Source of the DNA: Pseudomonadota bacterium
GTDB taxonomy: Bacteria; Desulfobacterota; Desulfobulbia; Desulfobulbales; JAHJIY01
DNA length: 64,000 nucleotides
Direction: 5' to 3'
Assembly: GCA_018823175.1 (NCBI GenBank)
Contig: JAHJIY010000085.1
Location: 1 to 64,000, forward strand
In this document: positions 1 to 64,000 of the stretch, in pieces
Layout of the letters: each line of letters starts with the position of its first letter
Position numbering within the stretch: the first letter of the stretch is position 1
Notes under the pieces: model-generated
What the model saw: the letters and a program-made list of their open reading frames with translations, nothing else
What the model was told of the DNA's origin: nothing
Databases searched by the model: none
Program-made: the position numbers and the translations under genes

Positions 1-124
1 CCTTGTGGTATAAAGCTGAGTTGAGCCGCTAGTCGGCTCAAACGAAACTTATGCCCTTGTGGTATAAAGCTGAGTTGAGCCGCTAGTCGGCTCAAACGAA
101 ACTTATGCCCTTGTGGTGTAAATG
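1..124. repeat. 54-bp tandem repeat with internal hairpin
   Basis: Two perfect 54-bp copies (1-54 and 55-108) are followed by the start of a third copy that decays after about 12 bases. Each copy holds a perfect 8-bp inverted repeat with a 5-nt loop (TTGAGCCG-ctagt-CGGCTCAA) at 21-41 and 75-95. The array may continue left of the window. There is no coding potential. It could be a REP-type repeat or a chain of transcript-end hairpins for the minus-strand operon that finishes at 150. Confidence 0.85.
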
Positions 125-149
125 TAGTTAGTCAGGGTGATCCGCACTA

Positions 150-941
150 CTAGCTGCTCAGATCTTTTTCCGCTTTCCGGTGCAGGTCATTGAGCCGTTG
201 GCGGTATTCGTCCGGTTTTATCTTTGCCCCTCTGATACCTCCCCGCAGATTTATTTCGGCCAGAAAAGAAGAACCATCTTCGGTAACGATAAGATCAATA
301 TGGGCATAAGGGAATTTACCTCTTGCCATCACCTTTTGGCATAAATCCCATTGTTCTTTTGTGAGTTGACAGGGGCTGCTGTTTCCTCCGAAGTGTAGAT
401 TGTTGCGGAAATTGTCAGGGTTGCAACGCCAGTAGGCCTCAACATAAGAACCGAGGACTATTATCCTGATATCGCGACAATTTGGGTGGAAAGGTTGCAT
501 CACAAAAGGGAAAGGCATGCTGCCGAGCGAGGCCTGGTTAAAGACTTCTTCGGTGGAGTTCCATAGATTTATGCCCATCCCGGCATTACTCCTGTCCCGT
601 TTGGTGATCACTTGTGAGATTTTTGCCTGTTGATAGTGATTCATTGCCGCCAACATATCATGAATATCATGGATCGCCCTGGTATGGGGCAACATTTGTG
701 GGGCAAAAAGTAGTGCCTGGCTGGTTTTTGATCGACAGGAAAGTTGTGAAAGAGCTGAGGGGAAAAGTATAACCCCCCTCTCCGAAAGATCCAGTAGTAT
801 GTGCTCTTCGGTTGATTTAAGTCTGATTCTGCCAAGAATCAGATCTCCCGGGTTCAGTGAATGATAAGCATCGCGCAGGTTATCGTTATCTCTGATTATT
901 CTGGAGCTGTCTGTTGTAAGGGAAACGGAATTTTTTTTCAC
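150..941 (-). CDS. RimK-like ATP-grasp protein
   Basis: A 263-residue protein with the C-terminal layout of RimK-type ATP-grasp ligases. A basic ATP-contact segment (VITKRDRSNAG, about 111-121) is followed by DIRIIVLG (157-164), the strand pair YAHIDLIVTEDG (212-223) and the metal-binding Glu-x-Asn of LAEINLRGG (228-235). Such enzymes join a carboxylate to an amine using ATP. The substrate here cannot be told. The start is GTG at 941, directly abutting the TGA stop of the upstream zinc-ribbon gene, so the two are probably translationally coupled. It is the last gene of the minus-strand run that begins with the tautomerase at 3.86 kb. The N-terminal 100 residues are not recognised. Confidence 0.7.
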   Translation of the reverse strand: MKKNSVSLTTDSSRIIRDNDNLRDAYHSLNPGDLILGRIRLKSTEEHILLDLSERGVILFPSALSQLSCRSKTSQALLFAPQMLPHTRAIHDIHDMLAAMNHYQQAKISQVITKRDRSNAGMGINLWNSTEEVFNQASLGSMPFPFVMQPFHPNCRDIRIIVLGSYVEAYWRCNPDNFRNNLHFGGNSSPCQLTKEQWDLCQKVMARGKFPYAHIDLIVTEDGSSFLAEINLRGGIRGAKIKPDEYRQRLNDLHRKAEKDLSS

Positions 942-1208
942 TCAAAAAAGCATTTCCATAAAATGCTGATGAAAACGGGAGAGATCAGCGTTACATTCCC
1001 CGCAAAAGAATTTTATTTCACCCAGAACTTGTGAGTCGTCACCATCGAGGGTAAAGCTGCCATCGGAATTCTGGATATAGTTGCTGGTAATAAGCACGCC
1101 ATCGGCAATTTCGAGAAAATCGCTGTCGTTGCCGCAGGTCGGGCAGATTATCCGCTGGCTACCTTTGCTTAAAACTTTAGGTTTATGTTGGTCTGTGCCA
1201 AGGTTCAT
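942..1208 (-). CDS. small zinc-ribbon protein
   Basis: The reading frame is open from 1238, but ATG at 1206-1208 has an AGGAG box 8 nt upstream and is preferred, giving about 88 residues. Two cysteine pairs (CPTC and CGEC, 47 residues apart) form a likely zinc ribbon. The stretch between them is acidic and rich in Asp/Gly. The C-terminus is FHQHFMEMLF. I do not recognise a family with a known role. Its stop directly abuts the GTG start of the ATP-grasp gene, so the two proteins may work together, for example as carrier and ligase, but this is only inference from coupling. Confidence 0.6.
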   Translation of the reverse strand: MNLGTDQHKPKVLSKGSQRIICPTCGNDSDFLEIADGVLITSNYIQNSDGSFTLDGDDSQVLGEIKFFCGECNADLSRFHQHFMEMLF

Positions 1209-1312
1209 GTTTTGGACTCCTGATTTATCTTTCTTCATGATGCACAGGGGCGGGTCGGGTGGAGGGAAGTCGTGTTTGTCAATTATCAGCTTGGCGCTGA
1301 TAAATCTAAAAA

Positions 1313-1594
1313 TTAATTATAGCGAATGTTAAATTTGCCGGTTTGACCCAAGACTCTTTCTGCTCTCAGGTCAACCCGTTTTACTTTAGCGGTGGGCGGA
1401 CCATGGCGTAACCATTGAATCATTTCATCGACCTTGGCTTCTTCGCCTTCCATGACGACTTCGACAGATTCATCCGGCAGGTTGCGAACCCATCCTGCCA
1501 GCTTTAATTTTGTTCCTTCAGCCTCGGCGAATGTCCTAAAGTATACCCCTTGGACCAAGCCAAAAACGACAGCACGTATACGTTTAACCGCCAT
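1313..1594 (-). CDS. acyP: acylphosphatase
   Basis: A 93-residue protein of normal family size that hydrolyses acyl phosphates. It shows the signature GLVQGVYFR with the phosphate-binding Arg at residue 20 and the catalytic Asn at residue 38 in GWVRNLPDESVEV. A GGAG box precedes the ATG. It lies 44 bp downstream of ligA and 104 bp or more upstream of the zinc-ribbon gene on the same strand. Confidence 0.93.
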   Translation of the reverse strand: MAVKRIRAVVFGLVQGVYFRTFAEAEGTKLKLAGWVRNLPDESVEVVMEGEEAKVDEMIQWLRHGPPTAKVKRVDLRAERVLGQTGKFNIRYN

Positions 1595-1638
1595 TTTTTT
1601 CTCCTGCTTATCTTCTGCTAAATATTTTTGATCAAAAA

Positions 1639-3657
<2,019 letters not shown>

Positions 3658-3669
3658 TTACGGACCATC

Positions 3670-3858
3670 TCAGGATGGTTTTTTGAGCAGAATACCGGCC
3701 TTGGCGATATTGTCATGTTCCAACTCATCAATGAAAATTAGGATTGATTCAGGTGGTTTCTCCGCTACCCGTGCAATTACCTCGGTAACACCTTTTGAGA
3801 TCTCCGCTTTTTGGGTGCGGCTTAGTTTGCCGGCAACTCTGATATTGACATATGGCAT
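3670..3858 (-). CDS. 4-oxalocrotonate tautomerase family protein
   Basis: A 62-residue protein starting MPYVNIRVAG, so Pro-1 of the mature chain is in place as catalytic base. Length and hydrophobic pattern match the small hexameric tautomerases. The physiological substrate is unknown. It is the first gene of the minus-strand run ending at 150. Confidence 0.85.
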   Translation of the reverse strand: MPYVNIRVAGKLSRTQKAEISKGVTEVIARVAEKPPESILIFIDELEHDNIAKAGILLKKPS

Positions 3859-4146
3859 AATGGTCTCCTTGTTTGGCCGTGGATTATCAGTGCTTTCTGA
3901 ATTTATTTATTTTAATCAAAATAAATCTGAACAGGCACTTATTACTGATTGATGGTTAGATATTATGGGAGAAATATATCTTAAAAAGTGTGAAAAAAGA
4001 AGAAATGGTCAAGATATTTTGCTATTTATTTTTCTGGGATCTTTTGTCGACCGACACTAAGGGTAGCTGTGTGGGTTTGATAAACAAATAATAGTAAGAT
4101 ATGATGCCGACCTGTCCTGGGTGAAATTTTTTTTTGGTGGATAATA

Positions 4147-4902
4147 ATGCCGTTGATTCTGGTGACCAATGATGACGGGGTAAATGCCCCCGGGCTCCAT
4201 GCCTTATTTGAAGAAATGAAAAAGATAGGGCGGCCGATTATCATCGCCCCGGAACGAGATAACAGCGCGGCCAGCCATTCTCTGACCATGGCTAGGCCTC
4301 TGCGGGTCAGGGAGATTGGTCCGGACATTTTTGCCATTGATGGCACACCTGCCGATTGCGTGACCATCGGCGTCAAGAAGGTGTTGACCGAAAGACCGCT
4401 TCTGGTTGTTTCCGGGATTAATCCAGGCGGCAACTTGGGGGATGATATCAGTTATTCTGGAACGGTTTCCGCCGCCATTGAGGGGACCATGCTGGGGATT
4501 GATTCTTTTGCCATATCCCTGGTTGGCGAGGAGCCTTTTTTGTTTCAGGACGCTGCCGGTTTTGCCGGGAGATTGGCCAGGGTGATTCTTGATCAACAAC
4601 TGCCGGGTGATACCTTGTTGAATGTCAATGTTCCTGGTTGTCCTTTCAAGGAGTTAAAAGGTGTGAAGTTCACTCGGCAGGGACGTCGGCTCTATGATGA
4701 TGCGATCAAAGAGACCAATGATCCCTGGGGTCGACGCCATTACTGGATCGGTGGCGGGACACCTTCCCGGGAACGGGGGGAGGATACCGATGGTATGGCC
4801 ATTGCCTCCGGGTATATCTCGATAACCCCTGTGCAGTTGGATCGCACTAATCATCAAACTTTGGCGCTGTTGAGAGCACAATGGACTGGCAAATTTGAGT
4901 AA
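4147..4902 (+). CDS. surE: 5'/3'-nucleotidase SurE
   Basis: A 251-residue protein with the SurE metal site: LVTNDDG at residues 4-10 (paired Asp), APERDNSAASHS, and SGINPGGNLGDDISYSGTVSAA with the Asn ligand. It dephosphorylates nucleoside monophosphates and is linked to stationary-phase survival. birA follows after only 3 bp, so the two form an operon that ends at the strong terminator at 5703-5742. Confidence 0.96.
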   Translation: MPLILVTNDDGVNAPGLHALFEEMKKIGRPIIIAPERDNSAASHSLTMARPLRVREIGPDIFAIDGTPADCVTIGVKKVLTERPLLVVSGINPGGNLGDDISYSGTVSAAIEGTMLGIDSFAISLVGEEPFLFQDAAGFAGRLARVILDQQLPGDTLLNVNVPGCPFKELKGVKFTRQGRRLYDDAIKETNDPWGRRHYWIGGGTPSRERGEDTDGMAIASGYISITPVQLDRTNHQTLALLRAQWTGKFE

Positions 4903-4905
4903 TTC

Positions 4906-5709
4906 ATGGATTTAGTAACTGATAAAATATGGCAGGAAATGTCTGATAAAGGTCTGTTGGCTGATCATCCCGTCAGGTATTTTGCCGAGATTGAGTCAAC
5001 TAATTCCGAAGCTCTAAGGTTAGGGCGGGAGGGTGCGGTCGCCGGGACGATAGTCGTTGCCGATTGTCAGAGCAAGGGTCGGGGCCGGTTGGGACGTTTT
5101 TGGGTTTCACCGGCGGGAACAGGTCTTTATTTTTCGATGATTATGCGTTCTGCCCTATTGCCGCAGTATCTGTCCAGAATAACCCTGGCTGCCGGTTTGG
5201 CAATATGTCAGGCGCTAGAGGAAGTCGGGGTCTTTTCCCAAATAAAATGGCCCAATGATTTGTTGCTGGGCGGGAAAAAAATCGGAGGGATCCTGACGGA
5301 AACCGGTGAAATAAGAGCTGAGACAAACACTTTGGTGGTTTTAGGGATTGGACTTAATGTCAATACCCCTTCCGAGTTGTTCCCGGTTGAATTGCGAAGC
5401 AAGGCAACTTCTTTACGAGTGCATGAGGCCCAAAATTTTACACGTGGAGACCTTTTGGCGATCATTGTAAGTCATCTGGACAAAACTATGTTGAGTCTTG
5501 AGCATGGTGGGTTCTCCGAGATCCTGGCAAGCTGGCGGCAGCGTGATGCTATGGTTGGCAAGGAACTGTCCTGGCTTGACCCGGAGGGGAAGGTGGTGAC
5601 CGGAATTGCACTGGGGCCTGATGACGACGGATTTTTGCATATCAGGGATCGGGGGGGGCAAGTCCATCAGGTACTTTCAGGAGATATTAATTTGGCTGGT
5701 TCAAAATAA
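4906..5709 (+). CDS. birA: biotin-[acetyl-CoA-carboxylase] ligase
   Basis: A 267-residue biotin protein ligase that attaches biotin to carrier proteins such as AccB. The biotinyl-AMP motif GRGRLGRFW lies at about 59-67 and KWPNDLLLGGKKIGGIL at about 118-134, followed by the small C-terminal SH3-like domain. There is no N-terminal helix-turn-helix, so this is the monofunctional type that does not act as the biotin repressor. It is directly downstream of surE. Confidence 0.95.
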   Translation: MDLVTDKIWQEMSDKGLLADHPVRYFAEIESTNSEALRLGREGAVAGTIVVADCQSKGRGRLGRFWVSPAGTGLYFSMIMRSALLPQYLSRITLAAGLAICQALEEVGVFSQIKWPNDLLLGGKKIGGILTETGEIRAETNTLVVLGIGLNVNTPSELFPVELRSKATSLRVHEAQNFTRGDLLAIIVSHLDKTMLSLEHGGFSEILASWRQRDAMVGKELSWLDPEGKVVTGIALGPDDDGFLHIRDRGGQVHQVLSGDINLAGSK

Positions 5710-5742
5710 AACAGGCTGCCGAGTGGCAGCCTGTTTTATTTT
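5703..5742. terminator. bidirectional intrinsic terminator
   Basis: A perfect 18-bp inverted repeat with a GAGT loop has a GC-rich core (CAGGCTGCC/GGCAGCCTG) and A/T-run outer ends, so it can terminate both birA on plus and ahcY on minus. It begins inside the birA stop codon. Confidence 0.93.
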
Positions 5743-5764
5743 GTATCTATTGGTGAACAGTTTA

Positions 5765-7072
5765 TTAGTAACGGTAATATTCCGGTTTATACGGGCCTTG
5801 AATTGGAACTCCGATATAATCGGCCTGTTTTTGGGAGAGAGTGGTCAGGTTGGCCCCGACTTTTTGGAGATGGAGGCGGGCCACCTTCTCATCCAGGTGC
5901 TTGGGTAGAAAATAGACTTTGTTTTCGTATTTGTCGGAGTTTTGCCACAACTCAATCTGGGCCATCACCTGATTGGTGAAGGAGTTGCTCATCACAAAAC
6001 TTGGATGACCGGTAGCGCAACCCAGATTAACCAGGCGACCTTCGGCCAGGACGATTATTCTCTTGCCATCCGGGAAGATAACATGATCGACCTGCGGCTT
6101 GATGTTATCCCAGGGTAGATCGCGGATCGAAGCGATATCAATTTCACTGTCAAAGTGACCGATATTACAGACAATGGACTGGTCTTTCATCACATTCATG
6201 TGGGCCCGGGTAATAACATTGAGGTTGCCGGTGCAGGTGACGAAGATATTGCCGACTGTTGCCGCCTCTTCCATGGTTGCCACTTTATAGCCTTCCATTG
6301 CGGCCTGCAGGGCGCAGATCGGATCAATTTCCGTAACCATGACGATTGAGCCCATACCGCGGAAAGCCTGGGCGCAGCCCTTGCCCACATCACCGTAACC
6401 GCAGACCACGGCGACCTTGCCGGCCATCATCACATCGGTGGCTCGTTTGATTCCGTCCAGCAGTGACTCGCGGCAACCGTAGAGGTTGTCGAATTTTGAT
6501 TTGGTTACTGAATCGTTGACGTTAAAAGAGGGTGCCAGCAATCGGCCTTCTTTCATCATTTCGTTCAAGCGGTGGACGCCGGTGGTGGTTTCCTCGCTGA
6601 TTCCTTTTATATCCTTCATCATTTCGGGATATTTCTCGTGCATGATCTGGGTTAGATCGCCGCCGTCATCAAGAATCATGTTGGGCCGCCAGCCATCCGG
6701 TCCGAAAATGGTCTGCTCGATACACCACCAGAATTCCTCTTCGGACTCGCCCTTCCAGGCAAAAGTGGGGATGCCGGCGGCAGCCATGGCGGCGGCGGCA
6801 TGGTCCTGGGTGGAGAATATATTGCAGGATGACCAGCGGATTTCAGCCCCGAGTTCGACCAGGGTCTCCATCAATACAGCGGTTTGAATGGTCATATGCA
6901 GACAACCGGCTATTCTGGCTCCTTTTAAAGGATTTTTGCCGGCATACTCAGTACGGGTGGCCATCAGGCCGGGCATCTCTGTCTCGGCTATATTGATCTC
7001 TTTGCGACCCCATTCCGCCAGGTTCAGATCAGCAACCTTGAAGTCACCAGTGTTTGTAGTTTTGCTAGACAT
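5765..7072 (-). CDS. ahcY: adenosylhomocysteinase
   Basis: A 435-residue enzyme that splits S-adenosylhomocysteine into adenosine and homocysteine, relieving product inhibition of methyltransferases. It has the substrate-site segment [16 protein letters not shown] (about 57-72), the Rossmann NAD motif [15 protein letters not shown], and the family C-terminus YKPEYYRY. It sits 12 bp after metK, so synthesis of AdoMet and removal of its product are made from one transcript. No SAH riboswitch fits in the 12-bp gap. Confidence 0.97.
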
Positions 7073-7084
7073 TTATAACATCTC

Positions 7085-8254
7085 CTATTTGATTCCGGCG
7101 GCATCGCGCAGGATTTCGGCCTTATCGGTTTTTTCCCAGGTGAATTCAGCCCGTTCCCGGCCGAAATGTCCATAGGAGGCGGTTTTTTTGTAGATTGGGC
7201 GCAAGAGGTCCAGGTGCTGGATGATCGCTTTGGGCCGCAGATCAAAATGTTTAATAATCAGGTCTTTTATTTTGTCGTTGCTCAGCTTGCCGGTGCCAAA
7301 GGTGTTAACATTGATCGATACCGGTTTGGAGATCCCGATGGCGTATGCGATCTGTACTTCTAGCTCTGTGGCCAGACCTGCCGCCACCAGATTTTTAGCC
7401 ACATATCTTCCCATGTATGATGAAGAGCGGTCTACCTTGGAAGGATCCTTGCCGGAAAAAGCGCCGCCGCCATGGGATCCCATGCCGCCGTAGGTATCGA
7501 CAATAATCTTGCGTCCGGTTACCCCACAGTCACCAACCGGCCCGCCGATGACAAAACGGCCGGTGGGGTTGATGAAAATTTTGGTGTTTTGGTCGATCAT
7601 TTTTTCCGGAATAATCGGTTTGATAATTTCTTCCATTACCCCTTCTTTCAGATCTTCGTAATCAACCGTCTCGTCGTGCTGGGTTGAAAGGACGATCGCT
7701 TCCACCCGTTGCGGGATTCGGTCTTTGCTGTATTCAATGGTGACCTGGCTCTTGGCGTCAGGCCGTAACCAGGGTAGACGTCCGGACTTGCGCACTTCAG
7801 CCTGCCGTTTGGTCAGACGGTGGGCATAGGTGATCGGCATCGGCATCAGCACCTTGGTTTCGGTGCAGGCATAACCGAACATTAATCCTTGATCGCCGGC
7901 CCCCATGTCAAGATCAATGCCGCTTCCTTCGTTGACGCCCTGGGCGATGTCCGGTGATTGCTTGTCGATACTGGTAAGAACGGCGCAGGATTTGTAATCA
8001 AAACCCATGTCCGATGAGTTGTAGCCGATTTCCTGGATGGTATCACGGACGATCTGGGGCATATCAACCCAGGCCGTGGTGGTGATTTCGCCGGCCAGAA
8101 TTACCATGCCGGTGGTGACCATGGTTTCGCAGGCAACCCTGCACATCTTGTCTTGTTCGAGAATTGCGTCCAGAACCGCGTCTGATATCTGATCGGCAAC
8201 CTTATCCGGATGACCTTCGGAAACAGACTCAGAAGTAAATAGATAGCTTGTCAT
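7085..8254 (-). CDS. metK: S-adenosylmethionine synthetase
   Basis: A 389-residue enzyme that makes AdoMet from methionine and ATP. Motifs visible are [10 protein letters not shown] near the N-terminus, [12 protein letters not shown] (about 117-128) and the phosphate-binding [16 protein letters not shown]. An AGGAGG box precedes the ATG. It is the first gene of the metK-ahcY pair. Confidence 0.97.
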
Positions 8255-8584
8255 TGTGCCTCCTGCGTATATGATGAGAAATTTTGAAAATTAATAATCA
8301 GCCGCCCGTTATCGAGCATATCGATTGTAGGTTTATTGGAAAGGGGAAAAAGTATCTTTTTTGATATATTTTAGCCCCATCTGTCAAGGAAAATGTCGCT
8401 GGAATTGCGTGTTTTTAGACCATTTGGGCGTAGCCGGCATAAATAAATATTGTTTCAGCGCATAGTTTGCATGACCAAGAAATAGGTTTGAACCGTAAAG
8501 GGTCTTATATCCTGCAAAGGGGACTGTCCGTATGGCACCAATCCCAGCTTTACAAATTCTGATAATTTGTAAAATCAATAAACA
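8255..8584. other. metK-panE intergenic region
   Basis: This 330-bp stretch has no convincing gene. On the minus strand it holds the metK leader with a TTGACA box at 8382-8387, but no good -10 at standard spacing. The AGGAGG ribosome binding site lies just before metK. I looked for SAM riboswitch features and did not find them. Confidence 0.5.
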
Positions 8585-9511
8585 TTATACCAGATATTTT
8601 TGTTCGATTCTTTTTATCTTGCCGACCAGTTCTCGGTTGATCGGTGCGGGGATGCCCAGACGGCTTGCTGTTTCAATAATGGCACCGTTGATGGCGTCTA
8701 TCTCGGTTGGTCTTTTTCTCCTCACATCCTGTAGCATGGAAGAGATATTTTGTTCAGTGGCCCGACATACTTCCATACAACGGACAATCGGGTCGTGGTC
8801 GATTTTGATCTCCAGGGCTCGGGCCACGGCGGCGGCCTCTTTAACAGCTCCTCGAAGGTGCTCGCGGGCTTTTGGTAATTCAAGTAATTGACCGTTGGGG
8901 CAATCGTGGATAGCGGTAAGGGCATTGATCCCGACATTAATCAGGAGTTTTGACCAGACATGATTGATAATGTCTGAAACCACAATGGTATCCAATCCCG
9001 ACGAATTAAACAGCGAGGCGGCAATTTCTAGAGTTTGGTCTGCCAGGTTGCCGGGTTGGGCAAAGCCGATTTTGGTCAGTCCATATCCGCCGTACTTGAC
9101 ATGGCCGGGTTTAACAAGATTTGCTCCAAGGGAGGTGACCCCGATTGCAGTTTGACATGGCAGAGTGTTTTCTTGCAGGATATTAAGATGACTAATCCCG
9201 TTTTGAAAAGAGATGAGCAGACTTTTGTCGTGCAGGGCCGAGCTTATTGACTGCAGGCCTTCGGCAACATCTTGGGATTTGACGCAAAGCAGAATAAGGT
9301 CGGCCGGCCGAATTTCCCTCGCCTTTGTCGTGACCTTGATCGGATAGTGAAACTTCTCCGTCCCCTTTTCCAGGATCAGTCCATTTTGGCCGAGTTCTTC
9401 AGCTCTGTGCTGATTGTGATCCATGAGCCAAATTTCATGGCTCGTGTCACGGGTCAGGGAGACTGCCAGCAATGTGCCAAGAGCCCCAGGTCCTATTACG
9501 ACAATTCTCAT
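8585..9511 (-). CDS. panE: ketopantoate reductase family protein
   Basis: A 308-residue protein of the ApbA/PanE family, which reduces 2-dehydropantoate to pantoate with NADPH in coenzyme A synthesis. It has the Rossmann motif GPGALGTLLA (7-16), the conserved Lys-Asn region WSKLLINVGINALTAI (about 188-203), and a helical C-terminal domain. Related enzymes act on other 2-oxo acids, so the substrate is not certain. It is flanked by two intergenic stretches of more than 300 bp and is probably transcribed alone. Confidence 0.82.
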   Translation of the reverse strand: MRIVVIGPGALGTLLAVSLTRDTSHEIWLMDHNQHRAEELGQNGLILEKGTEKFHYPIKVTTKAREIRPADLILLCVKSQDVAEGLQSISSALHDKSLLISFQNGISHLNILQENTLPCQTAIGVTSLGANLVKPGHVKYGGYGLTKIGFAQPGNLADQTLEIAASLFNSSGLDTIVVSDIINHVWSKLLINVGINALTAIHDCPNGQLLELPKAREHLRGAVKEAAAVARALEIKIDHDPIVRCMEVCRATEQNISSMLQDVRRKRPTEIDAINGAIIETASRLGIPAPINRELVGKIKRIEQKYLV

Positions 9512-9824
9512 TTCATCAATAATTCGTAATTAATAAGGTTGATGTTTAGATGAAAGTGACAAGTAACGAGTTTCTCTCCATCACTGTTAATTTTCATGTC
9601 TGACTGTTCTCCATTTCGTTGGTGGGTGTTATTTATGGTCTCTAAATAAGAATACCTTGAAGGGCTTTGGTTCCCCCCAAGGTATTCATGATTTTTGATA
9701 TCTCCCGATATTTCACATTTCCCACGAATATTTCAGTCAGGATAATGAAAAACACTTATGGCTAAACATCTTGCTTTGTGTTTTTGCTACTGTCTCAGCT
9801 TGTAATAAATCAGGGGCCAAACCA
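9512..9824. other. intergenic region with stem-loop
   Basis: This 313-bp stretch has no gene. Its one clear structure is a perfect 10-bp inverted repeat, GAATACCTTG at 9650-9659 and CAAGGTATTC at 9678-9687, around an 18-nt loop that can extend the stem with an AGGG/CCCC pairing. It lies downstream of the minus-strand NrfJ-like gene's 3' side neighbour and upstream of panE. There is no T-run, so it is not a standard terminator. Confidence 0.6.
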
Positions 9825-10700
9825 TTAATTGTTTAAATGTGCCTCTTCAACAATTACTGCGTATTTATACCCTGCGCCGAAATCCTTGTTGGCCCGCAGT
9901 ATACCTTTGATTTTGACGATGGTATCGTTTTCGGCGGATTCAGTTGAGGTTATAACAAGGTCGTGGGTTTGTTGTTGTGGATCGCCGGTACCATCCTGGA
10001 TGTGGAGCCAGTTTTTACCCATAATATTGGGAGAAAATTTCATGACTTTGCCGTTAATGACAATTTCCTTGCCGTCAAGTTCAGGGGCTTTGGCGAAAAG
10101 TTCGGCCACGGTAAAGCCGTTGCTGCCCGGCGCCCGTTCTATTTTTAATTCGGCAAAGGGGACGACGGCTTTGGCGCTTCCTGCCTCGATGGTTTCTCCC
10201 GTCAGAGTGGCCGGCATTTCTTCCTGCAAGGCATTTTGGAAGGAAGGGGCAGAGGTATTGGCGCTGGATCTTCTGGTGCGGGATGGTTGCGCATCCTGAT
10301 CAGTGCCGCTTTGGGGATTTTTCCCTTCAATTGAAGAGGCAAAGATCAGGTTGTCAAATTTACGATCCAGTGATTTGCTGTAAAAATCAGGAAAGACTGT
10401 CGCGTTTAACAGGGTAACCTCTTCATTAACTTCGACCTTGGTAGAGGGAGCGGAGGCCCATTTTTTCTCACCTTCATGTTCCAGAAGTATGAAGGTAAAG
10501 CCACCACCGGAAAGAACTTCCAAAACCTTTCCTTTTATGGTCATTGCCAACGGTAGCGTGATCTTGTCAAGTGCGACCTGTGGGGTTGCGGTCTCGGTGG
10601 AAGTTTTGGTTTTCGGGGTGTCATTACTGCATGAGGTCAGAACCATGACGACTGTGACCCCGGCAATCAGGTAAAGAAATTTTCTTATTTTAAAATCCAT
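9825..10700 (-). CDS. NrfJ-like outer-layer lipoprotein
   Basis: A 291-residue predicted lipoprotein with an N-terminal hydrophobic segment and lipobox LTSC at about 21-24. Two OB-like parts are separated by a Ser/Thr/Ala-rich linker. The first is GKVLEVLSGGGFTFILLE ... KKWASAP (about 54-85), as in proteins annotated NrfJ-related. The second is GKEIVINGKVMKF ... GKNWLHIQDGTG (about 205-240). A shorter paralogue lies at 20784-21521 with the same two parts. NrfJ-type proteins are found near periplasmic cytochromes, but their biochemical role is not settled. Confidence 0.7.
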   Translation of the reverse strand: MDFKIRKFLYLIAGVTVVMVLTSCSNDTPKTKTSTETATPQVALDKITLPLAMTIKGKVLEVLSGGGFTFILLEHEGEKKWASAPSTKVEVNEEVTLLNATVFPDFYSKSLDRKFDNLIFASSIEGKNPQSGTDQDAQPSRTRRSSANTSAPSFQNALQEEMPATLTGETIEAGSAKAVVPFAELKIERAPGSNGFTVAELFAKAPELDGKEIVINGKVMKFSPNIMGKNWLHIQDGTGDPQQQTHDLVITSTESAENDTIVKIKGILRANKDFGAGYKYAVIVEEAHLNN

Positions 10701-10805
10701 TTTATAGTTCTCCCTTGTTTATCTGATGGTGGATTATGATTAATTTGTAAAGCAAAACTGGTTTTCGCAGCTTGAAGTTTACATGCTTATCTGCTGCGTA
10801 AAGTA

Positions 10806-13016
10806 TCAATAGGTGAAAGTTAATTTTTTATCTTTTGTTCCTACCATGACTTCCCCGCCTTTGACAAGTTTCCCGAACAGAATTTCTTCGGCAAGAACGT
10901 CGCCTATTTCCTGCATGATCAAACGTCGTAAGGGTCTGGCGCCATAATCAGGATCATGGCCCTTGATGGCCAAAAAGGTTCGGGCTGCCCCGGTCAGTTT
11001 GATCGATACCTTCTTTGCGGTTAACTGGAGCTGTAATTCGTTGATCATTTTGTCGACAATTTTTTTCATAGTCGCTTGATTTAGGGAGTCAAAGGTTATC
11101 AGACTGTCCAGCCGGTTTCTGAATTCCGGCGAAAACAGATCTTTGATGGCCTTGTGTTCTTTGCCCTTTTTGCTGGGCATGAAGCCGATCGCCATTTCAC
11201 TCATTTCGCGAGCCCCGGCGTTGGTGGTCATGATCAGGATGACGTTTCTAAAGTCGGCCCGCCGCCCGTTGTTGTCAGTCAAGGTGGAATGGTCCATCAC
11301 TTGTAGCAAAATATTAAAAATGTCGGGATGGGCTTTTTCAATTTCATCAAGTAACAGCACGGAGTATGGATGCTTGCGGATCGCTTCGGTCAACAGGCCG
11401 CCCTGATCGAACCCCACATATCCCGGAGGGGCCCCAATCAGCCTGGCCACCGCATGTTTTTCCATGTATTCACTCATGTCAAAACGTTCAAAATGGATGG
11501 CCAGAGCTGCTGCTAACTGTTTTGCTACCTCGGTCTTGCCGACTCCGGTTGGTCCGGCAAAAAGAAATGAACCGGTTGGCCTTTCTATCTCACCAAGACC
11601 GGCTCGGGAACGTTTGACCGCCGTGACCAGTGTGTTTATGGCCTGGTCCTGCCCGAAGATAGTGGATTGCAGAAGTTGGTCAAGATTGCGCAGTTGTTCA
11701 ACGTCGGAAGTGGAGGCGCGACGCGCCGGGATCCGGGCCATTTTGGAAACCACATTTTCCACATCTCTGACCGTGACCACTTTTTTTGTTTTACCCGTTT
11801 TTTTAAGCCTGAAAGCCGCCCCAACTTCATCGATCACATCAATGGCCTTGTCCGGCAGAAAACGATCGTTAATGTAACGGGCAGAGAGTTCCGCCGCCGC
11901 CTTGATTGCGGTATCTGAATACTTGATGCCATGATGTTCTTCGTAACGGCTTTTAAGTCCTCGGAGGATGGCCATGGTTTCTTCCACCGAAGGTTCTTCA
12001 ATATCAATTTTTTGAAATCGACGGGAAAGGGCGCGGTCTTTTTCGATATGATTTTTCTGTTCCTCGTAGGTAGTTGACCCGATGCACCGCATTGATCCGG
12101 CCTGCAGGGCAGGTTTGAGAAGATTGGAGGCATCCATGCTACCGCCGCTGGTAGCTCCTGCCCCGACAATAGTGTGGATTTCGTCAATCAACAGGATAAT
12201 GTCTTTTTCTTGAAAGGCGTCGATCAATGATTTCAGTCTTTGCTCAAAATCGCCCCGGTATTTGGTGCCGGACATCAGAGCACCCATATCAAGAAGACGA
12301 ATTTCCACATTCTTGAGGAGATCAGGAACCTTGCCTTGGTGAACGCGCAGGGCCAAGCCTTCGGCAATCGCAGTTTTGCCGACTCCCGGTTCCCCGACCA
12401 GCAAAGGGTTGTTCTTGCGGCGGCGACAGAGGATCTGGATCATTCTTTCCATTTCTCTGCTCCGGCCGATCAGGGGGTCAATTTGTCCATCGGCTGCCCG
12501 TTGGCTGAAGTTAATGGTGTATTTGTCCAGTGCCGAGTCGGATTTGCCGGCATCTTTTTTGGTGATGGGATCTGGTTCGATGATTTTGTGTGGTATTTCC
12601 TGGGAAATGTATTCGACCACATCCAGCCGTTTTATTCCTTCTGATTGCAGATAATATGCGGCAAATGAGTCAGATTCGGCAAAGATGGCAACCAGAACGT
12701 CGGAGGCTTCCACTTCTTTTTTGCCGCAGCTTTGGACGTGGGCAATCGCCCTTTGCAGGACCCGGTTAAAGCCGATGGTTTGTATCGGATCATTTATTTC
12801 GTTTTCTTTCAGGGAGGCAAGATTACTTGAAAAGAAATTTTCCAGACTTTTTTTAAGTTTTTCAACACTGCCGCCACAGTTGGTAATTATTGTAGCAGCG
12901 TGTTCATCATGGAGCAGGGCGTAAAGAATATGCTCTACCGTTACATGTTCGTGTTTGCGGGTTTTAGCTTCTCTTATCGCCATGACCAGTGCGAGTTCAA
13001 GCTTGTTGCTTATCAT
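10806..13016 (-). CDS. clpA: ATP-dependent Clp protease ATPase subunit ClpA
   Basis: A 736-residue AAA+ unfoldase that feeds substrates into ClpP. It has the double Clp N-domain (1-145), a first AAA module with Walker A GEPGVGKT (about 203-210) and Walker B LLIDEIH, and a second module with GPTGVGKT and LLLDEIEKAH. The C-terminal D2-small domain is complete. It has no middle coiled-coil insertion, which separates it from ClpB and ClpC. It follows clpS by 47 bp. clpP is not in the window. Confidence 0.96.
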   Translation of the reverse strand: MISNKLELALVMAIREAKTRKHEHVTVEHILYALLHDEHAATIITNCGGSVEKLKKSLENFFSSNLASLKENEINDPIQTIGFNRVLQRAIAHVQSCGKKEVEASDVLVAIFAESDSFAAYYLQSEGIKRLDVVEYISQEIPHKIIEPDPITKKDAGKSDSALDKYTINFSQRAADGQIDPLIGRSREMERMIQILCRRRKNNPLLVGEPGVGKTAIAEGLALRVHQGKVPDLLKNVEIRLLDMGALMSGTKYRGDFEQRLKSLIDAFQEKDIILLIDEIHTIVGAGATSGGSMDASNLLKPALQAGSMRCIGSTTYEEQKNHIEKDRALSRRFQKIDIEEPSVEETMAILRGLKSRYEEHHGIKYSDTAIKAAAELSARYINDRFLPDKAIDVIDEVGAAFRLKKTGKTKKVVTVRDVENVVSKMARIPARRASTSDVEQLRNLDQLLQSTIFGQDQAINTLVTAVKRSRAGLGEIERPTGSFLFAGPTGVGKTEVAKQLAAALAIHFERFDMSEYMEKHAVARLIGAPPGYVGFDQGGLLTEAIRKHPYSVLLLDEIEKAHPDIFNILLQVMDHSTLTDNNGRRADFRNVILIMTTNAGAREMSEMAIGFMPSKKGKEHKAIKDLFSPEFRNRLDSLITFDSLNQATMKKIVDKMINELQLQLTAKKVSIKLTGAARTFLAIKGHDPDYGARPLRRLIMQEIGDVLAEEILFGKLVKGGEVMVGTKDKKLTFTY

Positions 13017-13063
13017 CTTTTTTCCTCTGCATACTTAATTTCAATGCGCGACGTTGTTATTTT

Positions 13064-13378
13064 TTACAGATGTTCCACTGAGCATTTAAGTGGATATTCA
13101 TTTTTGCGGGCCAGGTCGTGCACAATTAAAACTTTGGTTTCAGCCACGTCCCGGGGGTAAATCCCTGCCACTCCCATTCCTTGCTGGTGGACGTTGAGCA
13201 TTATCTTGGTGGCCTCGGTGGGGTTTTTATGAAAAATCACCTCAAGGACCATTACCACGAATTCCATGGTCGTATAATCGTCGTTATGCAAAAGAACCTT
13301 GAACATGGATGGCTCTTTAACCTGTTGGCGATTATCGGTAATTACCCACTCTTCAAACTCTTTATGCGGTGCGGACAT
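13064..13378 (-). CDS. clpS: ClpS adaptor protein
   Basis: A 104-residue adaptor that delivers N-degron substrates to ClpA. It shows the core MFKVLLHNDDYTTMEFVVMVL with the Asn-Asp-Asp and Met residues that form the N-degron pocket, and the downstream KIMLNVHQQGMGVAG helix. It lies directly upstream of clpA. Confidence 0.96.
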   Translation of the reverse strand: MSAPHKEFEEWVITDNRQQVKEPSMFKVLLHNDDYTTMEFVVMVLEVIFHKNPTEATKIMLNVHQQGMGVAGIYPRDVAETKVLIVHDLARKNEYPLKCSVEHL

Positions 13379-13630
13379 CGGTTCAATATTTTTTGTATAG
13401 AATCTTGGTCAAGATAATTAACTTTATTCTCTCATCCCTGGGGCAATCGCCTGGATGGTGGCAGGAGGTAAATTTATTTTGACAGACAAGGGTCTAAAAT
13501 TTTTTGCTGCTTTTCTAATTTTTATAATTGTAATCATTAACCGCAATATACACCAGCATGTTAATCACCTCAATCGTGCAATCGCCGGAGGTCTGGAGGG
13601 AAATAATCACCAGACCGGTAATTTGTATTA

Positions 13631-14989
13631 TTATTCGGCAAGGATCTTGAAAAACATGTTTTCCAGGATCAATGCCGGCGGGAGACCGGAGCCTTTGAGC
13701 CGGAATTCCGCGTCAAGAATGTCAGAGAAACAGTTGCGGACCTTGGTAGTCGAAAACTTTTCCGCCTTTTGGAACATCATGAATAAAGCGTAAGGATGAC
13801 TCGGAAGACTCGAAGGCCATTCGATCCTTTGTTGTTTTAACCTTTCCAGATAGCCTTTTTGGAAGGCACCATATGATAGGCCCGGGACATAAGATGGGTC
13901 GGCAATATCTTGCAGGGAGCGGACGATCAGCAACTTTTTCATATGGTTTCTGACTCCCGAGATAATGACCAGAGGGTGTGTCCCGTTTTCCTGGAGCCGG
14001 GCGGCAATAACCATGGTTTCCGACAGATTGCGATTGGCCAGGGCTTCGGTCAGTTCGAATAGGGCTTCCTCGCGGGTGCGGCCGATAATGGCGTTCAGGT
14101 CTTCGATCGTAATGGTATTTTGATCACCTACATAGAGGGCGAGTTTTTCGCTTTCCCGTTCGGCGGCTACCGGATGAAACCCTATTCTTTCAAGGAAGAT
14201 CGGTAGGGCGCGCGGCTCTAATTTTTTGCCGAAACCGGCCAGGGTTTTTTGTACTATCTCACTAAGGACTTCCTGTTGTTCTTTGTCGGCGGCCCGGCTG
14301 AATCCGGCTTCGACCGTAAGGTCAACCACCGCCCCGTGTTCGGAAATATATTTGTACAGTCTTTTTCTTTTATCCACCGCTTCGGCGATGAGCAATAATA
14401 TATTGCCGCTGGGTAGCCCCTCCTCCAAAGCACTGAGAAAAAGGTCGGCCGCTTCATTTTTCTCCGATGGTGGCGGGTTGTTCGGGGTGTCGGTGGTTGC
14501 CGTAATTTCTTGCACCCATTTCAGATTGCCCTGGGGTTTGGCAAAGCCGAAAACGCTTTTCCATTTGGCGGCGGAGAGATCGGCCATTTCATCTGAGGCC
14601 AGGCGTCCCATGATGAGCAATTGTTTAAGGTAGCGTCCGGTCAGTTCAAGGTCCTTTGCCTCAAATGCTTCTTCCGCCTTGTTCCAGATTGTTTTGGCGA
14701 TTACTTTAGAATAAAGGAGTTTGGAGTCGTTTACTTTGATGACGGTTCTTCCGGCAAATAAGCTGTAGGTGCGAAGCTGGTTTAAGGTCTTGCGCGGCTC
14801 TTCCTGATCGCCGTCGATTACCCGGAGGTTGTTTCGTTGCGTTTGCTCGGGCAGGAGAAGTTCGATTAGTTCATTGGCGGTCTGGCGGCAGAGATGACGT
14901 TCCCCGAAGACCAGATAGACAGGCAAAATTTCCCCTTGTTTAATGGCTTTAAACAGTTTTAAGGTGTCTGATCTTTTGTATACTGGCAT
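13631..14989 (-). CDS. holA: DNA polymerase III delta subunit
   Basis: A 452-residue clamp-loader subunit. The N-terminal domain begins YKRSDTLKLFKAIKQGEILPVYLVFGE and has the family segments LRVIDGDQEEP and RTVIKVNDS. The C-terminal helical part contains AFQKGYLERLKQQ. It is about 100 residues longer than E. coli HolA because of an insertion at about 100-190 that is hydrophilic and includes a Pro/Thr-rich piece. The delta subunit opens the beta sliding clamp. Confidence 0.9.
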   Translation of the reverse strand: MPVYKRSDTLKLFKAIKQGEILPVYLVFGERHLCRQTANELIELLLPEQTQRNNLRVIDGDQEEPRKTLNQLRTYSLFAGRTVIKVNDSKLLYSKVIAKTIWNKAEEAFEAKDLELTGRYLKQLLIMGRLASDEMADLSAAKWKSVFGFAKPQGNLKWVQEITATTDTPNNPPPSEKNEAADLFLSALEEGLPSGNILLLIAEAVDKRKRLYKYISEHGAVVDLTVEAGFSRAADKEQQEVLSEIVQKTLAGFGKKLEPRALPIFLERIGFHPVAAERESEKLALYVGDQNTITIEDLNAIIGRTREEALFELTEALANRNLSETMVIAARLQENGTHPLVIISGVRNHMKKLLIVRSLQDIADPSYVPGLSYGAFQKGYLERLKQQRIEWPSSLPSHPYALFMMFQKAEKFSTTKVRNCFSDILDAEFRLKGSGLPPALILENMFFKILAE

Positions 14990-15200
14990 ATGTAGGAGAA
15001 AAGCTGCTCTTTATGGTAGAATTTGATGATGGGGATAAAATACTCTTTTTATTATTTTTGAAAAAGGGCAATTAGTAAAATTTGGTTATTGAACATGCAA
15101 AGCGAAACAAATTCACCGCAACTCGGAGTGTCGCAAGCCCCCTTATCTGCTGCGGGGTTAGTGAGCGAATCTAATGATAACATCCTTACATACGGAGATT

Positions 15201-15220
15201 CCCCGTGGCTTACCGCGGGG
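15201..15220. repeat. REP-like GC-rich hairpin
   Basis: An 8-bp stem with one G-T pair and a CTTA loop (CCCCGTGG-ctta-CCGCGGGG) ends a 120-bp stretch that contains other short G/C palindromic pieces (CCCCC and GCGGGG near 15138-15162). This style is typical of REP elements and of IS200/IS605-type ends. No transposase or RAYT gene is present in the window. Confidence 0.5.
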
Positions 15221-15249
15221 AGCTTCAATCAAAAGTTATGGAGGAGTTA

Positions 15250-16398
15250 ATGGGGCCAGAAGAAGGCAAGTCATCCAGGAAACTTGGCGTTCTGATCGGT
15301 GGTTCCGGGTTGATCGGCGGGGCCTTGATGCATTATTTTAAGATTAACGCCCCTCGGGAAATTGAAGTTTTGTCGCCCAACAGCAAGAAGTTAAGTTTGC
15401 GGGAATTGTCTGATATAAAAGACTATTTTGCAAAATATAAGCCTGAATTCATTATAAACTGTGCGATCGCCTCGATTGATTCTGATCCTAAAATGGCTTA
15501 TGAAGTCAATTATGTCGGGGCGATTTCTCTGGCGCGAGTGGCCCTGGCCCTTGGCATTCCGTATATTCATGTCAGTTCTGCCGCCACCATGCCAAACGGG
15601 GAGAACCTTTCTGAAGATGAGATGTTGCCCCTTACCCCGGATTTGTCTAACTACGCCAAGTCCAAATTGATGGCCGAGCTTACCCTTAAGCATATGCATG
15701 AAACAAAGGGTCTGGATTATACGGTTATTCGACTTGGTGTGGTTTACGGTAAACATGACCATAAGATTCAGGGGTTTCATCGGCTTTTTTTCTCCATTAT
15801 GGATAAAGCGATGCCGGTAATGCTAACCCGCCGTGGAGTATTGCACTCCTATTCGCACAGTAAAAAACTGCCACCTTTTATTTATTATATTCTTGATCAT
15901 CGAAAGGAATTTTCCGGCCAGACTTATAATTTCGTAGACCGTAATCCGGTTGAATTGGCCCAGCTGATTCTGACCATTAAATCGTATCTGGAACTTAACG
16001 TCCCGAAGGAGATTTATCTGCCTTATCCGATGGCCCAGTTCGGGCGGTTGTGCCTGGGATTAATGGTTAAAATTTTAGCACGGATCGGGATTGAGGCCAG
16101 GATGCCTGGTGAATTGATGTTTCTGGAAAATTTTTATAAGACCCAGACCCTTTCTTCGCAAAAGTTAGAGAACTCTTCCTATGTTGATCCAGCTCCCGAG
16201 GTGACGGTTTTCAGTTCTTTGCCGGGCATGATTCAGTACTACCTCACTCGCTGGGAACATTTGAATCTTATTTCTTCCTATAACCAGGATTTTTTTGATC
16301 CCAGTCGACAGACGGAGGATTTTATTTCAGATCCCGAGAAGCTTCTTAATATCGTTAACCAGGAAGAGAGTGATGCTCTCCCTGGGTTTAAGGCATGA
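15250..16398 (+). CDS. NAD-dependent epimerase/dehydratase (extended SDR)
   Basis: The frame is open from GTG 15205, but that codon lies inside the REP-like hairpin. ATG at 15250 follows GGAGGAG closely and is preferred, giving 382 residues. It has a Rossmann motif GGSGLIGGAL near the N-terminus, an INCAIASIDSDP segment, and a catalytic-type YAKSK (Tyr-x-x-x-Lys) with an upstream Ser in HVSSAATM. The C-terminal 170 residues are not typical of characterised sugar epimerases. The substrate is unknown. The endonuclease IV gene follows after 6 bp. Confidence 0.72.
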   Translation: MGPEEGKSSRKLGVLIGGSGLIGGALMHYFKINAPREIEVLSPNSKKLSLRELSDIKDYFAKYKPEFIINCAIASIDSDPKMAYEVNYVGAISLARVALALGIPYIHVSSAATMPNGENLSEDEMLPLTPDLSNYAKSKLMAELTLKHMHETKGLDYTVIRLGVVYGKHDHKIQGFHRLFFSIMDKAMPVMLTRRGVLHSYSHSKKLPPFIYYILDHRKEFSGQTYNFVDRNPVELAQLILTIKSYLELNVPKEIYLPYPMAQFGRLCLGLMVKILARIGIEARMPGELMFLENFYKTQTLSSQKLENSSYVDPAPEVTVFSSLPGMIQYYLTRWEHLNLISSYNQDFFDPSRQTEDFISDPEKLLNIVNQEESDALPGFKA

Positions 16399-16404
16399 GA
16401 AGCG

Positions 16405-17256
16405 ATGCCACTTCTTGGCGCTCATATGTCGGTGGCCGGTGGTTTGTTTCTTGCTGTTGACCGGATAAATCAGGTGGGTGGGGCGGCTTTGCAGATTTTC
16501 ACCAGGAATCAACGGCAATGGCGGGTGCCAAGTTTGTCGGCGGAAGAGGTCGGCCGGTTTCGCCAGGCCTGCCAAAAATCCGGGGATATGCCGGTCGCGG
16601 CCCATGATTCTTATTTGATTAATCTGGCATCGCCCAAGAAGGATGCGGCCGACAGATCGGTGGCGGCTTTTGCTGATGAAATAAGGCGGGCCGAGACCCT
16701 TAGTATTCCATATTTGATAATGCATCCCGGCGCCCATCTGGGAGAAGGAATTGAGCCAGGACTGCGGCGTTTTGTTGATAACCTTGATTTGGCGTTAGAT
16801 CTGGCCGGGGATTGCAGGGTTATGGTTCTGATCGAAACCACGGCGGGACAGGGCACTGCTTTGGGTTCAACTTTTGAGGAAATTTCTTATATTATAAGGA
16901 ACTCCACCCATACTAGGCGACTTGGAGTGTGTTTTGATACCTGTCATGTTTTTGCTGCTGGTTATGATTTTCGTACTCTGGCTACTTACCATAAAACTTT
17001 TGACCGGTTTGACCGTTTGATCGGACTGGAAAAGTTGTTGTTTTTTCATTTGAATGACTCTCAAAAAGATCTGGGCAGTCGGGTGGACAGGCATGCGCAT
17101 ATAGGCCAGGGCAGGATCGGTCTGGAGGGTTTTGGCTTATTGTTGAACGATTTGCGGTTTAAGGATCACCCGATGGTTCTTGAAACCCCGAAAGGGGTTG
17201 ATTTGCAGGAGGACCGTGAGAATCTGACTGTTCTCCGGAGGTTGATCGTTATTTAA
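16405..17256 (+). CDS. nfo: endonuclease IV (AP endonuclease)
   Basis: A 283-residue TIM-barrel enzyme that cuts DNA 5' of abasic sites. Metal-ligand motifs are in place: HDSYLINLASP, MHPGAHLG, LIETTAGQG, FDTCHVFAAGYD, FFHLNDS, HAHIGQGRIG and LETPKG. It is 6 bp behind the SDR gene. Its last 8 bp overlap the 3' end of the opposing nth-exoIII fusion gene, so two abasic-site enzymes are encoded tail to tail. Confidence 0.96.
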   Translation: MPLLGAHMSVAGGLFLAVDRINQVGGAALQIFTRNQRQWRVPSLSAEEVGRFRQACQKSGDMPVAAHDSYLINLASPKKDAADRSVAAFADEIRRAETLSIPYLIMHPGAHLGEGIEPGLRRFVDNLDLALDLAGDCRVMVLIETTAGQGTALGSTFEEISYIIRNSTHTRRLGVCFDTCHVFAAGYDFRTLATYHKTFDRFDRLIGLEKLLFFHLNDSQKDLGSRVDRHAHIGQGRIGLEGFGLLLNDLRFKDHPMVLETPKGVDLQEDRENLTVLRRLIVI

Positions 17257-18715
17257 AGATGATCTGTACCGGGCAGTGATCTGAACCCATAATTGAGCTT
17301 AAGATATCGGCGCTCTTGACCCGGCTTTTACTGTTTTGATCAATGAAGAAATAATCTATCCGCCAACCGATATTCCTTGCTCTTGCGTTAAATCGGTAGC
17401 TCCACCAGGTATATTGGCCTGGTTGCTGATTATACATACGAAAGGTGTCCTGATACCCTGCTTTAATGAAATCATCCATCCAGGCCCGCTCCGGGGGAGA
17501 GAATCCCGGGTTCTTTTCATTATTATCCGGGTTTTCCAGGTCGATTGGTTGATGGGCCACATTGAAATCTCCGGTGATCAGCACTGATTTTTTGGGGAAC
17601 AGATTTTGGCAAAAATTCAGGATGTGGCGGTTGAAATCGAGTTTGAATTCAAGACGCTTCAAGCCATGCTGGGCGTTGGGAAAATAGGTATTAATAAAAT
17701 AGTAGTTGTCGAATTCCAGGGTTAAAACTCTTCCTTCCCGATCGGCGACATCTTCTCCCAAGCCATAAATAACTCGAATGGGTTTGGTTTTTGTATAGAT
17801 GCAGACTCCGGAATAGCCTTTTTTTTCGGCCGGCAGCCAATAGGACTGATAACCGGCAAGATTAAGCAGTTGATCCGATAACTGGTCCGGCTGGGCCTTG
17901 ATTTCCTGGAGGGCCAGGATATCCGGGTTGAGTTCATTAACGATCTCAGTAAAACCTTTTTTTTCAATAGCTCTGATGCCGTTCACATTCCAGGAGATTA
18001 ATTTTTTAGGTCGGGATGAATCAGGGCTTGTACTTTTATCTGGCAGACGACGGGCGGTGACGCCTATTTTAGGGCATAAATTATTAATAATGCATCGGTC
18101 GCAGTGCGGACGGAGCGGGCGGCAGGTTCCCTGGCCAAATGCGACCAGGATGGAGTTAATCCGTGCCCAATATTGAGTCGGCAGTTTCTCGCGAAGTGCC
18201 ATTTCCGTCTGCAGGGGAGTCGAGGTCTGAACGTAACCCCAGATATTCGTGATCCGGTGGACATGGGTATCAACACAGATTGCCGGCTTATTAAAGGCTA
18301 AGCAGACCACAAGGTTTGCGGTTTTGCGACCGACTCCAGGCAATTTAATCAGAGACTCAACGGTGTCGGGTATTTGGGAGTTGTAGAGATCGGCAAGTTG
18401 TCCGGGCAGAGAGGATAAATGTCTGGCCTTGGTTTTATAGAAGCCAACCGGGTAAATTAGTTTGGCTATTTTTTCTTCCGGAAGCAGAGCCAGGCTTTCC
18501 AGGGAAGGGGCTTGTTTGAACAGACGCCCAGCGGCCTTGGCGGTCACTTCATCTTTGGTTCGGGCCGAAAGAATCGTGGCGATCAAGATACGATAAGGGT
18601 CAGTACTTTGCGCCGCCATCAGGTCAATGACCGGCACCTGATAAGTTTCAACCTCTTTTGCCAGAATTGTAAAGGCCTGGTGAATGTCAAAATTTAATGG
18701 TGGATTATTTTTCAT
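17249..18715 (-). CDS. endonuclease III-exonuclease III fusion protein
   Basis: A single 488-residue frame joins two base-excision-repair enzymes. Residues 1 to about 212 are endonuclease III: helix-hairpin-helix LPGVGRKTANLV with catalytic Lys, VDTHVHRITNIWG with catalytic Asp, and a complete CX6CX2CX5C iron-sulfur loop. A linker rich in Ser/Pro/Lys (about 213-233) follows. Residues 234-488 are exonuclease III: ISWNVNGIRA, ALQEIKA, GDFNVAH and the C-terminal GSDHCP with its catalytic His. The first half can remove damaged pyrimidines and nick the abasic site, and the second can clean the 3' end. Both active sites look intact, so this is not a decayed gene. It overlaps nfo by 8 bp. Confidence 0.93.
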   Translation of the reverse strand: MKNNPPLNFDIHQAFTILAKEVETYQVPVIDLMAAQSTDPYRILIATILSARTKDEVTAKAAGRLFKQAPSLESLALLPEEKIAKLIYPVGFYKTKARHLSSLPGQLADLYNSQIPDTVESLIKLPGVGRKTANLVVCLAFNKPAICVDTHVHRITNIWGYVQTSTPLQTEMALREKLPTQYWARINSILVAFGQGTCRPLRPHCDRCIINNLCPKIGVTARRLPDKSTSPDSSRPKKLISWNVNGIRAIEKKGFTEIVNELNPDILALQEIKAQPDQLSDQLLNLAGYQSYWLPAEKKGYSGVCIYTKTKPIRVIYGLGEDVADREGRVLTLEFDNYYFINTYFPNAQHGLKRLEFKLDFNRHILNFCQNLFPKKSVLITGDFNVAHQPIDLENPDNNEKNPGFSPPERAWMDDFIKAGYQDTFRMYNQQPGQYTWWSYRFNARARNIGWRIDYFFIDQNSKSRVKSADILSSIMGSDHCPVQIIFK

Positions 18716-18735
18716 TTTGTGGGCGAGGAAGCAAA

Positions 18736-18769
18736 AAAATAGCCACCAGAGCGCTCTGATGGCTATTTT
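18736..18769 (-). terminator. intrinsic terminator
   Basis: A 17-bp stem with one mismatch (AAAATAGCCACCAGAGC paired with GCTCTGATGGCTATTTT) is followed on the minus strand by a T-run. It closes the minus-strand cytochrome unit whose last gene ends at 18828 and insulates the fusion gene below it. Confidence 0.88.
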
Positions 18770-18827
18770 AGATCAAGAAGATTTGAAAGTTTATCGGGAA
18801 ACTAAATTAATTATATCCACATCCTGG

Positions 18828-19253
18828 TTATTTAATCTTGGATCGGAGATAGGAAATAGTATCATTAATAGTATCTGCCAATTCTTTGAGAGGGTCTTCC
18901 TCCCGTAACTTTATCTCTTTGTCAATGTTGCCAGCCTGAATGATTTTCAAATCTTCTTCTATCCGAAAAACAGGACCAGCCAATTTTTGTGGTAGGAATA
19001 AGGCCAGCAGAGTACCGCTAAACAAGCTGACAAAGGTACCGGCAAGGATAACTGGAATAAGCAGATCACTTACTTTCCTTATTTTGATGTGAGCATCATA
19101 AAAAGAATTTCCGACTTCCTGGCTCGAATAAAAATACAGGATTATTGCCGCAATAATGGAGCTTAATAATACTGTTCCCAGTATTCTTGTCAACAACCAC
19201 ATTTGAAATCTTTTTTTAACTTGGAGATTAAGTTTTTTTCTTTTGTATTGCAT
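18828..19253 (-). CDS. HAMP-domain membrane protein
   Basis: A 141-residue inner-membrane protein with two transmembrane segments (about 18-43 and 63-87). A HAMP-like region follows, starting LAGPVFRIEEDLKIIQAGN and ending in a helix. There is no kinase, methyl-accepting or cyclase domain after HAMP, so it cannot signal by itself. It lies 56 bp after the pentaheme cytochrome gene at the end of the minus-strand run and may be a partner for it. The family occurs beside cytochromes, but its role is unknown. Confidence 0.65.
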   Translation of the reverse strand: MQYKRKKLNLQVKKRFQMWLLTRILGTVLLSSIIAAIILYFYSSQEVGNSFYDAHIKIRKVSDLLIPVILAGTFVSLFSGTLLALFLPQKLAGPVFRIEEDLKIIQAGNIDKEIKLREEDPLKELADTINDTISYLRSKIK

Positions 19254-19309
19254 TGTTAGCCCGTCCTGTTTTTGAGGGTATACTTGTTTTTGTCAGGTTG
19301 GAGAAATTA

Positions 19310-20512
19310 TTACAGCATATCTTTATGACAACCTACGCAAAGTTCTTTATTGGATGCTTTTATCGTCCGGTATGGAAAGTCGGAACCATGTTTTATATGA
19401 CATGACATGCAGGTTATGCGACCATCCGGCAGAGTAGAATACTCAGGCGGGATGGTCATTCCTTTTTTTGGGTAGACGTTAACCGGATGAGAAAGCCCCT
19501 TTTTGTATTGTTGGTGGCAGTTAAAACAAATTGGGATGGTTAACACAAATGGTTCATTGGTGATTACATGCCGAACCACCTCAAGGCCTTCATCGTTGTT
19601 CCCGTATTGCGGTTTCTTCGTAAGATCCATGGTGCCGAGACTTATTGGAACTGATTGGTTAGCGGAAATTTTAACTAGATAGTTTCCATCGCTTTGGAAT
19701 ATTTCTGTGTCGATCTTGAAATCTTTGGCTTTTATTCCTTTTTCAACATTGTTGGTTTCAAGATTTGAGAATGTATTTTTTGTTGATAAAGTTAATTGAT
19801 CTGAGACCGTCTGGTTACCGAAAATATCTTCGGAAATTACCTTGAACAAGTATGTTTTGTTGGGCTTGATATCGGTCAGTGTTATTTGATGTTTTTTGGT
19901 GAAGAGGCTTACCTGGGGAGAATAGTTATTTAACTTCTTAAGTCCGTAATTGACCATTGAATTCGCCATTTCGTCAGTTTCCCAGCCGATTGTGGCTGAA
20001 AAAAACAGACCTTTCTCGACTTCGAGTACTTTTACGTTGGTTATTTTGGGAGGTGTATGGTCATTATCATATCGTTTTAGTTCAGCAAGCGGAGGTAACG
20101 GCAGTTCGTTTTGAATGATTTCTTTTTTGTTTACTTCTGCTTCAATTAAAAGGGTGGCCTTTGTTTCGATTAAAAGGCCAGTTTTGGCCTTGGAGGCAGG
20201 AAAGTTGAACCAGTGAACCTGGCTTGGAGTGTAATTGCGACCAAGCCATTTGACGCGGTTCCGCTTTTCGGCCGCTTCTGCATAAAGTTCTTTTTCCGAG
20301 GGAGGAGCGGTATGGCAATCCTGGCATTTTTGTTGTAAAAAAGGTAGGTGAACAAATCGTTTCGAACTCCCTTCCTGCCAGATATCATCATGGCAGTCGA
20401 GACATTTTTCGGCGGCTGATGTCTCGGCAAGGGCCGTTCCGGTCATGGTGACAAAAAGAAGGGCGACCAAGAGGAAAAATCCATAATAATATTTATATAG
20501 AACTTTAAGCAT
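19310..20512 (-). CDS. pentaheme c-type cytochrome with fibronectin-like middle domain
   Basis: A 400-residue exported protein with a signal peptide (about 1-29, ending GTALA). Two CXXCH motifs (CLDCH, CQDCH) lie near the N-terminus and three (CFNCH, CMSCH, CVGCH) near the C-terminus. The 200 residues between have a fibronectin-III-like stretch (TPPKITNVKVLEVEKGLFFSA ... and KTYLFKVISEDIFGNQT). The last motif is seven residues from the end. A plausible promoter upstream is TTGCCC at 20669-20674 and TATGAT at 20646-20651 with a 17-nt spacer. It could be a periplasmic electron carrier with a docking domain. Confidence 0.85.
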   Translation of the reverse strand: MLKVLYKYYYGFFLLVALLFVTMTGTALAETSAAEKCLDCHDDIWQEGSSKRFVHLPFLQQKCQDCHTAPPSEKELYAEAAEKRNRVKWLGRNYTPSQVHWFNFPASKAKTGLLIETKATLLIEAEVNKKEIIQNELPLPPLAELKRYDNDHTPPKITNVKVLEVEKGLFFSATIGWETDEMANSMVNYGLKKLNNYSPQVSLFTKKHQITLTDIKPNKTYLFKVISEDIFGNQTVSDQLTLSTKNTFSNLETNNVEKGIKAKDFKIDTEIFQSDGNYLVKISANQSVPISLGTMDLTKKPQYGNNDEGLEVVRHVITNEPFVLTIPICFNCHQQYKKGLSHPVNVYPKKGMTIPPEYSTLPDGRITCMSCHIKHGSDFPYRTIKASNKELCVGCHKDML

Positions 20513-20645
20513 GCTGATCCCTTAAAATATTTGTTAACCCGGACTGACAGGTTTTTGTGGTAATAATGCACGTGGCAATATCACAACAGGGTTTAGATCA
20601 ACTTTTTCATTTGGATGAATGTTTACTTTTCTCAATATCAGAATA

Positions 20646-20674
20646 ATCATATCACATTGTAAGGGTGTGGGCAA
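20646..20674 (-). promoter_or_regulatory. sigma70-like promoter for pentaheme cytochrome
   Basis: On the minus strand, TTGCCC, 17 nt, TATGAT. The expected start is about 130 nt upstream of the ATG at 20512. Confidence 0.5.
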
Positions 20675-20723
20675 AGAAGAAAATTTACGGAAACCAGAGA
20701 AAAAATTTATTGGTTATAAACGA

Positions 20724-20760
20724 AAAAAAAGCCCCTATCCTTTTGGATCAGGGGCTTTTT
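20724..20760. terminator. intrinsic terminator
   Basis: AGCCCCT/AGGGGCT stem extended by ATCC/GGAT around a TTTT loop with one bulged C. An eight-A run lies on one side and a T-run on the other, so it works for the minus-strand NrfJ-like gene and possibly in both directions. Confidence 0.85.
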
Positions 20761-20783
20761 GGAAAGAAATTTAAATAGTTTGT

Positions 20784-21521
20784 TTATTCGACGGATACCT
20801 TGGCATCTTCGATTATTATATCGTAACGATATCCGGACCCAAAATCCTTGTCGGCAGTCAGGGTGCCGCTGATTAAAACAGTGTCGCCAACCTTAACCAT
20901 TACGTCGGCGTCAGTAGTCACCGTAAGATCGTTTGTTCCCTGGCTACCACTACCGTCCTGTACATGGAGCCAGTTTTTACCCATGATCTGTTTTGTGAAT
21001 TTTACGGCTTTGCCTCGGAACATAACGGGTTTGCCGTTGAGGTCCGCCTTCCCGGCATAAATTTCAGCAATGGTATGACCGTCAACCGCTTTCTCTATTC
21101 CGCTGAAATCGATTTGCTCAGGGCTTATCGTGCTTGGGTGGTCAGCCGGCATATCTGCTGATCCGATAGTCTGGTCCGCGCCAGCCACTATGATCAAGGA
21201 GACAAAGTAAATCATCTCAAATTCACGATTCAGGGTTTTGCTTTGGAAGTTTTGGATAGGAGAGCCCTGGGGCATGGAAACTTCATCGCCGACTTTGAGC
21301 GCGGTACGGGGCCCAGCGGCCCATATTTTTTCAGAGCCGGTATCAATTTGTACATAGGTGTAACCGGATGCATCCATGGTTTCAGTTACCGTACCCGATA
21401 GAGAGGCTCCTGGCTGGTTGATTTCGGTCGGGGCTTGTTCGACCGATTTGGTTTTTTCATCGTTACAGCCGACAGTCATGGTTAATAGAACACTTAATGA
21501 TAATATGATAAATTTTTTCAC
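20784..21521 (-). CDS. NrfJ-like lipoprotein, second copy
   Basis: GTG at 21519-21521 is the preferred start: AAGGAGG lies 8 nt upstream and the product then begins MKKFIILSLSVLL with lipobox TVGC. The frame itself is open from 21542. The mature protein of about 225 residues has the segment GTVTETMDASGYTYVQID ... KIWAAGP and a second OB-like part with GKPVMFRGKAVKF ... GKNWLHVQDGSG, matching the paralogue at 9825-10700 but with a shorter linker. It sits inside the cytochrome island. Its function is not settled. Confidence 0.75.
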   Translation of the reverse strand: MKKFIILSLSVLLTMTVGCNDEKTKSVEQAPTEINQPGASLSGTVTETMDASGYTYVQIDTGSEKIWAAGPRTALKVGDEVSMPQGSPIQNFQSKTLNREFEMIYFVSLIIVAGADQTIGSADMPADHPSTISPEQIDFSGIEKAVDGHTIAEIYAGKADLNGKPVMFRGKAVKFTKQIMGKNWLHVQDGSGSQGTNDLTVTTDADVMVKVGDTVLISGTLTADKDFGSGYRYDIIIEDAKVSVE

Positions 21522-21542
21522 GGTGTATTCCTCCTTGCGCAT

Positions 21543-22097
21543 TTTATTTTAAACGCAAAATTTGTTGTTTTTGAAAAAGTAAAATAGGTTAATTGTTCAA
21601 ATGTTATATTAATTAGTCTGGTAATTTTTTTGATCCCGGATGAATTACGATATTATCTCAGGGGGGTAAAATGACTTTATACTTCAATCGTTAAAAATAT
21701 TTCTTTAAAATATATTATTTTAACTTAATCACAAAAAAATTTAAACATAACATATAGCGATTAACGCTGGCAACTGTTTTCGGTTAAGTATGGGTTTGTG
21801 TTTTTTTTGGCAAATGATTCCTGCCTTTGCTTTTCAAGTTTGGCTTTAATCTTGACAAACAACGATGAAATTAGATAAAATAATGTGAAATATTGAGTAT
21901 TTAATGCAACTTTATTTGATTTGGTTCTATCGAAAAGACGGCGTAATATTCCGGCAAGTTTTTTTTGTATAAGAACTATGAAAACAATTGTTTAAATCAA
22001 TTAATTATTATTGAGTTAGTAGAATTTTTATCCTTATTTATGATTTATCAGATATTGAGTAGCATCAATTTTCAGCAGGTTTGTCCGGAGGGACTCA
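21543..22097. other. divergent intergenic region of cytochrome island
   Basis: A 555-bp A/T-rich stretch between divergent genes. The clear signal is a plus-strand promoter at 21852-21881. Beyond it, a 210-nt leader to the cytochrome ATG contains a G/C patch followed by an eight-T run (about 21940-21970), which might attenuate, but the stem is weak. I see no coding region. Confidence 0.55.
21852..21881 (+). promoter_or_regulatory. sigma70-type promoter for octaheme-like cytochrome
   Basis: TTGACA at 21852-21857 and TAAAAT at 21876-21881 with an 18-nt spacer. The implied 5' leader is about 210 nt. A GGAGGG ribosome site precedes the ATG at 22098. Confidence 0.6.
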
Positions 22098-23426
22098 ATG
22101 CCCACAAATAAACGATTACTTTCTGTTTCAGTTATTTTCCTGTTTGTCTGTCTAGGAATTTCCATCTTTGCGGGCGATCTTTTTGCTGGTCTTTACCTGG
22201 ATTCCGGACATGGGGGGAGCAATGTCGGCGGACAAGGAGTTATCCGCCTGGTTGGTTACGCCGCTGGTAATTGTGCTCATTGTCATGAACAACATGCCAG
22301 TATCGGCGGTTCTGAACCGGTACCGAATGACAGTAAGGCTTCTGAGAGGTTGTTATTTAGTGATTTGAAAACCAGCGGATATGACGATAATGATTTTTGT
22401 CTTTATTGTCATGGCGGAACGATTGGTTTTTCAAATGGGGAAGATGATATTGCTGCTCAATTTTCTAAAGCACCTAATTTACAACATGATCCCGGGACCA
22501 ATAAATCATTAAATCTGGTTAATGGACCGGTCACCTGCCTGAAATGTCATAATCCGCATGTGGCGCAGTCAAGCCCACCAACAAATACTCATGATGAGGC
22601 GGTAGATGGTAATCTGGTGACTGGTCCTGGTTCTACCGTGGTTTCAGGTGCTTTGCAGGGGGTCAGTGGAGTCAGTGCATCCTGGGTAGTTCCTACCGCA
22701 CCGGATCCTGGAGCAGAAAATCTTAGCAATCCCACTTATACTGACATTGATCCGATTACTATGGAATATGAGCTTTGTTTGAAATGCCATAGCACTGAAG
22801 AATCGGCCAGTCCGAATCCTCTAACTCCGCTTGGCGGTCAATTTAATCCAAATAATTACGCCACTCATCCGATTGCGACCACGGCATGGAAGAATACATG
22901 GCTTGTCACTAATGCTGGCTCCGGGATGAAAGCACCATGGAATACAGCCGTTGATCAATCAATGTATTGTAGTGATTGTCATGGGAGTGATGGCAGTGGG
23001 TCGCCGGCGGTCGGTCCGCACGGTTCGACAAATGCTTATATTTTAAAGGCTGTCGGCCCAGGTGTGTCCTATGATAATTTATGTGTCAGCTGTCATAATA
23101 CTCTGGCTGCGGGTGGGACTTCTTGGGGGGGGGGCGCCACAGGGCATCATAATCCTCAGCATCAGGAACCAATAAATCCATTGGGATGTGTCGCCTGTCA
23201 TGGTGGTAGTTTCGCAAATGGTGACCGGGCAGCCAATATTCATGGCACTAATTATCTGGCACCAACTGTTGACCCTGACCCTGGTCGAACGTCAAATAAA
23301 TTTTTAATGCTGGTTAATAATTATGTGACTGCCAGTAACTATACCGGAACGGATACCGTAGGCAATCGGCAATGCACAACAGTTCCCGGGTGTCACTCTA
23401 ATCCTGGAGGAACACGTACTTTTTAG
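22098..23426 (+). CDS. multiheme c-type cytochrome, 7 CXXCH plus one CX5CH
   Basis: A 442-residue exported cytochrome with a signal peptide (about 1-30). Canonical motifs in order are CAHCH, CLYCH, CLKCH, CLKCH, CSDCH, CVSCH and CVACH. Near the C-terminus CTTVPGCH has five residues between the cysteines and would be an eighth heme site if the maturation system accepts it. Long Gly/Ser/Asn/Pro-rich stretches between motifs suggest an extracellular protein. It is the only cytochrome gene of the island on plus and is convergent with the beta-propeller lipoprotein gene, sharing the terminator at 23529-23557. Confidence 0.88.
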   Translation: MPTNKRLLSVSVIFLFVCLGISIFAGDLFAGLYLDSGHGGSNVGGQGVIRLVGYAAGNCAHCHEQHASIGGSEPVPNDSKASERLLFSDLKTSGYDDNDFCLYCHGGTIGFSNGEDDIAAQFSKAPNLQHDPGTNKSLNLVNGPVTCLKCHNPHVAQSSPPTNTHDEAVDGNLVTGPGSTVVSGALQGVSGVSASWVVPTAPDPGAENLSNPTYTDIDPITMEYELCLKCHSTEESASPNPLTPLGGQFNPNNYATHPIATTAWKNTWLVTNAGSGMKAPWNTAVDQSMYCSDCHGSDGSGSPAVGPHGSTNAYILKAVGPGVSYDNLCVSCHNTLAAGGTSWGGGATGHHNPQHQEPINPLGCVACHGGSFANGDRAANIHGTNYLAPTVDPDPGRTSNKFLMLVNNYVTASNYTGTDTVGNRQCTTVPGCHSNPGGTRTF

Positions 23427-23528
23427 TAATTTTCGTGAGGTGCAAAGAGATGAGTAACTCAAAGAGTATTTGTCTCACAACATGATTTAGGGCTCGGATT
23501 GTCAGTTTCTGAGAATTAATTAAATAAA

Positions 23529-23557
23529 AAGGGGATATCTTTTAAAGATATCCCCTT
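23529..23557. terminator. bidirectional terminator
   Basis: Perfect 14-bp arms (AAGGGGATATCTTT and AAAGATATCCCCTT) around a single T. It lies between two convergent genes with A/T-rich flanks, so it can serve both. Confidence 0.85.
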
Positions 23558-23579
23558 CTTATTTATGGTGTGATTTTGA

Positions 23580-25049
23580 TTAATTAATAACTGATATCCC
23601 TACAGGTTTGGCCCCTAGTTCTATAGTGCTGTTCATCCGGTTGGAGGTAATATCTACTACGCTTAAGCCTTTTGAGTTTTCATCTCCGATATAAAGCCAT
23701 TGGTGATTTTCAGTTATAGCCATTTCCAGTGGTCGTCGGCCGATTTTAATCTCTTTTGAAGCAGTAAATTGCCCTGGAATCAGTAGTGAAGCAGTACCAT
23801 CCAGAAAATTTGTTATGTATATGCTGTTGGAGGTTGCAATAAGTCGCCGCGGAGAAAATCCCACATTAAACCTCTTGATAATTTTTCTGCCGGTTAACTC
23901 GTAAATGGCAACGGTATTAACTTCCGGTTCTGTAATGTACAACAGGTCATCCCAAACCATTAGGCCCAGGGGGGGGCTACTTACAGGAAAAGACTCTATA
24001 ATTTTAAGGTTGTTGGGGTCAACCAGGTATACCGATTGATCCATGGCGGAAGAAACAGCAAGAAGACCTTGTTCTTGCATGTAAAGCACATATTGCGGGT
24101 GCTGTCCTATTTTTAGTTGATTTGTAATGTTGCCGGTCTGCAGATCAAGATTAATCAGGAGATTTTTTCTGCCGTCCAGAATATAGGCCCGGCTGGTATC
24201 CTTATTTAGTGCCATATGGACGGGATCAATCAGTGTAGGTATCTTTATGATGTCCAGCAGGAGATTGGTTGAAAGGTCGATGACCTTAACGGCGGATTCA
24301 TCAGCCGCCAGGATATAGAGGCGGTGGGTCGCCAGGTTAGTTGCCAGGTAGGTGGGACTTCCTGATACTCCTAATGAACCATACACCATGTTTTTATCGG
24401 TCCGGACGATATAGATGGTGTCGATTTCCGGGCAGGCGATATACGCCAGATTGGTGATTATCGGCAGGGTCTGCGAGCTGGTTACCGCAACAACCATTTT
24501 GTCCATCCGGTTGTCTTTGATTGAAGCGTTCACATCCCAATCCAGGAAGAAGGAGTGACTATTCCCTTGCGCCATATTCAAAGGTGCAGGTAATACTATT
24601 TCAGTAAATGGTTTCGTTACAGTTATCGGAATTTTTTTGCCTTCTTCTATGAATGCGGCTTTGGTGGTTGTTATCCTGATTTGAATATAATCGCCGGTTG
24701 GCATTATTTTTCTACCGATGAAAATTTGTTCTTTTCCTAACTTTGCTGTGTCTATTTCGAGAGGACCGGAGGTGATAGTGAGCCAATTATCACCATTGAG
24801 TACTTCAATCGCTGAGATTTGGGTCCATATATGAGGCACATCAGGTTGTCGTAAATTCAGGAAAAGAGACAGTCGACCACCGGTATTGGGATCCATCCCA
24901 ACAATACAGGTCGCATCTAATGTTTTCTGGGAGGATTGGGGGATGGTCAGGCAGCCGACGGGTAGAAACAATATCAAGACAAGGAGTAAACGCTGAATAA
25001 CAGTATAAAACATGCAGTGGTAGGTTGTGGCGTTACTGTTATTATTCAC
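23580..25049 (-). CDS. YVTN-type beta-propeller lipoprotein
   Basis: A 489-residue predicted lipoprotein. GTG at 25049 has AAGGAG about 6 nt upstream. The hydrophobic segment ends in PVGC near residue 33. Residues about 45-200 form an all-beta domain (LEIDTAKLGKEQIFIG ... GDYIQIRITTTKA). The rest repeats propeller blades such as NLATHRLYILAADESAVKVID and VYLVDPNNLKIIESFPV. Such propellers act as scaffolds or binding surfaces. The OmcS-like gene is 82 bp upstream on the same strand, so this protein may help export, cap or anchor the filament. Confidence 0.75.
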   Translation of the reverse strand: MNNNSNATTYHCMFYTVIQRLLLVLILFLPVGCLTIPQSSQKTLDATCIVGMDPNTGGRLSLFLNLRQPDVPHIWTQISAIEVLNGDNWLTITSGPLEIDTAKLGKEQIFIGRKIMPTGDYIQIRITTTKAAFIEEGKKIPITVTKPFTEIVLPAPLNMAQGNSHSFFLDWDVNASIKDNRMDKMVVAVTSSQTLPIITNLAYIACPEIDTIYIVRTDKNMVYGSLGVSGSPTYLATNLATHRLYILAADESAVKVIDLSTNLLLDIIKIPTLIDPVHMALNKDTSRAYILDGRKNLLINLDLQTGNITNQLKIGQHPQYVLYMQEQGLLAVSSAMDQSVYLVDPNNLKIIESFPVSSPPLGLMVWDDLLYITEPEVNTVAIYELTGRKIIKRFNVGFSPRRLIATSNSIYITNFLDGTASLLIPGQFTASKEIKIGRRPLEMAITENHQWLYIGDENSKGLSVVDITSNRMNSTIELGAKPVGISVIN

Positions 25050-25131
25050 TCCTGTCTCCTTCTGGAAAAAGTAATAATATTTTTGGCAGTTGATTGTGAA
25101 ATTATATGAATAAATTACCTCCGATTACAAA

Positions 25132-26184
25132 TTATTTTTTGGTGGTATGACACTCGCCGCAACCATCATAACCACCGGCGGGCCAATTTTTATAGTCCCA
25201 GCGAAGATTGGCATCGTATGGGCTGCCATGGGCCCGGTGGCAGGATAGGCACATGACGATTGCATCAGCAGGCCCGTCTAGTATTGTAGATTGAGTACCT
25301 CCTATTACGTCAAGATCACTTGCTACCGGAGAGACTACACTATAATTTTTACCCGCTGGTCCGTATTGGGAAATATCGGAGTTACCCATATCATAATCGC
25401 TTGGATGACGGACCCAGGGATTTGTAAATATACCCTCAGTGACACCTTTATTGTCCGCACCACTGTGAAAGTCACCATGGCAATTGGCGCAGAGATAATT
25501 GATGGAAGTTGGGTCTAAATCGGACTCATTAATCCGGTCTTTGGCGTTATACTGATTGTGGTTGAGGTTATCAACGGTCAGTTCCCAATCCACGTCTTCA
25601 ATGCCGGCAATCCCGTCAAGGAAACGGTAACTTTCGCTGAGGGAGGCACCGGTTGTCGCCGCCGGCGTATTACTGTGGTGGGTTTTGTACATTGACATCG
25701 TCGGGTTGATTACACTTCGATTGCCGTGGCAACCCCTGCTGCCGGCACATTGCAGAGGCGCGTAATTTGTTGATGTAGGGTTCCCCGGTGCTGGTCCTGA
25801 GGGAAAAAAGGCTACGCCGTCCACATTATGACCTTGTGCATTACTGCCTTCGGAAACCCAGCGGAAGTTCCCGCCGGCCAGAGTATTTCTGGTTGACGCT
25901 CCACTTTCGGTTCCTGTGGTGTCATAGTCGGCGGTGGGGTCGAATACGTATGGTGTACTTCCCTCCGAGTTTGTTCCCTGGTGGCATCCATAGCAGGTGT
26001 TGATCAATAAGGCCTCGTTGCCGGTGGTGTAGGCGGCGGAACCCATGGTCTTGCTGTCCTGGCTGTTGTGCATGGTATGGCAGTTGGCGCAACGATCCGA
26101 CATAGCCGCCGTTCTGGCCAGGCAGATACCAGGTGCTGTCAGGAAAAAAGCCACAATAATAAACCATGGTTTCTTAGCCATCAT
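25132..26184 (-). CDS. OmcS-like hexaheme cytochrome, candidate nanowire subunit (copy B)
   Basis: A 350-residue exported cytochrome. After a signal peptide (about 1-24) the heme order is CANCHTMHNS, CYGCH, CAGSRGCH (five residues between cysteines), CANCHGDFHSG, CLSCHRAHGS and CGECHTTKK at the very end. Geobacter OmcS, a filament-forming six-heme cytochrome, has the same order with near-identical flanks: CHTMHNS at heme 1, CANCH with a nearby His at heme 4, an RHP segment between hemes 4 and 5 (here WVRHPSDYD), CLSCHRAH at heme 5 and a C-terminal CXXCHAKD. Only the third motif differs (CSSCH in OmcS). The propeller gene lies 15 bp upstream, so they are co-transcribed. Filament formation is inferred, not shown. 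Confidence 0.85.
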   Translation of the reverse strand: MMAKKPWFIIVAFFLTAPGICLARTAAMSDRCANCHTMHNSQDSKTMGSAAYTTGNEALLINTCYGCHQGTNSEGSTPYVFDPTADYDTTGTESGASTRNTLAGGNFRWVSEGSNAQGHNVDGVAFFPSGPAPGNPTSTNYAPLQCAGSRGCHGNRSVINPTMSMYKTHHSNTPAATTGASLSESYRFLDGIAGIEDVDWELTVDNLNHNQYNAKDRINESDLDPTSINYLCANCHGDFHSGADNKGVTEGIFTNPWVRHPSDYDMGNSDISQYGPAGKNYSVVSPVASDLDVIGGTQSTILDGPADAIVMCLSCHRAHGSPYDANLRWDYKNWPAGGYDGCGECHTTKK

Positions 26185-26199
26185 AATCCTTACTCTCCT

Positions 26200-27096
26200 C
26201 TATCGGCTAAAAATCTCTACTCGACCGTTACCCGAATCAACAACGCAAAGTCTTCCCCAAGGGTCGAATAATAGATCCTCCGGATAATAAAGCTCCCCCC
26301 GGCCATGACCTTTGCTCAGGAAGTTATATTTGAAAGAGCCGGTTTGATCAAAAACTGCAATAGTTCCATTGTGTCGATCAAGAATATAAAGAAGTCCGGC
26401 CGGTCCGATCTCTAAAGCAAAAGGAAAAGCCAGGCTGCCTTTTAATTGAATTTTTTCAGATTGAGGGCCGTCTGTATTAAATTTATAAACCGCCTTTTCG
26501 GTCCGGGCCAAGGCCCAAATATTCCCGGATTTGACCGTGAAATCAATGAAGCCGCTGGTGCATTCAGGGCAGCCGTAATGTTTAATTCCTTTTAATTTGC
26601 GGTCAAAAAGAATTATATCTCCGGAAGATTTGTCCAGAAGATAGGTGTTTTCCCCATCAATAAAAAGTCGGTCGGGAAAGACTGAAACGCCGCGATATTG
26701 AAGGGAGTGGTTTTCTATTTTTTTCTCTTTGAGGTCTATTTCGGTTAAACTGTTTCTTCCTTTTTCGATGACCCACATTAAACCGTCTTTCTCGCGAACA
26801 ATATCAGTAGGCGTCTTAAGTTTGTTGCTGGCGCTGAATGCATTAAGATAGATCCCTTCTCGCTTAAACGAAAGAAGTCGGTTGTTGCCGGCATCAGCGA
26901 CATAATAGCGTTCCAATTCCTGGTCGACAAAAATATTCCCCGGCAGCAGCATGGGCTTAGTTTTGTCATCGTTGGGTTGATCGCCTCGCAAGCTAAATTG
27001 CCATTGCCATGGATCTTTGGCCAAGGCAGAGGTAAAACACCCTGAGACCAGGATGAAAAGAGACAATATAATAATCGTCAAATGTGTTTTTCTCAT
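26200..27096 (-). CDS. NHL-repeat beta-propeller lipoprotein
   Basis: A 298-residue protein with a lipoprotein signal (LVSGC at about 16-20) and six-bladed NHL-type repeats: VDQELERYYVADAGNNRLL, PTDIVREKDGLMWVIEKGRNSL, and a terminal YYPEDLLFDPWGRLCVVDSGNG. NHL propellers bind proteins or sugars. It is 15 bp upstream of the OmcS-like gene, an arrangement also known for omcS in Geobacter, which supports a role in making or placing the filament. Confidence 0.82.
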   Translation of the reverse strand: MRKTHLTIIILSLFILVSGCFTSALAKDPWQWQFSLRGDQPNDDKTKPMLLPGNIFVDQELERYYVADAGNNRLLSFKREGIYLNAFSASNKLKTPTDIVREKDGLMWVIEKGRNSLTEIDLKEKKIENHSLQYRGVSVFPDRLFIDGENTYLLDKSSGDIILFDRKLKGIKHYGCPECTSGFIDFTVKSGNIWALARTEKAVYKFNTDGPQSEKIQLKGSLAFPFALEIGPAGLLYILDRHNGTIAVFDQTGSFKYNFLSKGHGRGELYYPEDLLFDPWGRLCVVDSGNGRVEIFSR

Positions 27097-27267
27097 GTTC
27101 CGACCGTTTTATAAGAATTTAATCTGGTTAATCTCATCCCAAGGCCAATTATTTTTGGCTGGCCCCAGGGTCACCTCGGTTCTTGATTAAAATTTAGTAT
27201 GTTTCCATCCAGACACTAACTAAATTACTGAATTTATAAAATATTGGACAAACAATCTTATCCATTC

Positions 27268-28440
27268 TTAATAACTTTTGTGGCACTGGATACACAAATC
27301 TTTGCCGCCACTCAATTTAAGATTGAATTTGAAATTTGTGCCATGCGGATAGTGGCAACTGACACAAGTCACTTGTTGCCCGGTCCGAGGGTCAAGGACT
27401 GTTCCGCCAACCGGATGAGTAAACTGACCCTGGGTCTTATGACAGGAATCGCACACTTCAATGCCGTTGCCTTTCAGCATCGCCATATTATTTGAGCCGT
27501 GTAAGGCATGGCAATCACTACAGGAGCCGGTATCAGGATGGCTATGCAGGGTGTTATCATATCCGGCAAAGGTGTTGGCGTGGCAGCTGCGGCAAATCTG
27601 ATTCTGGCGGTTTTTCAACATGCTATTACTGTCCGCGGCGTGGGGACTATGGCATTTCACGCAACTATTAACCGCTTTATCAGTCAAATGATTATGGGCC
27701 GATAAAAGCTGATCCATGATTTCTTCATGGCATTCCAGACATTTATCGGTTTTTACCGGTCCTTTTTCATGACAATCACTGCAGCCTTCTTTGTATGGGG
27801 CATGCAAAACGTTACGGATCAGGTTCTTTCGTTCGCTACCATGTGGGTTATGGCAGGAAAGACATACGCGCAAACGACCGGGAAACCCTTGGTGTTTTTG
27901 TTGCAAGATATTTTCCTGATGACATTTGCTGCAAAGTTTGTCCGGCTCATCGTTAAGTAATTGAGCCCTTTCAGATTGATGGGCGCGATGACATGCCCCA
28001 CAATCACCCTTTTCATAGGGTTGGTGGGTGTAATCATATTTTTTAAGCAGGGTCTTATGACACTTAAAACAGTTTTCACCGGGGGCGCTTTCATTCAATA
28101 ATCCTTTATTTGACGAGGCGTGTGGGGCATGGCAAGACAGGCATTCCCCTTTTTTTACCGGTTTGTGAACGATGCCCTTGCTGAAAGATTCAATTTTATC
28201 CTGATGGCATTGGTAACAGAGTTCGGAGACTTCGCTTGATAAGAGATTTTTATAACGGGCAACATGCGGGTTGTGACATGAAGAACATTTGTTTTCAGCT
28301 ACCGGGCTATGCACGACCTTGCCACTGAAATTTGCTTTTTTATGGCATTTAAAACAGGTAGTGTTGGCCTCCGCCGAAACAATACTGGTAAAAAAGCAGG
28401 TCAGTAATATTAACAGGGACAATTGAATGTTTTTGTTCAT
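27268..28440 (-). CDS. 16-heme c-type cytochrome
   Basis: A 390-residue exported protein with a signal peptide (about 1-24, ending VSAEA) and 16 CXXCH motifs, one per 23 residues. They occur in pairs of the doubled-CXXCH type, with the second often followed by PHG, PHA or AHQ that supplies distal His ligands. There is no lipobox, so it is probably periplasmic, like MtrA-type subunits inside a porin. Its ATG overlaps the TAA of the 26-heme gene by one base (TAATG), which points to coupled and stoichiometric synthesis. Confidence 0.92.
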   Translation of the reverse strand: MNKNIQLSLLILLTCFFTSIVSAEANTTCFKCHKKANFSGKVVHSPVAENKCSSCHNPHVARYKNLLSSEVSELCYQCHQDKIESFSKGIVHKPVKKGECLSCHAPHASSNKGLLNESAPGENCFKCHKTLLKKYDYTHQPYEKGDCGACHRAHQSERAQLLNDEPDKLCSKCHQENILQQKHQGFPGRLRVCLSCHNPHGSERKNLIRNVLHAPYKEGCSDCHEKGPVKTDKCLECHEEIMDQLLSAHNHLTDKAVNSCVKCHSPHAADSNSMLKNRQNQICRSCHANTFAGYDNTLHSHPDTGSCSDCHALHGSNNMAMLKGNGIEVCDSCHKTQGQFTHPVGGTVLDPRTGQQVTCVSCHYPHGTNFKFNLKLSGGKDLCIQCHKSY

Positions 28441-30371
28441 TATTTTGTCCTCCCTGGGTGGCAGGGATTACATTTCCCTTCCATAAACGGTGTATGGCCG
28501 ACTGGATAAAGCAGGGATTTGTCGAGACCTCCATGGGGATCGTGGCACTTGAGACAAGAATCCGGTCCAGGTTTGATTTCTTTATGTGACTGCAGAAAAC
28601 TTTCAGTATTTATCTGATGGCAATCCTGGCAGAGTGACCGGCGGTCTTTTTTCAGGATAGCCACGTTATTCGAGCCATGCGGGGAATGACATTTACTGCA
28701 ATTAATGGTTGCCGGCTGGTGGGCCACTCCATCCTGCCAGTCTTTGGCGATGGCAGAGTGACAGGTAAGACACAGCATGGGCTGTTTCTTGTTTAGATTG
28801 CTGTCGTTGCGGGATCCATGTCCGCGGTGGCAAGTAATGCAGTTAAGAGAGGATACTGGTTTGTGTTCAACTTTGTAATTGGCCAACTCTGTGGCTTTTT
28901 CCGCATGACAGTCAAAACACAATTCGCCGGTTTTCTTCCTGAAAAGAAATTGGTAATCGGCGCTGTGTGCAGAGTGGCAGGTTCCGCATTCGCCGGAACG
29001 GAATGGTTCATGTGTTCCTTCGCCAGATTGGGCTGCGGCCAGTTCCTTATGACAAGTCAGGCATAAGGCGCCGCCTTTCTGGGTTTTATTCAGTAGTTTT
29101 TCAGCGGTCGATTGATGCGGTTGATGGCAACCGGTGCAGTTGCCGGCGCTAAATGGCTTATGAAGGCTGTAGCGGCCTTGTTCTTTGGCTGTTTTTTCAT
29201 GACAATCCAGACAGAGATTTTTCTGACTTTTAATCAGTAGGGTTTGTTCTCCGGACTCATGCGGGTTGTGACAAGTCAGGCATTCTCCTTTAAGGGCCGG
29301 TTGGTGAGATATCAAACCTGAACCATAATCTTTTTTCTGATGACAGGTAAAACATAAAGTTGTGGCTGGAGAACGGAGGAGTGATTTTTCAAGGGACGCG
29401 TGACCTTGATGGCACTTCAGGCAATTTCCATTTTTGGCAGGGGCATGAAGGCTTTTCATCTGTTTGTTCGTATTTTGGCCCTGACTGTGGCAGGCAAGAC
29501 AGACTTTTGCTGGTGAATTGTTTAACATCCCGCTGTAATCACTGGCATGTGGCCCATGGCAGGAGGTGCATTTTTTTTCGATATATGGTTGATGGAGGTG
29601 CCCGGCAGCGGTTCCATCGTGGCACTGCAGACAAAGAGTATCGGGCTCATCTTTTATTTTAATATCTTTATTGGCGTCGATCTTATGACATTCATTACAT
29701 TCACCGGCTTTCACCGGGCTATGGAGAACATCTTTCAATAATCCTTTATTATCAGAGCTGTGTGGTGTGTGGCATGACATACAGTTTGATTTTACCGGAT
29801 ATTGAAAATGACTATTTTTGAACGAATCAGTGTTCAGATCATGGCATCCCTGGCATAATTCCGTGGTCTTTTTGAGTAACAGGGATTCGTTGTTGGTTGC
29901 GTGGGGATTATGACAGGTTTTACATCCTTGCTGTAATGGGGCGTGAATGTTTGTTTTTACAAAATCACTTCGGTCATGACAGGCAAAACATGCTTCCTGA
30001 CCCTCAGCTTTTAAAAGTTTGGAGTATGGGCTGTTATGGACCTCGTGGCAGGCGGTGCATTTCCCATTAGTAAATGGCTGATGTACGGATTTCATTGAGG
30101 ATGAAGCGGCCAGGTCTTGATGACAGCGGTAACAAAGGGCGGGGGGCTCCTGTTTAAGGTAGAGACCGCCGATAAAGCCGTGCGGAAGATGGCAATCCTT
30201 ACAGTCTTTTTTGCGGACAGGTTCATGAACAATACCGGTTAAATACTTGTCGGCCATTTCAGCATGACAATCCAGACATTCCTTTCGTGTCTTTTGGGAA
30301 GGGTTGGTAGTTCCGCACGCTGTAAGGCCCAGGACCATGCAACATAAAATCAATAGAAGTTTATTTTTCAT
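28440..30371 (-). CDS. 26-heme c-type cytochrome lipoprotein
   Basis: A 643-residue predicted lipoprotein (lipobox LTAC at about 16-19) with 26 CXXCH motifs in tandem doubled units, each typically CXXCH...CHxPH. Almost no sequence lies between heme units, so it should form an extended heme wire. Lipidation suggests attachment to the outer membrane, inside or outside. The start overlaps the isomerase gene by 11 bp and the end overlaps the 16-heme gene by 1 bp, so isomerase, 26-heme and 16-heme proteins come from one message. Confidence 0.93.
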   Translation of the reverse strand: MKNKLLLILCCMVLGLTACGTTNPSQKTRKECLDCHAEMADKYLTGIVHEPVRKKDCKDCHLPHGFIGGLYLKQEPPALCYRCHQDLAASSSMKSVHQPFTNGKCTACHEVHNSPYSKLLKAEGQEACFACHDRSDFVKTNIHAPLQQGCKTCHNPHATNNESLLLKKTTELCQGCHDLNTDSFKNSHFQYPVKSNCMSCHTPHSSDNKGLLKDVLHSPVKAGECNECHKIDANKDIKIKDEPDTLCLQCHDGTAAGHLHQPYIEKKCTSCHGPHASDYSGMLNNSPAKVCLACHSQGQNTNKQMKSLHAPAKNGNCLKCHQGHASLEKSLLRSPATTLCFTCHQKKDYGSGLISHQPALKGECLTCHNPHESGEQTLLIKSQKNLCLDCHEKTAKEQGRYSLHKPFSAGNCTGCHQPHQSTAEKLLNKTQKGGALCLTCHKELAAAQSGEGTHEPFRSGECGTCHSAHSADYQFLFRKKTGELCFDCHAEKATELANYKVEHKPVSSLNCITCHRGHGSRNDSNLNKKQPMLCLTCHSAIAKDWQDGVAHQPATINCSKCHSPHGSNNVAILKKDRRSLCQDCHQINTESFLQSHKEIKPGPDSCLKCHDPHGGLDKSLLYPVGHTPFMEGKCNPCHPGRTK

Positions 30372-32034
30372 TTACTTTAACCCCGAATTCCTCTCTGATT
30401 TTCTGCCAAATTTCCTGGTTGATTGAAATATTGGCTATTGTTTTAAGTTTATCAATATATTCCTTTTTAATTATATCAGATTTTCCTTTTTTAATTTTTT
30501 TAGAAATTTCAGTTGAAACTTTTTCAAGAGGAAGGGATCTGCCCTGGATCTGGTTAATCATTTTGACCATGGCATATCCGGCATTATGAACAAAAGGAGG
30601 ACTGACTTCGCCTTTGACAAGTTTTTTGAACTCCAGTTGCAGGTTCTCCGGCAGCTTTTCAAGGGGTTCTTGCTTAATCTCGAGGTCTTCACTGTAATAT
30701 TTTTTGGCCAAATCAAAAAAGTCTCCCCCCTGGATAATTGAGGCCCATACTTTGCTGACCAGGTTTTCCTCACCGGTCAACATGGCGTAATTGATCACAG
30801 TAGGCATGGAATATTGAGCCTTGTTTGCTTGGTAATACTGGTCAATTTCCTCATTTGAAATTTGAACCTGAGAAAGCAAACTACTTTCGAGTTCTGCCTT
30901 AAGGCGGTTGCCCTGGTAGAACTCATAAATCCACTTGAGAGGCGGATTTTTTTCGTAATGTCTGTTCATTGATTCCAAGGAAATAAGGGTATCGTACACT
31001 GCGTTGAATAATATTGTTTTTTTGAGTTCTTCCAAATTGATTGTTTTGTCTATGCCGTACCTGTTTTGATAAGTCCAGTCGTTACTGATGACTCTTATCA
31101 TGTCATCAACTGTAATCCCCGTTTCATTTTCAGTCATGGTGACAACTTTTTTGTCTAAAAACTCAGAGGAATAGTTACGGGCCTTTGGGTCAATTTTGGC
31201 CAAGAGGTCTTCATCGATCTGCACATTATATTTCTTCTCAAGACGTTCAATTAGTTTCTGGGATAAATCGTTGGTAGCTTTCTTTACCAGTTCGTGTTGG
31301 CACAACTTTTGTTTTTCTGCGAAATCATCATCCGGGGGTATTAATTGTTCATGCAATCTGAGAAAAATGAATTTGCCGTCGTCCTCGAAAGGTTCCGCCA
31401 CATACCCTGGTTTAAGTTTGCGCAAAACAGAAAGCCAATTTTTTTTGTTTTTCTTGGAGCTGAGTGACTCTGGCAGAACCTGTATCTGTTCAAAGGATAT
31501 TGGCCCGCCATTTTCCGGTAAAATACCTTTCTGGTCGGTGAACGGGAGGTGTCCTGCCGGCGAACCGTTATACTGTTGCATTTCGTTAAAGGCCTTCATG
31601 GCGTCAGTCTGGTTATTATAGGTTAGGGCCTGAATACGCCAGATAGGGGTATAGTTTTCCTGGTAAAAATCTTTGATATCCTGTGCGCTGATTTTTATTT
31701 TAGAGTCGATCTCTTCATTTTTTAACAACATCATGTTTCGGACTGAAAGGAAGATCTTTAATTTTCTTTGGTAGGATGGAAGATTGTATAATTCTCTTTC
31801 CTTAGCCTGGTTGACCATCAGGTTCCACTCGATGAATGAGTCTGGGGTTTCGGGGAAAGGGGTCTCTTTTTCCTTCCAGTTTTGCCACCAATGGCGGAAA
31901 TCATCGGCCGTAAGGTCCTGGCCGTTGATCGAGGCTAAAGGTTTTTCCTGCCCAAACCATGCGCTGGCATTATGGCCGGACAATAATATTATTAACAGGC
32001 AAAAAGAGATCGGTTTAATTATTTTCCAACGCAT
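30361..32034 (-). CDS. PpiC-type periplasmic peptidyl-prolyl isomerase
   Basis: A 557-residue SurA/PpiD-like protein with a signal peptide (about 1-25, ending NASA). A SurA-type N-terminal helical region starts LASINGQDLTADDFRHWW. Parvulin-like segments are seen at about 120-210 (TPIWRIQALTYNNQTDAMKAF) and 400-480 (VINYAMLTGEENLVSKVWASI ... KLPENLQLEFKKLVKGEVSPPF). It probably chaperones the neighbouring outer-membrane or exported cytochromes, as it is made from the same message and overlaps genes on both sides (16 bp upstream, 11 bp downstream). Confidence 0.8.
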   Translation of the reverse strand: MRWKIIKPISFCLLIILLSGHNASAWFGQEKPLASINGQDLTADDFRHWWQNWKEKETPFPETPDSFIEWNLMVNQAKERELYNLPSYQRKLKIFLSVRNMMLLKNEEIDSKIKISAQDIKDFYQENYTPIWRIQALTYNNQTDAMKAFNEMQQYNGSPAGHLPFTDQKGILPENGGPISFEQIQVLPESLSSKKNKKNWLSVLRKLKPGYVAEPFEDDGKFIFLRLHEQLIPPDDDFAEKQKLCQHELVKKATNDLSQKLIERLEKKYNVQIDEDLLAKIDPKARNYSSEFLDKKVVTMTENETGITVDDMIRVISNDWTYQNRYGIDKTINLEELKKTILFNAVYDTLISLESMNRHYEKNPPLKWIYEFYQGNRLKAELESSLLSQVQISNEEIDQYYQANKAQYSMPTVINYAMLTGEENLVSKVWASIIQGGDFFDLAKKYYSEDLEIKQEPLEKLPENLQLEFKKLVKGEVSPPFVHNAGYAMVKMINQIQGRSLPLEKVSTEISKKIKKGKSDIIKKEYIDKLKTIANISINQEIWQKIREEFGVKVNEK

Positions 32035-32648
32035 ATTTTTAATCCTTTATTAATCCAAGCTGTAATGATTTCCTGTGAAACAACTTTTGACAGTTCTGCT
32101 ATGGTATTTATTTTGCCGAAATGAAGAAATTTCTGGTATTGCTTTGCTTCCCTTCGATGGTAGGTACTCCATAAGGTCCGACCGGAATCGGTTTCGATTA
32201 TCCGGAGAATGACGGCCAGGGAAACAGGTTGTCGACCTCGTTGCTCATCGTTACCACTCATTTCAATAATAGTCCCGCTGACCACAATTTTTGAGCCTAA
32301 CCGTCCTCCTAACGATCTTACTTGTTCGAGAGAAGTTTGTTGTCCGATAAATACTCTCATTTGTCTTAATATTTTGCGAACATCACCTTCCTGAGAGATT
32401 AAATAATTACCGGTGGACAAAAGCTCTGAGGTGAAGATCCGGTAAAACAGGGTGTCTGCGGTTTTGCTTTCTGTTTGATTGATGAACGGCAATACGGTTA
32501 TCTGGCAGATCTGTCCTTCATCCGGTAAAGCGGCAAGTTGCAAAACGGTTGGTGACTCCTTGAAAGAGCAACCGGTGGCAATCATATGGAGTAAGGTAAT
32601 TAGTATTAATTGCCGCCAATAATTATTAATTTTAAATTTTTTCATCAA
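32019..32648 (-). CDS. CsgG/LpoB-like lipoprotein
   Basis: A 209-residue predicted lipoprotein (lipobox ATGC at about 24-27). The mature part has the alpha/beta pattern of the CsgG/LpoB/GNA1162 group: ICQITVLPFINQTESKTADTLFYRIFTSELLSTGNYLISQE, then LGSKIVVSGTIIEM and a strand with a DSGRTLWS turn. CsgG itself forms the curli export pore, while LpoB is a regulator, so function cannot be read from fold alone. It starts the gene run isomerase, 26-heme, 16-heme. A weak promoter (TTAACA, 19 nt, TATAAT) lies in the 94-bp gap upstream. Confidence 0.65.
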   Translation of the reverse strand: MMKKFKINNYWRQLILITLLHMIATGCSFKESPTVLQLAALPDEGQICQITVLPFINQTESKTADTLFYRIFTSELLSTGNYLISQEGDVRKILRQMRVFIGQQTSLEQVRSLGGRLGSKIVVSGTIIEMSGNDEQRGRQPVSLAVILRIIETDSGRTLWSTYHRREAKQYQKFLHFGKINTIAELSKVVSQEIITAWINKGLKICVGK

Positions 32649-32742
32649 ATTAAACGTTGGTTAAATTAACTGATTATAAATTTTATCAGTACTTTTGTGT
32701 TAAGCTGGAAGTAGGTATTTTTTATTACCGGGGTTAAAGCCA

Positions 32743-34359
32743 TTAAAATTCATCTAGCCAAGCCGGACCGGAACTTGTCTTTTCACCTTCTTTTACTTCA
32801 GGCGCAACTAATGACTGGATATCTTTAATTACCTGCCTTGATTGGTTGCCTAGGACATCACGCATCAAAATGATGCATTCAACTTTTCTGGTTTCACCAG
32901 CCAGTGGATCGATAATATCAGTCTGGATTGAATAGTCCTCATTTTCCGCTACTTTGACAATGTTTGGCCCACTGTTTTCCGCCACTTTAACAATATTTTG
33001 GCTATTATCTTTGGCGACCTTGATTACGTTATTGGGAAGCTGGATATCCATTCTAAAAGGTAAATTATCACCTTCCGCTACTTTTATTATTTCTCCGTTT
33101 TCGCCGCGGACCTCCATGCGCCAGAATGCGATGGGCACCTGTCCCTCGTGGTTTAAGTCAACAATCATGTCCCTCCCAAGATTTTTTGCTTCCAGCACCA
33201 TAGCTGGCGGGGTGCGGGCAATTGCGACCTGTTGCGATGTCACCGACAAATTCTCTGCGCGATCCCAGACCTGGAGCATAATTTCGTATATTCCTTCTTC
33301 TGATAGCCAGCCGCTTTTTTTGCGTCCGTTCCAGACAAACTGCCGGGGCAGATTTCCGTAACCGCTTCGGCTCATCTGTTCTTCGCCTGCCTCATCTTCA
33401 ATGGTTATTTTCCAACGGGCCACTGGCTCACGTTTGATCATGTGGGGAAGAATAATAACCTGGTCCCGAAAGGCCACGGTTCCTTCTAGACGGACTCCTT
33501 TAAGTTCCAGCACCAGTTTAGGTGGTGCACTGTCAACATTGTAGGCCCCCAGAAAAGTCACTTTTTTATTACCTGATGGCCAATCGACAACCATAGTTAC
33601 CGGGTAGCGGCCATCTCGGTCGGAGACGACCCAGTTGGATTCGTAAGAGTATCCGTCTGGTGATTGACGTGCCAGGTGGACCCGGCCTCCCACCTTGAAA
33701 AAGAGACGAGGCATATCCGTTTCCGACCATTTGGTGCGCAGGCTGACTGAGCATGAAACCTGGTCGCCACGACGGACATGGGAGGGACGCAGGTCTACGT
33801 ATTCGATTTCCAGTGGTGGTTGTTGGCTGACGATAAACTCAAGTTCATCAGGCCAATCTTCCAAAACTCTTTGGGCCAGAAGGGGTACTAGTCCTTCTGG
33901 CGGGCCACTATCGCCAATTCCAAGCAGGCTAATTATGTCGTCCTGGCATAGGCCACCTGAAGCGGACCATAAAGTCCTGCTGTCGTCTGATCTTGCCAGG
34001 TAAAGGGTAAGTCCCAAGGAAGGGTCTTTAAGGTTCTGGCCCAGGGTTATAGTGCCGAAAAGCACTAAGTCAGCTCCGAGCTCATCTTTAGCCTTAATAA
34101 TGTGCTTGGTGTCGAGAAAGCCAAGCCAGCGCATCCTGTTTCTGACCATAAAGGCCTCGACGTTTTCATTACTGATCACATCAAGTCCTTTTTCCGATAG
34201 TTCCCAGGCAAGATAATCGGTTACTTCCTTATTGATCCCGTTTGAACCCTGGCTCAGGTCTTCAATGGGGATAATGGCCACGGTCATGGCTTGACTGATC
34301 GAAACATTAACCAAAAAATAGAGGATGAGACTGCAATAAAATAAATATTTAGTAAACAT
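32743..34359 (-). CDS. CsgG-like domain protein with Ig-like domains and 11-residue repeats
   Basis: The frame is open from GTG 34380. ATG at 34359 with GAGGT 7 nt upstream is preferred and gives a clean signal peptide (MFTKYLFYCSLILYFL ... SQA). Residues about 25-170 have the CsgG/TolB-N-like fold (TVAIIPIEDLSQGSNGINKE, ADLVLFGTITLGQ, SRTLWSASGG). The remainder is beta-rich with Ig-like pieces (FVWNGRKKSGWLSEEGIYEIMLQVWDRA, FlgD-like turn). At 32938-33090 lies a short array of four copies of an 11-residue unit with core [IV]KVA[EK]. There is no lipobox, so the protein is probably periplasmic or surface-exposed. Confidence 0.6.
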   Translation of the reverse strand: MFTKYLFYCSLILYFLVNVSISQAMTVAIIPIEDLSQGSNGINKEVTDYLAWELSEKGLDVISNENVEAFMVRNRMRWLGFLDTKHIIKAKDELGADLVLFGTITLGQNLKDPSLGLTLYLARSDDSRTLWSASGGLCQDDIISLLGIGDSGPPEGLVPLLAQRVLEDWPDELEFIVSQQPPLEIEYVDLRPSHVRRGDQVSCSVSLRTKWSETDMPRLFFKVGGRVHLARQSPDGYSYESNWVVSDRDGRYPVTMVVDWPSGNKKVTFLGAYNVDSAPPKLVLELKGVRLEGTVAFRDQVIILPHMIKREPVARWKITIEDEAGEEQMSRSGYGNLPRQFVWNGRKKSGWLSEEGIYEIMLQVWDRAENLSVTSQQVAIARTPPAMVLEAKNLGRDMIVDLNHEGQVPIAFWRMEVRGENGEIIKVAEGDNLPFRMDIQLPNNVIKVAKDNSQNIVKVAENSGPNIVKVAENEDYSIQTDIIDPLAGETRKVECIILMRDVLGNQSRQVIKDIQSLVAPEVKEGEKTSSGPAWLDEF

Positions 34360-34512
34360 AAGCCTTACCTCTTTCTCCACGAAACCCGGAAAATAAAAGT
34401 GAATAGTGACAAGTTGAAAAGTTATGGCGTTATCTGATTTGACTGTTTTCTGTGTTGCTCGAAGTCTGTCGTTTACCTGGAGTCTATAACTTCACAGTTG
34501 ATACCTCGTGTT

Positions 34513-34521
34513 ATTATACCA
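34513..34521 (-). promoter_or_regulatory. extended -10 promoter
   Basis: On the minus strand, TGGTATAAT is a perfect extended -10. No clear -35 lies upstream. It would start a leader of about 145 nt for the CsgG-like/Ig protein gene and possibly the cytochrome genes after it. Confidence 0.5.
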
Positions 34522-34600
34522 CAAAATATCAGTTCATTACAGCAGATAGCCCTTTGGATATTTAAATTGTCTTTATCAATTCACTTTTAACTATTCATAA

Positions 34601-35182
34601 TTATTTTTTGGCTGGAATAGTTGACAGCATCTTTTTCATTAACTTAAGGGTAATATGAAATTTGTCGGTCGGCGCCAGGCCGAAAAGGCGACCTGCCATT
34701 GAATCGGCGCTCCACCTGGCGCTGGATTGCCAGATAACAACCGATGATTTGGAATCTACCAGTCTAAGGGTTACCGCCAGGTCCGGAAAGGCGATAGTCC
34801 CTTTGCGTACTTCACCCGATTCATCGATTGAACCCAATAAAAAAGCCTCTACGTTCAGTCTCTGGGCCAGACGCTTGAGGTTAAGCAGGTCAATGGGCTT
34901 GCCTGGGTCAATTACTTCTTCCATCATGACGCTATCTACGATACCCATATCAACGACATCGGATATCCCCATGGCCAGGACCTGGGTAATAGCGACGTCC
35001 CTGACCCGCTGGGCGGCATATTTGTCATCGGTATGGTTTTCAAAAGGCAGAACCACCAGCCGGTTTATCAGGTCCAGATCCACGTCTTCCCGTAAAAATG
35101 ATTGAGAAGAGAATTTCCCGCTGCAACCTCCGATTAATAAAGTAAACATTGCTATGAGCAGCACAATAGAGCACTTTCGCAT
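34601..35182 (-). CDS. CsgG/LpoB-like lipoprotein
   Basis: ATG at 35180-35182 is preferred over the track-long frame because it gives a lipoprotein signal (MRKCSIVLLIAMFTLLIGGC) and has an AAAGGGG box upstream. The mature protein of about 173 residues shows the CsgG/LpoB pattern: LVVLPFENHTDDKYAAQRV, VEAFLLGSIDESGEVRKG, VTLRLVDSKSSVVIWQSS. It is the third protein of this fold within 3.5 kb. It lies just downstream of the beta-barrel gene, suggesting an outer-membrane assembly role. Confidence 0.65.
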   Translation of the reverse strand: MRKCSIVLLIAMFTLLIGGCSGKFSSQSFLREDVDLDLINRLVVLPFENHTDDKYAAQRVRDVAITQVLAMGISDVVDMGIVDSVMMEEVIDPGKPIDLLNLKRLAQRLNVEAFLLGSIDESGEVRKGTIAFPDLAVTLRLVDSKSSVVIWQSSARWSADSMAGRLFGLAPTDKFHITLKLMKKMLSTIPAKK

Positions 35183-35251
35183 GCCTGGTACCCCTTTATC
35201 CTTTTGATTTACGGTTAATCGACTTCTCTGGTCATACAAACGAAGCCGCGG

Positions 35252-37357
35252 TTAATAGGTCGAAAATCTTGCTGTTAAAACACTTTTCAAAATTATATCT
35301 TCTTGCAAATCGTTCTTGATGTAGTTGCCGATGAATTGCATGAAAATATTGGAACTAACGGTCCAACGCAAGTTAACATCCCCCGAATGGGTGTTGACGG
35401 TTGCATGCGTTATTGAATAGCTCATACTCCCTTGAATTTTCGGGGTTATGGCCAGTACCAAACTGAGGTTGCTGGTTTCCCGTTTACTTTCGCCCCAAGT
35501 TTTTTGTCCAGAGAAGGCCAGGGAAAGAAGGTCGGAAACCCGCCAGCCCATGTTGATTGATGTTTTATAGGTGTCGGTTGTAGTTGTGCTTTGGTTATTA
35601 GTGTATTCGCCGGAAAAGGAGGTGGTTATTTGTGGATTAAGGCGGGCCGAAAAATAAAGTATGGTTGTCAATTGTTTGTTCTCTTTGCTGTCGTCTTCCG
35701 GTTTAGTTGTGGTATGAGTTGCCCGGAGCTGGGAAGAAAGGTCAGGATAAAGCTGGGCGGTGATGTTTGCTGCGAAACTATAATTCTGGGAGGTTTTCTC
35801 GTTATTCGTGTAATTGTCATTGACTGAGCCGTTTAGACCAAGGTCAAGAGTAGGTAGCAACTCTGAATTTAATCCCAAGCCATAGGATTTGATATTGGTT
35901 TCGGTATAGGATTTGATATTGGTTTCGGTATGATCTGTGTTTTTACGCCAGGAGTCGTTTACGTTAATTTGGGTTTTGAATTTAGTGGTTGGCCGCCAGG
36001 CAATGGATCCGCTTTGGTTCCGGGTCTCTACACTTGTCTCTGTTGGTTGAGATTCGGTCTGGCTCATCGTCAGATTGTAGTTTAGGCTAACTGTTTCTGT
36101 CAGTTGCAAGCCAAGGGAGGCATTGGTCTGGTTTTGGAGATTCTCGGAGGAAGTTGGAACAATAGTCCCGATGGTGCCGGTTATCTGATCAAAGGCCTCA
36201 ATTTCGGTAAAGTTGATTGTTCCAGCCCCGGGGTAGTCCAGCAAAACAAGTTTGAGATAGATTTGTTGCTGCTTCTGGACTGGAATCTCAAAACGATAGG
36301 TATTGTTTATCGGATCGGTGTTATAGATTACGGTATTGGCATCAAGAGTCTCTTGCGCAAAGTTGATGCCGTCAGTGCTTGACCACAACTGCCAATTAAA
36401 ATTATTTGGCATGGCGACGCTGATGTCCACATCCGTATAAAGGTAAATCATATCGACTTCGGCCAGATTTGTTTTCAGATCGATATTATAGTCGATCCCC
36501 GCTGGCGGGAGGGTGATTGCCGGGGTCAGCAGATCCTGGTTGGTCATGGCAACGGTAACATCGGTAAAAGTAGAACCATCACTGCTCTCAGGGTTGTCGT
36601 CAATGCTCCATCTTATTTGGGAAATCGGCTTGTTCAGCAAGGCAAAGCCACTACTGGTAATCAGAGAATCCTTGTCACTTTGACTGTTTTGCTGTTGATA
36701 AGAAAATGATGTATTGAGGCGATTGTTCCAGAATAAATGGGCGGCCGAGATTCGGGCTGAATAATTTGTGGATATCTCATCATCGTTGCTGATCATTGTA
36801 TTATCTATTTGTCGCCAGTTGCCGCTTAAATATATCTTGGCTAAAATCAGGTTCCAGTTAAGGGTGCCGCCGGCATTAGTCTGTTCTAATTCCTGGAACC
36901 GGCCGCTGGAATTTTGGCCGAAGGAGGCAGTAAGGTTAGGGGCTAATTCATTCTTCCAGGCGCTGGTCAAATAGCTGTCCCAGGAAGTGGATTTGCTATA
37001 TCCTGAGATACTGTTATCAATTTCCGTTATTGATCCGCTAAGATCAAGGTCAAACAGGTAGTTTTGAAGATTCATGGATAAGTTTGGTGATAAATTTTTG
37101 GTGGTTGCGCCGTTTTCGATCCAGGTGATGCTATAACGTATATTTTCCTGGACATTCATTAAGTCAGTGACCGGCTGTTCAAACGATGCGCTATATGACT
37201 GGCGGTATGATTGGATGAAATTATCATTGTCATCCTCATCAATATTCCAGTTACCGTTAAAGTTGAGATTGACCGCCGGTGCCGGGTTCGGAATAAGTAG
37301 GACAAAGATCATGCCCAGCGCCAGAAGGTAATATCTTTTAATGATTTGTGTTTTCAT
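35252..37357 (-). CDS. outer-membrane beta-barrel protein, candidate conduit porin
   Basis: ATG at 37357 is preferred over GTG 37396 because it gives a normal signal peptide (MKTQIIKRYYLLALGMIFVLL ... APA) and the best promoter would start RNA near 37388. The mature protein of about 675 residues alternates polar and aromatic residues in strand pairs with Asn/Thr/Ser-rich turns and ends in an aromatic residue (ARFSTY), as outer-membrane barrels do. Residues about 245-400 interrupt the pattern with a discoidin-like beta sandwich (FNWQLWSSTDGINFAQE, IYLKLVLLDYPGAGTINFTEIEAF). An 8-residue duplication (TETNIKSY twice) comes from a 24-bp perfect repeat at 35882-35929. It could hold a cytochrome in the manner of MtrB, but this is inference from context. 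Confidence 0.7.
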   Translation of the reverse strand: MKTQIIKRYYLLALGMIFVLLIPNPAPAVNLNFNGNWNIDEDDNDNFIQSYRQSYSASFEQPVTDLMNVQENIRYSITWIENGATTKNLSPNLSMNLQNYLFDLDLSGSITEIDNSISGYSKSTSWDSYLTSAWKNELAPNLTASFGQNSSGRFQELEQTNAGGTLNWNLILAKIYLSGNWRQIDNTMISNDDEISTNYSARISAAHLFWNNRLNTSFSYQQQNSQSDKDSLITSSGFALLNKPISQIRWSIDDNPESSDGSTFTDVTVAMTNQDLLTPAITLPPAGIDYNIDLKTNLAEVDMIYLYTDVDISVAMPNNFNWQLWSSTDGINFAQETLDANTVIYNTDPINNTYRFEIPVQKQQQIYLKLVLLDYPGAGTINFTEIEAFDQITGTIGTIVPTSSENLQNQTNASLGLQLTETVSLNYNLTMSQTESQPTETSVETRNQSGSIAWRPTTKFKTQINVNDSWRKNTDHTETNIKSYTETNIKSYGLGLNSELLPTLDLGLNGSVNDNYTNNEKTSQNYSFAANITAQLYPDLSSQLRATHTTTKPEDDSKENKQLTTILYFSARLNPQITTSFSGEYTNNQSTTTTDTYKTSINMGWRVSDLLSLAFSGQKTWGESKRETSNLSLVLAITPKIQGSMSYSITHATVNTHSGDVNLRWTVSSNIFMQFIGNYIKNDLQEDIILKSVLTARFSTY
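35882..35929. repeat. 24-bp in-frame tandem duplication
   Basis: Two identical 24-bp copies inside the barrel gene encode TETNIKSY twice. The unit is a multiple of three, so copy-number change would not break the frame. Confidence 0.9.
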
Positions 37358-37396
37358 CAGCTGGATAATATACTTCCCGGTTGTCCGCCAATCCAC

Positions 37397-37425
37397 TTAA
37401 CAAGAGGCGCGTGATAATTTGTCAA
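37397..37425 (-). promoter_or_regulatory. promoter of barrel gene with upstream inverted repeat
   Basis: On minus, TTGACA (37420-37425), 17 nt, TGTTAA (37397-37402). The -10 is poor. Directly upstream of the -35, GTACCC at 37431-37436 and GGGTAC at 37443-37448 form an 18-bp inverted repeat that may be a regulator site. Confidence 0.42.
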
Positions 37426-37826
37426 CCGACGTACCCCCCCCAGGGTACTTCCTTATGAATGTAAAAAATCATCTAACACGTTTAGTTCAGGTTTACTTAA
37501 TTACATATTATTTTTTGATTAACACTAATTTTTAGCCATAAAAAAGGTTATCCAACTCTGTGTTATCTGTAGACAACGTAAAGCATGCAAAATGATTTCG
37601 CCACAACCTATGCTTAGAGTCAGCGTTATAAGATTGCCACGTCACAAAGTTTATACCCCTTGCGGGGTGCTTCTTGCAAAGACTTGCAAGGTTTCGTCTC
37701 TACAGTAAGCCCAAATTAGATGGTAACCAGATATTATTTCAACTGCATGCAAAGTCCATAATGTACATGTGCACCGCCGCCCGCCGGGATATTCCCCCGG
37801 CGGGCGGCGGTGCGATTATTCGTCGA
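37426..37826. other. intergenic region, barrel to cytochrome
   Basis: No convincing gene. It contains the inverted repeat at 37431-37448, an ACCCCTTGCGGGGT palindrome near 37655, a CTTGCAA/TTGCAAG inverted pair near 37674-37690, and the 17-bp GC-rich stem at 37771-37813. The density of small palindromes suggests repeat debris. Confidence 0.5.
37771..37813. repeat. 17-bp GC-rich perfect stem-loop
   Basis: Arms 37771-37787 and 37797-37813 are perfect reverse complements (GCACCGCCGCCCGCCGG) with a 9-nt loop. It sits 14 bp after the stop of the 14-16-heme cytochrome gene. No T-run follows on either strand, so it may stop transcription weakly or protect the 3' end of the message. Confidence 0.8.
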
Positions 37827-39563
37827 TCAGCGACTGTGCTTGATCTGCGGGTTGTTCCGGTCATAGGTCTTGGGAGCGTGGCAGCCGACCACACACGTCC
37901 CGCCTACCTTACTCTTGGTAAAGCTGATCGGGTACGACCAGGCCCCGAACGGTACCTCATAACGAACATGCTTGCCCTGGTTGCTGGCATGGGCATCATG
38001 ACATGAGGTGCAGGTCCGGCCTTTTTTCATGTTAACGTGAAAGTAGTGCAGGTTATAGTTGCCGTCTCTGAAGTTGGTCAGGGTCGTGGTCAGTTTGGTT
38101 TTGGCGATGTCCTTGTTGTGACAGCCAAAACACAAGTCATAGTTTTCCGGTTCATAGGGACTGTAAAATTCCATCGGGAAATAGCGGGCCAGCAGTTTGG
38201 AAAACTGTGAACCGTGCACGTTATGACAGGCGGCGCAGTCACCGGTCTGAACCGGACCGTGCCGATTCTGGCTGTCGGCAATAATATCGCCGAGGTCGGT
38301 ATGGCAGGAGAGGCAGAGCTTCTCCATGGAATCCTTGAGTAGCGACCCGTAATTGGAGGAATGGGGCCGGTGACAGGCGACACATTTACCTTCGTCTACC
38401 GGCGGATGTTTAACTTTGGCGGTGTTGATCGCCGTATAGATCTCGGGAGTCGCCTCTTCATGGCAGGAGGCGCAAAGTTTCCCTCCCTCTTCGTGCAGTT
38501 GGTAAGGGGCGTCGGAACTGTGCGGGTCATGGCACTTGTTGCAATCTTCCTGGACCGGGGCGTGGATATTCTCCATGGTGAATTCAGCCTTGCGGTCTTC
38601 ATGGCATTCAAAACAAAGTTGGCCGTCCTTGGTTGGCGCGATCAGTAGACTGGCATTGGCCGAAGAGTGGGGCTGGTGACAGGCGATGCACATGCCGCTG
38701 CCCACCGGGCCATGCTGATGTTTTTTGGTAAAAATCCCGTCTTCATGGCAGTTGAAACACAAGGCGCTGATCGCCTCACCTTCCGCTTTTAACTGGAAGC
38801 GCATATTTGATTGATGGGGATCATGACAGTCGGTGCAACCTTCTTCGACCGGGGCGTGGATAACCTCTTGGTTAAATTCTTCTTTTTTGGCTTGGTGACA
38901 GACCAGACAAAGATCGCCGCCGGTGCGCTGCAGGGCCTTTGCTTCAAAGGTGCCGTGCGGGCTGTGGCAAGAGATGCAGACGCCAGCCCCGACCGGACCG
39001 TGGACATGTTTGGCCTTGCCTTTATCGGTATGACATTCCCCGGTGGTGCAGTCGGCCCGGGCCGGGATTATTTTTTTAAAATCGTATTCCCCCTTCTTTA
39101 ATCGATGGCAATCCTGGCAATTAAGGGTTGAGGGTTTCTGGTGAACATAAAATCTTTTAAAATCCTTGGGCGGCGCATTTTTCTTCTGGTCCGGGGTGTA
39201 AAAGACCCGCACCGAGGTCTGCAGCTTGTCGCTGCCTATTTTTATCGTGTTCAGCCCATTTTTTAAGCTGACCGGCGCGCCGAAAACTCCGCCTTCATTA
39301 ACTGTGGCCCGGTCATTTTTGAGCTTGGTGTCCACTCCCTTGAGCTCAATGTTATCTATTTTGATCCCCTGGACGGTGCCGGCCAGAAACAGGTTTTTTT
39401 CGGTTACCCACACGGCGTCTGGCGGGGAGACTATTCGGATGGCCGGGTCGGCGGCCAGAGCCGGCCGGCTAAAGATTAAAGCGCCGTTAACGACGGATAT
39501 AAACAGAAGCAATAGTAGCCGGATATCATGACATCTCATCCTTTTCTTCCCCATCATGGTCAT
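37827..39563 (-). CDS. c-type cytochrome with 14 CXXCH, one CX4CH and one CX3CH
   Basis: A 578-residue exported cytochrome. A signal peptide (about 1-37, ending PALA) is followed by an Ig-like non-heme domain (about 39-125; IRIVSPPDAVWVTEKNLFLAG). Fourteen canonical motifs follow in doubled units. The second site from the N-terminus is CTTGECH (four residues between cysteines) and the last is CVVGCH (three residues). CX4CH is known from cytochrome c3 families, while CX3CH is uncommon. The decaheme protein at 45882-47093 has a similar N-terminal domain. The first ATG lies 3 nt after AAGGAG, and the third codon ATG is an equally good start. Confidence 0.9.
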   Translation of the reverse strand: MTMMGKKRMRCHDIRLLLLLFISVVNGALIFSRPALAADPAIRIVSPPDAVWVTEKNLFLAGTVQGIKIDNIELKGVDTKLKNDRATVNEGGVFGAPVSLKNGLNTIKIGSDKLQTSVRVFYTPDQKKNAPPKDFKRFYVHQKPSTLNCQDCHRLKKGEYDFKKIIPARADCTTGECHTDKGKAKHVHGPVGAGVCISCHSPHGTFEAKALQRTGGDLCLVCHQAKKEEFNQEVIHAPVEEGCTDCHDPHQSNMRFQLKAEGEAISALCFNCHEDGIFTKKHQHGPVGSGMCIACHQPHSSANASLLIAPTKDGQLCFECHEDRKAEFTMENIHAPVQEDCNKCHDPHSSDAPYQLHEEGGKLCASCHEEATPEIYTAINTAKVKHPPVDEGKCVACHRPHSSNYGSLLKDSMEKLCLSCHTDLGDIIADSQNRHGPVQTGDCAACHNVHGSQFSKLLARYFPMEFYSPYEPENYDLCFGCHNKDIAKTKLTTTLTNFRDGNYNLHYFHVNMKKGRTCTSCHDAHASNQGKHVRYEVPFGAWSYPISFTKSKVGGTCVVGCHAPKTYDRNNPQIKHSR

Positions 39564-39684
39564 TTCTCCTTGCAGATTTTACGGTTTAATTTTCGGGCAA
39601 TTTATCATTAAGTTAAATGTGTTTTCTTGGGGGAGCCGGATTCGACTGGAATCCGAACAACCTGACATGTAAAACCAACCCAAA

Positions 39685-39713
39685 TAACTACAATGATGCC
39701 CATAAGTTGTCAA
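39685..39713 (-). promoter_or_regulatory. promoter of 14-16-heme cytochrome
   Basis: On minus, TTGACA (39708-39713), 17 nt, TAGTTA (39685-39690). The leader would be about 115 nt. Confidence 0.52.
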
Positions 39714-39783
39714 GGAGAAAGGAAAAAACGGTTGATAACTGCTTTGTCATTTTACGGCAAAATCCGCCCTGCCCTGTTGGACA

Positions 39784-39828
39784 TACATCCCATCTAATCA
39801 TGCTTCAAGCATGATTAGATGGGATGTA
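39784..39828. repeat. 45-bp palindrome
   Basis: Arms of 22 bp (39784-39805 and 39807-39828) are perfect reverse complements around one C. There is no T-run on either side, so it is not a standard terminator. Such a long palindrome can extrude as a cruciform. Confidence 0.95.
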
Positions 39829-39915
39829 GAGTGCTTCTTAATTATTTGTCTGCCTGGGGAAATTCTTCTGGAACGAGAATCGGGTAAAAATGGATGGTCT
39901 TGTTGATAAATCAAC

Positions 39916-39955
39916 AAAAAAAGCGCTGAACCGAAAATCGGTCAGCGCTTTTTTT
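39916..39955 (-). terminator. intrinsic terminator of OmcS-like gene A
   Basis: Stem GCGCTG/CAGCGC, a one-base bulge, then ACCGA/TCGGT with an AAA loop. Seven A on the left give a T-run on the minus strand. It lies 68 bp after the OmcS-like stop codon. Confidence 0.92.
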
Positions 39956-39966
39956 GTTTCTCAGGC

Positions 39967-40002
39967 ATTCCCGGCGAACCCAATATCTGGTTTGCCGGGA
40001 AT
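39967..40002 (-). terminator. 3' stem-loop before the terminator
   Basis: A 14-bp stem with one G-T pair (ATTCCCGGCGAACC with GGTTTGCCGGGAAT) and an 8-nt loop, directly after the OmcS-like stop and before the T-run terminator. There is no T-run of its own, so RNA protection is more likely than termination. Confidence 0.65.
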
Positions 40003-40022
40003 CACCTTAGATGAAGTTACTA

Positions 40023-41057
40023 TTATTTTGAGGTATGACAGATAAAGCAACCAGCCTCAGCAGAACCGACTGTATCATCACCTGGAAATGCAGCAAGAGT
40101 GGTTCCGGCGTTCATGTTAGCAAGATTCCAACGCAGGAGATCCGGGTAGGCTGAACCATGGGACATATGGCAGCTGAGACAGATTACCTGACCGGTCGTG
40201 GTGTTGGTGTTGGTCATTTCGCCCAGAGGAATGGCTGGGTTATAAACGCCACCATTGGCGTCATTATATGCTTCACCAGTCAGGTTGGCATTTACTGGGA
40301 TATCGGTTGGATGCCGCTTCCAGATCTGAGCAGATCCAGCACCAGCGACACTCAATTGGTTTGACGAGCCATGGAAATTGCCGTGACATACGCCGCAAAC
40401 GGCTGCGCCCATACCGTTAGTTATATCAGCTGAATAACGACTAGAGCCGACAACTTCGGCTGCATCGTATCCGTAGTTAATGCCTTCAGTGCCGTCGACA
40501 AATACTGCGGAACCTTGTACTTCAAGGAAGCGGTAGCTGCCACCGTTTGTTGTGCCAACGGTATTTAATACAGTATTTGCGTTGGAATGATGAGCGCCAA
40601 CTGCATTATGACAACCGAGAGCGCCACTACAGGACAGAGTATTTGCAGCAACAGCTCCACCTGGTGAAACGGTCAAAGTGCCGTCATTGGACTGTTTACT
40701 AACGGCAATTAGATCGGCCACATTGTGAGTTTGATTTGAAGTATTTGAAAAATAGCCACCGGCCAATGGATTTGCAATGTCGTTAACCTGTGGTGCTGCT
40801 GGGCCGTTTGCGCCACTTGAGTAACCAGTGGCGGTGTTTGGGTCCGCGTTATGCGCATGGCAACCAACGCAGTTATTGGCCAATAACAGCTGGTTGTTAC
40901 CGGTGGTATAAGCAACCCCACCGACTGATGCTCCGTCCTGGCTGTTGTGCATGGTGTGACAGCCGCTGCATGGTCCACCCAAGGCAAAAACGGTGGCTGG
41001 CAATGCCAGGGCCGCAGTTGCAAGGGCAGCGATGATTGTTCTTTTTACTGTAATCAT
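40023..41057 (-). CDS. OmcS-like hexaheme cytochrome, candidate nanowire subunit (copy A)
   Basis: A 344-residue exported cytochrome with a signal peptide cleaved near VFA-LGG. The heme order is CSGCHTMHNS, CVGCH, CSGALGCH (five residues between cysteines), CGVCHGNFHGS, CLSCHMSHGS and CFICHTSK at the C-terminus. Spacing and flanks match copy B at 25132-26184 and Geobacter OmcS, including an RHP segment between hemes 4 and 5 (WKRHPTDIP). It has its own promoter, an AGGAGG ribosome site, two 3' hairpins and no co-transcribed gene, as expected for a highly made structural protein. It is the stronger candidate for the major filament subunit. Confidence 0.87.
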   Translation of the reverse strand: MITVKRTIIAALATAALALPATVFALGGPCSGCHTMHNSQDGASVGGVAYTTGNNQLLLANNCVGCHAHNADPNTATGYSSGANGPAAPQVNDIANPLAGGYFSNTSNQTHNVADLIAVSKQSNDGTLTVSPGGAVAANTLSCSGALGCHNAVGAHHSNANTVLNTVGTTNGGSYRFLEVQGSAVFVDGTEGINYGYDAAEVVGSSRYSADITNGMGAAVCGVCHGNFHGSSNQLSVAGAGSAQIWKRHPTDIPVNANLTGEAYNDANGGVYNPAIPLGEMTNTNTTTGQVICLSCHMSHGSAYPDLLRWNLANMNAGTTLAAFPGDDTVGSAEAGCFICHTSK

Positions 41058-41368
41058 TCTTCTTTCCTCCTAATTTTGATTGTATTTTGTCCTCAATTAA
41101 GGACTTCCCCTTTTAATACTCTTTTTAACATGTCGGAACGGTATTTCTCCGGCCCCTGGTATATCATTTGTTTACGGCGTCAATCAATACACTTCATTTG
41201 GGGCGCATTATGCACCAACATTTTTTTAACCTTGTACTACAAATAATATCATAAGCATTTGGCGATGTCAACTTGAAATCACCAAATCGTGTAAACTGTG
41301 ATGTCCCATGATTTTATGAGCCCCAAGGCATAGGTCCGGTCAGATAAATATGAATTTTGAATGATATT
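41058..41368. other. leader and upstream region of OmcS-like gene A
   Basis: The region carries the promoter at 41243-41271 and a leader of about 180 nt with three small stems on minus: GGTGCA/TGCGCC (loop TAA), CGGA/TCCG, and GTCCT/AGGAC. I could not match it to a known riboswitch. Left of the promoter is the end of pyrF, with no clear terminator. Confidence 0.55.
41243..41271 (-). promoter_or_regulatory. strong sigma70-type promoter of OmcS-like gene A
   Basis: On minus, TTGACA (41266-41271), 17 nt, TATTAT (41243-41248): a perfect -35, ideal spacing and five of six -10 bases. Confidence 0.72.
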
Positions 41369-42091
41369 TTAGATATTTTCTCCATTTAATTTATCGAGCA
41401 AAGCTTTCGAGATTTCCTGGAGCAGGGTAGCAACTAATTTTTGGGGCTGCGGGTCGTTTTTGATCGGTCGGCCGATCACCAGATGATCAGCTCCGTTGAT
41501 TATGGCCTGGCGGGCAGTGGTCACCCGGACCTGATCGGCCCGGGCGCTGCCGGCCGGGCGCACTCCTGGAGTGACAATGGTGAAATCGGTGCCCAGATGG
41601 CGGCGGAGCATGGCCGCCTCCTGGGCCGAGGCCACAATCCCGTCACTGCCTAATGCCAGGGCCTGGCGGGCCCTTTCCAGTACCAGTTCGGTCAGGGGAA
41701 TGGTGATTCCCATCCGGCGCAGATCGTTTTGGTCAAAGCTGGTGAGGACGGTCACCGCCAGAATCTGCAGCTCTTTGCGGTCGCGGAGGGCGGCGGCAAT
41801 CATCGGTTCGTTGCCGTGCACAGTGGCGAAGGTGATGCCACGTTCGGTAAGCTGCTGGACCGCAAGGTGGACTGTTTCCGGAATATCAAAAAATTTGAGG
41901 TCGACCATCACCTTGTTGCCGCGTCTGATGATTGCGTCAATTACCGGAAAACCGCCGGCCAGAAAGAGCTGCAGGCCGACCTTGAAAAATTTGATTTGGG
42001 CATCTAGCCTTGCCACCCAGTCCAGAGCAGTTTCGGCCTGGGCAAAATCCAGGGCAAAGATAATTCTTTCGTTTAAAGGAATATTTTTCAT
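41369..42091 (-). CDS. pyrF: orotidine-5'-phosphate decarboxylase
   Basis: A 240-residue TIM-barrel enzyme for the last step of UMP synthesis. It has IIFALDFAQ with the substrate Asp, the catalytic DLKFFDIPET motif (Asp-x-Lys-x-x-Asp-Ile) and the phosphate-binding TPGVRPAG and IGRPIKN segments. It sits 34 bp after the TMTC-like gene, at the end of a run of electron-transfer genes with which it has no known link. Confidence 0.96.
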   Translation of the reverse strand: MKNIPLNERIIFALDFAQAETALDWVARLDAQIKFFKVGLQLFLAGGFPVIDAIIRRGNKVMVDLKFFDIPETVHLAVQQLTERGITFATVHGNEPMIAAALRDRKELQILAVTVLTSFDQNDLRRMGITIPLTELVLERARQALALGSDGIVASAQEAAMLRRHLGTDFTIVTPGVRPAGSARADQVRVTTARQAIINGADHLVIGRPIKNDPQPQKLVATLLQEISKALLDKLNGENI

Positions 42092-42125
42092 CGGTTAGGG
42101 TAAATCTCCGGGGTTTGATTTGTTA

Positions 42126-44042
42126 TTATTGTATTTTGCGCAATAATTGTTGTCGGTATCGGGTCATCGCCTCGCGGCCCATATCCATATTGTTGCAGAT
42201 CAGGGCCTGGTCCAGGGCGGCGATCGCGGCCGGAATTTGATTTTGGCCGGCCAGGGCAAAGGCCAGCCTTTGATAGAGCCGACCATCGCGCGGGTCAAGA
42301 TTGAGCCCTTGACGGAATGATTTTTCCGCCAGTTGGTGGCGACCAAGCAGGCCAAAAACCACCCCCTGATTAAGCCAGGGATCAACCAGTAAAGGGTCGA
42401 ACTGGATCGCGGCGGCCGCCTCGGTCAGGGCCCGGGGCAGGTCGTCTAATTTTATGTAAATTATCGCCAGGTTGTTGTGAATTTTGGCCGGCGACACATT
42501 GGGGTGACCCAGCGCCTGTTCAAAGCAGTTTTTGGCCTCGGTCAAAAGGTTAAGTCTTTCATAGGACCGACCCAGATTAAGCCAGGGCGTGCCATTTTTG
42601 TGGTCAAGCCTGATCGCCTCGCGCAGGATGGAGATTGCCTTGAGGTGATTGCCGGCCATCTCATGGGCCCGGCCCAGATTGGCATATCCCCGGCCCAGGT
42701 TGGGGGATTTTTTTACCACATCCGACCAGAGGCTGATCTCACTGGCCCAGACCTTATTACGCTGCCAGGTGCCCAGGCAAAGAAACATGATCACCAGTGC
42801 AAAAAAGAGACGCCGCAAGATTTGACGTTGGGCAAAAATCTGGGCCAGTCCGACCACTCCGGCCAGGATCAGCATAGTGGAAGGCAGATAAAGCCGATGT
42901 TCAAAGATCAACTCCAACGGAAGGATGGTTGACTCAATGGCCAGATTGGCCAGAAACCAGAAAAGACCGAAGGACAGAAGTTTATGCCGCTTAAACAGGT
43001 ATGCGGTTAAGACCAGTAGGCCGATGATCCCCAGGAGGGCCAGTAAGGTCTGGGGCGGCGCCAGCAGGGAGTGAGAAATCTGGTAATCGTAGGCCAGATT
43101 CAGACGGGAAGGTAGGGGCAGTAAGATCAGGCCCAGATAATGAAAGATGATTCTGCTCTCGGTTAACAGCCGCTCCAGCATAGTGAAATCCCTGCCCCCG
43201 AAACCATGAGTAATCGCGGTAAATGGATTTGTGCCCAGGTAAAGCCAACCGACTACATATAAGACAACAAAAGTGATGAGCAGGGACGGGACTATTATTT
43301 TATAATCAGTTTTTTTTGCCTGGTTTCGAAGAAAATAAAACTCATAGGCCGGAATGATCAGAACCAGCATGGCGCTGTTTTCCTTGCTGAGCATGGCCGC
43401 CAGGCCGCAGAGCAGGCTGCCGGTCCACCAGAGATATGAGCGGATGGGGAAAAAGGTGGCAACCGGGAAGGGATGTTTTTGTTTTTCTGGTAATGACCGA
43501 CAAGCAAGAAAGGCAAGGCGCCCTCGGACATAACAGAGCAGGGCGGCCAGATAAAAAAAGGCGGCCATACTGGTCATCCGCTGGACCAGATAGGTTACGG
43601 CATTGGTCTGCAGCGGATGGACCGCCCAGAGCAGAGCGGCAATTAACGAGAGTTCCATCGCCGCCCGGGGTTTAAAGTCGATCTGAGGTAAGATTAAGGT
43701 GGTAAAAGAAAGGCCATAGAGCAGAAAGGCGGTCAGTAAATGGATCGCGAGATTGACCAGGTGATAACCAAAAACTTCGTAGCCATGAAAATAATAGTTG
43801 AGGCCGAAACTCAAGTTCGGCAACCAGCGGTGTTTAAGTGGGCTCCTGGTCGTTAGTTGGTGCAAAGAGTTCCAAGATAATTTATTGATCCGCAGGGCGT
43901 GATTCTCGGTAATATTTTGTTCATCATCAAAGCTGAACGGAGTCTGAAAAGAGTTGGCATAGGTCAGAGTTGTTAAGATGAGCAGGACTAAGGCCGGCAG
44001 TAAAAACAGATGAATTAAATTTTCAGACTTGTGGATCTTCAT
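42126..44042 (-). CDS. TMTC-like GT-C glycosyltransferase with TPR tail (copy A)
   Basis: A 638-residue membrane protein. The first loop carries the Asp pair in FSFDDEQNI (about 37-45), the position of the catalytic acidic motif in TMTC O-mannosyltransferases and other GT-C enzymes. About ten transmembrane segments follow to residue 425, with loops such as HGYEVFGYHLVNL and WAVHPLQTNAVTYLVQRMTS. The C-terminal 190 residues are TPR repeats (LGRGYANLGRAHEMAGNHLKA). It probably transfers a lipid-linked sugar to exported protein. Residues 71 to about 450 are nearly identical to the protein at 48699-50378. It is downstream of the NHL/cytochrome run. Confidence 0.75.
   Translation of the reverse strand: MKIHKSENLIHLFLLPALVLLILTTLTYANSFQTPFSFDDEQNITENHALRINKLSWNSLHQLTTRSPLKHRWLPNLSFGLNYYFHGYEVFGYHLVNLAIHLLTAFLLYGLSFTTLILPQIDFKPRAAMELSLIAALLWAVHPLQTNAVTYLVQRMTSMAAFFYLAALLCYVRGRLAFLACRSLPEKQKHPFPVATFFPIRSYLWWTGSLLCGLAAMLSKENSAMLVLIIPAYEFYFLRNQAKKTDYKIIVPSLLITFVVLYVVGWLYLGTNPFTAITHGFGGRDFTMLERLLTESRIIFHYLGLILLPLPSRLNLAYDYQISHSLLAPPQTLLALLGIIGLLVLTAYLFKRHKLLSFGLFWFLANLAIESTILPLELIFEHRLYLPSTMLILAGVVGLAQIFAQRQILRRLFFALVIMFLCLGTWQRNKVWASEISLWSDVVKKSPNLGRGYANLGRAHEMAGNHLKAISILREAIRLDHKNGTPWLNLGRSYERLNLLTEAKNCFEQALGHPNVSPAKIHNNLAIIYIKLDDLPRALTEAAAAIQFDPLLVDPWLNQGVVFGLLGRHQLAEKSFRQGLNLDPRDGRLYQRLAFALAGQNQIPAAIAALDQALICNNMDMGREAMTRYRQQLLRKIQ
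42685..43832 (-). repeat. inverted repeat, left copy (inside TMTC-like gene A)
   Basis: About 1.15 kb of near-identical sequence to 48918-50075 in opposite orientation. Identity starts and ends abruptly at the same protein positions. Limits are approximate because I aligned by eye. Confidence 0.8.
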
Positions 44043-44173
44043 TTTTATTTTAGTCCCGATATTGAAGGGGCATGCTGATTTTTCTCAGCCGGGAAGAATT
44101 TTCAGTCGATTACTATCGGCAGGTGAAGTGATTTAGCGATGGTTTGGAAATTTACTTCGTTGCGGGTCGGCGT

Positions 44174-45853
44174 TTAATTATTATGATAGAGAAACCAGCC
44201 GCCCAACAGTCCCAGGGCGGCGACTGGTCCGTAGACCCCGAGCGAAGCCAGGAGCGTCAGGTAACCTGATTTGCCGGCGGGAAAGGTGATGGTCGCGCCA
44301 ATTTCCGGGACGGCGACAATTACTTGCGGAGGATTAACGAGCGGCGGGGTCAGGAGGGTCATTTTTTTTTTCGGTGGTTCGATCTGTTTGGGTCCGATTT
44401 TGATTATCTCACCTGGTAATTCGGTGCTTTCTGCGATGAATTTAATTTGGGTCAGGACCGGGCCGGCCAGGTGAGGAGGTTTAACCGGTTTGGCCGGAGT
44501 CGGCGGACTGACCGCCGTAATCTGGGCGGCTTCGGTGTTGGCTACGGTCGGCACCAAAGCCGTTTCAGCCAGCGGCTCTTCCGGTGGGCTGATTTCCGAA
44601 ACCTGGGGCAGGGCCGGGCTTAAAACCGGACGCCTGGTTCCCATGTTCGGGTCAATTACCTGTACCCGGCGGTTAAACAGGTCGGCGACGATGACGTTCC
44701 CTTTTTGGCCGACGGCAATATTGTTCGGGTAATTGAACCAGAGCGGACCGCTACCTTGGCCTCCGAACTCGAAGATATATTTGCCGGTTAAATAATCATA
44801 ACAAATTATGGTGTGGCGCATATAGTCTACCACGTAAATCGCCTGGTGGACTTCATCAATTCCCAGGGCTAGAGGGGTGCTCAGTTTTCCTGTCGCACCT
44901 CCTTTCTCGCCAAAGGCGAGGAGAAACTCGTGTTTATCATTATAAACATAGATCCGGCTGGTTTCGGTGCTTAGCAGATAAATACGTCCTTTTTGATCAA
45001 TGACCACATCGTTCACGAAGACCGGCAGTTTTTGCTCTTTTATGCCAAGAGGTTGATCTGATTCCTTGGCGGTGGGTAGAAACTCTGCCGGCAAATTGGC
45101 CAGTTCAGCGGCAATTTCCTGGGCGGTTTGATCTTCCGGGGTGATATTGGCCTCGGGGGTCGGAGCCTTTGGTTCCGAAGCTTTTTCAGCTTTTGGCGCG
45201 CGGTAGACAATGTCGGTGGGGGTTATCCAATTAAGAAATTTGCCATTGGGGTCAAGAACCAGAACGCCCTTTGTGTTTTCCTGCTTAGCAAGTAAGATCC
45301 CACATATATAAATATTTCCTTGTTGGTTTACCGCAACGCGGGATGGATTAAAGGAAAGAACCTCAGGAATTTGATCGAAGAAGATTTCTTTTTCCAGAAA
45401 AAATGCGGCATTCAGGATCGTGATTCGTGGACGATTTTTGGGATTTTTAACGCTGGAACCTACTTGTCCTGTTCCCTGGCAAAGATAAATAGAACCTTTT
45501 TTGTCAACAAAGATCCCAGAAGGGTTAGTGATATTGCGGCCTTGGCCTAGAGAGATCTCCGGGAAATAATCGTCCCCGTAGATGGTTATGCGACCGGTGG
45601 AACTAACGACATAGGTTTCTTTTGTAGTGTAATCGTAGAATACGTCAGTCGGGATATTAATTGGCAATCCCTGATCATCGATTTTTAAGATCGTCACCAT
45701 CCGGATCGGGACCTGGTCGTCAAGCGCCAGGACAATTGACGGGCAGATGACGGCCGTAAGAAAGGCACTCAGGATGCAGAGCTGCACGGTTGATTTCCGG
45801 AGCAAGGCCAAAGGGCCTGATTTTGTATGTATATGTAATAAAGTTACTGACAT
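44174..45853 (-). CDS. NHL-repeat protein with C-terminal membrane anchor
   Basis: A 559-residue protein with an N-terminal signal/anchor (about 28-44), six NHL-type blades between about 60 and 420 (for example IFVDKKGSIYLCQGTGQVG, LALGIDEVHQAIYVVDYMRHT, NNIAVGQKGNVIVADLFNRRVQVIDP) interrupted by a charged insertion (about 215-265), a Pro/Ala-rich linker, and a final transmembrane helix (about 530-556). The C-terminal helix may anchor a periplasmic propeller in the inner membrane. It lies 28 bp after the decaheme cytochrome gene in one operon. Confidence 0.78.
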   Translation of the reverse strand: MSVTLLHIHTKSGPLALLRKSTVQLCILSAFLTAVICPSIVLALDDQVPIRMVTILKIDDQGLPINIPTDVFYDYTTKETYVVSSTGRITIYGDDYFPEISLGQGRNITNPSGIFVDKKGSIYLCQGTGQVGSSVKNPKNRPRITILNAAFFLEKEIFFDQIPEVLSFNPSRVAVNQQGNIYICGILLAKQENTKGVLVLDPNGKFLNWITPTDIVYRAPKAEKASEPKAPTPEANITPEDQTAQEIAAELANLPAEFLPTAKESDQPLGIKEQKLPVFVNDVVIDQKGRIYLLSTETSRIYVYNDKHEFLLAFGEKGGATGKLSTPLALGIDEVHQAIYVVDYMRHTIICYDYLTGKYIFEFGGQGSGPLWFNYPNNIAVGQKGNVIVADLFNRRVQVIDPNMGTRRPVLSPALPQVSEISPPEEPLAETALVPTVANTEAAQITAVSPPTPAKPVKPPHLAGPVLTQIKFIAESTELPGEIIKIGPKQIEPPKKKMTLLTPPLVNPPQVIVAVPEIGATITFPAGKSGYLTLLASLGVYGPVAALGLLGGWFLYHNN

Positions 45854-45881
45854 TTTGTATTTTGCTCTTTGCGTGAATTGG

Positions 45882-47093
45882 CTAGAACTTCATTTTCCCG
45901 CGATCTCCACCACTATGACACAATAGGCAGATTTGGCCGCCCCGAATGTCTTCGATCAGTAAATACTTGTAGGTTGAGCCGTGGGGATTATGACAACTGG
46001 TACAGGTAAAGGGCGAACCTTCACGGCGCGGATCTTTTGGTCCGGAAAGGGGGTGTTTCTGCACCGGGTGGTCGTAGTCCATGCCTTCCAGGGCGCCATG
46101 ACAACTGGTGCATAATTTGTTAATCGGTTCATACAACTGAAAACGATTATTGGTGGCGTGCGGGCTGTGGCAGGCCACGCAACCCTGGGCATTCAGGATT
46201 CCGTGTATGTTTGCCCGCGGGGTGTCTGTTTGAATGTATTTCTTTTTATCGGCGTGGCAGGCCACGCAGATTTTGCTTTTGCCGTCGGTCCATAACTGGT
46301 ATTGGTTTCGTTCGCCATGGGGGTCATGGCAGATCGTGCAGTCTCCGGTGCCGACCGGCCCGTGAATATGAGACATGCTGCTCCAGGCTCTTTCGTTGAC
46401 ATGACAGCGAAAGCAGAGTGACTCAATCCTGCCGGTGGGGATGACGACCTTTTCTTCTTTGCTTTTGTCTGATTGATGGCAGGAAAGACAGAAGAGGTTG
46501 GCGGATGGACTGTGGCGCCATTTCGATTCCAGCACGGTCGAGCTGTGACATGAGTAGCAGGTGGTAGAAAGCTGGCCGTAGAGGGCGCGATCTACCTGGG
46601 CCTCGGTCGGTAGTTTGTTGTCGTGGCAGATGTTACACTCTTTGGGACTGGTGGTCTCGCGGTGAAACAGGTAGGTAGATGTGCTGGAAAAGTCAACGTT
46701 TAACAGGGAGCGCAGCGGTTTAAATCGGAAGTCAAGCTCCCGGTTTACCGGCGCAATGTTGAATTTGTTGCCGCCTTTTTGCAGGGGAAGTTTGTAGTGG
46801 ACGTAATGATTGCCGTCCTTTTCCCATTTGCCGATCGGATCAAAACTGCGGCCATCGGCAGATTTCATCGAAACCTTGGTCAGGTCACCCGATTCCGTTA
46901 ATTTCAGGACCACGTGCACCACGGGATTTCTGGAATAGATTTCGCCATCGCTTTTTGGAGCCAGGACTGATATTTCACCGGCCGTGGCTGAAATAGTGAA
47001 ACCGGTAAGTGGCATCAGAAAAAAGGCCAGGACTGTCAGGTTGAAGATGATCCTGGTTGATATTGTTTTTTGATTTGGAGTTTGCTCGGTCAA
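45882..47093 (-). CDS. decaheme c-type cytochrome
   Basis: A 403-residue exported cytochrome with ten CXXCH motifs from about residue 150 on, after a signal peptide and a beta-rich non-heme domain (about 38-140; GEISVLAPKSDGEIYSRNPV) like that of the protein at 37827-39563. The heme part uses doubled motifs with CHDPHG, CHSPHA and CHNPHG. The start is TTG at 47093 with GGAGG 6 nt upstream. It sits 12 bp after the thioredoxin-fold/TPR gene and 28 bp before the NHL gene. Confidence 0.9.
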   Translation of the reverse strand: MTEQTPNQKTISTRIIFNLTVLAFFLMPLTGFTISATAGEISVLAPKSDGEIYSRNPVVHVVLKLTESGDLTKVSMKSADGRSFDPIGKWEKDGNHYVHYKLPLQKGGNKFNIAPVNRELDFRFKPLRSLLNVDFSSTSTYLFHRETTSPKECNICHDNKLPTEAQVDRALYGQLSTTCYSCHSSTVLESKWRHSPSANLFCLSCHQSDKSKEEKVVIPTGRIESLCFRCHVNERAWSSMSHIHGPVGTGDCTICHDPHGERNQYQLWTDGKSKICVACHADKKKYIQTDTPRANIHGILNAQGCVACHSPHATNNRFQLYEPINKLCTSCHGALEGMDYDHPVQKHPLSGPKDPRREGSPFTCTSCHNPHGSTYKYLLIEDIRGGQICLLCHSGGDRGKMKF

Positions 47094-47105
47094 GGATCGC
47101 CTCCG

Positions 47106-48140
47106 TTATTTAAGCATGGATTTTTTGAAAAGTAGTTCGTAGGCGCTACGATATTCCTTGGCGGCGTCATCGATTTGTTTTTGTTCTTCAAGCAGGGTGG
47201 CCAGGATATAATGCAGGTTGGCATCCCTTGAGCTGCGCAGCATTAGAAATTTGAGATCGTCAATCGCTTCGCCCGGGTTGCCTTCTTTGGCTTTGACTCG
47301 GGCCCGGCAAATCTGACCGTCTAGTGAGTCCGGGTTGAGTTTCAGACTTTTGGCCAGAGATTCTTTGGCTAAATCAATTTTATCGATGTCAATATAAAGG
47401 CAACCCAGTTGCTCGTGGGCTTCGGACATATTCGGTTCAAATTCGACCGCTTTATTAAATTCGATAATCGCCGCGTCCGGCTGGCCCCGCTGGATCATGG
47501 TCAGGCCCATATGCATGTGGCGTTTGGCGTCTTTTTCTTCCTTGGATTTTTCGACCATTTGAGGGCGTAGCTCCTCTTCGACCTGGGCGCGGGTTTTTTC
47601 GCCCAGCATAACCTCGATTTCGCCTTTCAGTCTTTTGGGAAGGTCACGGCTGTAACCCATGCCGGCCACGACCTTGCCCTGTAGGTCGACCAGCATGATC
47701 GAAGGCATGACAAAAATGCCTAGTTCACCGTAGGCTTTACGGTCAGGATCCAGATATACCGGCATCGAAAATTCGGCGGCGGCCAGCACTTCGTCAATAA
47801 CCTCGGGGCCGTCATTTTGAATATCTATGCTCAGTAGTTGTATTTTTTTATCTTTTAAAAAAGGAGAGAGTTTTTTGATGACTTTGAGGGTGTCGATTGA
47901 ACGTTTTTTCTTGGTAGGAATATCGGCCCCCCAGAAGACCAGCATCGCGTTGTTGTTGCGTAGCTGTTCCAGGGTCATTTGCTGACTGGACTTATATTCG
48001 GTCAGGGTGACGGTAGGCAGAGGATCGCCGGGATTAACCGCCCGGAAAGGAAAAGAATTTGCTTCACCGGTACCGTTAAGGAACAAAAGAAATGAAATAA
48101 TGCCAACCACCAATGCCGACAAATGTAATCTGTTGCCCAA
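47106..48140 (-). CDS. thioredoxin-fold/TPR protein lacking the catalytic cysteines
   Basis: A 344-residue exported protein. After a signal peptide it has a TlpA/AhpC-like domain (about 36-185; GDPLPTVTLTEYKSSQQMTL, AMLVFWGADIPTKKKRS, IFVMPSIMLVDLQGKVV with the cis-Pro). The redox CXXC is replaced by GADIP, so it cannot do disulfide exchange in the usual way. Residues about 205-335 are TPR repeats. It may be a binding scaffold for apocytochromes or partners. The start is TTG with an AGGGGGG box about 7 nt upstream. It is first in the operon with the decaheme and NHL genes. Confidence 0.82.
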   Translation of the reverse strand: MGNRLHLSALVVGIISFLLFLNGTGEANSFPFRAVNPGDPLPTVTLTEYKSSQQMTLEQLRNNNAMLVFWGADIPTKKKRSIDTLKVIKKLSPFLKDKKIQLLSIDIQNDGPEVIDEVLAAAEFSMPVYLDPDRKAYGELGIFVMPSIMLVDLQGKVVAGMGYSRDLPKRLKGEIEVMLGEKTRAQVEEELRPQMVEKSKEEKDAKRHMHMGLTMIQRGQPDAAIIEFNKAVEFEPNMSEAHEQLGCLYIDIDKIDLAKESLAKSLKLNPDSLDGQICRARVKAKEGNPGEAIDDLKFLMLRSSRDANLHYILATLLEEQKQIDDAAKEYRSAYELLFKKSMLK

Positions 48141-48698
48141 AGTTTCCCCCCCTTTGATGCGTTATTGTCTTGGCCGGTATCTCGTAAATTTATGAAATAG
48201 CCGCTATTTTTGTAAGACGTATATTTATTTTTGGTGAAACTATAATTGTAAATATATCAGTTGTTTGCCTGTCGGAATCTCGTAAGTGCGAAGTCAAGAA
48301 AAAGCAGCATAAGCAGGCAAAACCTTATTTAAGACTTGCAGAATCTAGCATGTAAATATTTCTTTGTCAAAGATACTTTTAGTTGATCAGTTGGATGCAA
48401 AGACTGTTAACAAATTGAGAAACGGTGATTTTTTATGGAAATCCTTTCAATCAAAGTGTGCTGCGAATAGAATTGCGATTGACTTGCCTTGTTCTGGTAA
48501 TATATATTTTTGATTTTTGGAGGCGTAAGCGACCTTTTGAAGTATTTAGTACTTTGTAATGTGGCGGGGACCTTTATGGTTATGCCAATATTTTTGGACT
48601 TCAAAAAAGAATGAAAGTCTGGTTTATTAAATGATTCTGGACAGAAATGAATCGTTGATTATGAAGTTTGAGAAATTCATGAAGTGAGATAAATATTA
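48141..48698. other. divergent promoter region
   Basis: The 558-bp A/T-rich stretch lies between the minus-strand TlpA-like operon and the plus-strand TMTC-like gene. A minus-strand promoter is seen at 48342-48370. No clear plus-strand promoter stands out. No coding region is visible. Confidence 0.55.
48342..48370 (-). promoter_or_regulatory. promoter of the TlpA-like/decaheme/NHL operon
   Basis: On minus, TTGACA (48365-48370), 17 nt, TAGATT (48342-48347), with a leader of about 195 nt to the TTG start. Confidence 0.55.
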
Positions 48699-50378
48699 AT
48701 GCCGGTAGATTCTTTAAAAAACAGTTGTCCTGCCTGGGTCGGGCACCTGGTATTTTTATTAATATTGGCGGTGGTCACCGGTGTTGCTTACAGTAATTCA
48801 CTTTTTTCACCGTTTGTTTTTGATGATTTAGTTAATATTGTTGATAAGTCCACCATGCAGATGACCGCTCTTACCTGGAAAAGTATGCAGCGGGCAGCGG
48901 CGGAAGGAGTTTGCGCTAAGCGCTGGTTGCCGAACTTGAGTTTCGGCCTCAATTATTATTTTCATGGCTATGAGGTTTTTGGCTATCACCTGGTTAATCT
49001 GGCGGTTCATCTGTTGACCGCCTATTTATTCTATGGTTTCTCCTTTACCACTCTGACTTTACCTCAGATCGGCTTTAAACCCCGGGTGGCGGTTGAACTT
49101 TCGTTAGTCGCCGCACTGCTCTGGGCGGTCCATCCGTTGCAGACCAATGCCGTGACCTATCTGGTCCAGCGGATGACCAGTATGGCCGCCTTTTTTTATC
49201 TGGCCGCCCTGCTTTGTTATGTTCGGGGCCGTCTTGTCTTTCTGGCTAATCGCTTATTACCAGAAAAACAAAACCATTTCGCGCCGGCTGCCATCATTTT
49301 CCCCTTTTTTCCACTCCGCTCATATCTCTGGTGGACCGGTAGTCTGCTTTGCGGCCTGGCGGCCATGCTCAGCAAGGAAAACAGCGCCATGCTGGTGTTG
49401 ATTATTCCGGCCTATGAATTTTATTTTCTGCGGGAGCAGACGGTAAAACCTGATTACAAAAAAATAATCCCGGCCCTGCTCATAACCTTTACTGTCTTAT
49501 TTGTAGTCGGTTGGCTTTATCTGGGCACAAATCCATTTACCGCGATTACTCATGGTTTTGGGGGCAGGGATTTCACTATGTTGGAGCGGCTGTTAACCGA
49601 GAGCAGAATCATCTTTCATTATCTGAGCCTGATCTTGCTGCCTCTGCCTTCCCGGCTGAATCTGGCCTACGATTATCAGATTTCTCACTCCCTGCTGGTG
49701 CCGCCTCAGACCTTGCTTGCCCTCCTGGGGATCATCGGCCTGCTGGTCTTGACCGCATACCTGTTTAAACGGCATAAATTACTGTCCTTTGGTCTTTTCT
49801 GGTTTCTGGCCAATCTGGCGATTGAATCAACCATCATTCCGCTGGAGCTGATCTTTGAGCATCGGCTTTATCTGCCCTCCACCATGCTGATCCTGGCCCT
49901 GGTGGTCGGCCTGGCTCAAATCTTTAGAGAGCGTCAAGTTATGCGACGCCTCTTTTTGGCGGTGTTGATTGTGCTACTAGGCCTGGGCACCTGGCAGCGC
50001 AATAAGGCCTGGGCCAGTGAGATCAGCCTCTGGTCTGATGTGGTAAAAAAATCCCCCAACTTGAGCCGAGGATATGATTATCTAGGCCGGGCTTATAATA
50101 TAGCGGAGCGCTATCAGGATGCCTTTGATGTATATCAGGATGCGGCTCGGCGGGGAATTGATGAAGTCGGAATTTACAACAACTGGGGGAAGGCTGCTTT
50201 TAATCTTGGCAAGATCGACCGGGCGGTAGATTTATTGGAGCATGCTGTGCAATTGGAACCACGGCACTCGGAGAGTCATTATAATTTAGGAGTTGCTTAT
50301 GGTACTCTGGGGCGGCAAGATGAGGCCCGCCGGGAGATGGCGTTGGGAATGAAGTTGAATGAGTTAAAACAACGATAG
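48699..50378 (+). CDS. TMTC-like GT-C glycosyltransferase with TPR tail (copy B)
   Basis: A 559-residue membrane protein with the Asp pair in FVFDDLVNI (about 39-47), about ten transmembrane segments, and a shorter C-terminal TPR region (IYNNWGKAAFNLGKIDRAVDLLEHA). The N-terminal 70 residues and the TPR part differ from copy A, while residues 74 to about 450 are nearly the same. The family has O-mannosyltransferases in animals, and the bacterial members are little studied. The STT3-like gene starts 14 bp downstream on the same strand. Confidence 0.75.
   Translation: MPVDSLKNSCPAWVGHLVFLLILAVVTGVAYSNSLFSPFVFDDLVNIVDKSTMQMTALTWKSMQRAAAEGVCAKRWLPNLSFGLNYYFHGYEVFGYHLVNLAVHLLTAYLFYGFSFTTLTLPQIGFKPRVAVELSLVAALLWAVHPLQTNAVTYLVQRMTSMAAFFYLAALLCYVRGRLVFLANRLLPEKQNHFAPAAIIFPFFPLRSYLWWTGSLLCGLAAMLSKENSAMLVLIIPAYEFYFLREQTVKPDYKKIIPALLITFTVLFVVGWLYLGTNPFTAITHGFGGRDFTMLERLLTESRIIFHYLSLILLPLPSRLNLAYDYQISHSLLVPPQTLLALLGIIGLLVLTAYLFKRHKLLSFGLFWFLANLAIESTIIPLELIFEHRLYLPSTMLILALVVGLAQIFRERQVMRRLFLAVLIVLLGLGTWQRNKAWASEISLWSDVVKKSPNLSRGYDYLGRAYNIAERYQDAFDVYQDAARRGIDEVGIYNNWGKAAFNLGKIDRAVDLLEHAVQLEPRHSESHYNLGVAYGTLGRQDEARREMALGMKLNELKQR
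48918..50075 (+). repeat. inverted repeat, right copy (inside TMTC-like gene B)
   Basis: Counterpart of 42685-43832 in opposite orientation, about 1.15 kb. Compared by eye, stretches of 40 bases differ by only about one base. Confidence 0.8.
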
Positions 50379-50392
50379 GAATATACCGCTAA

Positions 50393-52582
50393 ATGCAAAA
50401 CTTCGAGAAAATTTTGACCAAAAAATCAACCACAGTCTTTTTGCTCTTGTTGATTATGAGTGTCGGATTTTACGTAAGGTTTGATAATTTAAGCTACTGG
50501 TACCAGCATAAAGATAATTTCTTTTTTGCCTCATATTCGTTACCCGCCACAATAAATATCGATTCATACTATTATCTGGACATTGCCGGTGATTTACTGC
50601 ACGGGGATATGCAAAAGTTTGACGACCAGCGCTGTTTCCCTGCCGGGTCAGTAAGGCAGTCCTCGGCCCCATTACTGTCTGTTCTTCTGGCAGGATTAAG
50701 TTTTTTACTGGATTTTCCTCTCGAATGGGTTGCGGTTATTCTCCCCCCTTTTCTTGGTATCCTTCTGGTGATCCCTACCTATTTTTTAGGATATACGCTG
50801 GCTATTAATACTAAAATGCCCTGGGGCCGCAAAAGGACCATTAGTCCGGTCGAGGCAAAGATCGCAGGTTTCTGTGCGGCCTTCTTTGCGGTACTTTCAC
50901 CCGTTTATATTGAACGGTCATCGCTTGGCTGGTGCGACACCGATATCCTGAATGTTACCTTTCTGACGAGTTGTATTCTTTTTGCCCTTCGTAGTTACAC
51001 GGGCCAAGCAAAGAATGAGCAAGTCAGATTTCTGGCGTTATTTGGGTTGGCTTTTCTGCTTTTTGTCTGGTGGTGGGACCAGGCAGTCGGCCCGGTTATG
51101 GTCTTGAGCGGGGGTGTGTTGCTGTTGCTGTTGCTAATGACTTTTTATGAAAACAGAAGAAGGTTCCTCAGTTATCTGCCCGTTCTGGCAGTAATTTTAT
51201 TCGGAATGATCATTTGGAAAGGAGAGTTTTTAGTTACGATCCACCATAGTATTTTAAATACCTTAAAATACGTGATGGGCGCAGAAAGTAATTCTGTCTT
51301 TCCGCCTTTGGCGGAATTTGTTTTGGAACAAGTGGGGATTTCTTTCCAGGCGGTTGCGATTAGAGTTGGCGGTAGTATTTTCAATTATACCATTTCAATT
51401 ATCGGTCTGGTTTTTCTGGCTTTAATCTCCTGGAAAAAGTCTATATTTTTACTCCCCTTGATTGCCTTAAGTATCTTGTCTTTTGAAGTTTCCAGACTGA
51501 ATATCTTTGTCGCCCCATTGTGCGGTCTGGGGCTTGGTTTTGTCGCGGTCGCCCTTTTTAAGTCCGGATATTTGCCTGATCGGGGGAAGCTTGTTTTTTT
51601 GGCTTTTTTTATCCTTTTTTTCAGTTGGTTCCCGATAGTTGAAGCGCAGAAGTATAATTTTATTCTTCCGGCCCTTGATCCAAGCTTATATGAGGCCATG
51701 GGGGATCTGGCGGAAGATACTCCTGAGGATAGCGTGATCTGGTCATCATGGGGTCATGGCCATCCCCTGGTCTTTTACTCTAAAAGAAAGACGATCAGTG
51801 ATGGTGTTTTTCATCCGTCGTCACTGCTTTATATTTCATTTTTTCCTTTGGCCACTGATAACTTTAGGTTATCGGCCAATTGGATCCAATTCTATACGGT
51901 CAATGGCCAAAATGGTTTGGCCAAGATCTTTAAAGTGCTTACCGGTGCGACCGATGACTGGGGCCAGGGTGGACCTAGACTCCAGGAATTATTAGGGGCA
52001 GGAGTTGAGGTTAGCAAAAATATCTTAAAGGAAAAATATCAGAAAACACCCGCCGAAATCGAGGAGCTGCTTGCTTTCTTGTTTCCCGTCGATTGTCCGC
52101 CGGTTTATCTTTTTCTGGACTATAAACTGGTTGGCGAGAAATGGTATTTTCTGGGGAAGTGGGATTTGGCCAACAGGTCAGGTCCTCCCCCTTATACGAT
52201 GCTTCCCGTTTATTCATTTGAACAAAGCGGCAAAGACATGATAACGGGCCGGGGTAAAACCGGTAATTTCATGGTGAATCTCAATAACGGGGAAGGGCGG
52301 TTCAACACGACGCCATTAAGTTTTATTGATATAAATTATGAACTGGGCGGTAAACTCCATGAAAGGGTTTACCCGTGGAGAAAAAAAGGGCATGTCCTCT
52401 ATCTGGTCCAAAATGATGAGAAAAAGGTCCAATTTGGAGTACTGGCAGATCATCAAACTGCCAGCTCTGTTCTCCTTAAACTCTTTTTTGAAAAGAAATT
52501 TGATCAGGAATATATCCTGCCGGTCAAATCTCAACTGCCTTTGTATCTGATCTGTAAAGTTGTCGGCGAAAAATATTTCTAG
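50393..52582 (+). CDS. STT3/PglB-like oligosaccharyltransferase
   Basis: A 729-residue GT-C membrane protein with the STT3 layout: first acidic motif NIDSYYYL (Asp at about 57), GWCDTDILN with the DxD at about 182-184, about twelve transmembrane segments, then a periplasmic domain. At about 451-456, where PglB has WWDYGYP, this protein has SWGHGHP, followed by the matching context VFYSKRKTISDG. The Asp of the WWD motif, which contacts the sequon hydroxyl, is absent. It may glycosylate a different sequon or another acceptor. It follows the TMTC-like gene by 14 bp, pointing to a shared surface-glycosylation job. Confidence 0.8.
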   Translation: MQNFEKILTKKSTTVFLLLLIMSVGFYVRFDNLSYWYQHKDNFFFASYSLPATINIDSYYYLDIAGDLLHGDMQKFDDQRCFPAGSVRQSSAPLLSVLLAGLSFLLDFPLEWVAVILPPFLGILLVIPTYFLGYTLAINTKMPWGRKRTISPVEAKIAGFCAAFFAVLSPVYIERSSLGWCDTDILNVTFLTSCILFALRSYTGQAKNEQVRFLALFGLAFLLFVWWWDQAVGPVMVLSGGVLLLLLLMTFYENRRRFLSYLPVLAVILFGMIIWKGEFLVTIHHSILNTLKYVMGAESNSVFPPLAEFVLEQVGISFQAVAIRVGGSIFNYTISIIGLVFLALISWKKSIFLLPLIALSILSFEVSRLNIFVAPLCGLGLGFVAVALFKSGYLPDRGKLVFLAFFILFFSWFPIVEAQKYNFILPALDPSLYEAMGDLAEDTPEDSVIWSSWGHGHPLVFYSKRKTISDGVFHPSSLLYISFFPLATDNFRLSANWIQFYTVNGQNGLAKIFKVLTGATDDWGQGGPRLQELLGAGVEVSKNILKEKYQKTPAEIEELLAFLFPVDCPPVYLFLDYKLVGEKWYFLGKWDLANRSGPPPYTMLPVYSFEQSGKDMITGRGKTGNFMVNLNNGEGRFNTTPLSFIDINYELGGKLHERVYPWRKKGHVLYLVQNDEKKVQFGVLADHQTASSVLLKLFFEKKFDQEYILPVKSQLPLYLICKVVGEKYF

Positions 52583-52627
52583 TTGTTGTCTTGCAGGGAT
52601 TGGTGTTTGTCAGAATTTTATATGTTA

Positions 52628-53551
52628 TCAGTCAACCGGGGTGGTCAGCAAGTCGGCAAGCTTTTGTTCAAGCAAGGTCTTGATTCCGTAGGATGCGGCC
52701 TCGACATAAAAAGGGGAAGCGGACGACTTCATGATATACTCACCATCATTTCCCGGTAATTCCCAAATCAGCAGTTTAATTATATTTTCTTTAGTTGTCA
52801 GCTTCAGGGTGGTTAACGGTTCTCCGGTGGGGTAGTCATTTTTATTGAGCACTACCCCGGTCAACAAGATCTGGCCGGCCTGGTCAATAAAATCCTGGAC
52901 CTTGGCCGCTGCGAGCTGGCCGACGTCGGTGTGCCAGACATTTTCCGTCTTTTTTAAAGTGAAAGAACCATGACTGTTTTGTAGTTCCACCTTGTTTAAT
53001 TCATCCGGGGAAAGATTAATATATTTGTTCTGCCACCATGACTCGTGATCGGTTGTTACCTCCCAGGTTGAAAAGTCGTGGGCCAGATAGACATTATCAC
53101 TGTTGCCGTTGCGCAGATGGATGGTTTGGTAATTGGGCGCCGTTCCCAGATAAAGGGTGGTGGCTGCGGAGTTTTCCGGGATGATTTTAAGCCGCCGGCT
53201 GAATTTATTATCCTCCACCTCCAGGCGGTCATGGCTGGCCTTGGTCCGGGTGACAAGTCGGGTAGATTTTAGTGTGGCGACTTTTTTGAGCAGCTCTTCG
53301 ATCTTCTCGGGGTCGGCCGGAAAGGGCACGCCCGGTTCAAGTTCCAGGCTCCAGTTGTTTTGGTTTTTGGTTAAGGTTAGTGTTTTGCCTTGGTCATCGG
53401 TTATTTCCAGGCTTTTTACCGCGCCGGTTTCGAGGCCGGTGAAGAGGTCTGTGGTTGGCGGGGCACTGATTTTCCCTGGTCGATAGATATAACCGATAAC
53501 CATGATCTGCAGGATCATGAGGGCGGCCAATAGTTTGTTGCGGTTGTTCAT
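52628..53551 (-). CDS. DUF4340 domain protein
   Basis: A 307-residue protein with one N-terminal membrane segment (about 7-23) and the repeated beta pattern of DUF4340: VKSLEITDDQGKTLTLTKNQNNWSLE, FSRRLKIIPENSAATTLYLG, LNKVELQNSHGSFTLKKTENVW. It overlaps the permease/GldG gene by 4 bp. DUF4340 proteins accompany Gld-like ABC systems, but their function is not known. Confidence 0.82.
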   Translation of the reverse strand: MNNRNKLLAALMILQIMVIGYIYRPGKISAPPTTDLFTGLETGAVKSLEITDDQGKTLTLTKNQNNWSLELEPGVPFPADPEKIEELLKKVATLKSTRLVTRTKASHDRLEVEDNKFSRRLKIIPENSAATTLYLGTAPNYQTIHLRNGNSDNVYLAHDFSTWEVTTDHESWWQNKYINLSPDELNKVELQNSHGSFTLKKTENVWHTDVGQLAAAKVQDFIDQAGQILLTGVVLNKNDYPTGEPLTTLKLTTKENIIKLLIWELPGNDGEYIMKSSASPFYVEAASYGIKTLLEQKLADLLTTPVD

Positions 53552-56502
53552 CTTGCATGCTCCTCGTCGGCAAGTTCCATTGGTTTTTCACGTCTGATCT
53601 TAAGCGCGCCGTAAATGCTGACCCCGGCCAGGGCCAGTAGGGCCAGGCCGTAGTTCAGCCATTCCCAGAAGGTTTGGGTTGTTCGGGTCAGGGGGCTGAG
53701 CAGTCTGGCACGGGTGCCGCGAGACCTGATCATCAATAAATCATCATCGGCCACCGACCAGTCGATCGTGTTTTGCAGGAACGAAAGACCGTTTAAGAAA
53801 CGCTCCTGGCCCATGGACTGGGACATGGAGATAATCGTGTCGTTAATAAATTCCGAACAGCCGATTACCGTAAGTCGGGAGGTGGCTGATGATCTTTTGA
53901 TGATCGGGGTGGCGGCAAGCATTTGCCGGTGGTCCTCATCGTCTTTTTCTTCGGGTAGATCCGAGGAGAGATCCTCGTCCATCACTTCGGTTTCCTCGAT
54001 TTTTGCATCTTTAATTTCCGTGTTCTCACTCAGGCGGGGATCCGGCTGGTTGGCAAAGAAACTGCTGAATTCACCCTGGACCGAGACGGCCAGAATTTGG
54101 CTGGCCATCTGCTCGGAGGATGGAAAACCGAATTTGGGATAGAGGCTGAAATTGGGCTGGATATCGGTACTGTCGCGCAGCCAGGAGTCGGGGCTTGATT
54201 TTAAAAGGGTCGTTAGTTTACGGCTGGAATTCTTTTCCTGGTCGATGGTCATGGGCGAAACCCAGTTCATGGTGACCGCCGGCAGGGCGGCGACAATCGG
54301 GCTTTGACGGTCCATGCCGTCACTTCTGACATCGACAAAGAAGGGATAGTCCAGCAGCTGGATTTCCTGGACCATGAAACCACCCAGGTTACGGTTGACC
54401 GGCACCGGGAATGGTTCGTTTCTCTGGTCGAGGACCAGGGTTTTTTCAATCTTAATTCCGTAATGGGTAAGGATCTCGGCCAGACCTTCTTTTACTTCCT
54501 TAATGTTTAAAGAGCGGGATTCCGGAGTGATGTCGAGCTGGTAGCTGCCGGCCAGGGCAACCACCGCGCCGCCGCGCATCAGATATTGGTCCACCGCCAG
54601 TTTTTGCAGGGCCGTCATGTCCTGGGGGGCGACCAGGAGCAGGACGTCTATCTCCCCAGGCACCCGGCCATCGGCCAGATCAACCTCTTGCAGGTTATAG
54701 TTTTCCCGGATGATTTGCTGGAAGATCCGGTAGCTGTTGCCTTGCGGCGCCTGGGGTTGGTACATGGACATTTGCGGCCCGGCCGTTTTCGGCAGCCAGA
54801 GACCGACCGTCTTCATGAAGCCGGAAGAATGTCGTTTGAGGGCTGCTTCCACTTCCCGGCGGATTTCGGCCTTGCCCATTTCCCCATCAAGATAGATCGG
54901 TTCGCTCTTCTCGCCGGTTGTCATCAGCAGGTGCAGATAAAAAGTCTGGTCGGAGAAGATGGAAACGGGCAGCGGGTCTATGTCATATAATTCCTTGATC
55001 TTCTGGGGTCCTAATCCGGCGCCGGGGTCAGGAGAAATTTCTTCAAAAATGATTTTATGGTTGGATTCTTGGCTCAGTTCCGTCGCTGCCTGCCGGAGAT
55101 TGGTCGCCATTTCCTGCAGATAGTCCGGCAGGTTGGTTGCCGAGATGATCGCGGTCAGCTTAACCTCTTGGGGCAGGTTGGCCAGAACGCCGCTTAGACT
55201 CTGGAAACCATAGACCACTTTTTTAATTGATTTGGTCAGATCATATTCCAGATTGCGCAGTCCGACGTCAAGCTGATTGCCCGGTCTGGGTTGGACCTCG
55301 ATTAAATCGTTGAAACCAAGGGTGACGAATTGATCGCCATATTTGATCAGGATATTGAAGTAGGAGTTGACCACCGAGGCTTCGTAACGGCCGGCAATCT
55401 GAAAGGGCACCGGTTTGATCCCGTATTGCTGGTTGGCTTCCATTTCGATTTCTTCATTGAACCGTGGGTCGATAAATGAAACCTCAATCCGGCCATTGCC
55501 GGCGATCCGGTATTCCTCCATCAGGTCTTTAATTCTGGGGACCAGCGGCGCCAGCAGGGGGTGGGTCTTTTCGCTGAAATAACCACGCAGAATCAAGGGC
55601 TCCTCAAGGTTGGCCAGTAGATCACGGCTGGTTGCGGAGATTGAATATTCCTGATCCTTAGTCAAATCAATTCTGGCCACATGGATATGGTTCAGCCAGA
55701 TATTGAATGCCAGCAGGTTGGCTCCTAAAAGCCAGAGGGCGATAATGGCGTTTCTGCGGTGTGAGGCGGTATTGGCCCCGGTACTCCATCCTTGTTTATC
55801 CAGGGACAAGATGTTGAGGTAGATAAAAAATAAGGAAAGGGAGCCGTAATAAGAAAGATCGCGCAGATCGATGACGCCTCTTTCAATGCTGGCAAACCGA
55901 CTGCCGGAGCCAAGGGCCCGGAAGAATTCTCCGGCTGCATTGCCCATCAGGCCGGTAATCCCGGCAGAACCGATCAGGTAAAGGATGCCGCAGAGGATCA
56001 CGGTCACAATCAGGGCGATGATCTGATTGTCGGTTTTTGAAGAGACATATAAGCCGATGGCAATGTAAGCAGAGGCCATCAGCATGGCGCCCAGGTATCC
56101 CCCGAAGACCGGCCCCCAGTCGATATCACCCAGAAAAGAGACGGTCAAGGGCAGGCCGAGAGTCAGGGCCAGGGAGATGGCGAGCAGGATGTTGACCGCC
56201 AGAAATTTACCCAGGACCAGATGCGACAGCCGCACCGGCAGGGTAAGTAGAATTTCCAGGGTTCCCATTTTTTGCTCTTCGCTCCATTGCCGCATGGTCA
56301 GGGCCGCGACCAGGAAAATCATCAAGAGCGGCATCCAGCGGAACAGGGGACGGATGTCGGCAATGTTGCGGGCAAAGAATGTTTCCACCCAGAAAAACGA
56401 GAACAGGGCCGACAACAGAAAGGCGCCGATGAAAATAGCGGCCATCGGCGAGCCGAAATAGGCCTTTAATTCTTTTTTGGTTATGGCCAGGATCTGTTTC
56501 AT
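53548..56502 (-). CDS. ABC-2 permease fused to GldG-like domain
   Basis: A 984-residue protein. Residues 1-245 are an ABC-2 type permease with six transmembrane segments, like GldF. Residues about 250-950 form the GldG-like ABC-associated domain (DLTKDQEYSISATSRDLLANL, ILRGYFSEKTHPLLAPLVPRI, DVLLLVAPQDMTALQKLAVDQYL), with an acidic low-complexity segment near 840-865 and a last membrane helix at about 950-968. In most bacteria GldF and GldG are separate. It overlaps the ATPase gene and the DUF4340 gene by 4 bp each. Gld-type systems support gliding in Bacteroidetes; here the substrate is unknown. Confidence 0.87.
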   Translation of the reverse strand: MKQILAITKKELKAYFGSPMAAIFIGAFLLSALFSFFWVETFFARNIADIRPLFRWMPLLMIFLVAALTMRQWSEEQKMGTLEILLTLPVRLSHLVLGKFLAVNILLAISLALTLGLPLTVSFLGDIDWGPVFGGYLGAMLMASAYIAIGLYVSSKTDNQIIALIVTVILCGILYLIGSAGITGLMGNAAGEFFRALGSGSRFASIERGVIDLRDLSYYGSLSLFFIYLNILSLDKQGWSTGANTASHRRNAIIALWLLGANLLAFNIWLNHIHVARIDLTKDQEYSISATSRDLLANLEEPLILRGYFSEKTHPLLAPLVPRIKDLMEEYRIAGNGRIEVSFIDPRFNEEIEMEANQQYGIKPVPFQIAGRYEASVVNSYFNILIKYGDQFVTLGFNDLIEVQPRPGNQLDVGLRNLEYDLTKSIKKVVYGFQSLSGVLANLPQEVKLTAIISATNLPDYLQEMATNLRQAATELSQESNHKIIFEEISPDPGAGLGPQKIKELYDIDPLPVSIFSDQTFYLHLLMTTGEKSEPIYLDGEMGKAEIRREVEAALKRHSSGFMKTVGLWLPKTAGPQMSMYQPQAPQGNSYRIFQQIIRENYNLQEVDLADGRVPGEIDVLLLVAPQDMTALQKLAVDQYLMRGGAVVALAGSYQLDITPESRSLNIKEVKEGLAEILTHYGIKIEKTLVLDQRNEPFPVPVNRNLGGFMVQEIQLLDYPFFVDVRSDGMDRQSPIVAALPAVTMNWVSPMTIDQEKNSSRKLTTLLKSSPDSWLRDSTDIQPNFSLYPKFGFPSSEQMASQILAVSVQGEFSSFFANQPDPRLSENTEIKDAKIEETEVMDEDLSSDLPEEKDDEDHRQMLAATPIIKRSSATSRLTVIGCSEFINDTIISMSQSMGQERFLNGLSFLQNTIDWSVADDDLLMIRSRGTRARLLSPLTRTTQTFWEWLNYGLALLALAGVSIYGALKIRREKPMELADEEHAR

Positions 56503-57431
56503 TTTGCACCTCCCGCCACTGTGGTCAGTTGATTAAAGACGGCTTCCAGATTTTTTGTTTCCTGTCGCAGTTCGCACAGCGCCCAGTTATGTTCGCGGGC
56601 CAGTTGGTAGATGGCCGGGCAGATATCTTGAGCGGCCTCAATCCGGAAGGTTGTGCGGTGGTCATTTCGGCTGACGGTCTCGACTTTGCTCGCCTCGGAC
56701 AAGGCGGTGAGCTGCCGGCTGATCGTTTGTTCATCGGTTGGGTTGGCGATGGTTACGATGGCGGCGGCTTTTGCGGACAGTTCGGAGAGCCGGGCATCGG
56801 CCATCAGTTCGCCGGCCATGATGATGATCGCCCGGTCGCAGGTTGCTTCAACCTCGGAAAGAATGTGGGTGGAGAGCATAACGGTACTATGGTGCGCCAG
56901 GTTTCTGATTAAATGGCGGACCTCGACGATCTGGGACGGATCAAGGCCGTTGGTCGGTTCGTCCAAAATTAACAGTTTAGGTTTATGCAGAATGGCCTGG
57001 GCCAGGCCGACGCGCTGGCGGTAACCTTTACTTAAGGTGCCGATCCGGCGGGTCAACCGTTTTTCCAGGCCTACCGCCCGGATTGCCTCGGAAAGGTCGT
57101 GTCGTTGTTGATTCTGCGGGATATTGCGCAGATCGGCAACCATCCTCAGTTGCGACTGGACGGTGAGCTCGGGATAAAGGGGGGCGTTTTCCGGCAGATA
57201 ACCAATCATTTTCTGGACCTCGCCGGGGTGGGCCAGAATGTCCAGGCCGCCGATTTGGGCGGTGCCGGAGGTCGGGTGGAGAAAGCCGGTCAGGATCTTC
57301 ATCAAGGTGGTTTTGCCGGCCCCGTTGGGACCAAGTAACCCGATGATCTCACCTGATTTTACCGAGAAGGAGACTCCTCGTAACGCTTCGATGTCGTCGT
57401 ATGATTTTTTAAGATTTTTTATTTCAATCAT
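56499..57431 (-). CDS. ABC transporter ATP-binding protein, GldA-like
   Basis: A 310-residue ATPase with Walker A GPNGAGKTTLMK (about 34-45), signature LSKGYRQRVGLAQAIL, Walker B LLILDEPTNGLDP and switch His in STHILSE. The C-terminal 90 residues are the regulatory extension typical of ABC-2 exporters. It is first in the three-gene operon with the fused permease/GldG and DUF4340 genes. Confidence 0.92.
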   Translation of the reverse strand: MIEIKNLKKSYDDIEALRGVSFSVKSGEIIGLLGPNGAGKTTLMKILTGFLHPTSGTAQIGGLDILAHPGEVQKMIGYLPENAPLYPELTVQSQLRMVADLRNIPQNQQRHDLSEAIRAVGLEKRLTRRIGTLSKGYRQRVGLAQAILHKPKLLILDEPTNGLDPSQIVEVRHLIRNLAHHSTVMLSTHILSEVEATCDRAIIIMAGELMADARLSELSAKAAAIVTIANPTDEQTISRQLTALSEASKVETVSRNDHRTTFRIEAAQDICPAIYQLAREHNWALCELRQETKNLEAVFNQLTTVAGGAK

Positions 57432-57440
57432 AATTTTTTC

Positions 57441-57503
57441 TAAGGTCTAAGGTCTAAGGTCTAAGGTCTAAGGTCTAAGGTCTAAGGTCTAAGGTTAAAG
57501 GTT
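57441..57503. repeat. heptanucleotide array TAAGGTC
   Basis: Seven perfect copies at 57441-57489 and two degenerate copies to 57503. It lies just upstream of the ABC operon start at 57431, so it occupies the space where its promoter or ribosome site would be. Confidence 0.95.
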
Positions 57504-57585
57504 AAACTCATAACACCATGGCTGGGCTTGTAATTATGATTTGGTAATTTTTTTGTTGCCGGATCTGATCTTTTCCGCAAACTTC

Positions 57586-57646
57586 TTCACTCTTCACTCT
57601 TCACTCTTCACTCTTCACTCTTCACTCTTCACTCTTCACTCTTCAC
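57586..57646. repeat. heptanucleotide array TTCACTC
   Basis: Eight perfect 7-bp copies and a partial ninth. The right end enters the htpG coding region, and the htpG stop codon at 57629-57631 lies inside the array. Confidence 0.95.
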
Positions 57647-59503
57647 CGCGCGGCTCAGGATCCGGTAGCTGCGGTCCACCATTCTGCGGGGTTCGACCAG
57701 CAGACCGGCCTGGATCATCGCATTATCGTAAATCTGTTCCACCACTTCCCTGGCAAAAGCTTCGTCCTTGTTTCTTAAAGTATCAAGGTTTTTTATCAGA
57801 TCATGGCGGGTATTTATTTCCAGAATCTTGTCGCTGAATTCCTGAAAACCTTCGTGCTGGGCGGCGCGCATTACCCGTTCCATGCTGCTGGTCATATAAC
57901 CGCCGGGGTTGACGATGATCGCCGGACTGTCTTCGAGTCTTTTTGAGATGTGCACCTCTTTGATCTTGGTGGTCAGGGTTTCCTGCATCCATTTGGTCAG
58001 TGCTTCGGTCCGGTCGGCAGCCAGCGCCTCCGGCTTGTCGGCATCTTCTTTCTGCTCTTCTTTTAACTCGGGCAGTTCAAGGTCGGCCCGGTCGGCTGAA
58101 ACCAGTTTTTTGCCGTCAAATTCGCCCAAGTGGCTGAAGGCAAAGTCATCAATTGGCTCAAGGGTGTAAATGATTTCAAGCTCCCGTTTTTTGAAGGCCT
58201 CGACGTATGGTCCGCTTTCCGCCGATTCCCGGTTGGGGGCATTGATATAATAGATCTCCTGCTGGTCCTCCTTCATGCGCCCGACATATTCGGGCAGAGA
58301 GATCAACTTGCCCGCCTCCGAGGCCGAGGACTCAAAGCGTAGCAGTTTGGCGATCGCCTCTCGGTGGCTGAAGTCGGAGGTCACGCCTTCCTTGAGATAG
58401 ATCCCGAAATTCTGCCAGAATTTTTCATATCCTTCCGGGTTGTGTTGGGCCTCTTCTTCCAGGTGTTTGAGATATTTTTTGGTCAGGACCCGGTTGATTT
58501 TCATCAGCAGGGCATTGTCCTGTAAGGCCTGACGGGAAATATTAAGGGGCAGGTCTTCGCTGTCCACCACCCCTTTTACAAAACGCAGCCAATCGGGCAG
58601 GATGTTCTTGCTGTGCTGTTCAATCAACACTTTTTGGCAGTAGAGATTGACCCCCGGCTCCGTCCGGCCGAAGCCAAGTTGCTCAAAATTTTCCTGGGGG
58701 GTGAAGAGCAGGGCCTTGATGGCCAGCGGCGCATCGGTTGAGAAATGTAATTTAAAGGTCGGATCGTCAATGGCGTTGCCGATGAATTTGTAGAACTCGT
58801 TGTACTCATCGTCTTTGATCTCGCTTTTATTGCGGGTCCACAAGGCCTGGACCGTGTTGACCTTCTCGCCGGCCACCTTGATCGGGAAGGAGACAAAGCT
58901 TGAATAACGCTTGATGATTTTTTTGATTGTGGTCTCGTCGGCATAATGGTGCGCGTCATCTTTCAATTCGATAATCAGTTTGGTCCCCCGGTGAATGCCG
59001 CTGCATGGTGAGATGGTGTAAGTGCCGCCGGCGTCGGAGACCCACTCGTGACCTTCTTCGTCCGGCAGGTAGGAGCGGGACTGGACCCTGACCTGTTTGG
59101 CGACCATGAAGGCGGAATAAAAGCCAACCCCGAATTGGCCGATCAGGTTGACTTCGGCCCGGGCGTTATCGGCCAGTTTTGAGAGGAAGGTTTTGGAGCC
59201 GGAGTGGGCAATGGTCCCCAGGTTGCTCTCCAGTTCCTCTTTGCTCATGCCGGCCCCGGTGTCGATAATGGTCAAGGTGTGGTCCTGGTCATTAATCTCG
59301 ATATTAATTTCCAGTGGCAGGTGGTCGTCGAATACCTTTTCTTCAAGCAGGCTCTGGTGGCGGAATCTTTCCAGGGCGTCGGCGCTGTTGGAGATCAGTT
59401 CGCGCAGGAAGATGTCTTTTTCCGTGTAAAGGGAGTTGATGACAATATCCAGCATTTTTTTGACTTCAGTCTGAAATTCCTTGGTTACGCTTTTGTCTGA
59501 CAT
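57629..59503 (-). CDS. htpG: chaperone HtpG (Hsp90)
   Basis: A 624-residue ATP-dependent chaperone. The GHKL ATP site is complete: ELISNSADALERFR, DTGAGMSKEEL, GQFGVGFYSAFMVA and GTKLIIEL. Middle-domain segments include GVVDSEDLPLNISRQ, and the C-terminal dimer domain is present. The last residues (AVKSEE) are encoded by the TTCACTC array. The terminator upstream at 59560-59604 separates it from the rhodanese gene. Confidence 0.97.
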   Translation of the reverse strand: MSDKSVTKEFQTEVKKMLDIVINSLYTEKDIFLRELISNSADALERFRHQSLLEEKVFDDHLPLEINIEINDQDHTLTIIDTGAGMSKEELESNLGTIAHSGSKTFLSKLADNARAEVNLIGQFGVGFYSAFMVAKQVRVQSRSYLPDEEGHEWVSDAGGTYTISPCSGIHRGTKLIIELKDDAHHYADETTIKKIIKRYSSFVSFPIKVAGEKVNTVQALWTRNKSEIKDDEYNEFYKFIGNAIDDPTFKLHFSTDAPLAIKALLFTPQENFEQLGFGRTEPGVNLYCQKVLIEQHSKNILPDWLRFVKGVVDSEDLPLNISRQALQDNALLMKINRVLTKKYLKHLEEEAQHNPEGYEKFWQNFGIYLKEGVTSDFSHREAIAKLLRFESSASEAGKLISLPEYVGRMKEDQQEIYYINAPNRESAESGPYVEAFKKRELEIIYTLEPIDDFAFSHLGEFDGKKLVSADRADLELPELKEEQKEDADKPEALAADRTEALTKWMQETLTTKIKEVHISKRLEDSPAIIVNPGGYMTSSMERVMRAAQHEGFQEFSDKILEINTRHDLIKNLDTLRNKDEAFAREVVEQIYDNAMIQAGLLVEPRRMVDRSYRILSRAVKSEE

Positions 59504-59559
59504 CTTAAATGACCTCGTTGAAGATAAGTCTTTTTGGAAAAAATTATCGGGCTATCTAT

Positions 59560-59604
59560 AAAAAATCCGCAAACGAACGAGAATGAACGAGTACGGATTT
59601 TTTT
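59560..59604 (-). terminator. intrinsic terminator
   Basis: AAAAAATCCG and CGGATTTTTT arms around a 24-nt loop with T-runs on both outer sides. It follows the rhodanese lipoprotein gene on the minus strand. The long loop lowers confidence. Confidence 0.68.
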
Positions 59605-59715
59605 TCAGACTAGAAATGATAATCAAAAAAAGTTCGGTGTCAAGGGCTGGCGGTCAAAATTTAGCGGCCTTGCCTGGTTATGTTTTTTTGATAAAGGTCA
59701 GCGGGAATAATTATT

Positions 59716-60174
59716 TTAGTTGTATTTAAGCGGCAGGCCTTCATTTTTCCAGGCGCTGATCCCGCCTTTTAAATTGTATATTTCCGGATAACCTTTGCCG
59801 GAAAGGAGCTGGCCGATCCCGAGACTGCGGCCGCCTATGGCGCAGATCAACAGAATCGGGCGATCGCTGGGCAGGGTGACCTGGCCTTTGGCTATATTCC
59901 AGAAAGGGACCAGCTGTGAGCCTTCGATGAATCCTTCCCGCAGTTCCTCGGGGTTGCGGACATCAATCAGGAGCAGATCTTTGCGGCTGGCGATTAGTTT
60001 TTGGGCCTCAGTCGGGGTGACGGTTTGGAAGATTTTGCTCGGTTGTTTGGCGGGCTGCGAAGTATTTGTTTCAGCGGCGGCGGCCGTGTTCAGGCCGGAT
60101 GATTTTTTGTCCTGTGAGCAGGAGACAGACAGGACAATAATTAAGATGAGCAAAAAGTGGAATAGATTTTTCAT
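59716..60174 (-). CDS. rhodanese-like lipoprotein
   Basis: A 152-residue predicted lipoprotein (lipobox SVSC at about 16-19), a Thr/Ala-rich linker, then one rhodanese domain with DVRNPEELREGFIEGS and the active-site loop CAIGGRS containing the catalytic Cys. It probably moves sulfane sulfur in the periplasm or at the outer membrane. It is a single gene, divergent from mntP. Confidence 0.88.
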   Translation of the reverse strand: MKNLFHFLLILIIVLSVSCSQDKKSSGLNTAAAAETNTSQPAKQPSKIFQTVTPTEAQKLIASRKDLLLIDVRNPEELREGFIEGSQLVPFWNIAKGQVTLPSDRPILLICAIGGRSLGIGQLLSGKGYPEIYNLKGGISAWKNEGLPLKYN

Positions 60175-60429
60175 GTTAAAATACCTCGTGATCCGGTCAA
60201 GCCGGACTTTTTTGCAACCCCTGCAAGAGGGGATAAATTATGATTTTTCCGGGCGATAGTCTGGAAAATCCGATAAAAAGGCCTTGATGGTAAGGCGACA
60301 AACCTTGCCACTAAACAAATTATGTAATAATTAGTCAAGGGTATCATTTCGGAAATTTTCCAACTTGAGACTGTGATCGTTTTTTAGTTCTCTTCTTGCC
60401 GGGGAAAGTGGCTTTTTAGCGAGGTTTAC

Positions 60430-60996
60430 ATGGAGTTAACTACTGTTTTGTTGATCGCCTTGGCCCTGGCGGTGGATGCCTTTGCTGTGGCCCTGGCCGC
60501 CGGGGTCAGTCTGCCCGTGATTAATTTTCGCCATACCTTTCGTTTGGCCTGGCATTTTGGTCTTTTTCAGGGTGGCATGAACATTATCGGTTGGGCGGCC
60601 GGGTTGACCGTTCGGTCGTATATCGAAAATTTTGATCATTGGCTGGCTTTCGGCCTGTTGGCCTTTGTCGGGATCAGGATGATTGTTGAGGCGTTGCAGG
60701 CCGATGATCCTGTCGCCAAAAAGGACCCGACCAGAGGGCAGACCCTGGTCATGTTGTCGGTGGCCACCAGTATTGATGCGCTGGCCGTTGGCCTGAGTTT
60801 TTCTTTGTTAAAAATTTCCATCTGGCAGCCGGCCTTGATCATCGGAGTGGTTGCGGCCGTGCTTACCGCTCTTGGTCTTCATCTGGGCCGGATGTTGGGT
60901 GCGGCCTCAAAGCTTGGTCCTCTTACTGAGGTTATCGGCGGCCTGGTCCTGGTTGGTCTGGGACTCAATATTTTGTATGAGCACGGGATCTTCTGA
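60430..60996 (+). CDS. mntP: manganese efflux pump MntP
   Basis: A 188-residue six-helix membrane protein of the MntP (DUF204) family, with LALAVDAFAVALAAG in helix 1 and the related VATSIDALAVGLSFSLL in helix 4, which place an Asp in each half of the channel. It exports Mn2+. The 255-bp region upstream has small hairpins, but I do not see the yybP-ykoY riboswitch often found with this gene. Confidence 0.9.
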   Translation: MELTTVLLIALALAVDAFAVALAAGVSLPVINFRHTFRLAWHFGLFQGGMNIIGWAAGLTVRSYIENFDHWLAFGLLAFVGIRMIVEALQADDPVAKKDPTRGQTLVMLSVATSIDALAVGLSFSLLKISIWQPALIIGVVAAVLTALGLHLGRMLGAASKLGPLTEVIGGLVLVGLGLNILYEHGIF

Positions 60997-61111
60997 TGAC
61001 GCTGTTTGGGCCGCAGGTTGCCGGAAGTCCGCTATTTTGGTTGACATCATTAGTAAGGCGTTGGTATCTTCCCTCCTTACCTTTTAATATCTATCTCGGT
61101 TGGAGAAAATA

Positions 61112-62413
61112 ATGACTATTCGTGAAGACGCAATTAATAAAAAAATAACTCCCATCTTTGAGGCCTGTGCCCGGCAGGAAGGATTATCGGTTGAGACCTT
61201 AATGGATGGCGTGGCCAAGGGGATTATTGCTATCCCTAAAAATATTAATCATGATTTTGAAAAAATAATGGCTATTGGCAAGGGGACCTCAACCAAGGTC
61301 AATGCCAATATCGGCTCATCGAAAGATTTCCCGGAGGTTGCCCAGGAGCTGCAGAAGCTTTGTGTTTGCTTAAAAGCCGGGGCCGATACGGTCATGGATC
61401 TGAGTATGGGCGGCGACTTGAATAATGTCCGGCAGGAGATCCTGAAGAATTGTCCGGTGCCTCTTGGTACGGTGCCGATTTACCAGAGTATCGCCGAGGT
61501 GGTTGAGCAGCAGAAAAAGCAGATCGGCGAGGTTACGGTTGACCATATTTTCAAGACCATTGAGCAACAGGCTATCGACGGGGTTGACTTCATGACCCTG
61601 CATTGCGGGATTACCCGGGACACCTTAAGTAAAGTTGAAAACCATGAACGGGTGATCGGGGTGGTGAGCCGGGGTGGCTCCTTTACTATTGAATGGATGA
61701 GTTATAATAATAAAGAGAACCCGTTGTATGAACGATTTGATGACCTGCTGGCTATTCTGAAAGAGCACGAGGTCACCTTGAGTCTGGGAGATGGCATCCG
61801 GCCCGGTTGTCTGGTCGATGCCACTGATCGCGGTCAGGTCCAGGAGTTGATCCATTTGGGTGAACTGACCCAGCGGGCCTGGGCGGCCGGGGTGCAGGTC
61901 ATTGTGGAAGGGCCGGGGCATATGCCGATGGACCAGATTGCGGCCAATGTTCTTTTACAAAAAAGGTTATGTCATGGGGCGCCGTTTTATGTGCTGGGGC
62001 CATTGGTCACGGATATCGCGCCGGGTTACGATCATATTACGGGCGCGATCGGTGGGGCGATCGCCGCGGCGGCCGGCGCTGATTATCTTTGCTATGTGAC
62101 GCCGGCCGAGCATCTCAAGCTGCCCAATGCCGAAGATGTGCGGGACGGGGTGATTGCCTCCCGGATTGCCGCCCATGCCGCTGATATCGCTAAAGGTCTG
62201 CCCGGCGCGATTGAGAAGGATATCGCCATGGCCAGGTGCCGGAATAATCTGGACTGGAAAGGGCAGATTGAGCTTTCGATGGATCCTGAAAAAGCTAGAC
62301 GTTTTCGGGATGAAGGTGGTACTTATACGGGAGATGCCTGTAGTATGTGCGGGTCCTATTGCGCGATTAAAGTGTATAAAAAAGCAACGTCCCCGCGCAG
62401 AGATAAAAAGTAG
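61112..62413 (+). CDS. thiC: ThiC/BzaF family radical AdoMet enzyme
   Basis: ATG at 61112 with GGAG 6 nt upstream is preferred over the in-frame TTG at 61100. The 433-residue protein belongs to the short ThiC type, which makes HMP-phosphate for thiamine from AIR. Motifs include NANIGSS, GADTVMDLSMGGD, GTVPIYQ, MTLHCGI, VSRGGSF and EGPGHMPMDQI. The C-terminal cluster motif is CSMCGSYC, with three residues between the last two cysteines instead of four as in E. coli. The same family holds BzaF, which makes the cobamide precursor hydroxybenzimidazole in anaerobes. No TPP riboswitch is visible in the 103 bp upstream. Confidence 0.85.
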   Translation: MTIREDAINKKITPIFEACARQEGLSVETLMDGVAKGIIAIPKNINHDFEKIMAIGKGTSTKVNANIGSSKDFPEVAQELQKLCVCLKAGADTVMDLSMGGDLNNVRQEILKNCPVPLGTVPIYQSIAEVVEQQKKQIGEVTVDHIFKTIEQQAIDGVDFMTLHCGITRDTLSKVENHERVIGVVSRGGSFTIEWMSYNNKENPLYERFDDLLAILKEHEVTLSLGDGIRPGCLVDATDRGQVQELIHLGELTQRAWAAGVQVIVEGPGHMPMDQIAANVLLQKRLCHGAPFYVLGPLVTDIAPGYDHITGAIGGAIAAAAGADYLCYVTPAEHLKLPNAEDVRDGVIASRIAAHAADIAKGLPGAIEKDIAMARCRNNLDWKGQIELSMDPEKARRFRDEGGTYTGDACSMCGSYCAIKVYKKATSPRRDKK

Positions 62414-62427
62414 GCCAGGAGGGGAAA

Positions 62428-62760
62428 ATGACCGAATTTTTTGTGGGTATTGCCGACTTTATCAGGGAAACCAAGGTCCTGGACCAGATCGAAAATATCG
62501 ACGCGGGAGGGCTTTTTTCCAACCCCTATTTTCTGGTTCCCTTCGGGATTCTGATCGCTTATCAGATATATAAGGTGGCGATTGACACCCTGATTTTTAC
62601 CGGCGCAATTTTTGGGGTCTGGGCTTTTTGCGGCACCGATTGGGCGCAGTCTATTATTGGGGACGGCAATCCGGATATGTCAAAGATCATTCCCCTTCTG
62701 CTCGGCGGAGTGGTGGGCATTGCAGTTTTGGCATATGTGATATTTTTTCGTGGGGAATGA
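62428..62760 (+). CDS. small membrane protein of unknown function
   Basis: A 110-residue protein with three hydrophobic segments (about 33-49, 52-70 and 86-107). An AGGAGG box lies close upstream of the ATG. It follows the ThiC-family gene by 14 bp and precedes the HhH gene by 24 bp, so it is probably co-transcribed. I do not recognise the family. Confidence 0.7.
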   Translation: MTEFFVGIADFIRETKVLDQIENIDAGGLFSNPYFLVPFGILIAYQIYKVAIDTLIFTGAIFGVWAFCGTDWAQSIIGDGNPDMSKIIPLLLGGVVGIAVLAYVIFFRGE

Positions 62761-62784
62761 CCGACCAGAAGGTTTGTTATAACT

Positions 62785-63417
62785 ATGCCTGACCGGTTGC
62801 TGGAAATATATAGCACCCTTCTGGAACATTTTGGCCACCAGAACTGGTGGCCGGGTGACACCCCCTTTGAAGTTATGGTTGGTGCCGTTTTGACCCAAAA
62901 TACTAATTGGGGCAACGTGGAACGGGCAATTGCTAACCTGCGCCGGGACAATCTTCTGTCCTTTACGACGCTTGCGGCGCTACCGAGCGAGATCTTGGCT
63001 GAAAAAATAAGACCTTCCGGCTATTTCAACCTCAAGGCGGCCCGTCTTAAAAATCTGCTGGCTGCGATCAGTGATTTTGGCGGGCTTGATCTTTTTTTCG
63101 CGCAGGAAACGGCGGAGTTAAGGGAGAGTTTGTTGGCCATTAAAGGAATCGGGCCGGAAACGGCTGATTCCATTATTCTATATGCGGCCAACAAGCCGAT
63201 TTTCGTGGTAGATGCCTATACCCATCGGATTTTATCCCGCCACAATCTGATTTGTGAAGAAGCTGATTATCAGGAGATTCAGGAGTTGTTCATGGACTCA
63301 TTGCCGGAGGATCTGGCGCTTTTTAATGAGTATCATGCCCTGCTGGTTATGGTGGGCAAGGAATATTGCAAGAAAAGTAAACCGCTTTGTGCCATTTGCC
63401 CGCTGCAAGAGGGTTGA
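62785..63417 (+). CDS. HhH-GPD DNA repair protein lacking fourth cluster cysteine
   Basis: A 210-residue endonuclease III-related protein. The helix-hairpin-helix is IKGIGPETADSI, with Glu where endonuclease III has the catalytic Lys. The catalytic Asp is kept in VVDAYTHR. The C-terminus has the first three cysteines of the iron-sulfur loop (CX6CX2C), but the protein ends CPLQEG and the TGA stop falls exactly where the fourth cysteine codon is expected. Relatives of this subgroup act as mono-functional glycosylases on alkylated or mismatched bases. Its stop is 8 bp from the convergent trmJ. Confidence 0.82.
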   Translation: MPDRLLEIYSTLLEHFGHQNWWPGDTPFEVMVGAVLTQNTNWGNVERAIANLRRDNLLSFTTLAALPSEILAEKIRPSGYFNLKAARLKNLLAAISDFGGLDLFFAQETAELRESLLAIKGIGPETADSIILYAANKPIFVVDAYTHRILSRHNLICEEADYQEIQELFMDSLPEDLALFNEYHALLVMVGKEYCKKSKPLCAICPLQEG

Positions 63418-63424
63418 TCTTCGT

Positions 63425-64000
63425 TTAACTGTCTTCGTACTTCAGGAATTGCCGGCAGAAACCGTGAATAATCTTGACCTCCCGCGCTTGCAGTTCGATC
63501 CGGTTTAAAAACTGCCTGATTGAGCGCATCCAGTAGTCGTCCCGTCCCCCGGAATTTTGCAGAAATTCTATTTTGTGCAGGACTTCCTCCAGGTGATGAT
63601 ACATTCCTTCCATCTCATTTGAATTTGCCTGTTTTGGGGTATAAACCCGGCGCTCGCCTGATAAAAAATCAAGCAGCGCGGTGTATAGCTCATAACAATG
63701 GATGGCCACGGCCTGGCCCAGATTCAGGGAAGAGAAGTCTTCCGTCGGGATGGTTGAGGTGAGGTCACAGTATTTGAGATTGTCGTTGGTCAGCCCCCGG
63801 TGTTCCGGCCCGAAGAGAACGGCCACCTGATTGCTTTTCAGGTACGGGATGATCTGGGTCATCGCTGTTCTGGTGGTGGTTGCGGCCCGCCGCTGGCGGC
63901 CAACCCGGGCGGTAGTGCCGATAATCCTGGAAAAGGGGGTCAGGGCATCGGCCAGATTGTCGTAAAGCTCCAGATTTTCAATTAAGCCGGCGGCATGGTG
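63425..64000 (-). CDS. trmJ: TrmJ-like tRNA/rRNA 2'-O-methyltransferase, 5' end outside window
   Basis: The frame stays open to the window edge. The translation reaching the edge contains the SPOUT segment IIGTTARVGRQRR about 20 residues before the first internal Met at 63862. Then follow VAVLFGPEHRGLTNDNL and TIPTEDFSSLNLGQAVAIHCYEL, the knot motifs that bind AdoMet. The C-terminal 70 residues are the helical TrmJ extension. It likely methylates the ribose of tRNA position 32. The N-terminus is missing. Confidence 0.88.
   Translation of the reverse strand, partial: HHAAGLIENLELYDNLADALTPFSRIIGTTARVGRQRRAATTTRTAMTQIIPYLKSNQVAVLFGPEHRGLTNDNLKYCDLTSTIPTEDFSSLNLGQAVAIHCYELYTALLDFLSGERRVYTPKQANSNEMEGMYHHLEEVLHKIEFLQNSGGRDDYWMRSIRQFLNRIELQAREVKIIHGFCRQFLKYEDS

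Follow-up and report, generated by a model that had tools for sequence, protein, structure and literature searches.

An osc/Oet-type cytochrome island of a Desulfobulbales bacterium as a probable machine for OmcS-type nanowires

A described system close to the gene island considered here is the osc ('OmcS companion') operon of Geobacter sulfurreducens (GSU2493-GSU2504), for which, following Shen et al. 2025 as relayed in PMC12977616 and PMC13194489, a role in folding, secreting and shaping OmcS nanowires was proposed. Within it, Shen et al. 2025 linked the eight genes GSU2500-GSU2493, which come after the OmcS-like GSU2501, to the way OmcS nanowires mature and are secreted (PMC12977616). PMC13194489 equates oscC with GSU2501, oscI with GSU2495 and oscJ with GSU2494 and proposes OscH to serve folding, OscE/F/G secretion and OscD nanowire morphology; GSU2495 is given as a 26-heme cytochrome (PMC12977616) and GSU2497 as a lipoprotein. 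Earlier, Skennerton et al. 2017 (PMC5539420) had reported an operon in SEEP-SRB1, HotSeep-1, Desulfuromonadales and Desulfurivibrio alkaliphilus, whereby strain AHT2 of the latter possesses two copies and the core comprises four genes, encoding a six-bladed propeller, a 16-heme cytochrome, a 26-heme cytochrome and a peptidyl-prolyl isomerase. A related set was subsequently read by Murali et al. 2023 (PMC10553843) as an OetABI conduit with OmcS/OmcX nanowires. The folding and export of such nanowires and their electrical connection with the cell are a current topic, towards which the locus described here contributes testable predictions, the island itself being a further example of a described machine.

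The window, i.e. the whole stretch of 64,000 nucleotides that was analysed, contains at 18828-48140 an island of the osc/Oet kind (Table 1; genes are named in the text by their lowest window position), which is of the Desulfobulbales type, carries extra cytochromes, falls into several likely transcription units and is interrupted by pyrF. Its stretch 26200-37396 corresponds in order to GSU2500-GSU2493, taking gene order and content as published in the papers cited above, whereby the OscD to OscH and GSU2493 positions were assigned in this analysis from gene order and proposed role. An OmcS-like hexaheme gene of the oscC/GSU2501 type adjoins this block, and genes 26200, 27268, 28440 and 30361 match the four-gene core of Skennerton et al. 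exactly and contiguously; set against the SEEP-SRB1 and HotSeep-1 core, the window holds the Desulfobulbales-type set, and no sign of an ANME partnership came up in the analysis. Shared with the osc operon, as far as these papers describe it, is an eight-gene block which unites folding, secretion and morphology factors with a 26-heme and a 16-heme cytochrome and has OmcS-like hexahemes alongside. The window differs from osc in that OmcS-like genes flank the block on both sides, a 14-heme gene separates the barrel gene from the second OmcS-like gene, heme 3 of the OmcS-like proteins is a CX5CH site, and extra modules are present, one made up of 10-heme, propeller and TPR-redoxin genes and one of five-heme and HAMP-like genes. 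The likeness to OetABI with OmcX/OmcS (PMC10553843) was drawn by description and consists of a periplasmic cytochrome, an outer-membrane barrel, an extracellular cytochrome lipoprotein and OmcS-like proteins, whereas 12-heme gene pairs, OmcX-like by heme count, occur in other-class relatives and are absent from the window. New relative to osc and Oet, as described in the papers considered here, are the CX5CH site, the likeness of OscE and OscG to PelC, the architecture of the barrel, the OscI-OscJ fusions with 42 hemes and the modules around the core.

Conservation was followed in a synteny sample of 63 loci, which was drawn from named contigs and from genomes of the same order and of other classes, was chosen to limit double counting and contains a few contigs that recur (e.g., L110 and L104, which reappear among the other-class genomes as L173 and L172). 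The complete eight-gene block was found in order at 43 of the 63 loci, and the neighbour pairs from the barrel gene to the OmcS-like gene were kept in 45/47 (barrel and next gene), 48/50, 50/52, 51/53, 57/57 (PpiC and 26-heme), 59/59, 61/61 (propeller and 16-heme) and 62/62 cases (propeller and OmcS-like gene). For the survey of genomes the propeller alignment served as query in place of that of the PpiC protein, which diverged too much for scanning the named genomes; by this query the core occurs in 59 of the 258 genomes sampled from the order, in 38 of 395 of the phylum, where weaker matches may include other propellers, and in 24 of 244 of the class of genome G429. Hence the core is present in many Desulfobulbales and Desulfuromonadales genomes, another class included, and two copies (L070, L071) are present in one genome, which is a single contig of 3,097,763 bp. 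Most genes flanking the core likewise recur near it in relatives. The preliminary description of this DNA had asked for a synteny comparison in which scattered homologues would be sought, and the opposite was seen; its statement that no full parallel is known did not hold, given the core described from Geobacter and ANME-partner bacteria, while its picture of filament subunits, outer-membrane conduit and assembly factors is well supported by the OmcS relationship and by the match to osc and Oet/SEEP-SRB1 in content and order. Together with its relatives the locus forms an alignment-ready set in which invariant genes (the eight core genes and the OmcS-like gene) can be set apart from variable ones.

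Table 1. Features of the island and the evidence for each (window coordinates).
Feature	Position	Strand	Evidence
Small membrane protein, HAMP-like tail, partner of five-heme cytochrome	18828..19253	-	HAMP likeness by eye
Five-heme cytochrome, 2+3 hemes around FN3-like domain	19310..20512	-	paired with gene 18828..19253 in relatives
Lipoprotein between cytochrome genes	20784..21542	-	lipobox; homologues in L081-L083
Cytochrome, 7 CXXCH + 1 CX5CH, convergent to core operon	22098..23426	+	motif count; homologues in many relatives
Strong hairpin with T-rich tail, likely terminator of core operon	23521..23565	-	20-pair stem
Probable lipoprotein with propeller and DUF4382 domain, at end of core operon	23580..25049	-	DUF4382 E 3e-8, YNCE-like propeller
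OmcS-like six-heme cytochrome (5 CXXCH + 1 CX5CH), candidate nanowire subunit	25132..26184	-	OmcS 6ef8 match E 1.8e-8
Six-bladed NHL beta-propeller of core, GSU2493 position	26200..27096	-	NHL match
OscJ position: 16-heme cytochrome, signal peptide, not predicted lipoprotein	27268..28440	-	16 CXXCH
OscI position: 26-heme cytochrome, predicted lipoprotein	28440..30371	-	26 CXXCH; lipobox LTAC
OscH position: secreted PpiC/SurA-like prolyl isomerase	30361..32034	-	Rotamase_2 E 1.3e-14
OscG position: PelC-like lipoprotein	32019..32648	-	profile match PelC 9h80_C E 5.4e-7; lipobox
OscF position: weak LpoB-like N-terminal domain, FlgD Ig-like region	32743..34380	-	profile searches, synteny
OscE position: PelC/GNA1162/LpoB-like lipoprotein	34601..35239	-	profile match 5t11 E 2e-4; lipobox
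OscD/OetI position: outer-membrane beta-barrel, ~28 strands, inserted discoidin-like domain (model residues ~251-406)	35252..37396	-	AF2 model, F5/8C-like insert
19-bp G+C-rich hairpin between 14-heme gene and barrel gene	37770..37814	.	hairpin search
Cytochrome, 14 CXXCH + CX3CH + CX4CH, N-terminal Ig-like domain	37827..39563	-	motif count, domain search
Strong bidirectional terminator-like hairpin flanked by A- and T-runs, dividing second OmcS-like gene from 14-heme gene	39911..39957	.	seen in alignments
Second OmcS-like six-heme cytochrome (5 CXXCH + 1 CX5CH), OscC (GSU2501) position	40023..41057	-	OmcS 6ef8 match E 3.1e-9
pyrF (orotidine-5'-phosphate decarboxylase), housekeeping gene inside island	41369..42091	-	OMPdecase E 2.7e-47
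TPR-containing PMT-like membrane protein, near-copy of 48699-50378 in inverted orientation	42126..44042	-	87% DNA identity over 1173 bp
Long NHL propeller protein, C-terminal membrane segment	44174..45853	-	NHL; adjoins 10-heme cytochrome in relatives
10-heme cytochrome	45882..47093	-	10 CXXCH
Thioredoxin-like domain without cysteine, TPRs	47106..48140	-	Redoxin + TPR; Cys only at 247 and 278, in TPR part

The eight cytochrome ORFs carry 5 (19310), 7 (22098), 5 (25132), 16 (27268), 26 (28440), 14 (37827), 5 (40023) and 10 (45882) CXXCH motifs, 88 altogether and exactly as first described. Upon residue shuffling the same proteins yielded means of 0.01-0.41 CXXCH per protein with a maximum of 4, and elsewhere in the window no non-overlapping ORF holds one. 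Five CH pairs are left without a canonical partner, namely three CX5CH (CTTVPGCH in 22098-23426, CAGSRGCH in 25132-26184 and CSGALGCH in 40023-41057) as well as one CX4CH and one CX3CH, both in 37827-39563; these are most likely the five expanded motifs counted earlier, a claim which is borne out when read as CH pairs lacking the canonical cysteine. Strings of the CX15CH and CX16CH type, which turn up in the 16- and 26-heme proteins, were not accepted as motifs, since their CH is in every case re-used from a canonical CXXCH.

By sequence, the products of 25132 and 40023 are OmcS relatives: the family profile matches OmcS (6ef8) with E 3.5e-27, and all six heme positions of OmcS are present in an alignment of 30 members. 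At heme site 3, CX5CH (CxGxxGCH) was found in 26 of the 30 homologues and CX2CH in the other four, CX5CH being used there in other-class relatives too, while one member of the alignment possesses CX5CH in place of CX2CH at heme 2. Distal histidines are conserved as well, eight histidines outside the heme motifs being kept in the alignment. This interchange of CX5CH and CX2CH at aligned positions, along with the eight histidines, supports heme binding at the heme 3 CX5CH, with covalent attachment being putative. A literature text search with the CX5CH spelling, by which other spellings would be missed, found no paper. Since these proteins share few residues with OmcS beyond the heme sites and the AlphaFold2 model of the subunit (30 homologues) reached a pLDDT of 41, so that no structural statement rests on it, their polymerisation into filaments is inferred.

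Turning to the block itself, the AlphaFold2 model of the 35252 product (pLDDT 84.4) shows 11 strands, an insert with weak F5/8C (discoidin) similarity and a further 17 strands, the approximate strand total being counted from the DSSP string of the model, and comparison supports its predicted nature as an outer-membrane barrel. Neither Pfam nor PDB sequence searches returned a match to MtrB/PioB-type porins, hence an MtrAB-type conduit with a barrel of that family was not recognised by sequence, and Foldseek returned generic outer-membrane barrels with low TM-scores, MtrB being highest among the matches listed (0.35/0.38). PelC forms a ring of lipoproteins at the outer membrane. The profiles of OscE and OscG match PelC structures, one of them 5t11, which we take to be PelC, and Pfam LpoB/GNA1162 is matched by most OscE homologues, whereby comparison supports a predicted PelC-like fold and likewise predicted lipoprotein anchors. 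The preliminary description had called the products of 32019, 32743 and 34601 CsgG/LpoB-like, of which the LpoB- or PelC-like part stands; none of the three window proteins matches the CsgG family, which was reached weakly by 2 of 12 OscE homologues, so that PelC-like is the better label and a CsgG (curli) secretion channel was not found by family match. In contrast to the Pel polysaccharide exporter, a heme protein would be carried here, and the barrel gave no match to PelB. Other assignments of that description were recovered, the accessory genes using Pfam and purpose-made profiles, i.e. three beta-propellers (23580, 26200, 44174), the PpiC-type domain at 30361, the outer-membrane barrel at 35252 and the cysteine-less thioredoxin fold at 47106-48140.

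OscI and OscJ are fused (26+16) into one 42-heme protein in five genomes (L075, L114, L117, L119 and L121, L074 being the same contig as the last), and a tree of the 26-heme part, in which four of the five fusions are included, allows one or two fusion origins; from these fusions it is argued that both proteins work as a single heme chain. A propeller gene of the 23580 type comes after the OmcS-like gene in 37 of 58 loci.

Considering gene content, order and conservation, the island is very probably a Desulfobulbales-type osc/Oet cluster serving as a dedicated machine for building OmcS-type cytochrome nanowires and joining them to the cell. The suggested mechanism assumes that the OmcS-like six-heme proteins (25132, 40023) would reach the periplasm, where their folding may be aided by the PpiC-type OscH. 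PelC-like OscE and OscG, with OscF, would make up a collar on the periplasmic side of the outer membrane, and this collar together with the OscD barrel might let the filament through or hold it in place. OscI, a predicted lipoprotein with 26 hemes, and the 16-heme OscJ would link the filament base to periplasmic carriers by a long chain of hemes, whereby the propellers may serve as scaffolds. As dsrA is present in the genome, electrons may come in from a partner or go out to an acceptor, use with a partner or an electrode being plausible. The predictions which follow concern heme attachment at CX5CH, the PelC-like collar and a continuous OscI-OscJ heme chain. More tentatively, it is suggested that CX5CH is a genuine covalent site which replaces CX2CH at heme 3 in a large OmcS-type branch and that nanowires may be exported through a PelC-like lipoprotein collar under a ~28-strand barrel with a discoidin-like domain, unlike curli or Mtr.

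Quite conceivable is a porin-cytochrome conduit, in which the barrel would sheathe the 16- and 26-heme proteins, electrons would cross the outer membrane, and the OmcS-like proteins would be accessory terminal cytochromes instead of filaments exported here. The OetA/OetI/OetB cassette was read this way by Murali et al. 2023 (PMC10553843), and the very large barrel, its top TM-score with MtrB of the Mtr complex among the matches listed, the predicted lipoprotein nature of OscI but not OscJ and their fusion in some genomes fit such an arrangement. However, these TM-scores are low and come with no sequence match to MtrB-type porins, the OmcS-like gene always accompanies the block (62/62), three PelC/LpoB-like proteins and a prolyl isomerase would be superfluous for a conduit alone, and OscD and OscE/F/G were proposed as morphology and secretion factors, respectively, in the account of PMC13194489. 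Conduit and nanowire export may be complementary and partly true together. Improbable is the idea that the island is used for redox storage in the periplasm or at the cell surface, or for sulfur chemistry, instead of extracellular electron transfer; dsrA would suit it, as would the remark by Skennerton et al. 2017 (PMC5539420) that several cultured species did not express the homologous cytochromes while respiring metals, yet two OmcS relatives, an outer-membrane barrel and lipoproteins share one conserved block, and peptides of the operon were detected in situ in ANME-partner bacteria (PMC5539420). That an undescribed island was assembled in this lineage only is highly improbable: the whole combination of the core with the 14-heme, 10-heme, TPR-redoxin and five-heme plus HAMP-like genes was found in no examined relative, but the core's spread through the order (59/258 by propeller), named relatives and another class refutes the idea for the core, and most of the extra genes recur near the core elsewhere.

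Among these surrounding genes, adjacent homologues of 18828, the partner gene of 19310, were found at 54-78% identity in L081-L083, L109, L110, L113, L116 and L120, and a 14-heme homologue of 58-61% identity is placed upstream of the barrel gene in L061, L068, L077 and L079; Pfam gave no match for the product of 18828 nor for the lipoprotein at 20784. Hairpins at 23521-23565, 37770-37814 and 39911-39957 and gaps of 311-459 bp indicate that the island likely comprises several transcription units and not one operon. Terminator-like matches are no commoner than in shuffles within 18600-38500 and commoner within 37300-48900 (36 vs 15.4), and only the strongest hairpins were used. Promoter-like matches are no commoner than in shuffles, TTGACA-17-TATTAT at 41271-41243, ahead of the second OmcS-like gene, being one such match. 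Whereas omcS was reported under a GEMM-I riboswitch, no Rfam riboswitch was found in the window, where nothing reached the gathering score; sub-threshold matches in 37300-41500 were rejected as chance hairpin matches. Glycosyltransferases had been placed at the edge, but one PMT-like gene (42126-44042) sits inside the island, as does pyrF, and conservation lends no support to a glycosyltransferase link. The run of genes from 35252 down to 23580, finally, has the appearance of a single operon, in which neighbours overlap by 1-16 bases at three junctions.

The module of propeller, 10-heme cytochrome and TPR-redoxin is bracketed by two PMT-like genes, which share 87% DNA identity across 1173 bp in opposite orientation, an arrangement that could permit the segment between the two copies to invert. 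Copy 2 adjoins a gene for an STT3/PglB-like oligosaccharyltransferase.

Features of the window, with strand where assigned
Feature	Position	Strand
AP endonuclease family 2 gene	16405-17256	
HhH-GPD/exonuclease III-like ORF	17249-18715	-
Small membrane protein	18828-19253	
Small membrane protein with five-heme cytochrome	18828-20512	
PMT-like TPR membrane protein, copy 1	42126-44042	-
PMT-like TPR membrane protein, copy 2	48699-50378	+
STT3/PglB-like oligosaccharyltransferase	50393-52582	+

Genes for proteins homologous to the 10-heme cytochrome, the TPR-redoxin protein and the 14-heme cytochrome are contiguous on a Nitrospirae contig (L134:13487-16853), the last at 43% identity, and this grouping suggests a second module that recurs. 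A contig labelled Desulfurobacterium carries the order OscE-OscF-OscG-PPIase-propeller-OmcS-like (L126:5025-11375), in which only a 6-heme protein replaces the pair of 26-heme and 16-heme proteins; either this block is a reduced version or the contig is misbinned.

The small membrane protein, which has a HAMP-like tail and gave no Pfam match, adjoins the five-heme cytochrome, an adjacency conserved in the relatives L081-L083, L109, L110, L113, L116 and L120 (54-78% identity).

Three predicted base-excision-repair activities are grouped at 16405-18715, namely an HhH-GPD (endonuclease III-like) and an exonuclease III-like domain, fused within a single 488-aa ORF, and the adjoining AP endonuclease family 2.

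Follow-up and report, generated by a model that had tools for sequence, protein, structure and literature searches.

A CX5CH third heme motif and a downstream His-His mark a large OmcS-like hexaheme cytochrome sub-family in sulfur-cycling Desulfobacterota

Introduction

Two OmcS-like genes in a Desulfobulbales genome carry five residues, not two, between the cysteines of their third heme motif. The question raised by this locus is whether that spacing is an accident of the sequence or the mark of a distinct form of the cytochrome with a heme 3 site of its own. We analysed the window, by which we mean the whole 64,000-nucleotide stretch of contig JAHJIY010000085.1, around one of these genes, the target. 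The OmcS-like clade as such is already published (Murali 2023, PMC10553843; PMC12545173); the combination of CX5CH with a downstream His-His appears to be undescribed, as far as the open texts of the papers show.

The target gene and its heme motifs

The target lies on the minus strand at 25132..26184 and was delimited as an ORF with an ATG start. Homology to OmcS and the predicted fold identify its 350-residue product as an OmcS-like hexaheme cytochrome, with a signal peptide predicted from the sequence at about residues 1-24. Sequence and alignment place heme 1 at CANCH (C32-H36, 26077..26091), heme 2 at CYGCH (C64-H68, 25981..25995), heme 4 at CANCH (C232-H236, 25477..25491), heme 5 at CLSCH (C312-H316, 25237..25251) and heme 6 at CGECH, at the C-terminus (C342-H346, 25147..25161), all on the minus strand. 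The third motif, supported in addition by a predicted beta-hairpin, is CAGSRGCH (C146-H153, 25726..25749, minus strand), and the spacing along the protein is 2-2-5-2-2-2. A second OmcS-like hexaheme protein, copy A (40023..41057, minus strand, assigned by sequence and synteny), has CSGALGCH as motif 3. The sequence-only reading had reported CX5CH at this place in both proteins with different residues between the cysteines (AGSRG versus SGALG), and this was confirmed. Two further OmcS-like paralogues of the window's genome, L002 (G000:C57) and L003 (G000:C93), have no CX5CH at motif 3.

Relationship to OmcS

OmcS is the sole strong PDB relative of the target. It alone was matched in a phmmer search of the PDB with the target (1.8e-8); a profile of 89 relatives matched it at 9.9e-25, with the next matches near 0.002. 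Profile-profile comparison by hhalign against 25 OmcS-type sequences gave a probability of 100% and an E of 8.9e-39. An OmcS query had no match at 1e-20 in the window's genome, and the relationship is therefore distant. The target was modelled with AlphaFold2, without hemes, on the alignment of the 89 relatives (mean pLDDT 80.9, pTM 0.82); a model based on 27 sequences reached a pLDDT of 48 and was not used. The top Foldseek match of the retained model was 6EF8 (probability 0.99, E 1.4e-3), at a modest TM of 0.42/0.37. With VIA-align, residues 32-349 of the model were superposed on residues 9-407 of 6EF8 with a Z of 14.5 and an rmsd of 4.0 over 249 residues, while OcwA gave a Z of 2.5, far below OmcS. 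The profile comparison and this predicted fold bear out the earlier description of the target as OmcS-like.

The target matches OmcS of Geobacter sulfurreducens (PDB 6EF8, 6NEF) in the order of its six c-type heme motifs and in their conserved flanks; the segments CHTMHNS, GHN, RHP and CLSCHRAH are common to the two proteins, and heme 6 is C-terminal in both. The target precursor is about 80 residues shorter (350 versus 432). At heme 3, the CX2CH motif of OmcS comes with a distal-type His of its own (CSSCHDPHG) and no His-His follows downstream, whereas the target has CX5CH and His-His. As its heme 3 segment reads CAGSRGCHGN plus HH, without the CxxCHxxH of OmcS sensu stricto, the target belongs to a sister sub-family and not to OmcS proper. 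No solved structure was found for any member of the CX5CH sub-family, and OmcS is the only solved structure for these branches. An expanded motif also occurs at heme 1 of the nanowire cytochrome OmcZ, with a 14-residue loop between the cysteines (PMC9473688), but the two folds are unrelated, and OmcZ heme 1 lies at a subunit interface whereas heme 3 of the target is central.

Conservation and phylogeny of the CX5CH motif

The genome of the window, 77 relatives, 80 named loci and 395 genomes drawn evenly from the phylum supplied the OmcS-family ORFs; in the 395 genomes both the family profile and OmcS served as queries. CX5CH was found as motif 3 in 138 of the 208 OmcS-family proteins with at least six motifs, a collection biased to the target's relatives. 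Elsewhere in these 208 proteins it was seen only once, at motif 2 of L063:15454-16653 (CLGVTACH), the sole protein to have it there as well as at motif 3 (spacing 2-5-5-2-2-2). The motif 3 consensus is C-A-G-x-x-G-C-H-G, in which the first C (138), A (125), G (135), inner G (138), second C (138), H (138) and final G (137) are counted over the 138 copies. The earlier statement that the spacing is not an error was thus upheld: both cysteines are present in 138/138 copies, from many genomes and with invariant flanks. These occurrences rule out an error of sequencing or assembly and a Cys that arose by chance, readings to which we give a negligible probability.

Since the collection is biased, the question of conservation was put to a tree (162 rows, 70% non-redundant) from which the heme 3 region had been removed. 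A single branch (support 99) has all 41 OmcS-type CxxCHxxH rows on the same side. The distribution of CX5CH requires four changes on this tree, against 48.5 in shuffles. With the heme 3 columns left out, CX5CH is found in 78/78 rows of the target's clade, whose own support is 78, and the suggestion that a whole clade might carry the motif at heme 3 therefore holds for this clade. With support 95, copy A forms a group with L034_2055 (motif 3 CTSCH) and L035_17215 (motif 3 CTDCH); L060_15572 has CESCH. The claim that CX5CH is conserved between divergent paralogues stands for the target and copy A, but not for the nearest syntenic relatives of copy A, which have CX2CH. From the sequences, CX5CH was apparently lost at least twice outside the target's clade, those closest syntenic relatives included; being lost in two lineages, it would not be essential to the fold. 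The syntenic counterparts of copy A at L034:2055-3053, L035:17215-18204 and L060:15572-16645 have CX2CH at heme 3 and have kept the His-His.

The CX5CH sub-family is a large group in sulfur-cycling Desulfobacterota, and it is to this branch, not to Geobacter OmcS, that many of the putative nanowire cytochromes found in sulfate reducers, in sulfur disproportionators and in iron reducers of the Desulfurivibrio type belong. The CX5CH/His-His signature allows the branches to be told apart by eye, and it accounts for the five hemes, not six, that are obtained when CxxCH is counted.

An apparently rebuilt heme 3 site

Of the 12 His ligands in an OmcS subunit, 11 are supplied by the subunit itself; the remaining one, at heme 5, is contributed by its neighbour (PMC6584659). 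We assigned the distal-type His of OmcS (mature H16, H110, H247, H257 and H335) by conservation, not from coordinates. Five of the six OmcS distal-type His are matched in the same columns of the target, by H39, H119, H240, H260 and H319, all of which are invariant in the 89-row alignment. H39 belongs to CHTMH and follows the heme 1 motif (26068-26070, minus strand); its column, conserved in 158/162 rows, is that of OmcS H16 of CHTMH, which we take to be the inter-subunit ligand. H240 follows the heme 4 motif (25465-25467), H260 is the invariant His of RHP in the column of OmcS mature H257 (25405..25407), and H319 follows the heme 5 motif (25228-25230), each placed by alignment on the minus strand.

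The sixth distal-type His of OmcS, that of CHDPH after motif 3, is absent from the target. The alignment shows instead an invariant His-His (H169-H170, 25675..25680, minus strand), usually located 15 residues past the CX5CH His, for which we propose the role of stand-in. It is present in 102/102 CX5CH rows and in 19/19 other non-OmcS rows, but in 0/41 OmcS-type rows. On this sequence evidence, the whole binding site of heme 3 appears to have been rebuilt, beyond the mere insertion of a spacer, with the invariant His-His replacing the distal His. One of H169 and H170 would be the axial ligand, and the assignment of each His to a heme is likewise putative.

The target model has a predicted beta-hairpin (strands 144-147 and 151-154, local pLDDT about 89-94), with C146 on one strand and C152 on the other. 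Heme 3 is probably bound covalently by both cysteines, since sister proteins without CX5CH have CX2CH at this site with the first Cys kept. Single-Cys c-type hemes exist, and no paper on a CX5CH heme spacing was found in the literature searched; heme 3 could thus be attached by a single thioether (xxGCH), with C146 put to another use. We hold this to be improbable, because C146 shows the same invariance as the remaining heme cysteines, the site turns into a canonical CX2CH in lineages without CX5CH, and the two cysteines are placed on both strands of the predicted hairpin.

The sequence-only reading had called the extra residues an insertion, and here the alignments disagree: hhalign opens a 3-residue gap, whereas in the HMMER and MAFFT alignments CAGSRGCH and CSSCHDPH are paired with no gap between them. 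The gapless alignment would fit a register shift, in which the same eight positions are retained, the Cys-His has moved onto the place of the OmcS distal His and the His-His has taken over the old role. Both segments are eight residues long, with L-x-C in front and G behind; the old distal His falls in the same column as the new proximal His, and the His-His is present exactly where CHxxH is missing. The gap preferred by hhalign speaks for an insertion, as do the later CX2CH forms, which resemble a true deletion (CTSCHTGGGHH), and no intermediate was seen. A register shift is therefore a possibility that we take seriously but on balance doubt. The function of the target is the same under a register shift and under the best explanation given below.

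Several relatives carry a seventh motif. In the seven-heme OmcS-like paralogues L003, L152, L176, L177, L237:16835-17986, L240:1715-2830, L243:15313-16413 and L253, motif 3 is CX2, CX3 or CX4CH and an extra CxxCH stands immediately before the His-His. The other seven-heme form (L045:2551-3738, L057:2585-3886, L088:13937-15097, L126:94-1452 and L133:8148-9308) has CX5CH at motif 3 and CX4CH or CX7CH after the His-His. The heme 3 loop looks like a favoured place for the addition of a heme.

The NHL neighbour and the porin-cytochrome cassette

The target is part of a minus-strand cassette of roughly 17 kb, with copy A at its upstream end, the target at its downstream end and a YncE-like propeller gene after it; the order is essentially the same in about 20 genomes, and in most cassettes two OmcS-like genes occupy the opposite ends. 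Directly upstream of the target, 5' of its start codon and in the same direction, lies the gene of an NHL propeller-type exported protein (26200..27096, Pfam NHL 2.4e-11, a conserved neighbour), and the 15-nt gap noted earlier was found as described. Synteny within the cassette then identifies a 16-heme cytochrome (27268..28440) and a 26-heme cytochrome with a lipobox-like N-terminus, GLTACG (28440..30371). Further upstream come a PpiC-type peptidyl-prolyl isomerase (30361..32034, Pfam Rotamase_2 1.3e-14), a small LpoB-like lipoprotein (32019..32648, a weak match below the cut-off), a syntenic conserved exported protein with no significant family match (32743..34380) and a GNA1162-like lipoprotein (34601..35239, again a weak match below the cut-off). 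The gene at 35252..37396 has a conserved position and no informative Pfam match, and the character of its sequence suggests a putative outer-membrane beta-barrel. A further syntenic 16-heme cytochrome (37827..39563) occurs in only some cassettes. The conserved downstream gene codes for a DUF4382 plus YncE-like beta-propeller protein (23580..25049, Pfam and synteny); all these genes are on the minus strand. An eight-motif cytochrome is encoded divergently from the cassette at 22098-23426 (plus strand), and in several genomes its relatives lie between the YncE-like gene and the gene that corresponds to the target.

The NHL gene had been noted as a difference between the target and copy A, and as a lipoprotein gene. 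It does not make the target distinct in kind, for the NHL gene is widespread: it lies at most 120 nt upstream of 68 CX5CH hexaheme genes, and an NHL-like ORF lies at most 300 nt upstream of nine OmcS-type genes. Given the latter, the pairing probably predates CX5CH. As for the lipoprotein label, the window's copy does have LVSGC inside its signal peptide, but a lipobox is found in only 2/68 of the orthologues upstream of CX5CH hexahemes, and the conserved mature start of the orthologues is x-P-W-x-W; the orthologues thus lend the label no support. We also rejected the idea that the OmcS-like genes of the NHL end and those of the barrel end are each a single lineage of orthologues; the position label has to change 12 times on the tree, so that the two are clustered but not cleanly separated.

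Murali 2023 describes OmcS-like genes beside a porin-cytochrome conduit (oetABI) in Desulfobulbia and Thermodesulfobacteria (PMC10553843). The window's cassette fits the oetABI cassette with OmcS-like/Apc2a cytochromes by gene order and content alone (PMC10553843). According to the same text, the survey searched for CxxCH, a pattern that undercounts target-type proteins by one heme (PMC10553843).

Proposed function and counterparts in Desulfurivibrio alkaliphilus

We consider it probable that the target is an exported hexaheme cytochrome with the OmcS fold whose heme 3 is held through CX5CH and His-His; its most likely role is that of an extracellular electron carrier, polymerising or docking like OmcS and fed by the adjacent conduit. 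Electrons would traverse the outer membrane by way of the porin-cytochrome conduit encoded beside the target, reach the OmcS-like protein and travel down the linear stack of its hemes to external acceptors such as Fe(III) oxide, or to a partner. The extracellular location, the formation of filaments and the direction of electron flow are what we infer for this protein. Heme 3 would be attached through CX5CH on the Gly-bracketed predicted beta-hairpin, the local distal His (C-x-x-C-H-x-x-H in OmcS) being exchanged for the invariant His-His about 15 residues downstream, and hemes 1, 2, 4, 5 and 6 with five of the six distal-type His would be kept. Because heme 3 is in the middle of the stack in OmcS, away from the subunit junction, the change more plausibly alters potential or packing than assembly; potential and packing may differ at the one heme to which the signature points. 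That a major, widespread branch of the OmcS family has rebuilt its central heme site in this way (a CX5CH hairpin, the axial ligand moved to the His-His, possibly a retuned potential or packing, and an unchanged polymer interface) is, in our judgement, evenly balanced.

The target could also be OmcS-like without polymerising: it might act as a surface or periplasmic carrier, or be the tip, the adaptor or the priming subunit of a filament whose body is made by copy A or another paralogue. The presence of OmcS-like genes at both ends of most cassettes would suit such a division of labour, and the Geobacter filament was found to contain OmcS alone, although three close hexaheme homologues are encoded there (PMC12954529). 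Yet H39, aligned with OmcS H16, is conserved in 158/162 rows, the ligand set is kept in both copies, with neither singled out by its sequence, and the oligomer of the related DA_402 discussed next is predicted to form a filament (PMC12545173). We therefore find a non-polymerising target rather unlikely, and the earlier proposal that the two paralogues build different filaments, or are body and tip, is speculation.

DA_402 of Desulfurivibrio alkaliphilus is reported in the main text of PMC12545173 (Nature 2025) to be induced more than 100-fold under iron-oxide respiration, and was modelled there as an OmcS-like filament. Both published RT-qPCR primers for it match D. alkaliphilus AHT2 DNA within L059:14411-15706(-), which identifies DA_402 with this ORF; its motif 3 is CAGAKGCH. 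It belongs to the same sub-family as the target but has seven motifs. DA_756 and DA_765 were also induced, according to the same main text (PMC12545173). The two OmcS-like cassette-end genes of D. alkaliphilus, L058:3435-4511 and 15477-16655, are nine tags apart; as DA_756 and DA_765 are likewise separated by nine locus tags, they are very likely the positional counterparts of the target and copy A. Motifs were counted as CX2-5CH in that study, so CX5CH hemes are implicitly included, and its main text draws no attention to CX5CH, to the conservation of this motif across the clade or to the His-His (PMC12545173).

A typical bacterial CX5CH OmcS-like gene was also found on a contig of a Heimdallarchaeota MAG (L087), probably through a binning error.

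Candidate heme lyases

The spacing raises the question of which heme lyase attaches CX5CH. The heme lyases of the window's genome comprise one System II pair (ResB plus CcsA) at C88. A CcsA-like gene at C6 was rejected as a dedicated lyase, since it stands beside hemA-like and siroheme-synthase-like genes and is probably of the HemX type. An orphan CcsA-like protein (L256, G000:C69:9828-10460), encoded apart from the C88 pair, is a candidate dedicated heme lyase.

Follow-up and report, generated by a model that had tools for sequence, protein, structure and literature searches.

The core of the gene cluster considered here was described by Skennerton et al. in 2017 (PMC5539420) in ANME partners and their relatives. 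It comprises a 26-heme cytochrome, a 16-heme cytochrome, a peptidyl-prolyl isomerase (PPIase) and a six-bladed propeller protein. No porin was recognized in that work, and the four core proteins were predicted to be periplasmic and not attached to a membrane. Passages of Murali et al. 2023 (PMC10553843) describe a conduit, OetABI, in which OetI is the barrel, OetA is periplasmic and OetB is a lipoprotein that faces outwards, and list Desulfobulbia for it; neither a lipoprotein ring nor a cytochrome fusion comes up in the passages searched. The counterpart in Geobacter sulfurreducens is the osc (OmcS companion) operon, in which excerpts of PMC13194489 name GSU2495 as oscI and GSU2494 as oscJ. 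GSU2495 carries 26 hemes and is about 70 kDa (PMC12977616). Following Shen et al. 2025 (as cited in the same excerpts of PMC13194489), OscH is proposed to act in the folding, OscE-G in the secretion and OscD in the morphology of OmcS filaments, whose physiological roles are described as disputed in the part of PMC11077965 consulted. Two questions are at stake: how electrons pass from the periplasm to extracellular filaments, and how such filaments leave the cell. The published proposals treat the cluster as either a conduit or an assembly system.

Here, we analyse a cluster of this kind in a 64,000-nucleotide stretch of DNA (the whole stretch is called the window) from a member of the Desulfobulbales. 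From 37357 down to 27268 on the minus strand, it encodes a barrel, three lipoprotein-type proteins, a PPIC-type isomerase, the 26-heme protein and the 16-heme protein. The genes and the features within them are, in the direction of transcription:

40023..41057, minus strand: OmcS-like cytochrome, five CXXCH motifs and one CX5CH (CSGALGCH)
37827..39563, minus strand: multiheme cytochrome, 14 CXXCH and two CX3-4CH motifs
35252..37357, minus strand: outer-membrane barrel (OetI/OscE counterpart), about 30 strands predicted by AlphaFold2
36233..36601, minus strand: F5/8C (discoidin)-like insert in the barrel, approximately residues 253-375, by profile match
34601..35239, minus strand: LpoB1, PelC/GNA1162 fold by family profile, OscF counterpart
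32743..34380, minus strand: LpoB2, two-domain LpoB-like protein with weak profile matches
32019..32648, minus strand: LpoB3, PelC-like by family profile, OscG counterpart
30361..32034, minus strand: periplasmic PPIC-type peptidyl-prolyl isomerase/chaperone (PF13145, 1.3e-14), OscH counterpart
28440..30371, minus strand: MtrA-like lipoprotein cytochrome of the GSU2495 type with 26 CXXCH motifs, OscI counterpart
27268..28440, minus strand: cytochrome of the GSU2494 type with 16 CXXCH motifs, by alignment, OscJ counterpart
26200..27096, minus strand: NHL-repeat beta-propeller lipoprotein (PF01436, 2.4e-11; lipobox VSGC)
25132..26184, minus strand: OmcS-like cytochrome, five CXXCH motifs and one CX5CH (CAGSRGCH)

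The original prediction had named a one-strand gene set with overlaps of 11 bp (isomerase/26-heme) and 1 bp (26-heme/16-heme), all of which lie where it placed them, and it rightly read the genes as one outer-membrane electron-transfer unit. In addition, the LpoB3 and isomerase genes overlap by 16 bp, the PPIase gene lies directly upstream of the 26-heme gene, and the open frame of the barrel extends to a GTG at 37396. A second delimitation puts the upper ends of LpoB1, LpoB2 and LpoB3 at 35182, 34359 and 32645. The span that it gave (27268-37357) is too short: the conserved neighbourhood continues upstream with the 14-heme cytochrome and an OmcS homologue, and downstream with the NHL propeller (which adjoins the 16-heme gene) and another OmcS homologue.

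The cluster is almost certainly a member of the osc/oet family of OmcS companions. It has the 26-heme and 16-heme genes side by side, a PPIase, a propeller and OmcS-type cytochromes, and profiles of its barrel and lipoprotein genes identify homologues in Geobacteraceae (Geomonas locus L128). The proposal of a new, stand-alone conduit is therefore set aside as to novelty, because the operon had already been published, in 2017 and again in 2023, and has the osc operon as its counterpart in Geobacter. With the osc operon (the GSU2494-GSU2504 region), the window shares the 26-heme OscI, the 16-heme OscJ, the PPIase OscH, the barrel and lipoproteins OscE-G, the propeller OscD and the adjacent OmcS-type cytochromes. 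In contrast to that operon, it adds the two-domain LpoB2 and places a 14-heme gene upstream of the barrel, and its OmcS homologues carry a CX5CH motif. The OetABI system of ANME-partner sulfate reducers, as far as the passages describe it, has the same operon core, a barrel and OmcS-like partners.

In the window's order, a search with the barrel alone gave matches in 31 of 58 genomes, covering 24 of 34 genera. Barrel identity between genomes is only 23-31%; nonetheless, gene order holds and heme counts are nearly fixed at 26 and 16. At nearly all loci of the order the common arrangement is (14-heme or OmcS-like)-barrel-LpoB1-LpoB2-LpoB3-PPIase-26-heme-16-heme-NHL-OmcS-like. Scanning named genomes with the alignment of the 16-heme protein gave 80 loci, most with the same block, from Desulfobulbaceae, Desulfocapsa, Thermodesulfobacterium, Desulfuromonas, Geomonas, Anaeromyxobacter and Nitrospira, and from bins named Acidobacteria, Planctomycetota, Lindowbacteria and others. 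Geomonas, Nitrospira and others keep the order with a shorter lipoprotein set. For example, the Geomonas locus reads propeller-barrel-LpoB1-LpoB3-PPIase-26-heme-16-heme, and the family profiles find its members in that order (LpoB1 154 bits, LpoB3 87, PPIase 172), although the proteins have diverged and the barrel reaches only 103 bits against the profile of the window's order. Through this arrangement, OscD-OscJ appear to map one to one onto the cluster. An alignment of 14 rows of the 26-heme protein has all 26 heme motifs as invariant columns. Chance or an annotation artefact is ruled out by this synteny, in about 30 genomes of the order and in other phyla, together with the invariant heme sites.

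The cytochromes that flank the cluster link it to OmcS. Their family profile matches the OmcS structure 6ef8 along almost the entire chain (E=2.6e-52). Within the window's order, an OmcS homologue is present in 31 of 31 genomes with the 16-heme gene and absent in 20 of the 27 without it (Fisher 5e-10), a co-occurrence that partly reflects the membership of both in one cluster. Five CXXCH motifs and one CX5CH are found in 49 of 59 OmcS homologues from the named loci, the CX5CH sitting where OmcS carries a normal CXXCH. Such near-invariance hints at a sixth heme that would be attached in an unusual way. This replacement is absent from the published accounts consulted.

The three small proteins point to export. 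They had been called CsgG/LpoB-like; the second half of that label stands, as an LpoB/PelC/GNA1162-type fold, and a CsgG channel is rejected, as no CsgG family occurs among the Pfam and NCBIfam matches and the family profiles match LpoB, GNA1162 and PelC instead. Single-sequence Pfam matches are below the curated cut-off or absent for all three, and it is the family profiles that back the fold, weakly for LpoB2. The LpoB1 profile matches 5t11 (3.6e-7), 5t10 (6.2e-7), PelC 9h80 (2e-4) and GNA1162 4hrv (4.2e-4), and that of LpoB3 matches PelC 9h80 at E=2e-7. LpoB2, which has an N-terminal LpoB-like domain, a C-terminal FlgD/Ig-like part and no lipobox, gives only weak matches (LpoB 4q6z, 4.5e-3; FlgD 7eh9, 3.3e-3). 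In the Pel exporter PelBC, PelC is a lipoprotein that forms a ring of 12 subunits serving the PelB barrel (PMC12141448). Given that ring, PelC-like lipoproteins encoded beside a barrel support an exporter in the present cluster. Unlike PelBC, the window has two to three different PelC/LpoB-like proteins, and cytochromes replace the glycan enzymes. Judging from sequence, the likeness of LpoB1 and LpoB3 to PelC is an addition to the published accounts of the cluster consulted, from which it is absent.

The 26-heme protein matches the MtrA chain 6r2q_A at 1.2e-19 (phmmer) and scores above the cut-off of NCBIfam model TIGR03508, while the 16-heme protein has a Sec-type N-terminus. At eight loci, the two are a single open frame with exactly 42 CXXCH motifs: one Desulfobulbales clade (L035, L037, L085), a Deltaproteobacteria bin (L114), Acidobacteriota bins (L096, L109), an FCB bin (L126) and a Lindowbacteria bin (L134). 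Open-frame length identifies more fusions in the same family (genomes G018, G037 and G052). In family f6, the 16-heme region lies within an open frame of 1012-1185 residues in five of the six genomes searched, the sixth having no 16-heme match at the cut-off used. A tree of 77 26-heme sequences requires four changes of state to account for the fused proteins, and its well-supported branches force at least three. Sequencing error was rejected as the origin of the fusions: they recur across several genomes, which include two genera of a single family and members of other phyla, with a constant 42 CXXCH and normal heme spacing at the joint. There, 21-26 residues separate hemes 26 and 27, in line with the usual spacing (median 23-24.5), so that the repeat continues without a flexible linker.

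This repeated, seamless fusion suggests that the two cytochromes form one continuous wire, and not the pair of inner and outer cytochromes, as in MtrCAB, Pcc and Ext, that had been proposed. Since structure prediction of the 42-heme protein is poor (pLDDT 65, pTM 0.33), a straight geometry is deduced from MtrA homology and heme spacing. In MtrA, ten hemes line up along a straight rod of approximately 80 angstrom. On that scale, 42 hemes would exceed 300 angstrom, a length that could span the periplasm as far as the barrel or into it. Fusion in several lineages is a new point, being absent from the published accounts of the cluster consulted, and the limited set of literature searched holds no mention of a 42-heme cytochrome of this kind. 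We tentatively propose, while rating it somewhat short of probable, that OscI- and OscJ-type cytochromes together make up a single 42-heme transperiplasmic wire, that their fusion into one chain arose several times in evolution, and that this wire would plug into a PelC-ring/barrel exporter and charge the outgoing OmcS-type filament. If true, exporter and electrical contact would be united in one machine. For structural studies, the fusion proteins provide targets that consist of a single chain.

Building on the gene set and order, heme counts, co-occurrence, homologies and fusion, we infer export, ring formation, wire contact and a direction of electron flow as parts of one joint mechanism. 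The barrel and a ring of PelC/LpoB-like lipoproteins would export and anchor OmcS-type cytochrome filaments, with the isomerase keeping the filament subunits export-competent and the beta-propeller tuning assembly. The 26-heme and 16-heme cytochromes would stack into a wire of about 42 hemes across the periplasm, with the lipidated 26-heme end as its anchor in copies that have the lipid, and feed (or drain) the base of the filament at the barrel. We lean towards this combination of a filament exporter with a wire that charges its cargo. OmcS-type filament genes, a chaperone and PelC-like lipoproteins close by argue for filament export and charging rather than a stand-alone conduit. Together, the fusions, the PelC-like lipoproteins and the wide barrel turn the two published proposals into a joint, testable model.

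The main rival is a plain porin-cytochrome conduit (OetABI, MtrCAB-like), with one cytochrome periplasmic within the barrel and the other outside. Electrons would cross the outer membrane, and filaments exported by other means would dock on the outside. We consider it unlikely, if well worth weighing. The barrel itself speaks partly for it, and so does the MtrA-like character of the 26-heme protein. An AlphaFold2 model made with 34 relatives (pLDDT 87.1, pTM 0.65) has 12 strands, the inserted domain at about residues 253-375 and then 18 strands, which makes about 30. MtrB has 26 strands. A barrel too narrow for a heme wire had been named as grounds against the prediction; this model, of the barrel alone, has at least the roughly 26 strands of an MtrCAB-type, cytochrome-holding barrel. 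The MtrB chain 6r2q_B (Z 16.6, 422 residues, rmsd 10.6) gives the longest aligned stretch among the matches listed, but its score does not set it apart, being tied with that of many other barrels. Siderophore receptors, at the top of the Foldseek ranking, were taken as generic large barrels and not as relatives.

The same barrel also counts against such a conduit, as neither it nor any of 33 relatives has a Pfam match to the MtrB/PioB family at E<=0.01. The window shares a large barrel and an MtrA-like cytochrome of doubled CXXCH pattern with MtrCAB/PioAB, and differs from them in this missing match, its far higher heme number, and its extra lipoproteins, PPIase and filament genes. In nearly all relatives, lipoprotein-fold genes and a chaperone stand between barrel and cytochromes; we know of no Mtr or Pcc conduit with such genes as parts. 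The seamless fusion, too, fits one wire better than partners on opposite sides. The lipobox has two faces. It is present in the window's 26-heme protein (LTAC, cysteine 19) and in most Desulfobulbales copies, as an outside lipoprotein would have it, but is missing from many 26-heme copies and several fused proteins, which weakens an essential role as a surface lipoprotein. The earlier description of a 26-heme lipoprotein is thus sound for the window, while the lipid anchor is not universal among its relatives. The conduit also has the standing of a published proposal, in the passages of Murali et al. 2023 (PMC10553843). The outside OetB disagrees with a purely periplasmic wire, and those passages leave unstated which cytochrome is meant by OetB.

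A less probable reading separates the two halves: the cytochromes would serve only as a periplasmic electron store (a capacitor) and redox link, with the barrel and lipoproteins as an independent, co-transcribed exporter. It would suit heme-dense, peptide-minimal proteins (PMC12977616), the prediction of periplasmic, unattached core proteins (PMC5539420) and the listing of oscI and oscJ as periplasmic (PMC13194489). We regard it as improbable, because barrel and 16-heme gene are linked tightly over phyla, which indicates a joint job: they occur together in 29 genomes and each without the other in two, two of these exceptions being drafts in which the contig with the cluster is cut. A Pel-like exporter of polysaccharide or another polymer with the cytochromes as bystanders, which PelC-like lipoproteins beside a barrel with a carbohydrate-binding type of insert might bring to mind, is very improbable, as no polysaccharide synthesis gene was recognized among the genes read beside the clusters and linkage with OmcS homologues and heme proteins is strict.

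The insert of the barrel matches F5/8C domains of galactose oxidase (best E=8.5e-6 by profile), with PF00754 in three of 34 barrel members; the Geomonas barrel contains the insert as well. It follows an even number of strands, so it would lie on the periplasmic side if the N-terminus is periplasmic. These predicted details of the barrel, namely a conserved F5/8C-like insert and about 30 strands, are absent from the published accounts consulted.

Full-length relatives of the 14-heme protein, 53-65% identical, adjoin the barrel at L027, L028, L034, L036, L039, L040, L043, L047 and L051; in only part of the relatives is the 14-heme gene the usual one upstream of the barrel. One genome of the order carries two copies of the cluster on a single contig of 3,097,763 bases, and two copies have been published for Desulfurivibrio alkaliphilus (PMC5539420).

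In both OmcS homologues of the window, a CX5CH motif replaces one CXXCH of OmcS, as it does in 49 of the 59 homologues at the 80 loci from named genomes (L057-L136). The motif is an invariant feature of the OmcS homologues of this cluster and its relatives, mostly reading CAGxxGCHG, and it raises the possibility that heme attachment in a filament cytochrome is unusual at this site. Variant motifs also occur in the 14-heme cytochrome upstream of the barrel gene.

25132-26184, OmcS homologue with CX5CH
37827-39563, multiheme cytochrome with 14 CXXCH, one CX3CH and one CX4CH
40023-41057, OmcS homologue with CX5CH

The N-terminus of the 14-heme cytochrome weakly matches a Glucodextran_B-like domain. 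In relatives, the gene upstream of the barrel alternates between this cytochrome and an OmcS homologue. Between the 14-heme and barrel genes lies a strong, G+C-rich hairpin of 19 pairs (37770-37814), which may be a repeat element or may act as a terminator or attenuator.

Within the order, several genomes carry a diverged second 16-heme gene (G015:C36, G025:C76, G046:C4, G049:C22 and G051:C15, as genome:contig; E about 1e-111). Because these contigs also bear OmcS homologues, their gene content suggests a second cluster type. The cluster is also present in a bin labelled Heimdallarchaeota (L087), likely a binning error, which groups with Thermodesulfobacteriaceae in the 26-heme cytochrome tree.

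Outside the conserved block, on the strand opposite to the cluster, a further cytochrome (22098-23426) has seven CXXCH and one CX5CH (CTTVPGCH).

Follow-up and report, generated by a model that had tools for sequence, protein, structure and literature searches.

A CX5CH motif at heme 3 of an OmcS-like multiheme cytochrome is the common state of its family

The filament-forming cytochrome OmcS takes one axial ligand of its heme505 from the neighbouring subunit (PMC6584659), and among the G. sulfurreducens homologues of this protein, OmcS alone is known to form a wire (PMC12977616). What OmcS filaments do physiologically is itself a matter of dispute (PMC11077965). An eight-gene block, GSU2500-GSU2493, which lies downstream of GSU2501, has been connected with the maturation and secretion of OmcS (Shen et al. 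2025, as relayed in PMC12977616). In syntrophic sulfate reducers, the Oet cassette combines OetABI with OmcX, an OmcS-like protein and Apc2a, and cassettes of the Oet type have been reported in Desulfobulbia, Desulfuromonadales, Geobacterales and Thermodesulfobacteria (PMC10553843). The OmcS-like family treated here and its gene cluster are likewise known, and the clade has been published (Nature 2025): in Desulfurivibrio alkaliphilus, the OmcS-like sister clade includes DA_402, DA_756 and DA_765, three members of the clade rise during growth on ferrihydrite, and its proteins are predicted to be extracellular (PMC12545173). As for c-hemes attached through widely spaced cysteines, heme 1 of OmcZ is functional with a 14-residue loop between its cysteines (PMC9473688), and the CX15CH site of MccA is a functional c-heme site that needs a dedicated attachment system (PMC7096707).

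Within the window (the whole stretch of 64,000 nt that was analyzed), an intact open reading frame of 344 aa occupies positions 40023-41057 on the minus strand, reading from 41057 to 40023; the strand had not been given in an earlier note on this DNA. This gene, here called OmcSL_B, encodes an OmcS-like c-type cytochrome with a predicted Sec-type signal peptide and six c-type heme sites, five CXXCH and one CX5CH, at positions that align with those of OmcS and in the OmcS order. The sites, all on the minus strand, are CSGCH at heme 1 (40956-40970), CVGCH at heme 2 (40857-40871), CSGALGCH at heme 3 (40608-40631, residues 143-150), CGVCH followed by H229 at heme 4 (40383-40397), CLSCH followed by H300 at heme 5 (40167-40181), and CFICH at heme 6 (40035-40049). 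Two further positions on this strand are H156-H157 (40587-40592), candidate distal ligands for the heme 3 region, and H37 of the TMH motif (40947-40949), which from the alignment is a candidate cross-subunit heme ligand. The earlier note had stated that heme order and flanks follow OmcS and that heme 3 is CX5CH rather than CXXCH, and we found both to be correct, with CHTMHNS, RHP, CLSCHMSH and a C-terminal CXXCH all in place.

The same note described the gene as standing alone, which did not hold: OmcSL_B sits in a conserved same-strand cluster of about 23 kb (25.1-48.1 kb), together with a second OmcS-like gene, OmcSL_A (25132-26184, minus strand as are the cluster genes that follow). OmcSL_A encodes 350 aa with five CXXCH motifs and CAGSRGCH, a CX5CH at heme 3 (25726-25749, coordinates counted from residue 146); it is 32% identical to OmcSL_B and matches OmcS 6ef8 at E=2e-8. 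OmcSL_A and OmcSL_B bracket three multiheme cytochromes, a porin-like protein, lipoproteins, a prolyl isomerase and an NHL propeller. From the OmcSL_B side, the genes encode a 578-aa cytochrome with 14 CXXCH (37827-39563), which adjoins OmcSL_B in relatives; a 714-aa porin-like protein conserved in position (35252-37396), a candidate OetI-type barrel by inference, with no Pfam or NCBIfam match; a 212-aa lipoprotein (34601-35239), GNA1162-like below cut-off; a secreted 545-aa protein of no family (32743-34380); a 209-aa lipoprotein (32019-32648), LpoB-like below cut-off; a 557-aa PPIC-type peptidyl-prolyl isomerase (30361-32034; PF13145, E=1e-14); a 643-aa, 26-heme cytochrome lipoprotein with the lipobox LTAC (28440-30371); a 390-aa, 16-heme cytochrome (27268-28440); and a 298-aa NHL beta-propeller (26200-27096; PF01436). 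A 489-aa YVTN-type beta-propeller (23580-25049) adjoins OmcSL_A in relatives. On the other side, a 559-aa NHL beta-propeller (44174-45853), found upstream of OmcSL_B in relatives, is accompanied by a 403-aa, 10-heme cytochrome (45882-47093) and a 344-aa redoxin-TPR protein (47106-48140). The gene order recurs in L039+L109, L060, L075 with L046, L088, L090 and others, and partly in Nitrospirota, and it often extends upstream to the NHL gene, the 10-heme cytochrome and the redoxin-TPR protein. The window differs from the relatives examined in that pyrF and the gene for a TPR membrane protein (41369-44042) are inserted between OmcSL_B and the NHL gene.

Counting both genes of the cluster, the source genome holds four OmcS-like paralogues in all; it also carries ResB and CcsA-type genes for heme attachment, as well as dsrA, from which we take the organism to be sulfur-cycling. 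Judged by the named genomes among its relatives, it probably belongs to the order Desulfobulbales. The two other paralogues (G000:C57:22976-23959, L007; G000:C93:71534-72706, L008) carry an extra heme motif ahead of heme 3 and belong to a seven-motif class. A separate secreted multiheme cytochrome in the window (22098-23426, plus strand), whose homologues adjoin OmcSL_A in relatives, has seven CXXCH and a terminal CX5CH site, CTTVPGCH.

The DNA flanking OmcSL_B bore out the near-consensus promoter proposed before: TTGACA-17-TATTAT, with TG ahead of the -10 (extended -10), lies at 41271-41243 on the minus strand and is promoter-like by an 11/12 consensus match only. The 5′ leader does not fold unusually (z -0.33), and no Rfam match to a GEMM-type or other riboswitch was found in it. 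Both of the 3′ hairpins noted earlier exist in the interval between OmcSL_B and the downstream cytochrome gene, and both fold far more strongly than shuffled sequence, but only one looks like a terminator: the hairpin at 39913-39958 (z -7.9) has a U-tract and A/T tails, while that at 39785-39827 (z -8.1), a perfect 20-bp inverted repeat with a 3-nt loop, lacks a U-tract. This palindrome may be a repeat element. OmcSL_B may form its own transcription unit within the cluster.

By phmmer, OmcS (6ef8) was the sole significant PDB match of OmcSL_B (E=3e-9), and the family profile aligned with an OmcS-group profile over 277 columns at 99.9% probability (E=1e-35, hhalign); the OmcS sequence used in comparisons is identical to 6ef8. 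OmcSL_B resembles OmcS (6EF8, 6NEF) in the order of the six heme sites, in TMHNS past heme 1, RHP, CLSCH.xH and the C-terminal CXXCH, which supports its membership of the OmcS-like hexaheme cytochromes, as a sister family of OmcS. The overall identity to OmcS is low, and none of the marks of OmcS proper, namely CX2CH at all six heme sites, a His at +3 past heme 3 and an N-terminal FH, is found in OmcSL_B. In our alignment, every protein of the OmcS group has CX2CH, a His at the third residue after it, and FH. Where OmcS has CX2CH at heme 3, OmcSL_B has CX5CH; in the heme 3 region the distal His is at +3 in OmcS and at +6/+7 (HH) in OmcSL_B, which lacks FH, has H229 instead, and is about 90 residues shorter.

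The OmcS-like fold suggested for this protein received partial support. The AlphaFold2 model of OmcSL_B has a mean pLDDT of 61.7, and with this modest-confidence model a Foldseek search of the whole PDB returned 6ef8 at probability 0.90 together with a trivial OmcE match, while VIA-align superposed the same model (pLDDT 61.7) on OmcS with Z 13.0 over 242 residues at 3.9 Å. In contrast, the model of the paralogue OmcSL_A, whose mean pLDDT of 73.5 is above that of OmcSL_B, had no PDB match. Because the OmcSL_B model is of modest pLDDT and the more confident paralogue model matches nothing, we take the models to favour an OmcS-like predicted fold without establishing it.

To the family we assigned 121 members, drawn from the window, from relatives of the window and from named genomes, with one unrelated outlier left out. 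Members were selected by the pattern C..CH.MH, by RHP and by at least five heme-like motifs; the conservation of H37 and H249 is therefore partly built in, while the heme 3 cysteines lie outside the selection. H37 aligns with H16 of OmcS, which we take to be the His that ligates the heme of the neighbouring subunit, and is invariant in the 121 members, though it falls within the selection pattern. All of the OmcS group have H2, which the OmcSL_B family lacks, whereas H229 is nearly invariant in this family and is not kept in the OmcS group. This pattern suggests an exchange of one axial ligand relative to OmcS (H2 lost, H229 gained), which agrees with a report that the heme 1 site of DA_402 is shifted (PMC12545173).

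Our preferred explanation, which we consider probable on the sequence evidence, is that OmcSL_B is a secreted, extracellular six-heme bis-His cytochrome of the sister family of OmcS, a partner of the conduit and most likely an OmcS-like polymer, with heme 3 attached via CX5CH. The protein would have its six hemes loaded by a ResB/CcsA-type system, would exit through the outer membrane with help from cluster proteins, and most likely would polymerise like OmcS into a wire in which H37 of the TMH motif ligates a heme of a neighbouring subunit. At heme 3, a loop longer by three residues would carry the first Cys, and the CH and the distal His would hold the heme in place. The wire could then exchange electrons with a 26-heme/16-heme conduit (plus the porin-like protein, isomerase, lipoproteins and NHL propellers), and electrons would pass between the cell and an external iron oxide, partner cell or electrode. 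Homology, ligand conservation, the range of heme 3 spacings with their counts and the cluster itself are demonstrated by the analysis; heme occupancy at CX5CH, filament formation and the electron acceptor are inferred. Weighing against it are the pLDDT of 61.7, the paralogue without a match, the low identity to OmcS, the axial swap, the standing of OmcS as the only known wire and the dispute over its role. A different account, in which OmcSL_B does not polymerise but is a monomeric or capping surface redox partner that docks on the conduit while another paralogue builds the wire, strikes us as rather unlikely; it draws on the four paralogues in the genome, on the Geobacter OmcS homologues without a demonstrated filament (PMC12977616), on the two OmcS-like genes per cluster, which suggest a division of labour, and on the unmatched paralogue model, but against it stand an invariant His at the position of OmcS H16, itself included in the selection pattern, and the match of the OmcSL_B model to OmcS.

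The occupancy of heme 3 that the preferred explanation supposes was judged from the family. With OmcS and the outlier removed, heme 3 had the spacing CX5CH in 90 of the 121 members, CX2CH in seven and CX8CH in one, and 23 had an extra heme motif just upstream. Within a set of 101 sequences, CX5CH was present in 78, nearly all of the form C-A-G-x-x-G-C-H-G (first G 77/78, second G 77/78, A 67/78). C143, C149 and H150 of heme 3 were invariant (121/121), H157 was kept in every member whatever the heme 3 spacing, and H156 in 119. Eleven of the twelve cysteines were invariant, the remaining one, C221, being present in 120, and the six proximal and six distal His (37, 111, 157, 229, 249 and 300) were found in 120-121 of the 121, which is the number of ligands needed by six bis-His hemes. 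An additional His, lying some 50 residues further along and shared by 92% of the family, is missing from OmcSL_B. Since the Cys/Cys/His of heme 3 are invariant and the distal His match six hemes, the CX5CH site of OmcSL_B most likely holds heme. That the six-heme stack is kept, as the earlier note proposed for the case that CX5CH holds heme, is likely, except that one axial ligand seems unlike that of OmcS. Chance or a sequencing error at CX5CH was ruled out by the 90 relatives that share it and by the invariant Cys/Cys/His.

We find it improbable that CX5CH is a disulphide or a vestigial site in a five-heme protein with heme 3 empty. No characterisation of CX5CH as a heme motif turned up in the literature searched, and the long CX15CH of MccA required a dedicated attachment system (PMC7096707); yet C143, C149, H150 and H157 do not vary among the 121 members, close orthologues and OmcS have a canonical CXXCH at the same position, and there are six conserved distal His for six hemes. 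It is highly improbable that OmcSL_B is a periplasmic multiheme electron carrier, for although its Sec signal, predicted from sequence, is no proof of export past the periplasm, it groups with the OmcS-like clade predicted to be extracellular (PMC12545173), and its cluster, with an isomerase and a porin-like gene, resembles the OmcS maturation and secretion block (PMC12977616).

The tree of the family was rooted with six OmcS-group proteins, and the heme 3 columns were left out. On this tree, four changes of heme 3 spacing suffice for the whole family. OmcSL_B falls in a clade of 12 members (SH-aLRT 98; inner branch order weak), of which six are CX2, five CX5 and one CX8, and L039 and L041, the nearest of its orthologues with a shared cluster, both have CX2CH. 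An earlier tree, in which L102 was a long-branch outlier and OmcS was represented by one row, had put the target at the base and is superseded. From the present tree and the CX2CH of L039 and L041, this clade is where spacing varies most in the sequences compared, and the state of OmcSL_B is the one that prevails in the family at large. The "expanded third heme motif" of the earlier note is thus not a change in OmcSL_B, for most of the sister family of OmcS has CX5CH, and a gene-specific expansion of heme 3 is rejected as the simplest reading by the OmcS-rooted tree, on which branch order near the target is weak. The CX8CH relative in the clade (L042:10079-11113; also L014, genome G029) reads CSGSTYAYGCH; it is a single example, with a short run of N elsewhere in the gene. 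Another relative (L106:10019-11005; also L025) has CX5CH at both heme 2 (CLGVTACH) and heme 3 (CAGATGCH).

The string "CX5CH" was found nowhere in the literature searched, where a generic count of heme motifs as CX2-5CH (PMC12545173) was the only related entry, and we found no description in the open-licence literature of family-wide CX5CH at heme 3 with CX2CH/CX8CH in near relatives. We put forward, tentatively and at slightly less than even confidence, that C-A-G-x-x-G-C-H-G is a genuine, widespread and so far undescribed c-heme motif fixed at one position of an extracellular nanowire family, and that the site has switched among CX2CH, CX5CH and CX8CH in three-residue steps, a spacing series that could tune the potential or packing of heme 3. 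Counts that admit only CXXCH score CX5CH proteins as having five hemes and can miss OmcS-type wires; PMC10553843, for one, searched by CxxCH. If the ordinary attachment system loads CX5CH, the heme motif rules for System II organisms would be widened, and close relatives with CX2CH, CX5CH and CX8CH at one site would permit a direct comparison of the effects of Cys spacing on heme attachment, potential and filament assembly.

Among the known systems, OmcZ and MccA are alike in having a functional c-heme with a long Cys spacing in a multiheme cytochrome; unlike OmcSL_B, they have spacings of 14-15 residues, they are unrelated proteins, and MccA has its own attachment system. Nearer at hand are OmcS homologues in other, Geobacter-type genomes that are 44-69% identical to OmcS, around which the neighbour genes are of the same kind and order as around OmcSL_B. 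The block beside them encodes a propeller, a 775-aa protein, a lipoprotein, a relative of the 545-aa protein, a 627-aa protein, the 26-heme and 16-heme cytochromes and an NHL protein, and from its gene number and position it would be GSU2500-GSU2493. The YVTN, lipoprotein, 545-aa, 26-heme, 16-heme and NHL genes of the OmcSL cluster have counterparts, identically ordered, in this type of block, and its prolyl isomerase has a weak match in one such block. The porin of the OmcSL cluster had no counterpart by sequence search in the blocks of the OmcS homologues, and at its porin end the cluster has an additional 14-heme cytochrome gene and OmcSL_B. The porin-like, multiheme, isomerase, lipoprotein and OmcS-like genes are all present in the OmcSL cluster in conserved order, an order also seen beside OmcS homologues in L132. 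The cluster further resembles the Oet cassette in gene content and order, and this kind of block probably corresponds to it; in both, a porin and cytochromes are joined by another two or three extracellular cytochromes. The sister clade of D. alkaliphilus belongs to the same family as OmcSL_B: the DA_402-like gene has seven plain CXXCH, whereas OmcSL_B has six sites, of which heme 3 is CX5CH, and in the genome G004, which is probably D. alkaliphilus, two genes at ~894 and ~906 kb, both with CX5CH (CAGAAGCH, CATATGCH), bracket the same kind of cluster as do OmcSL_A and OmcSL_B.
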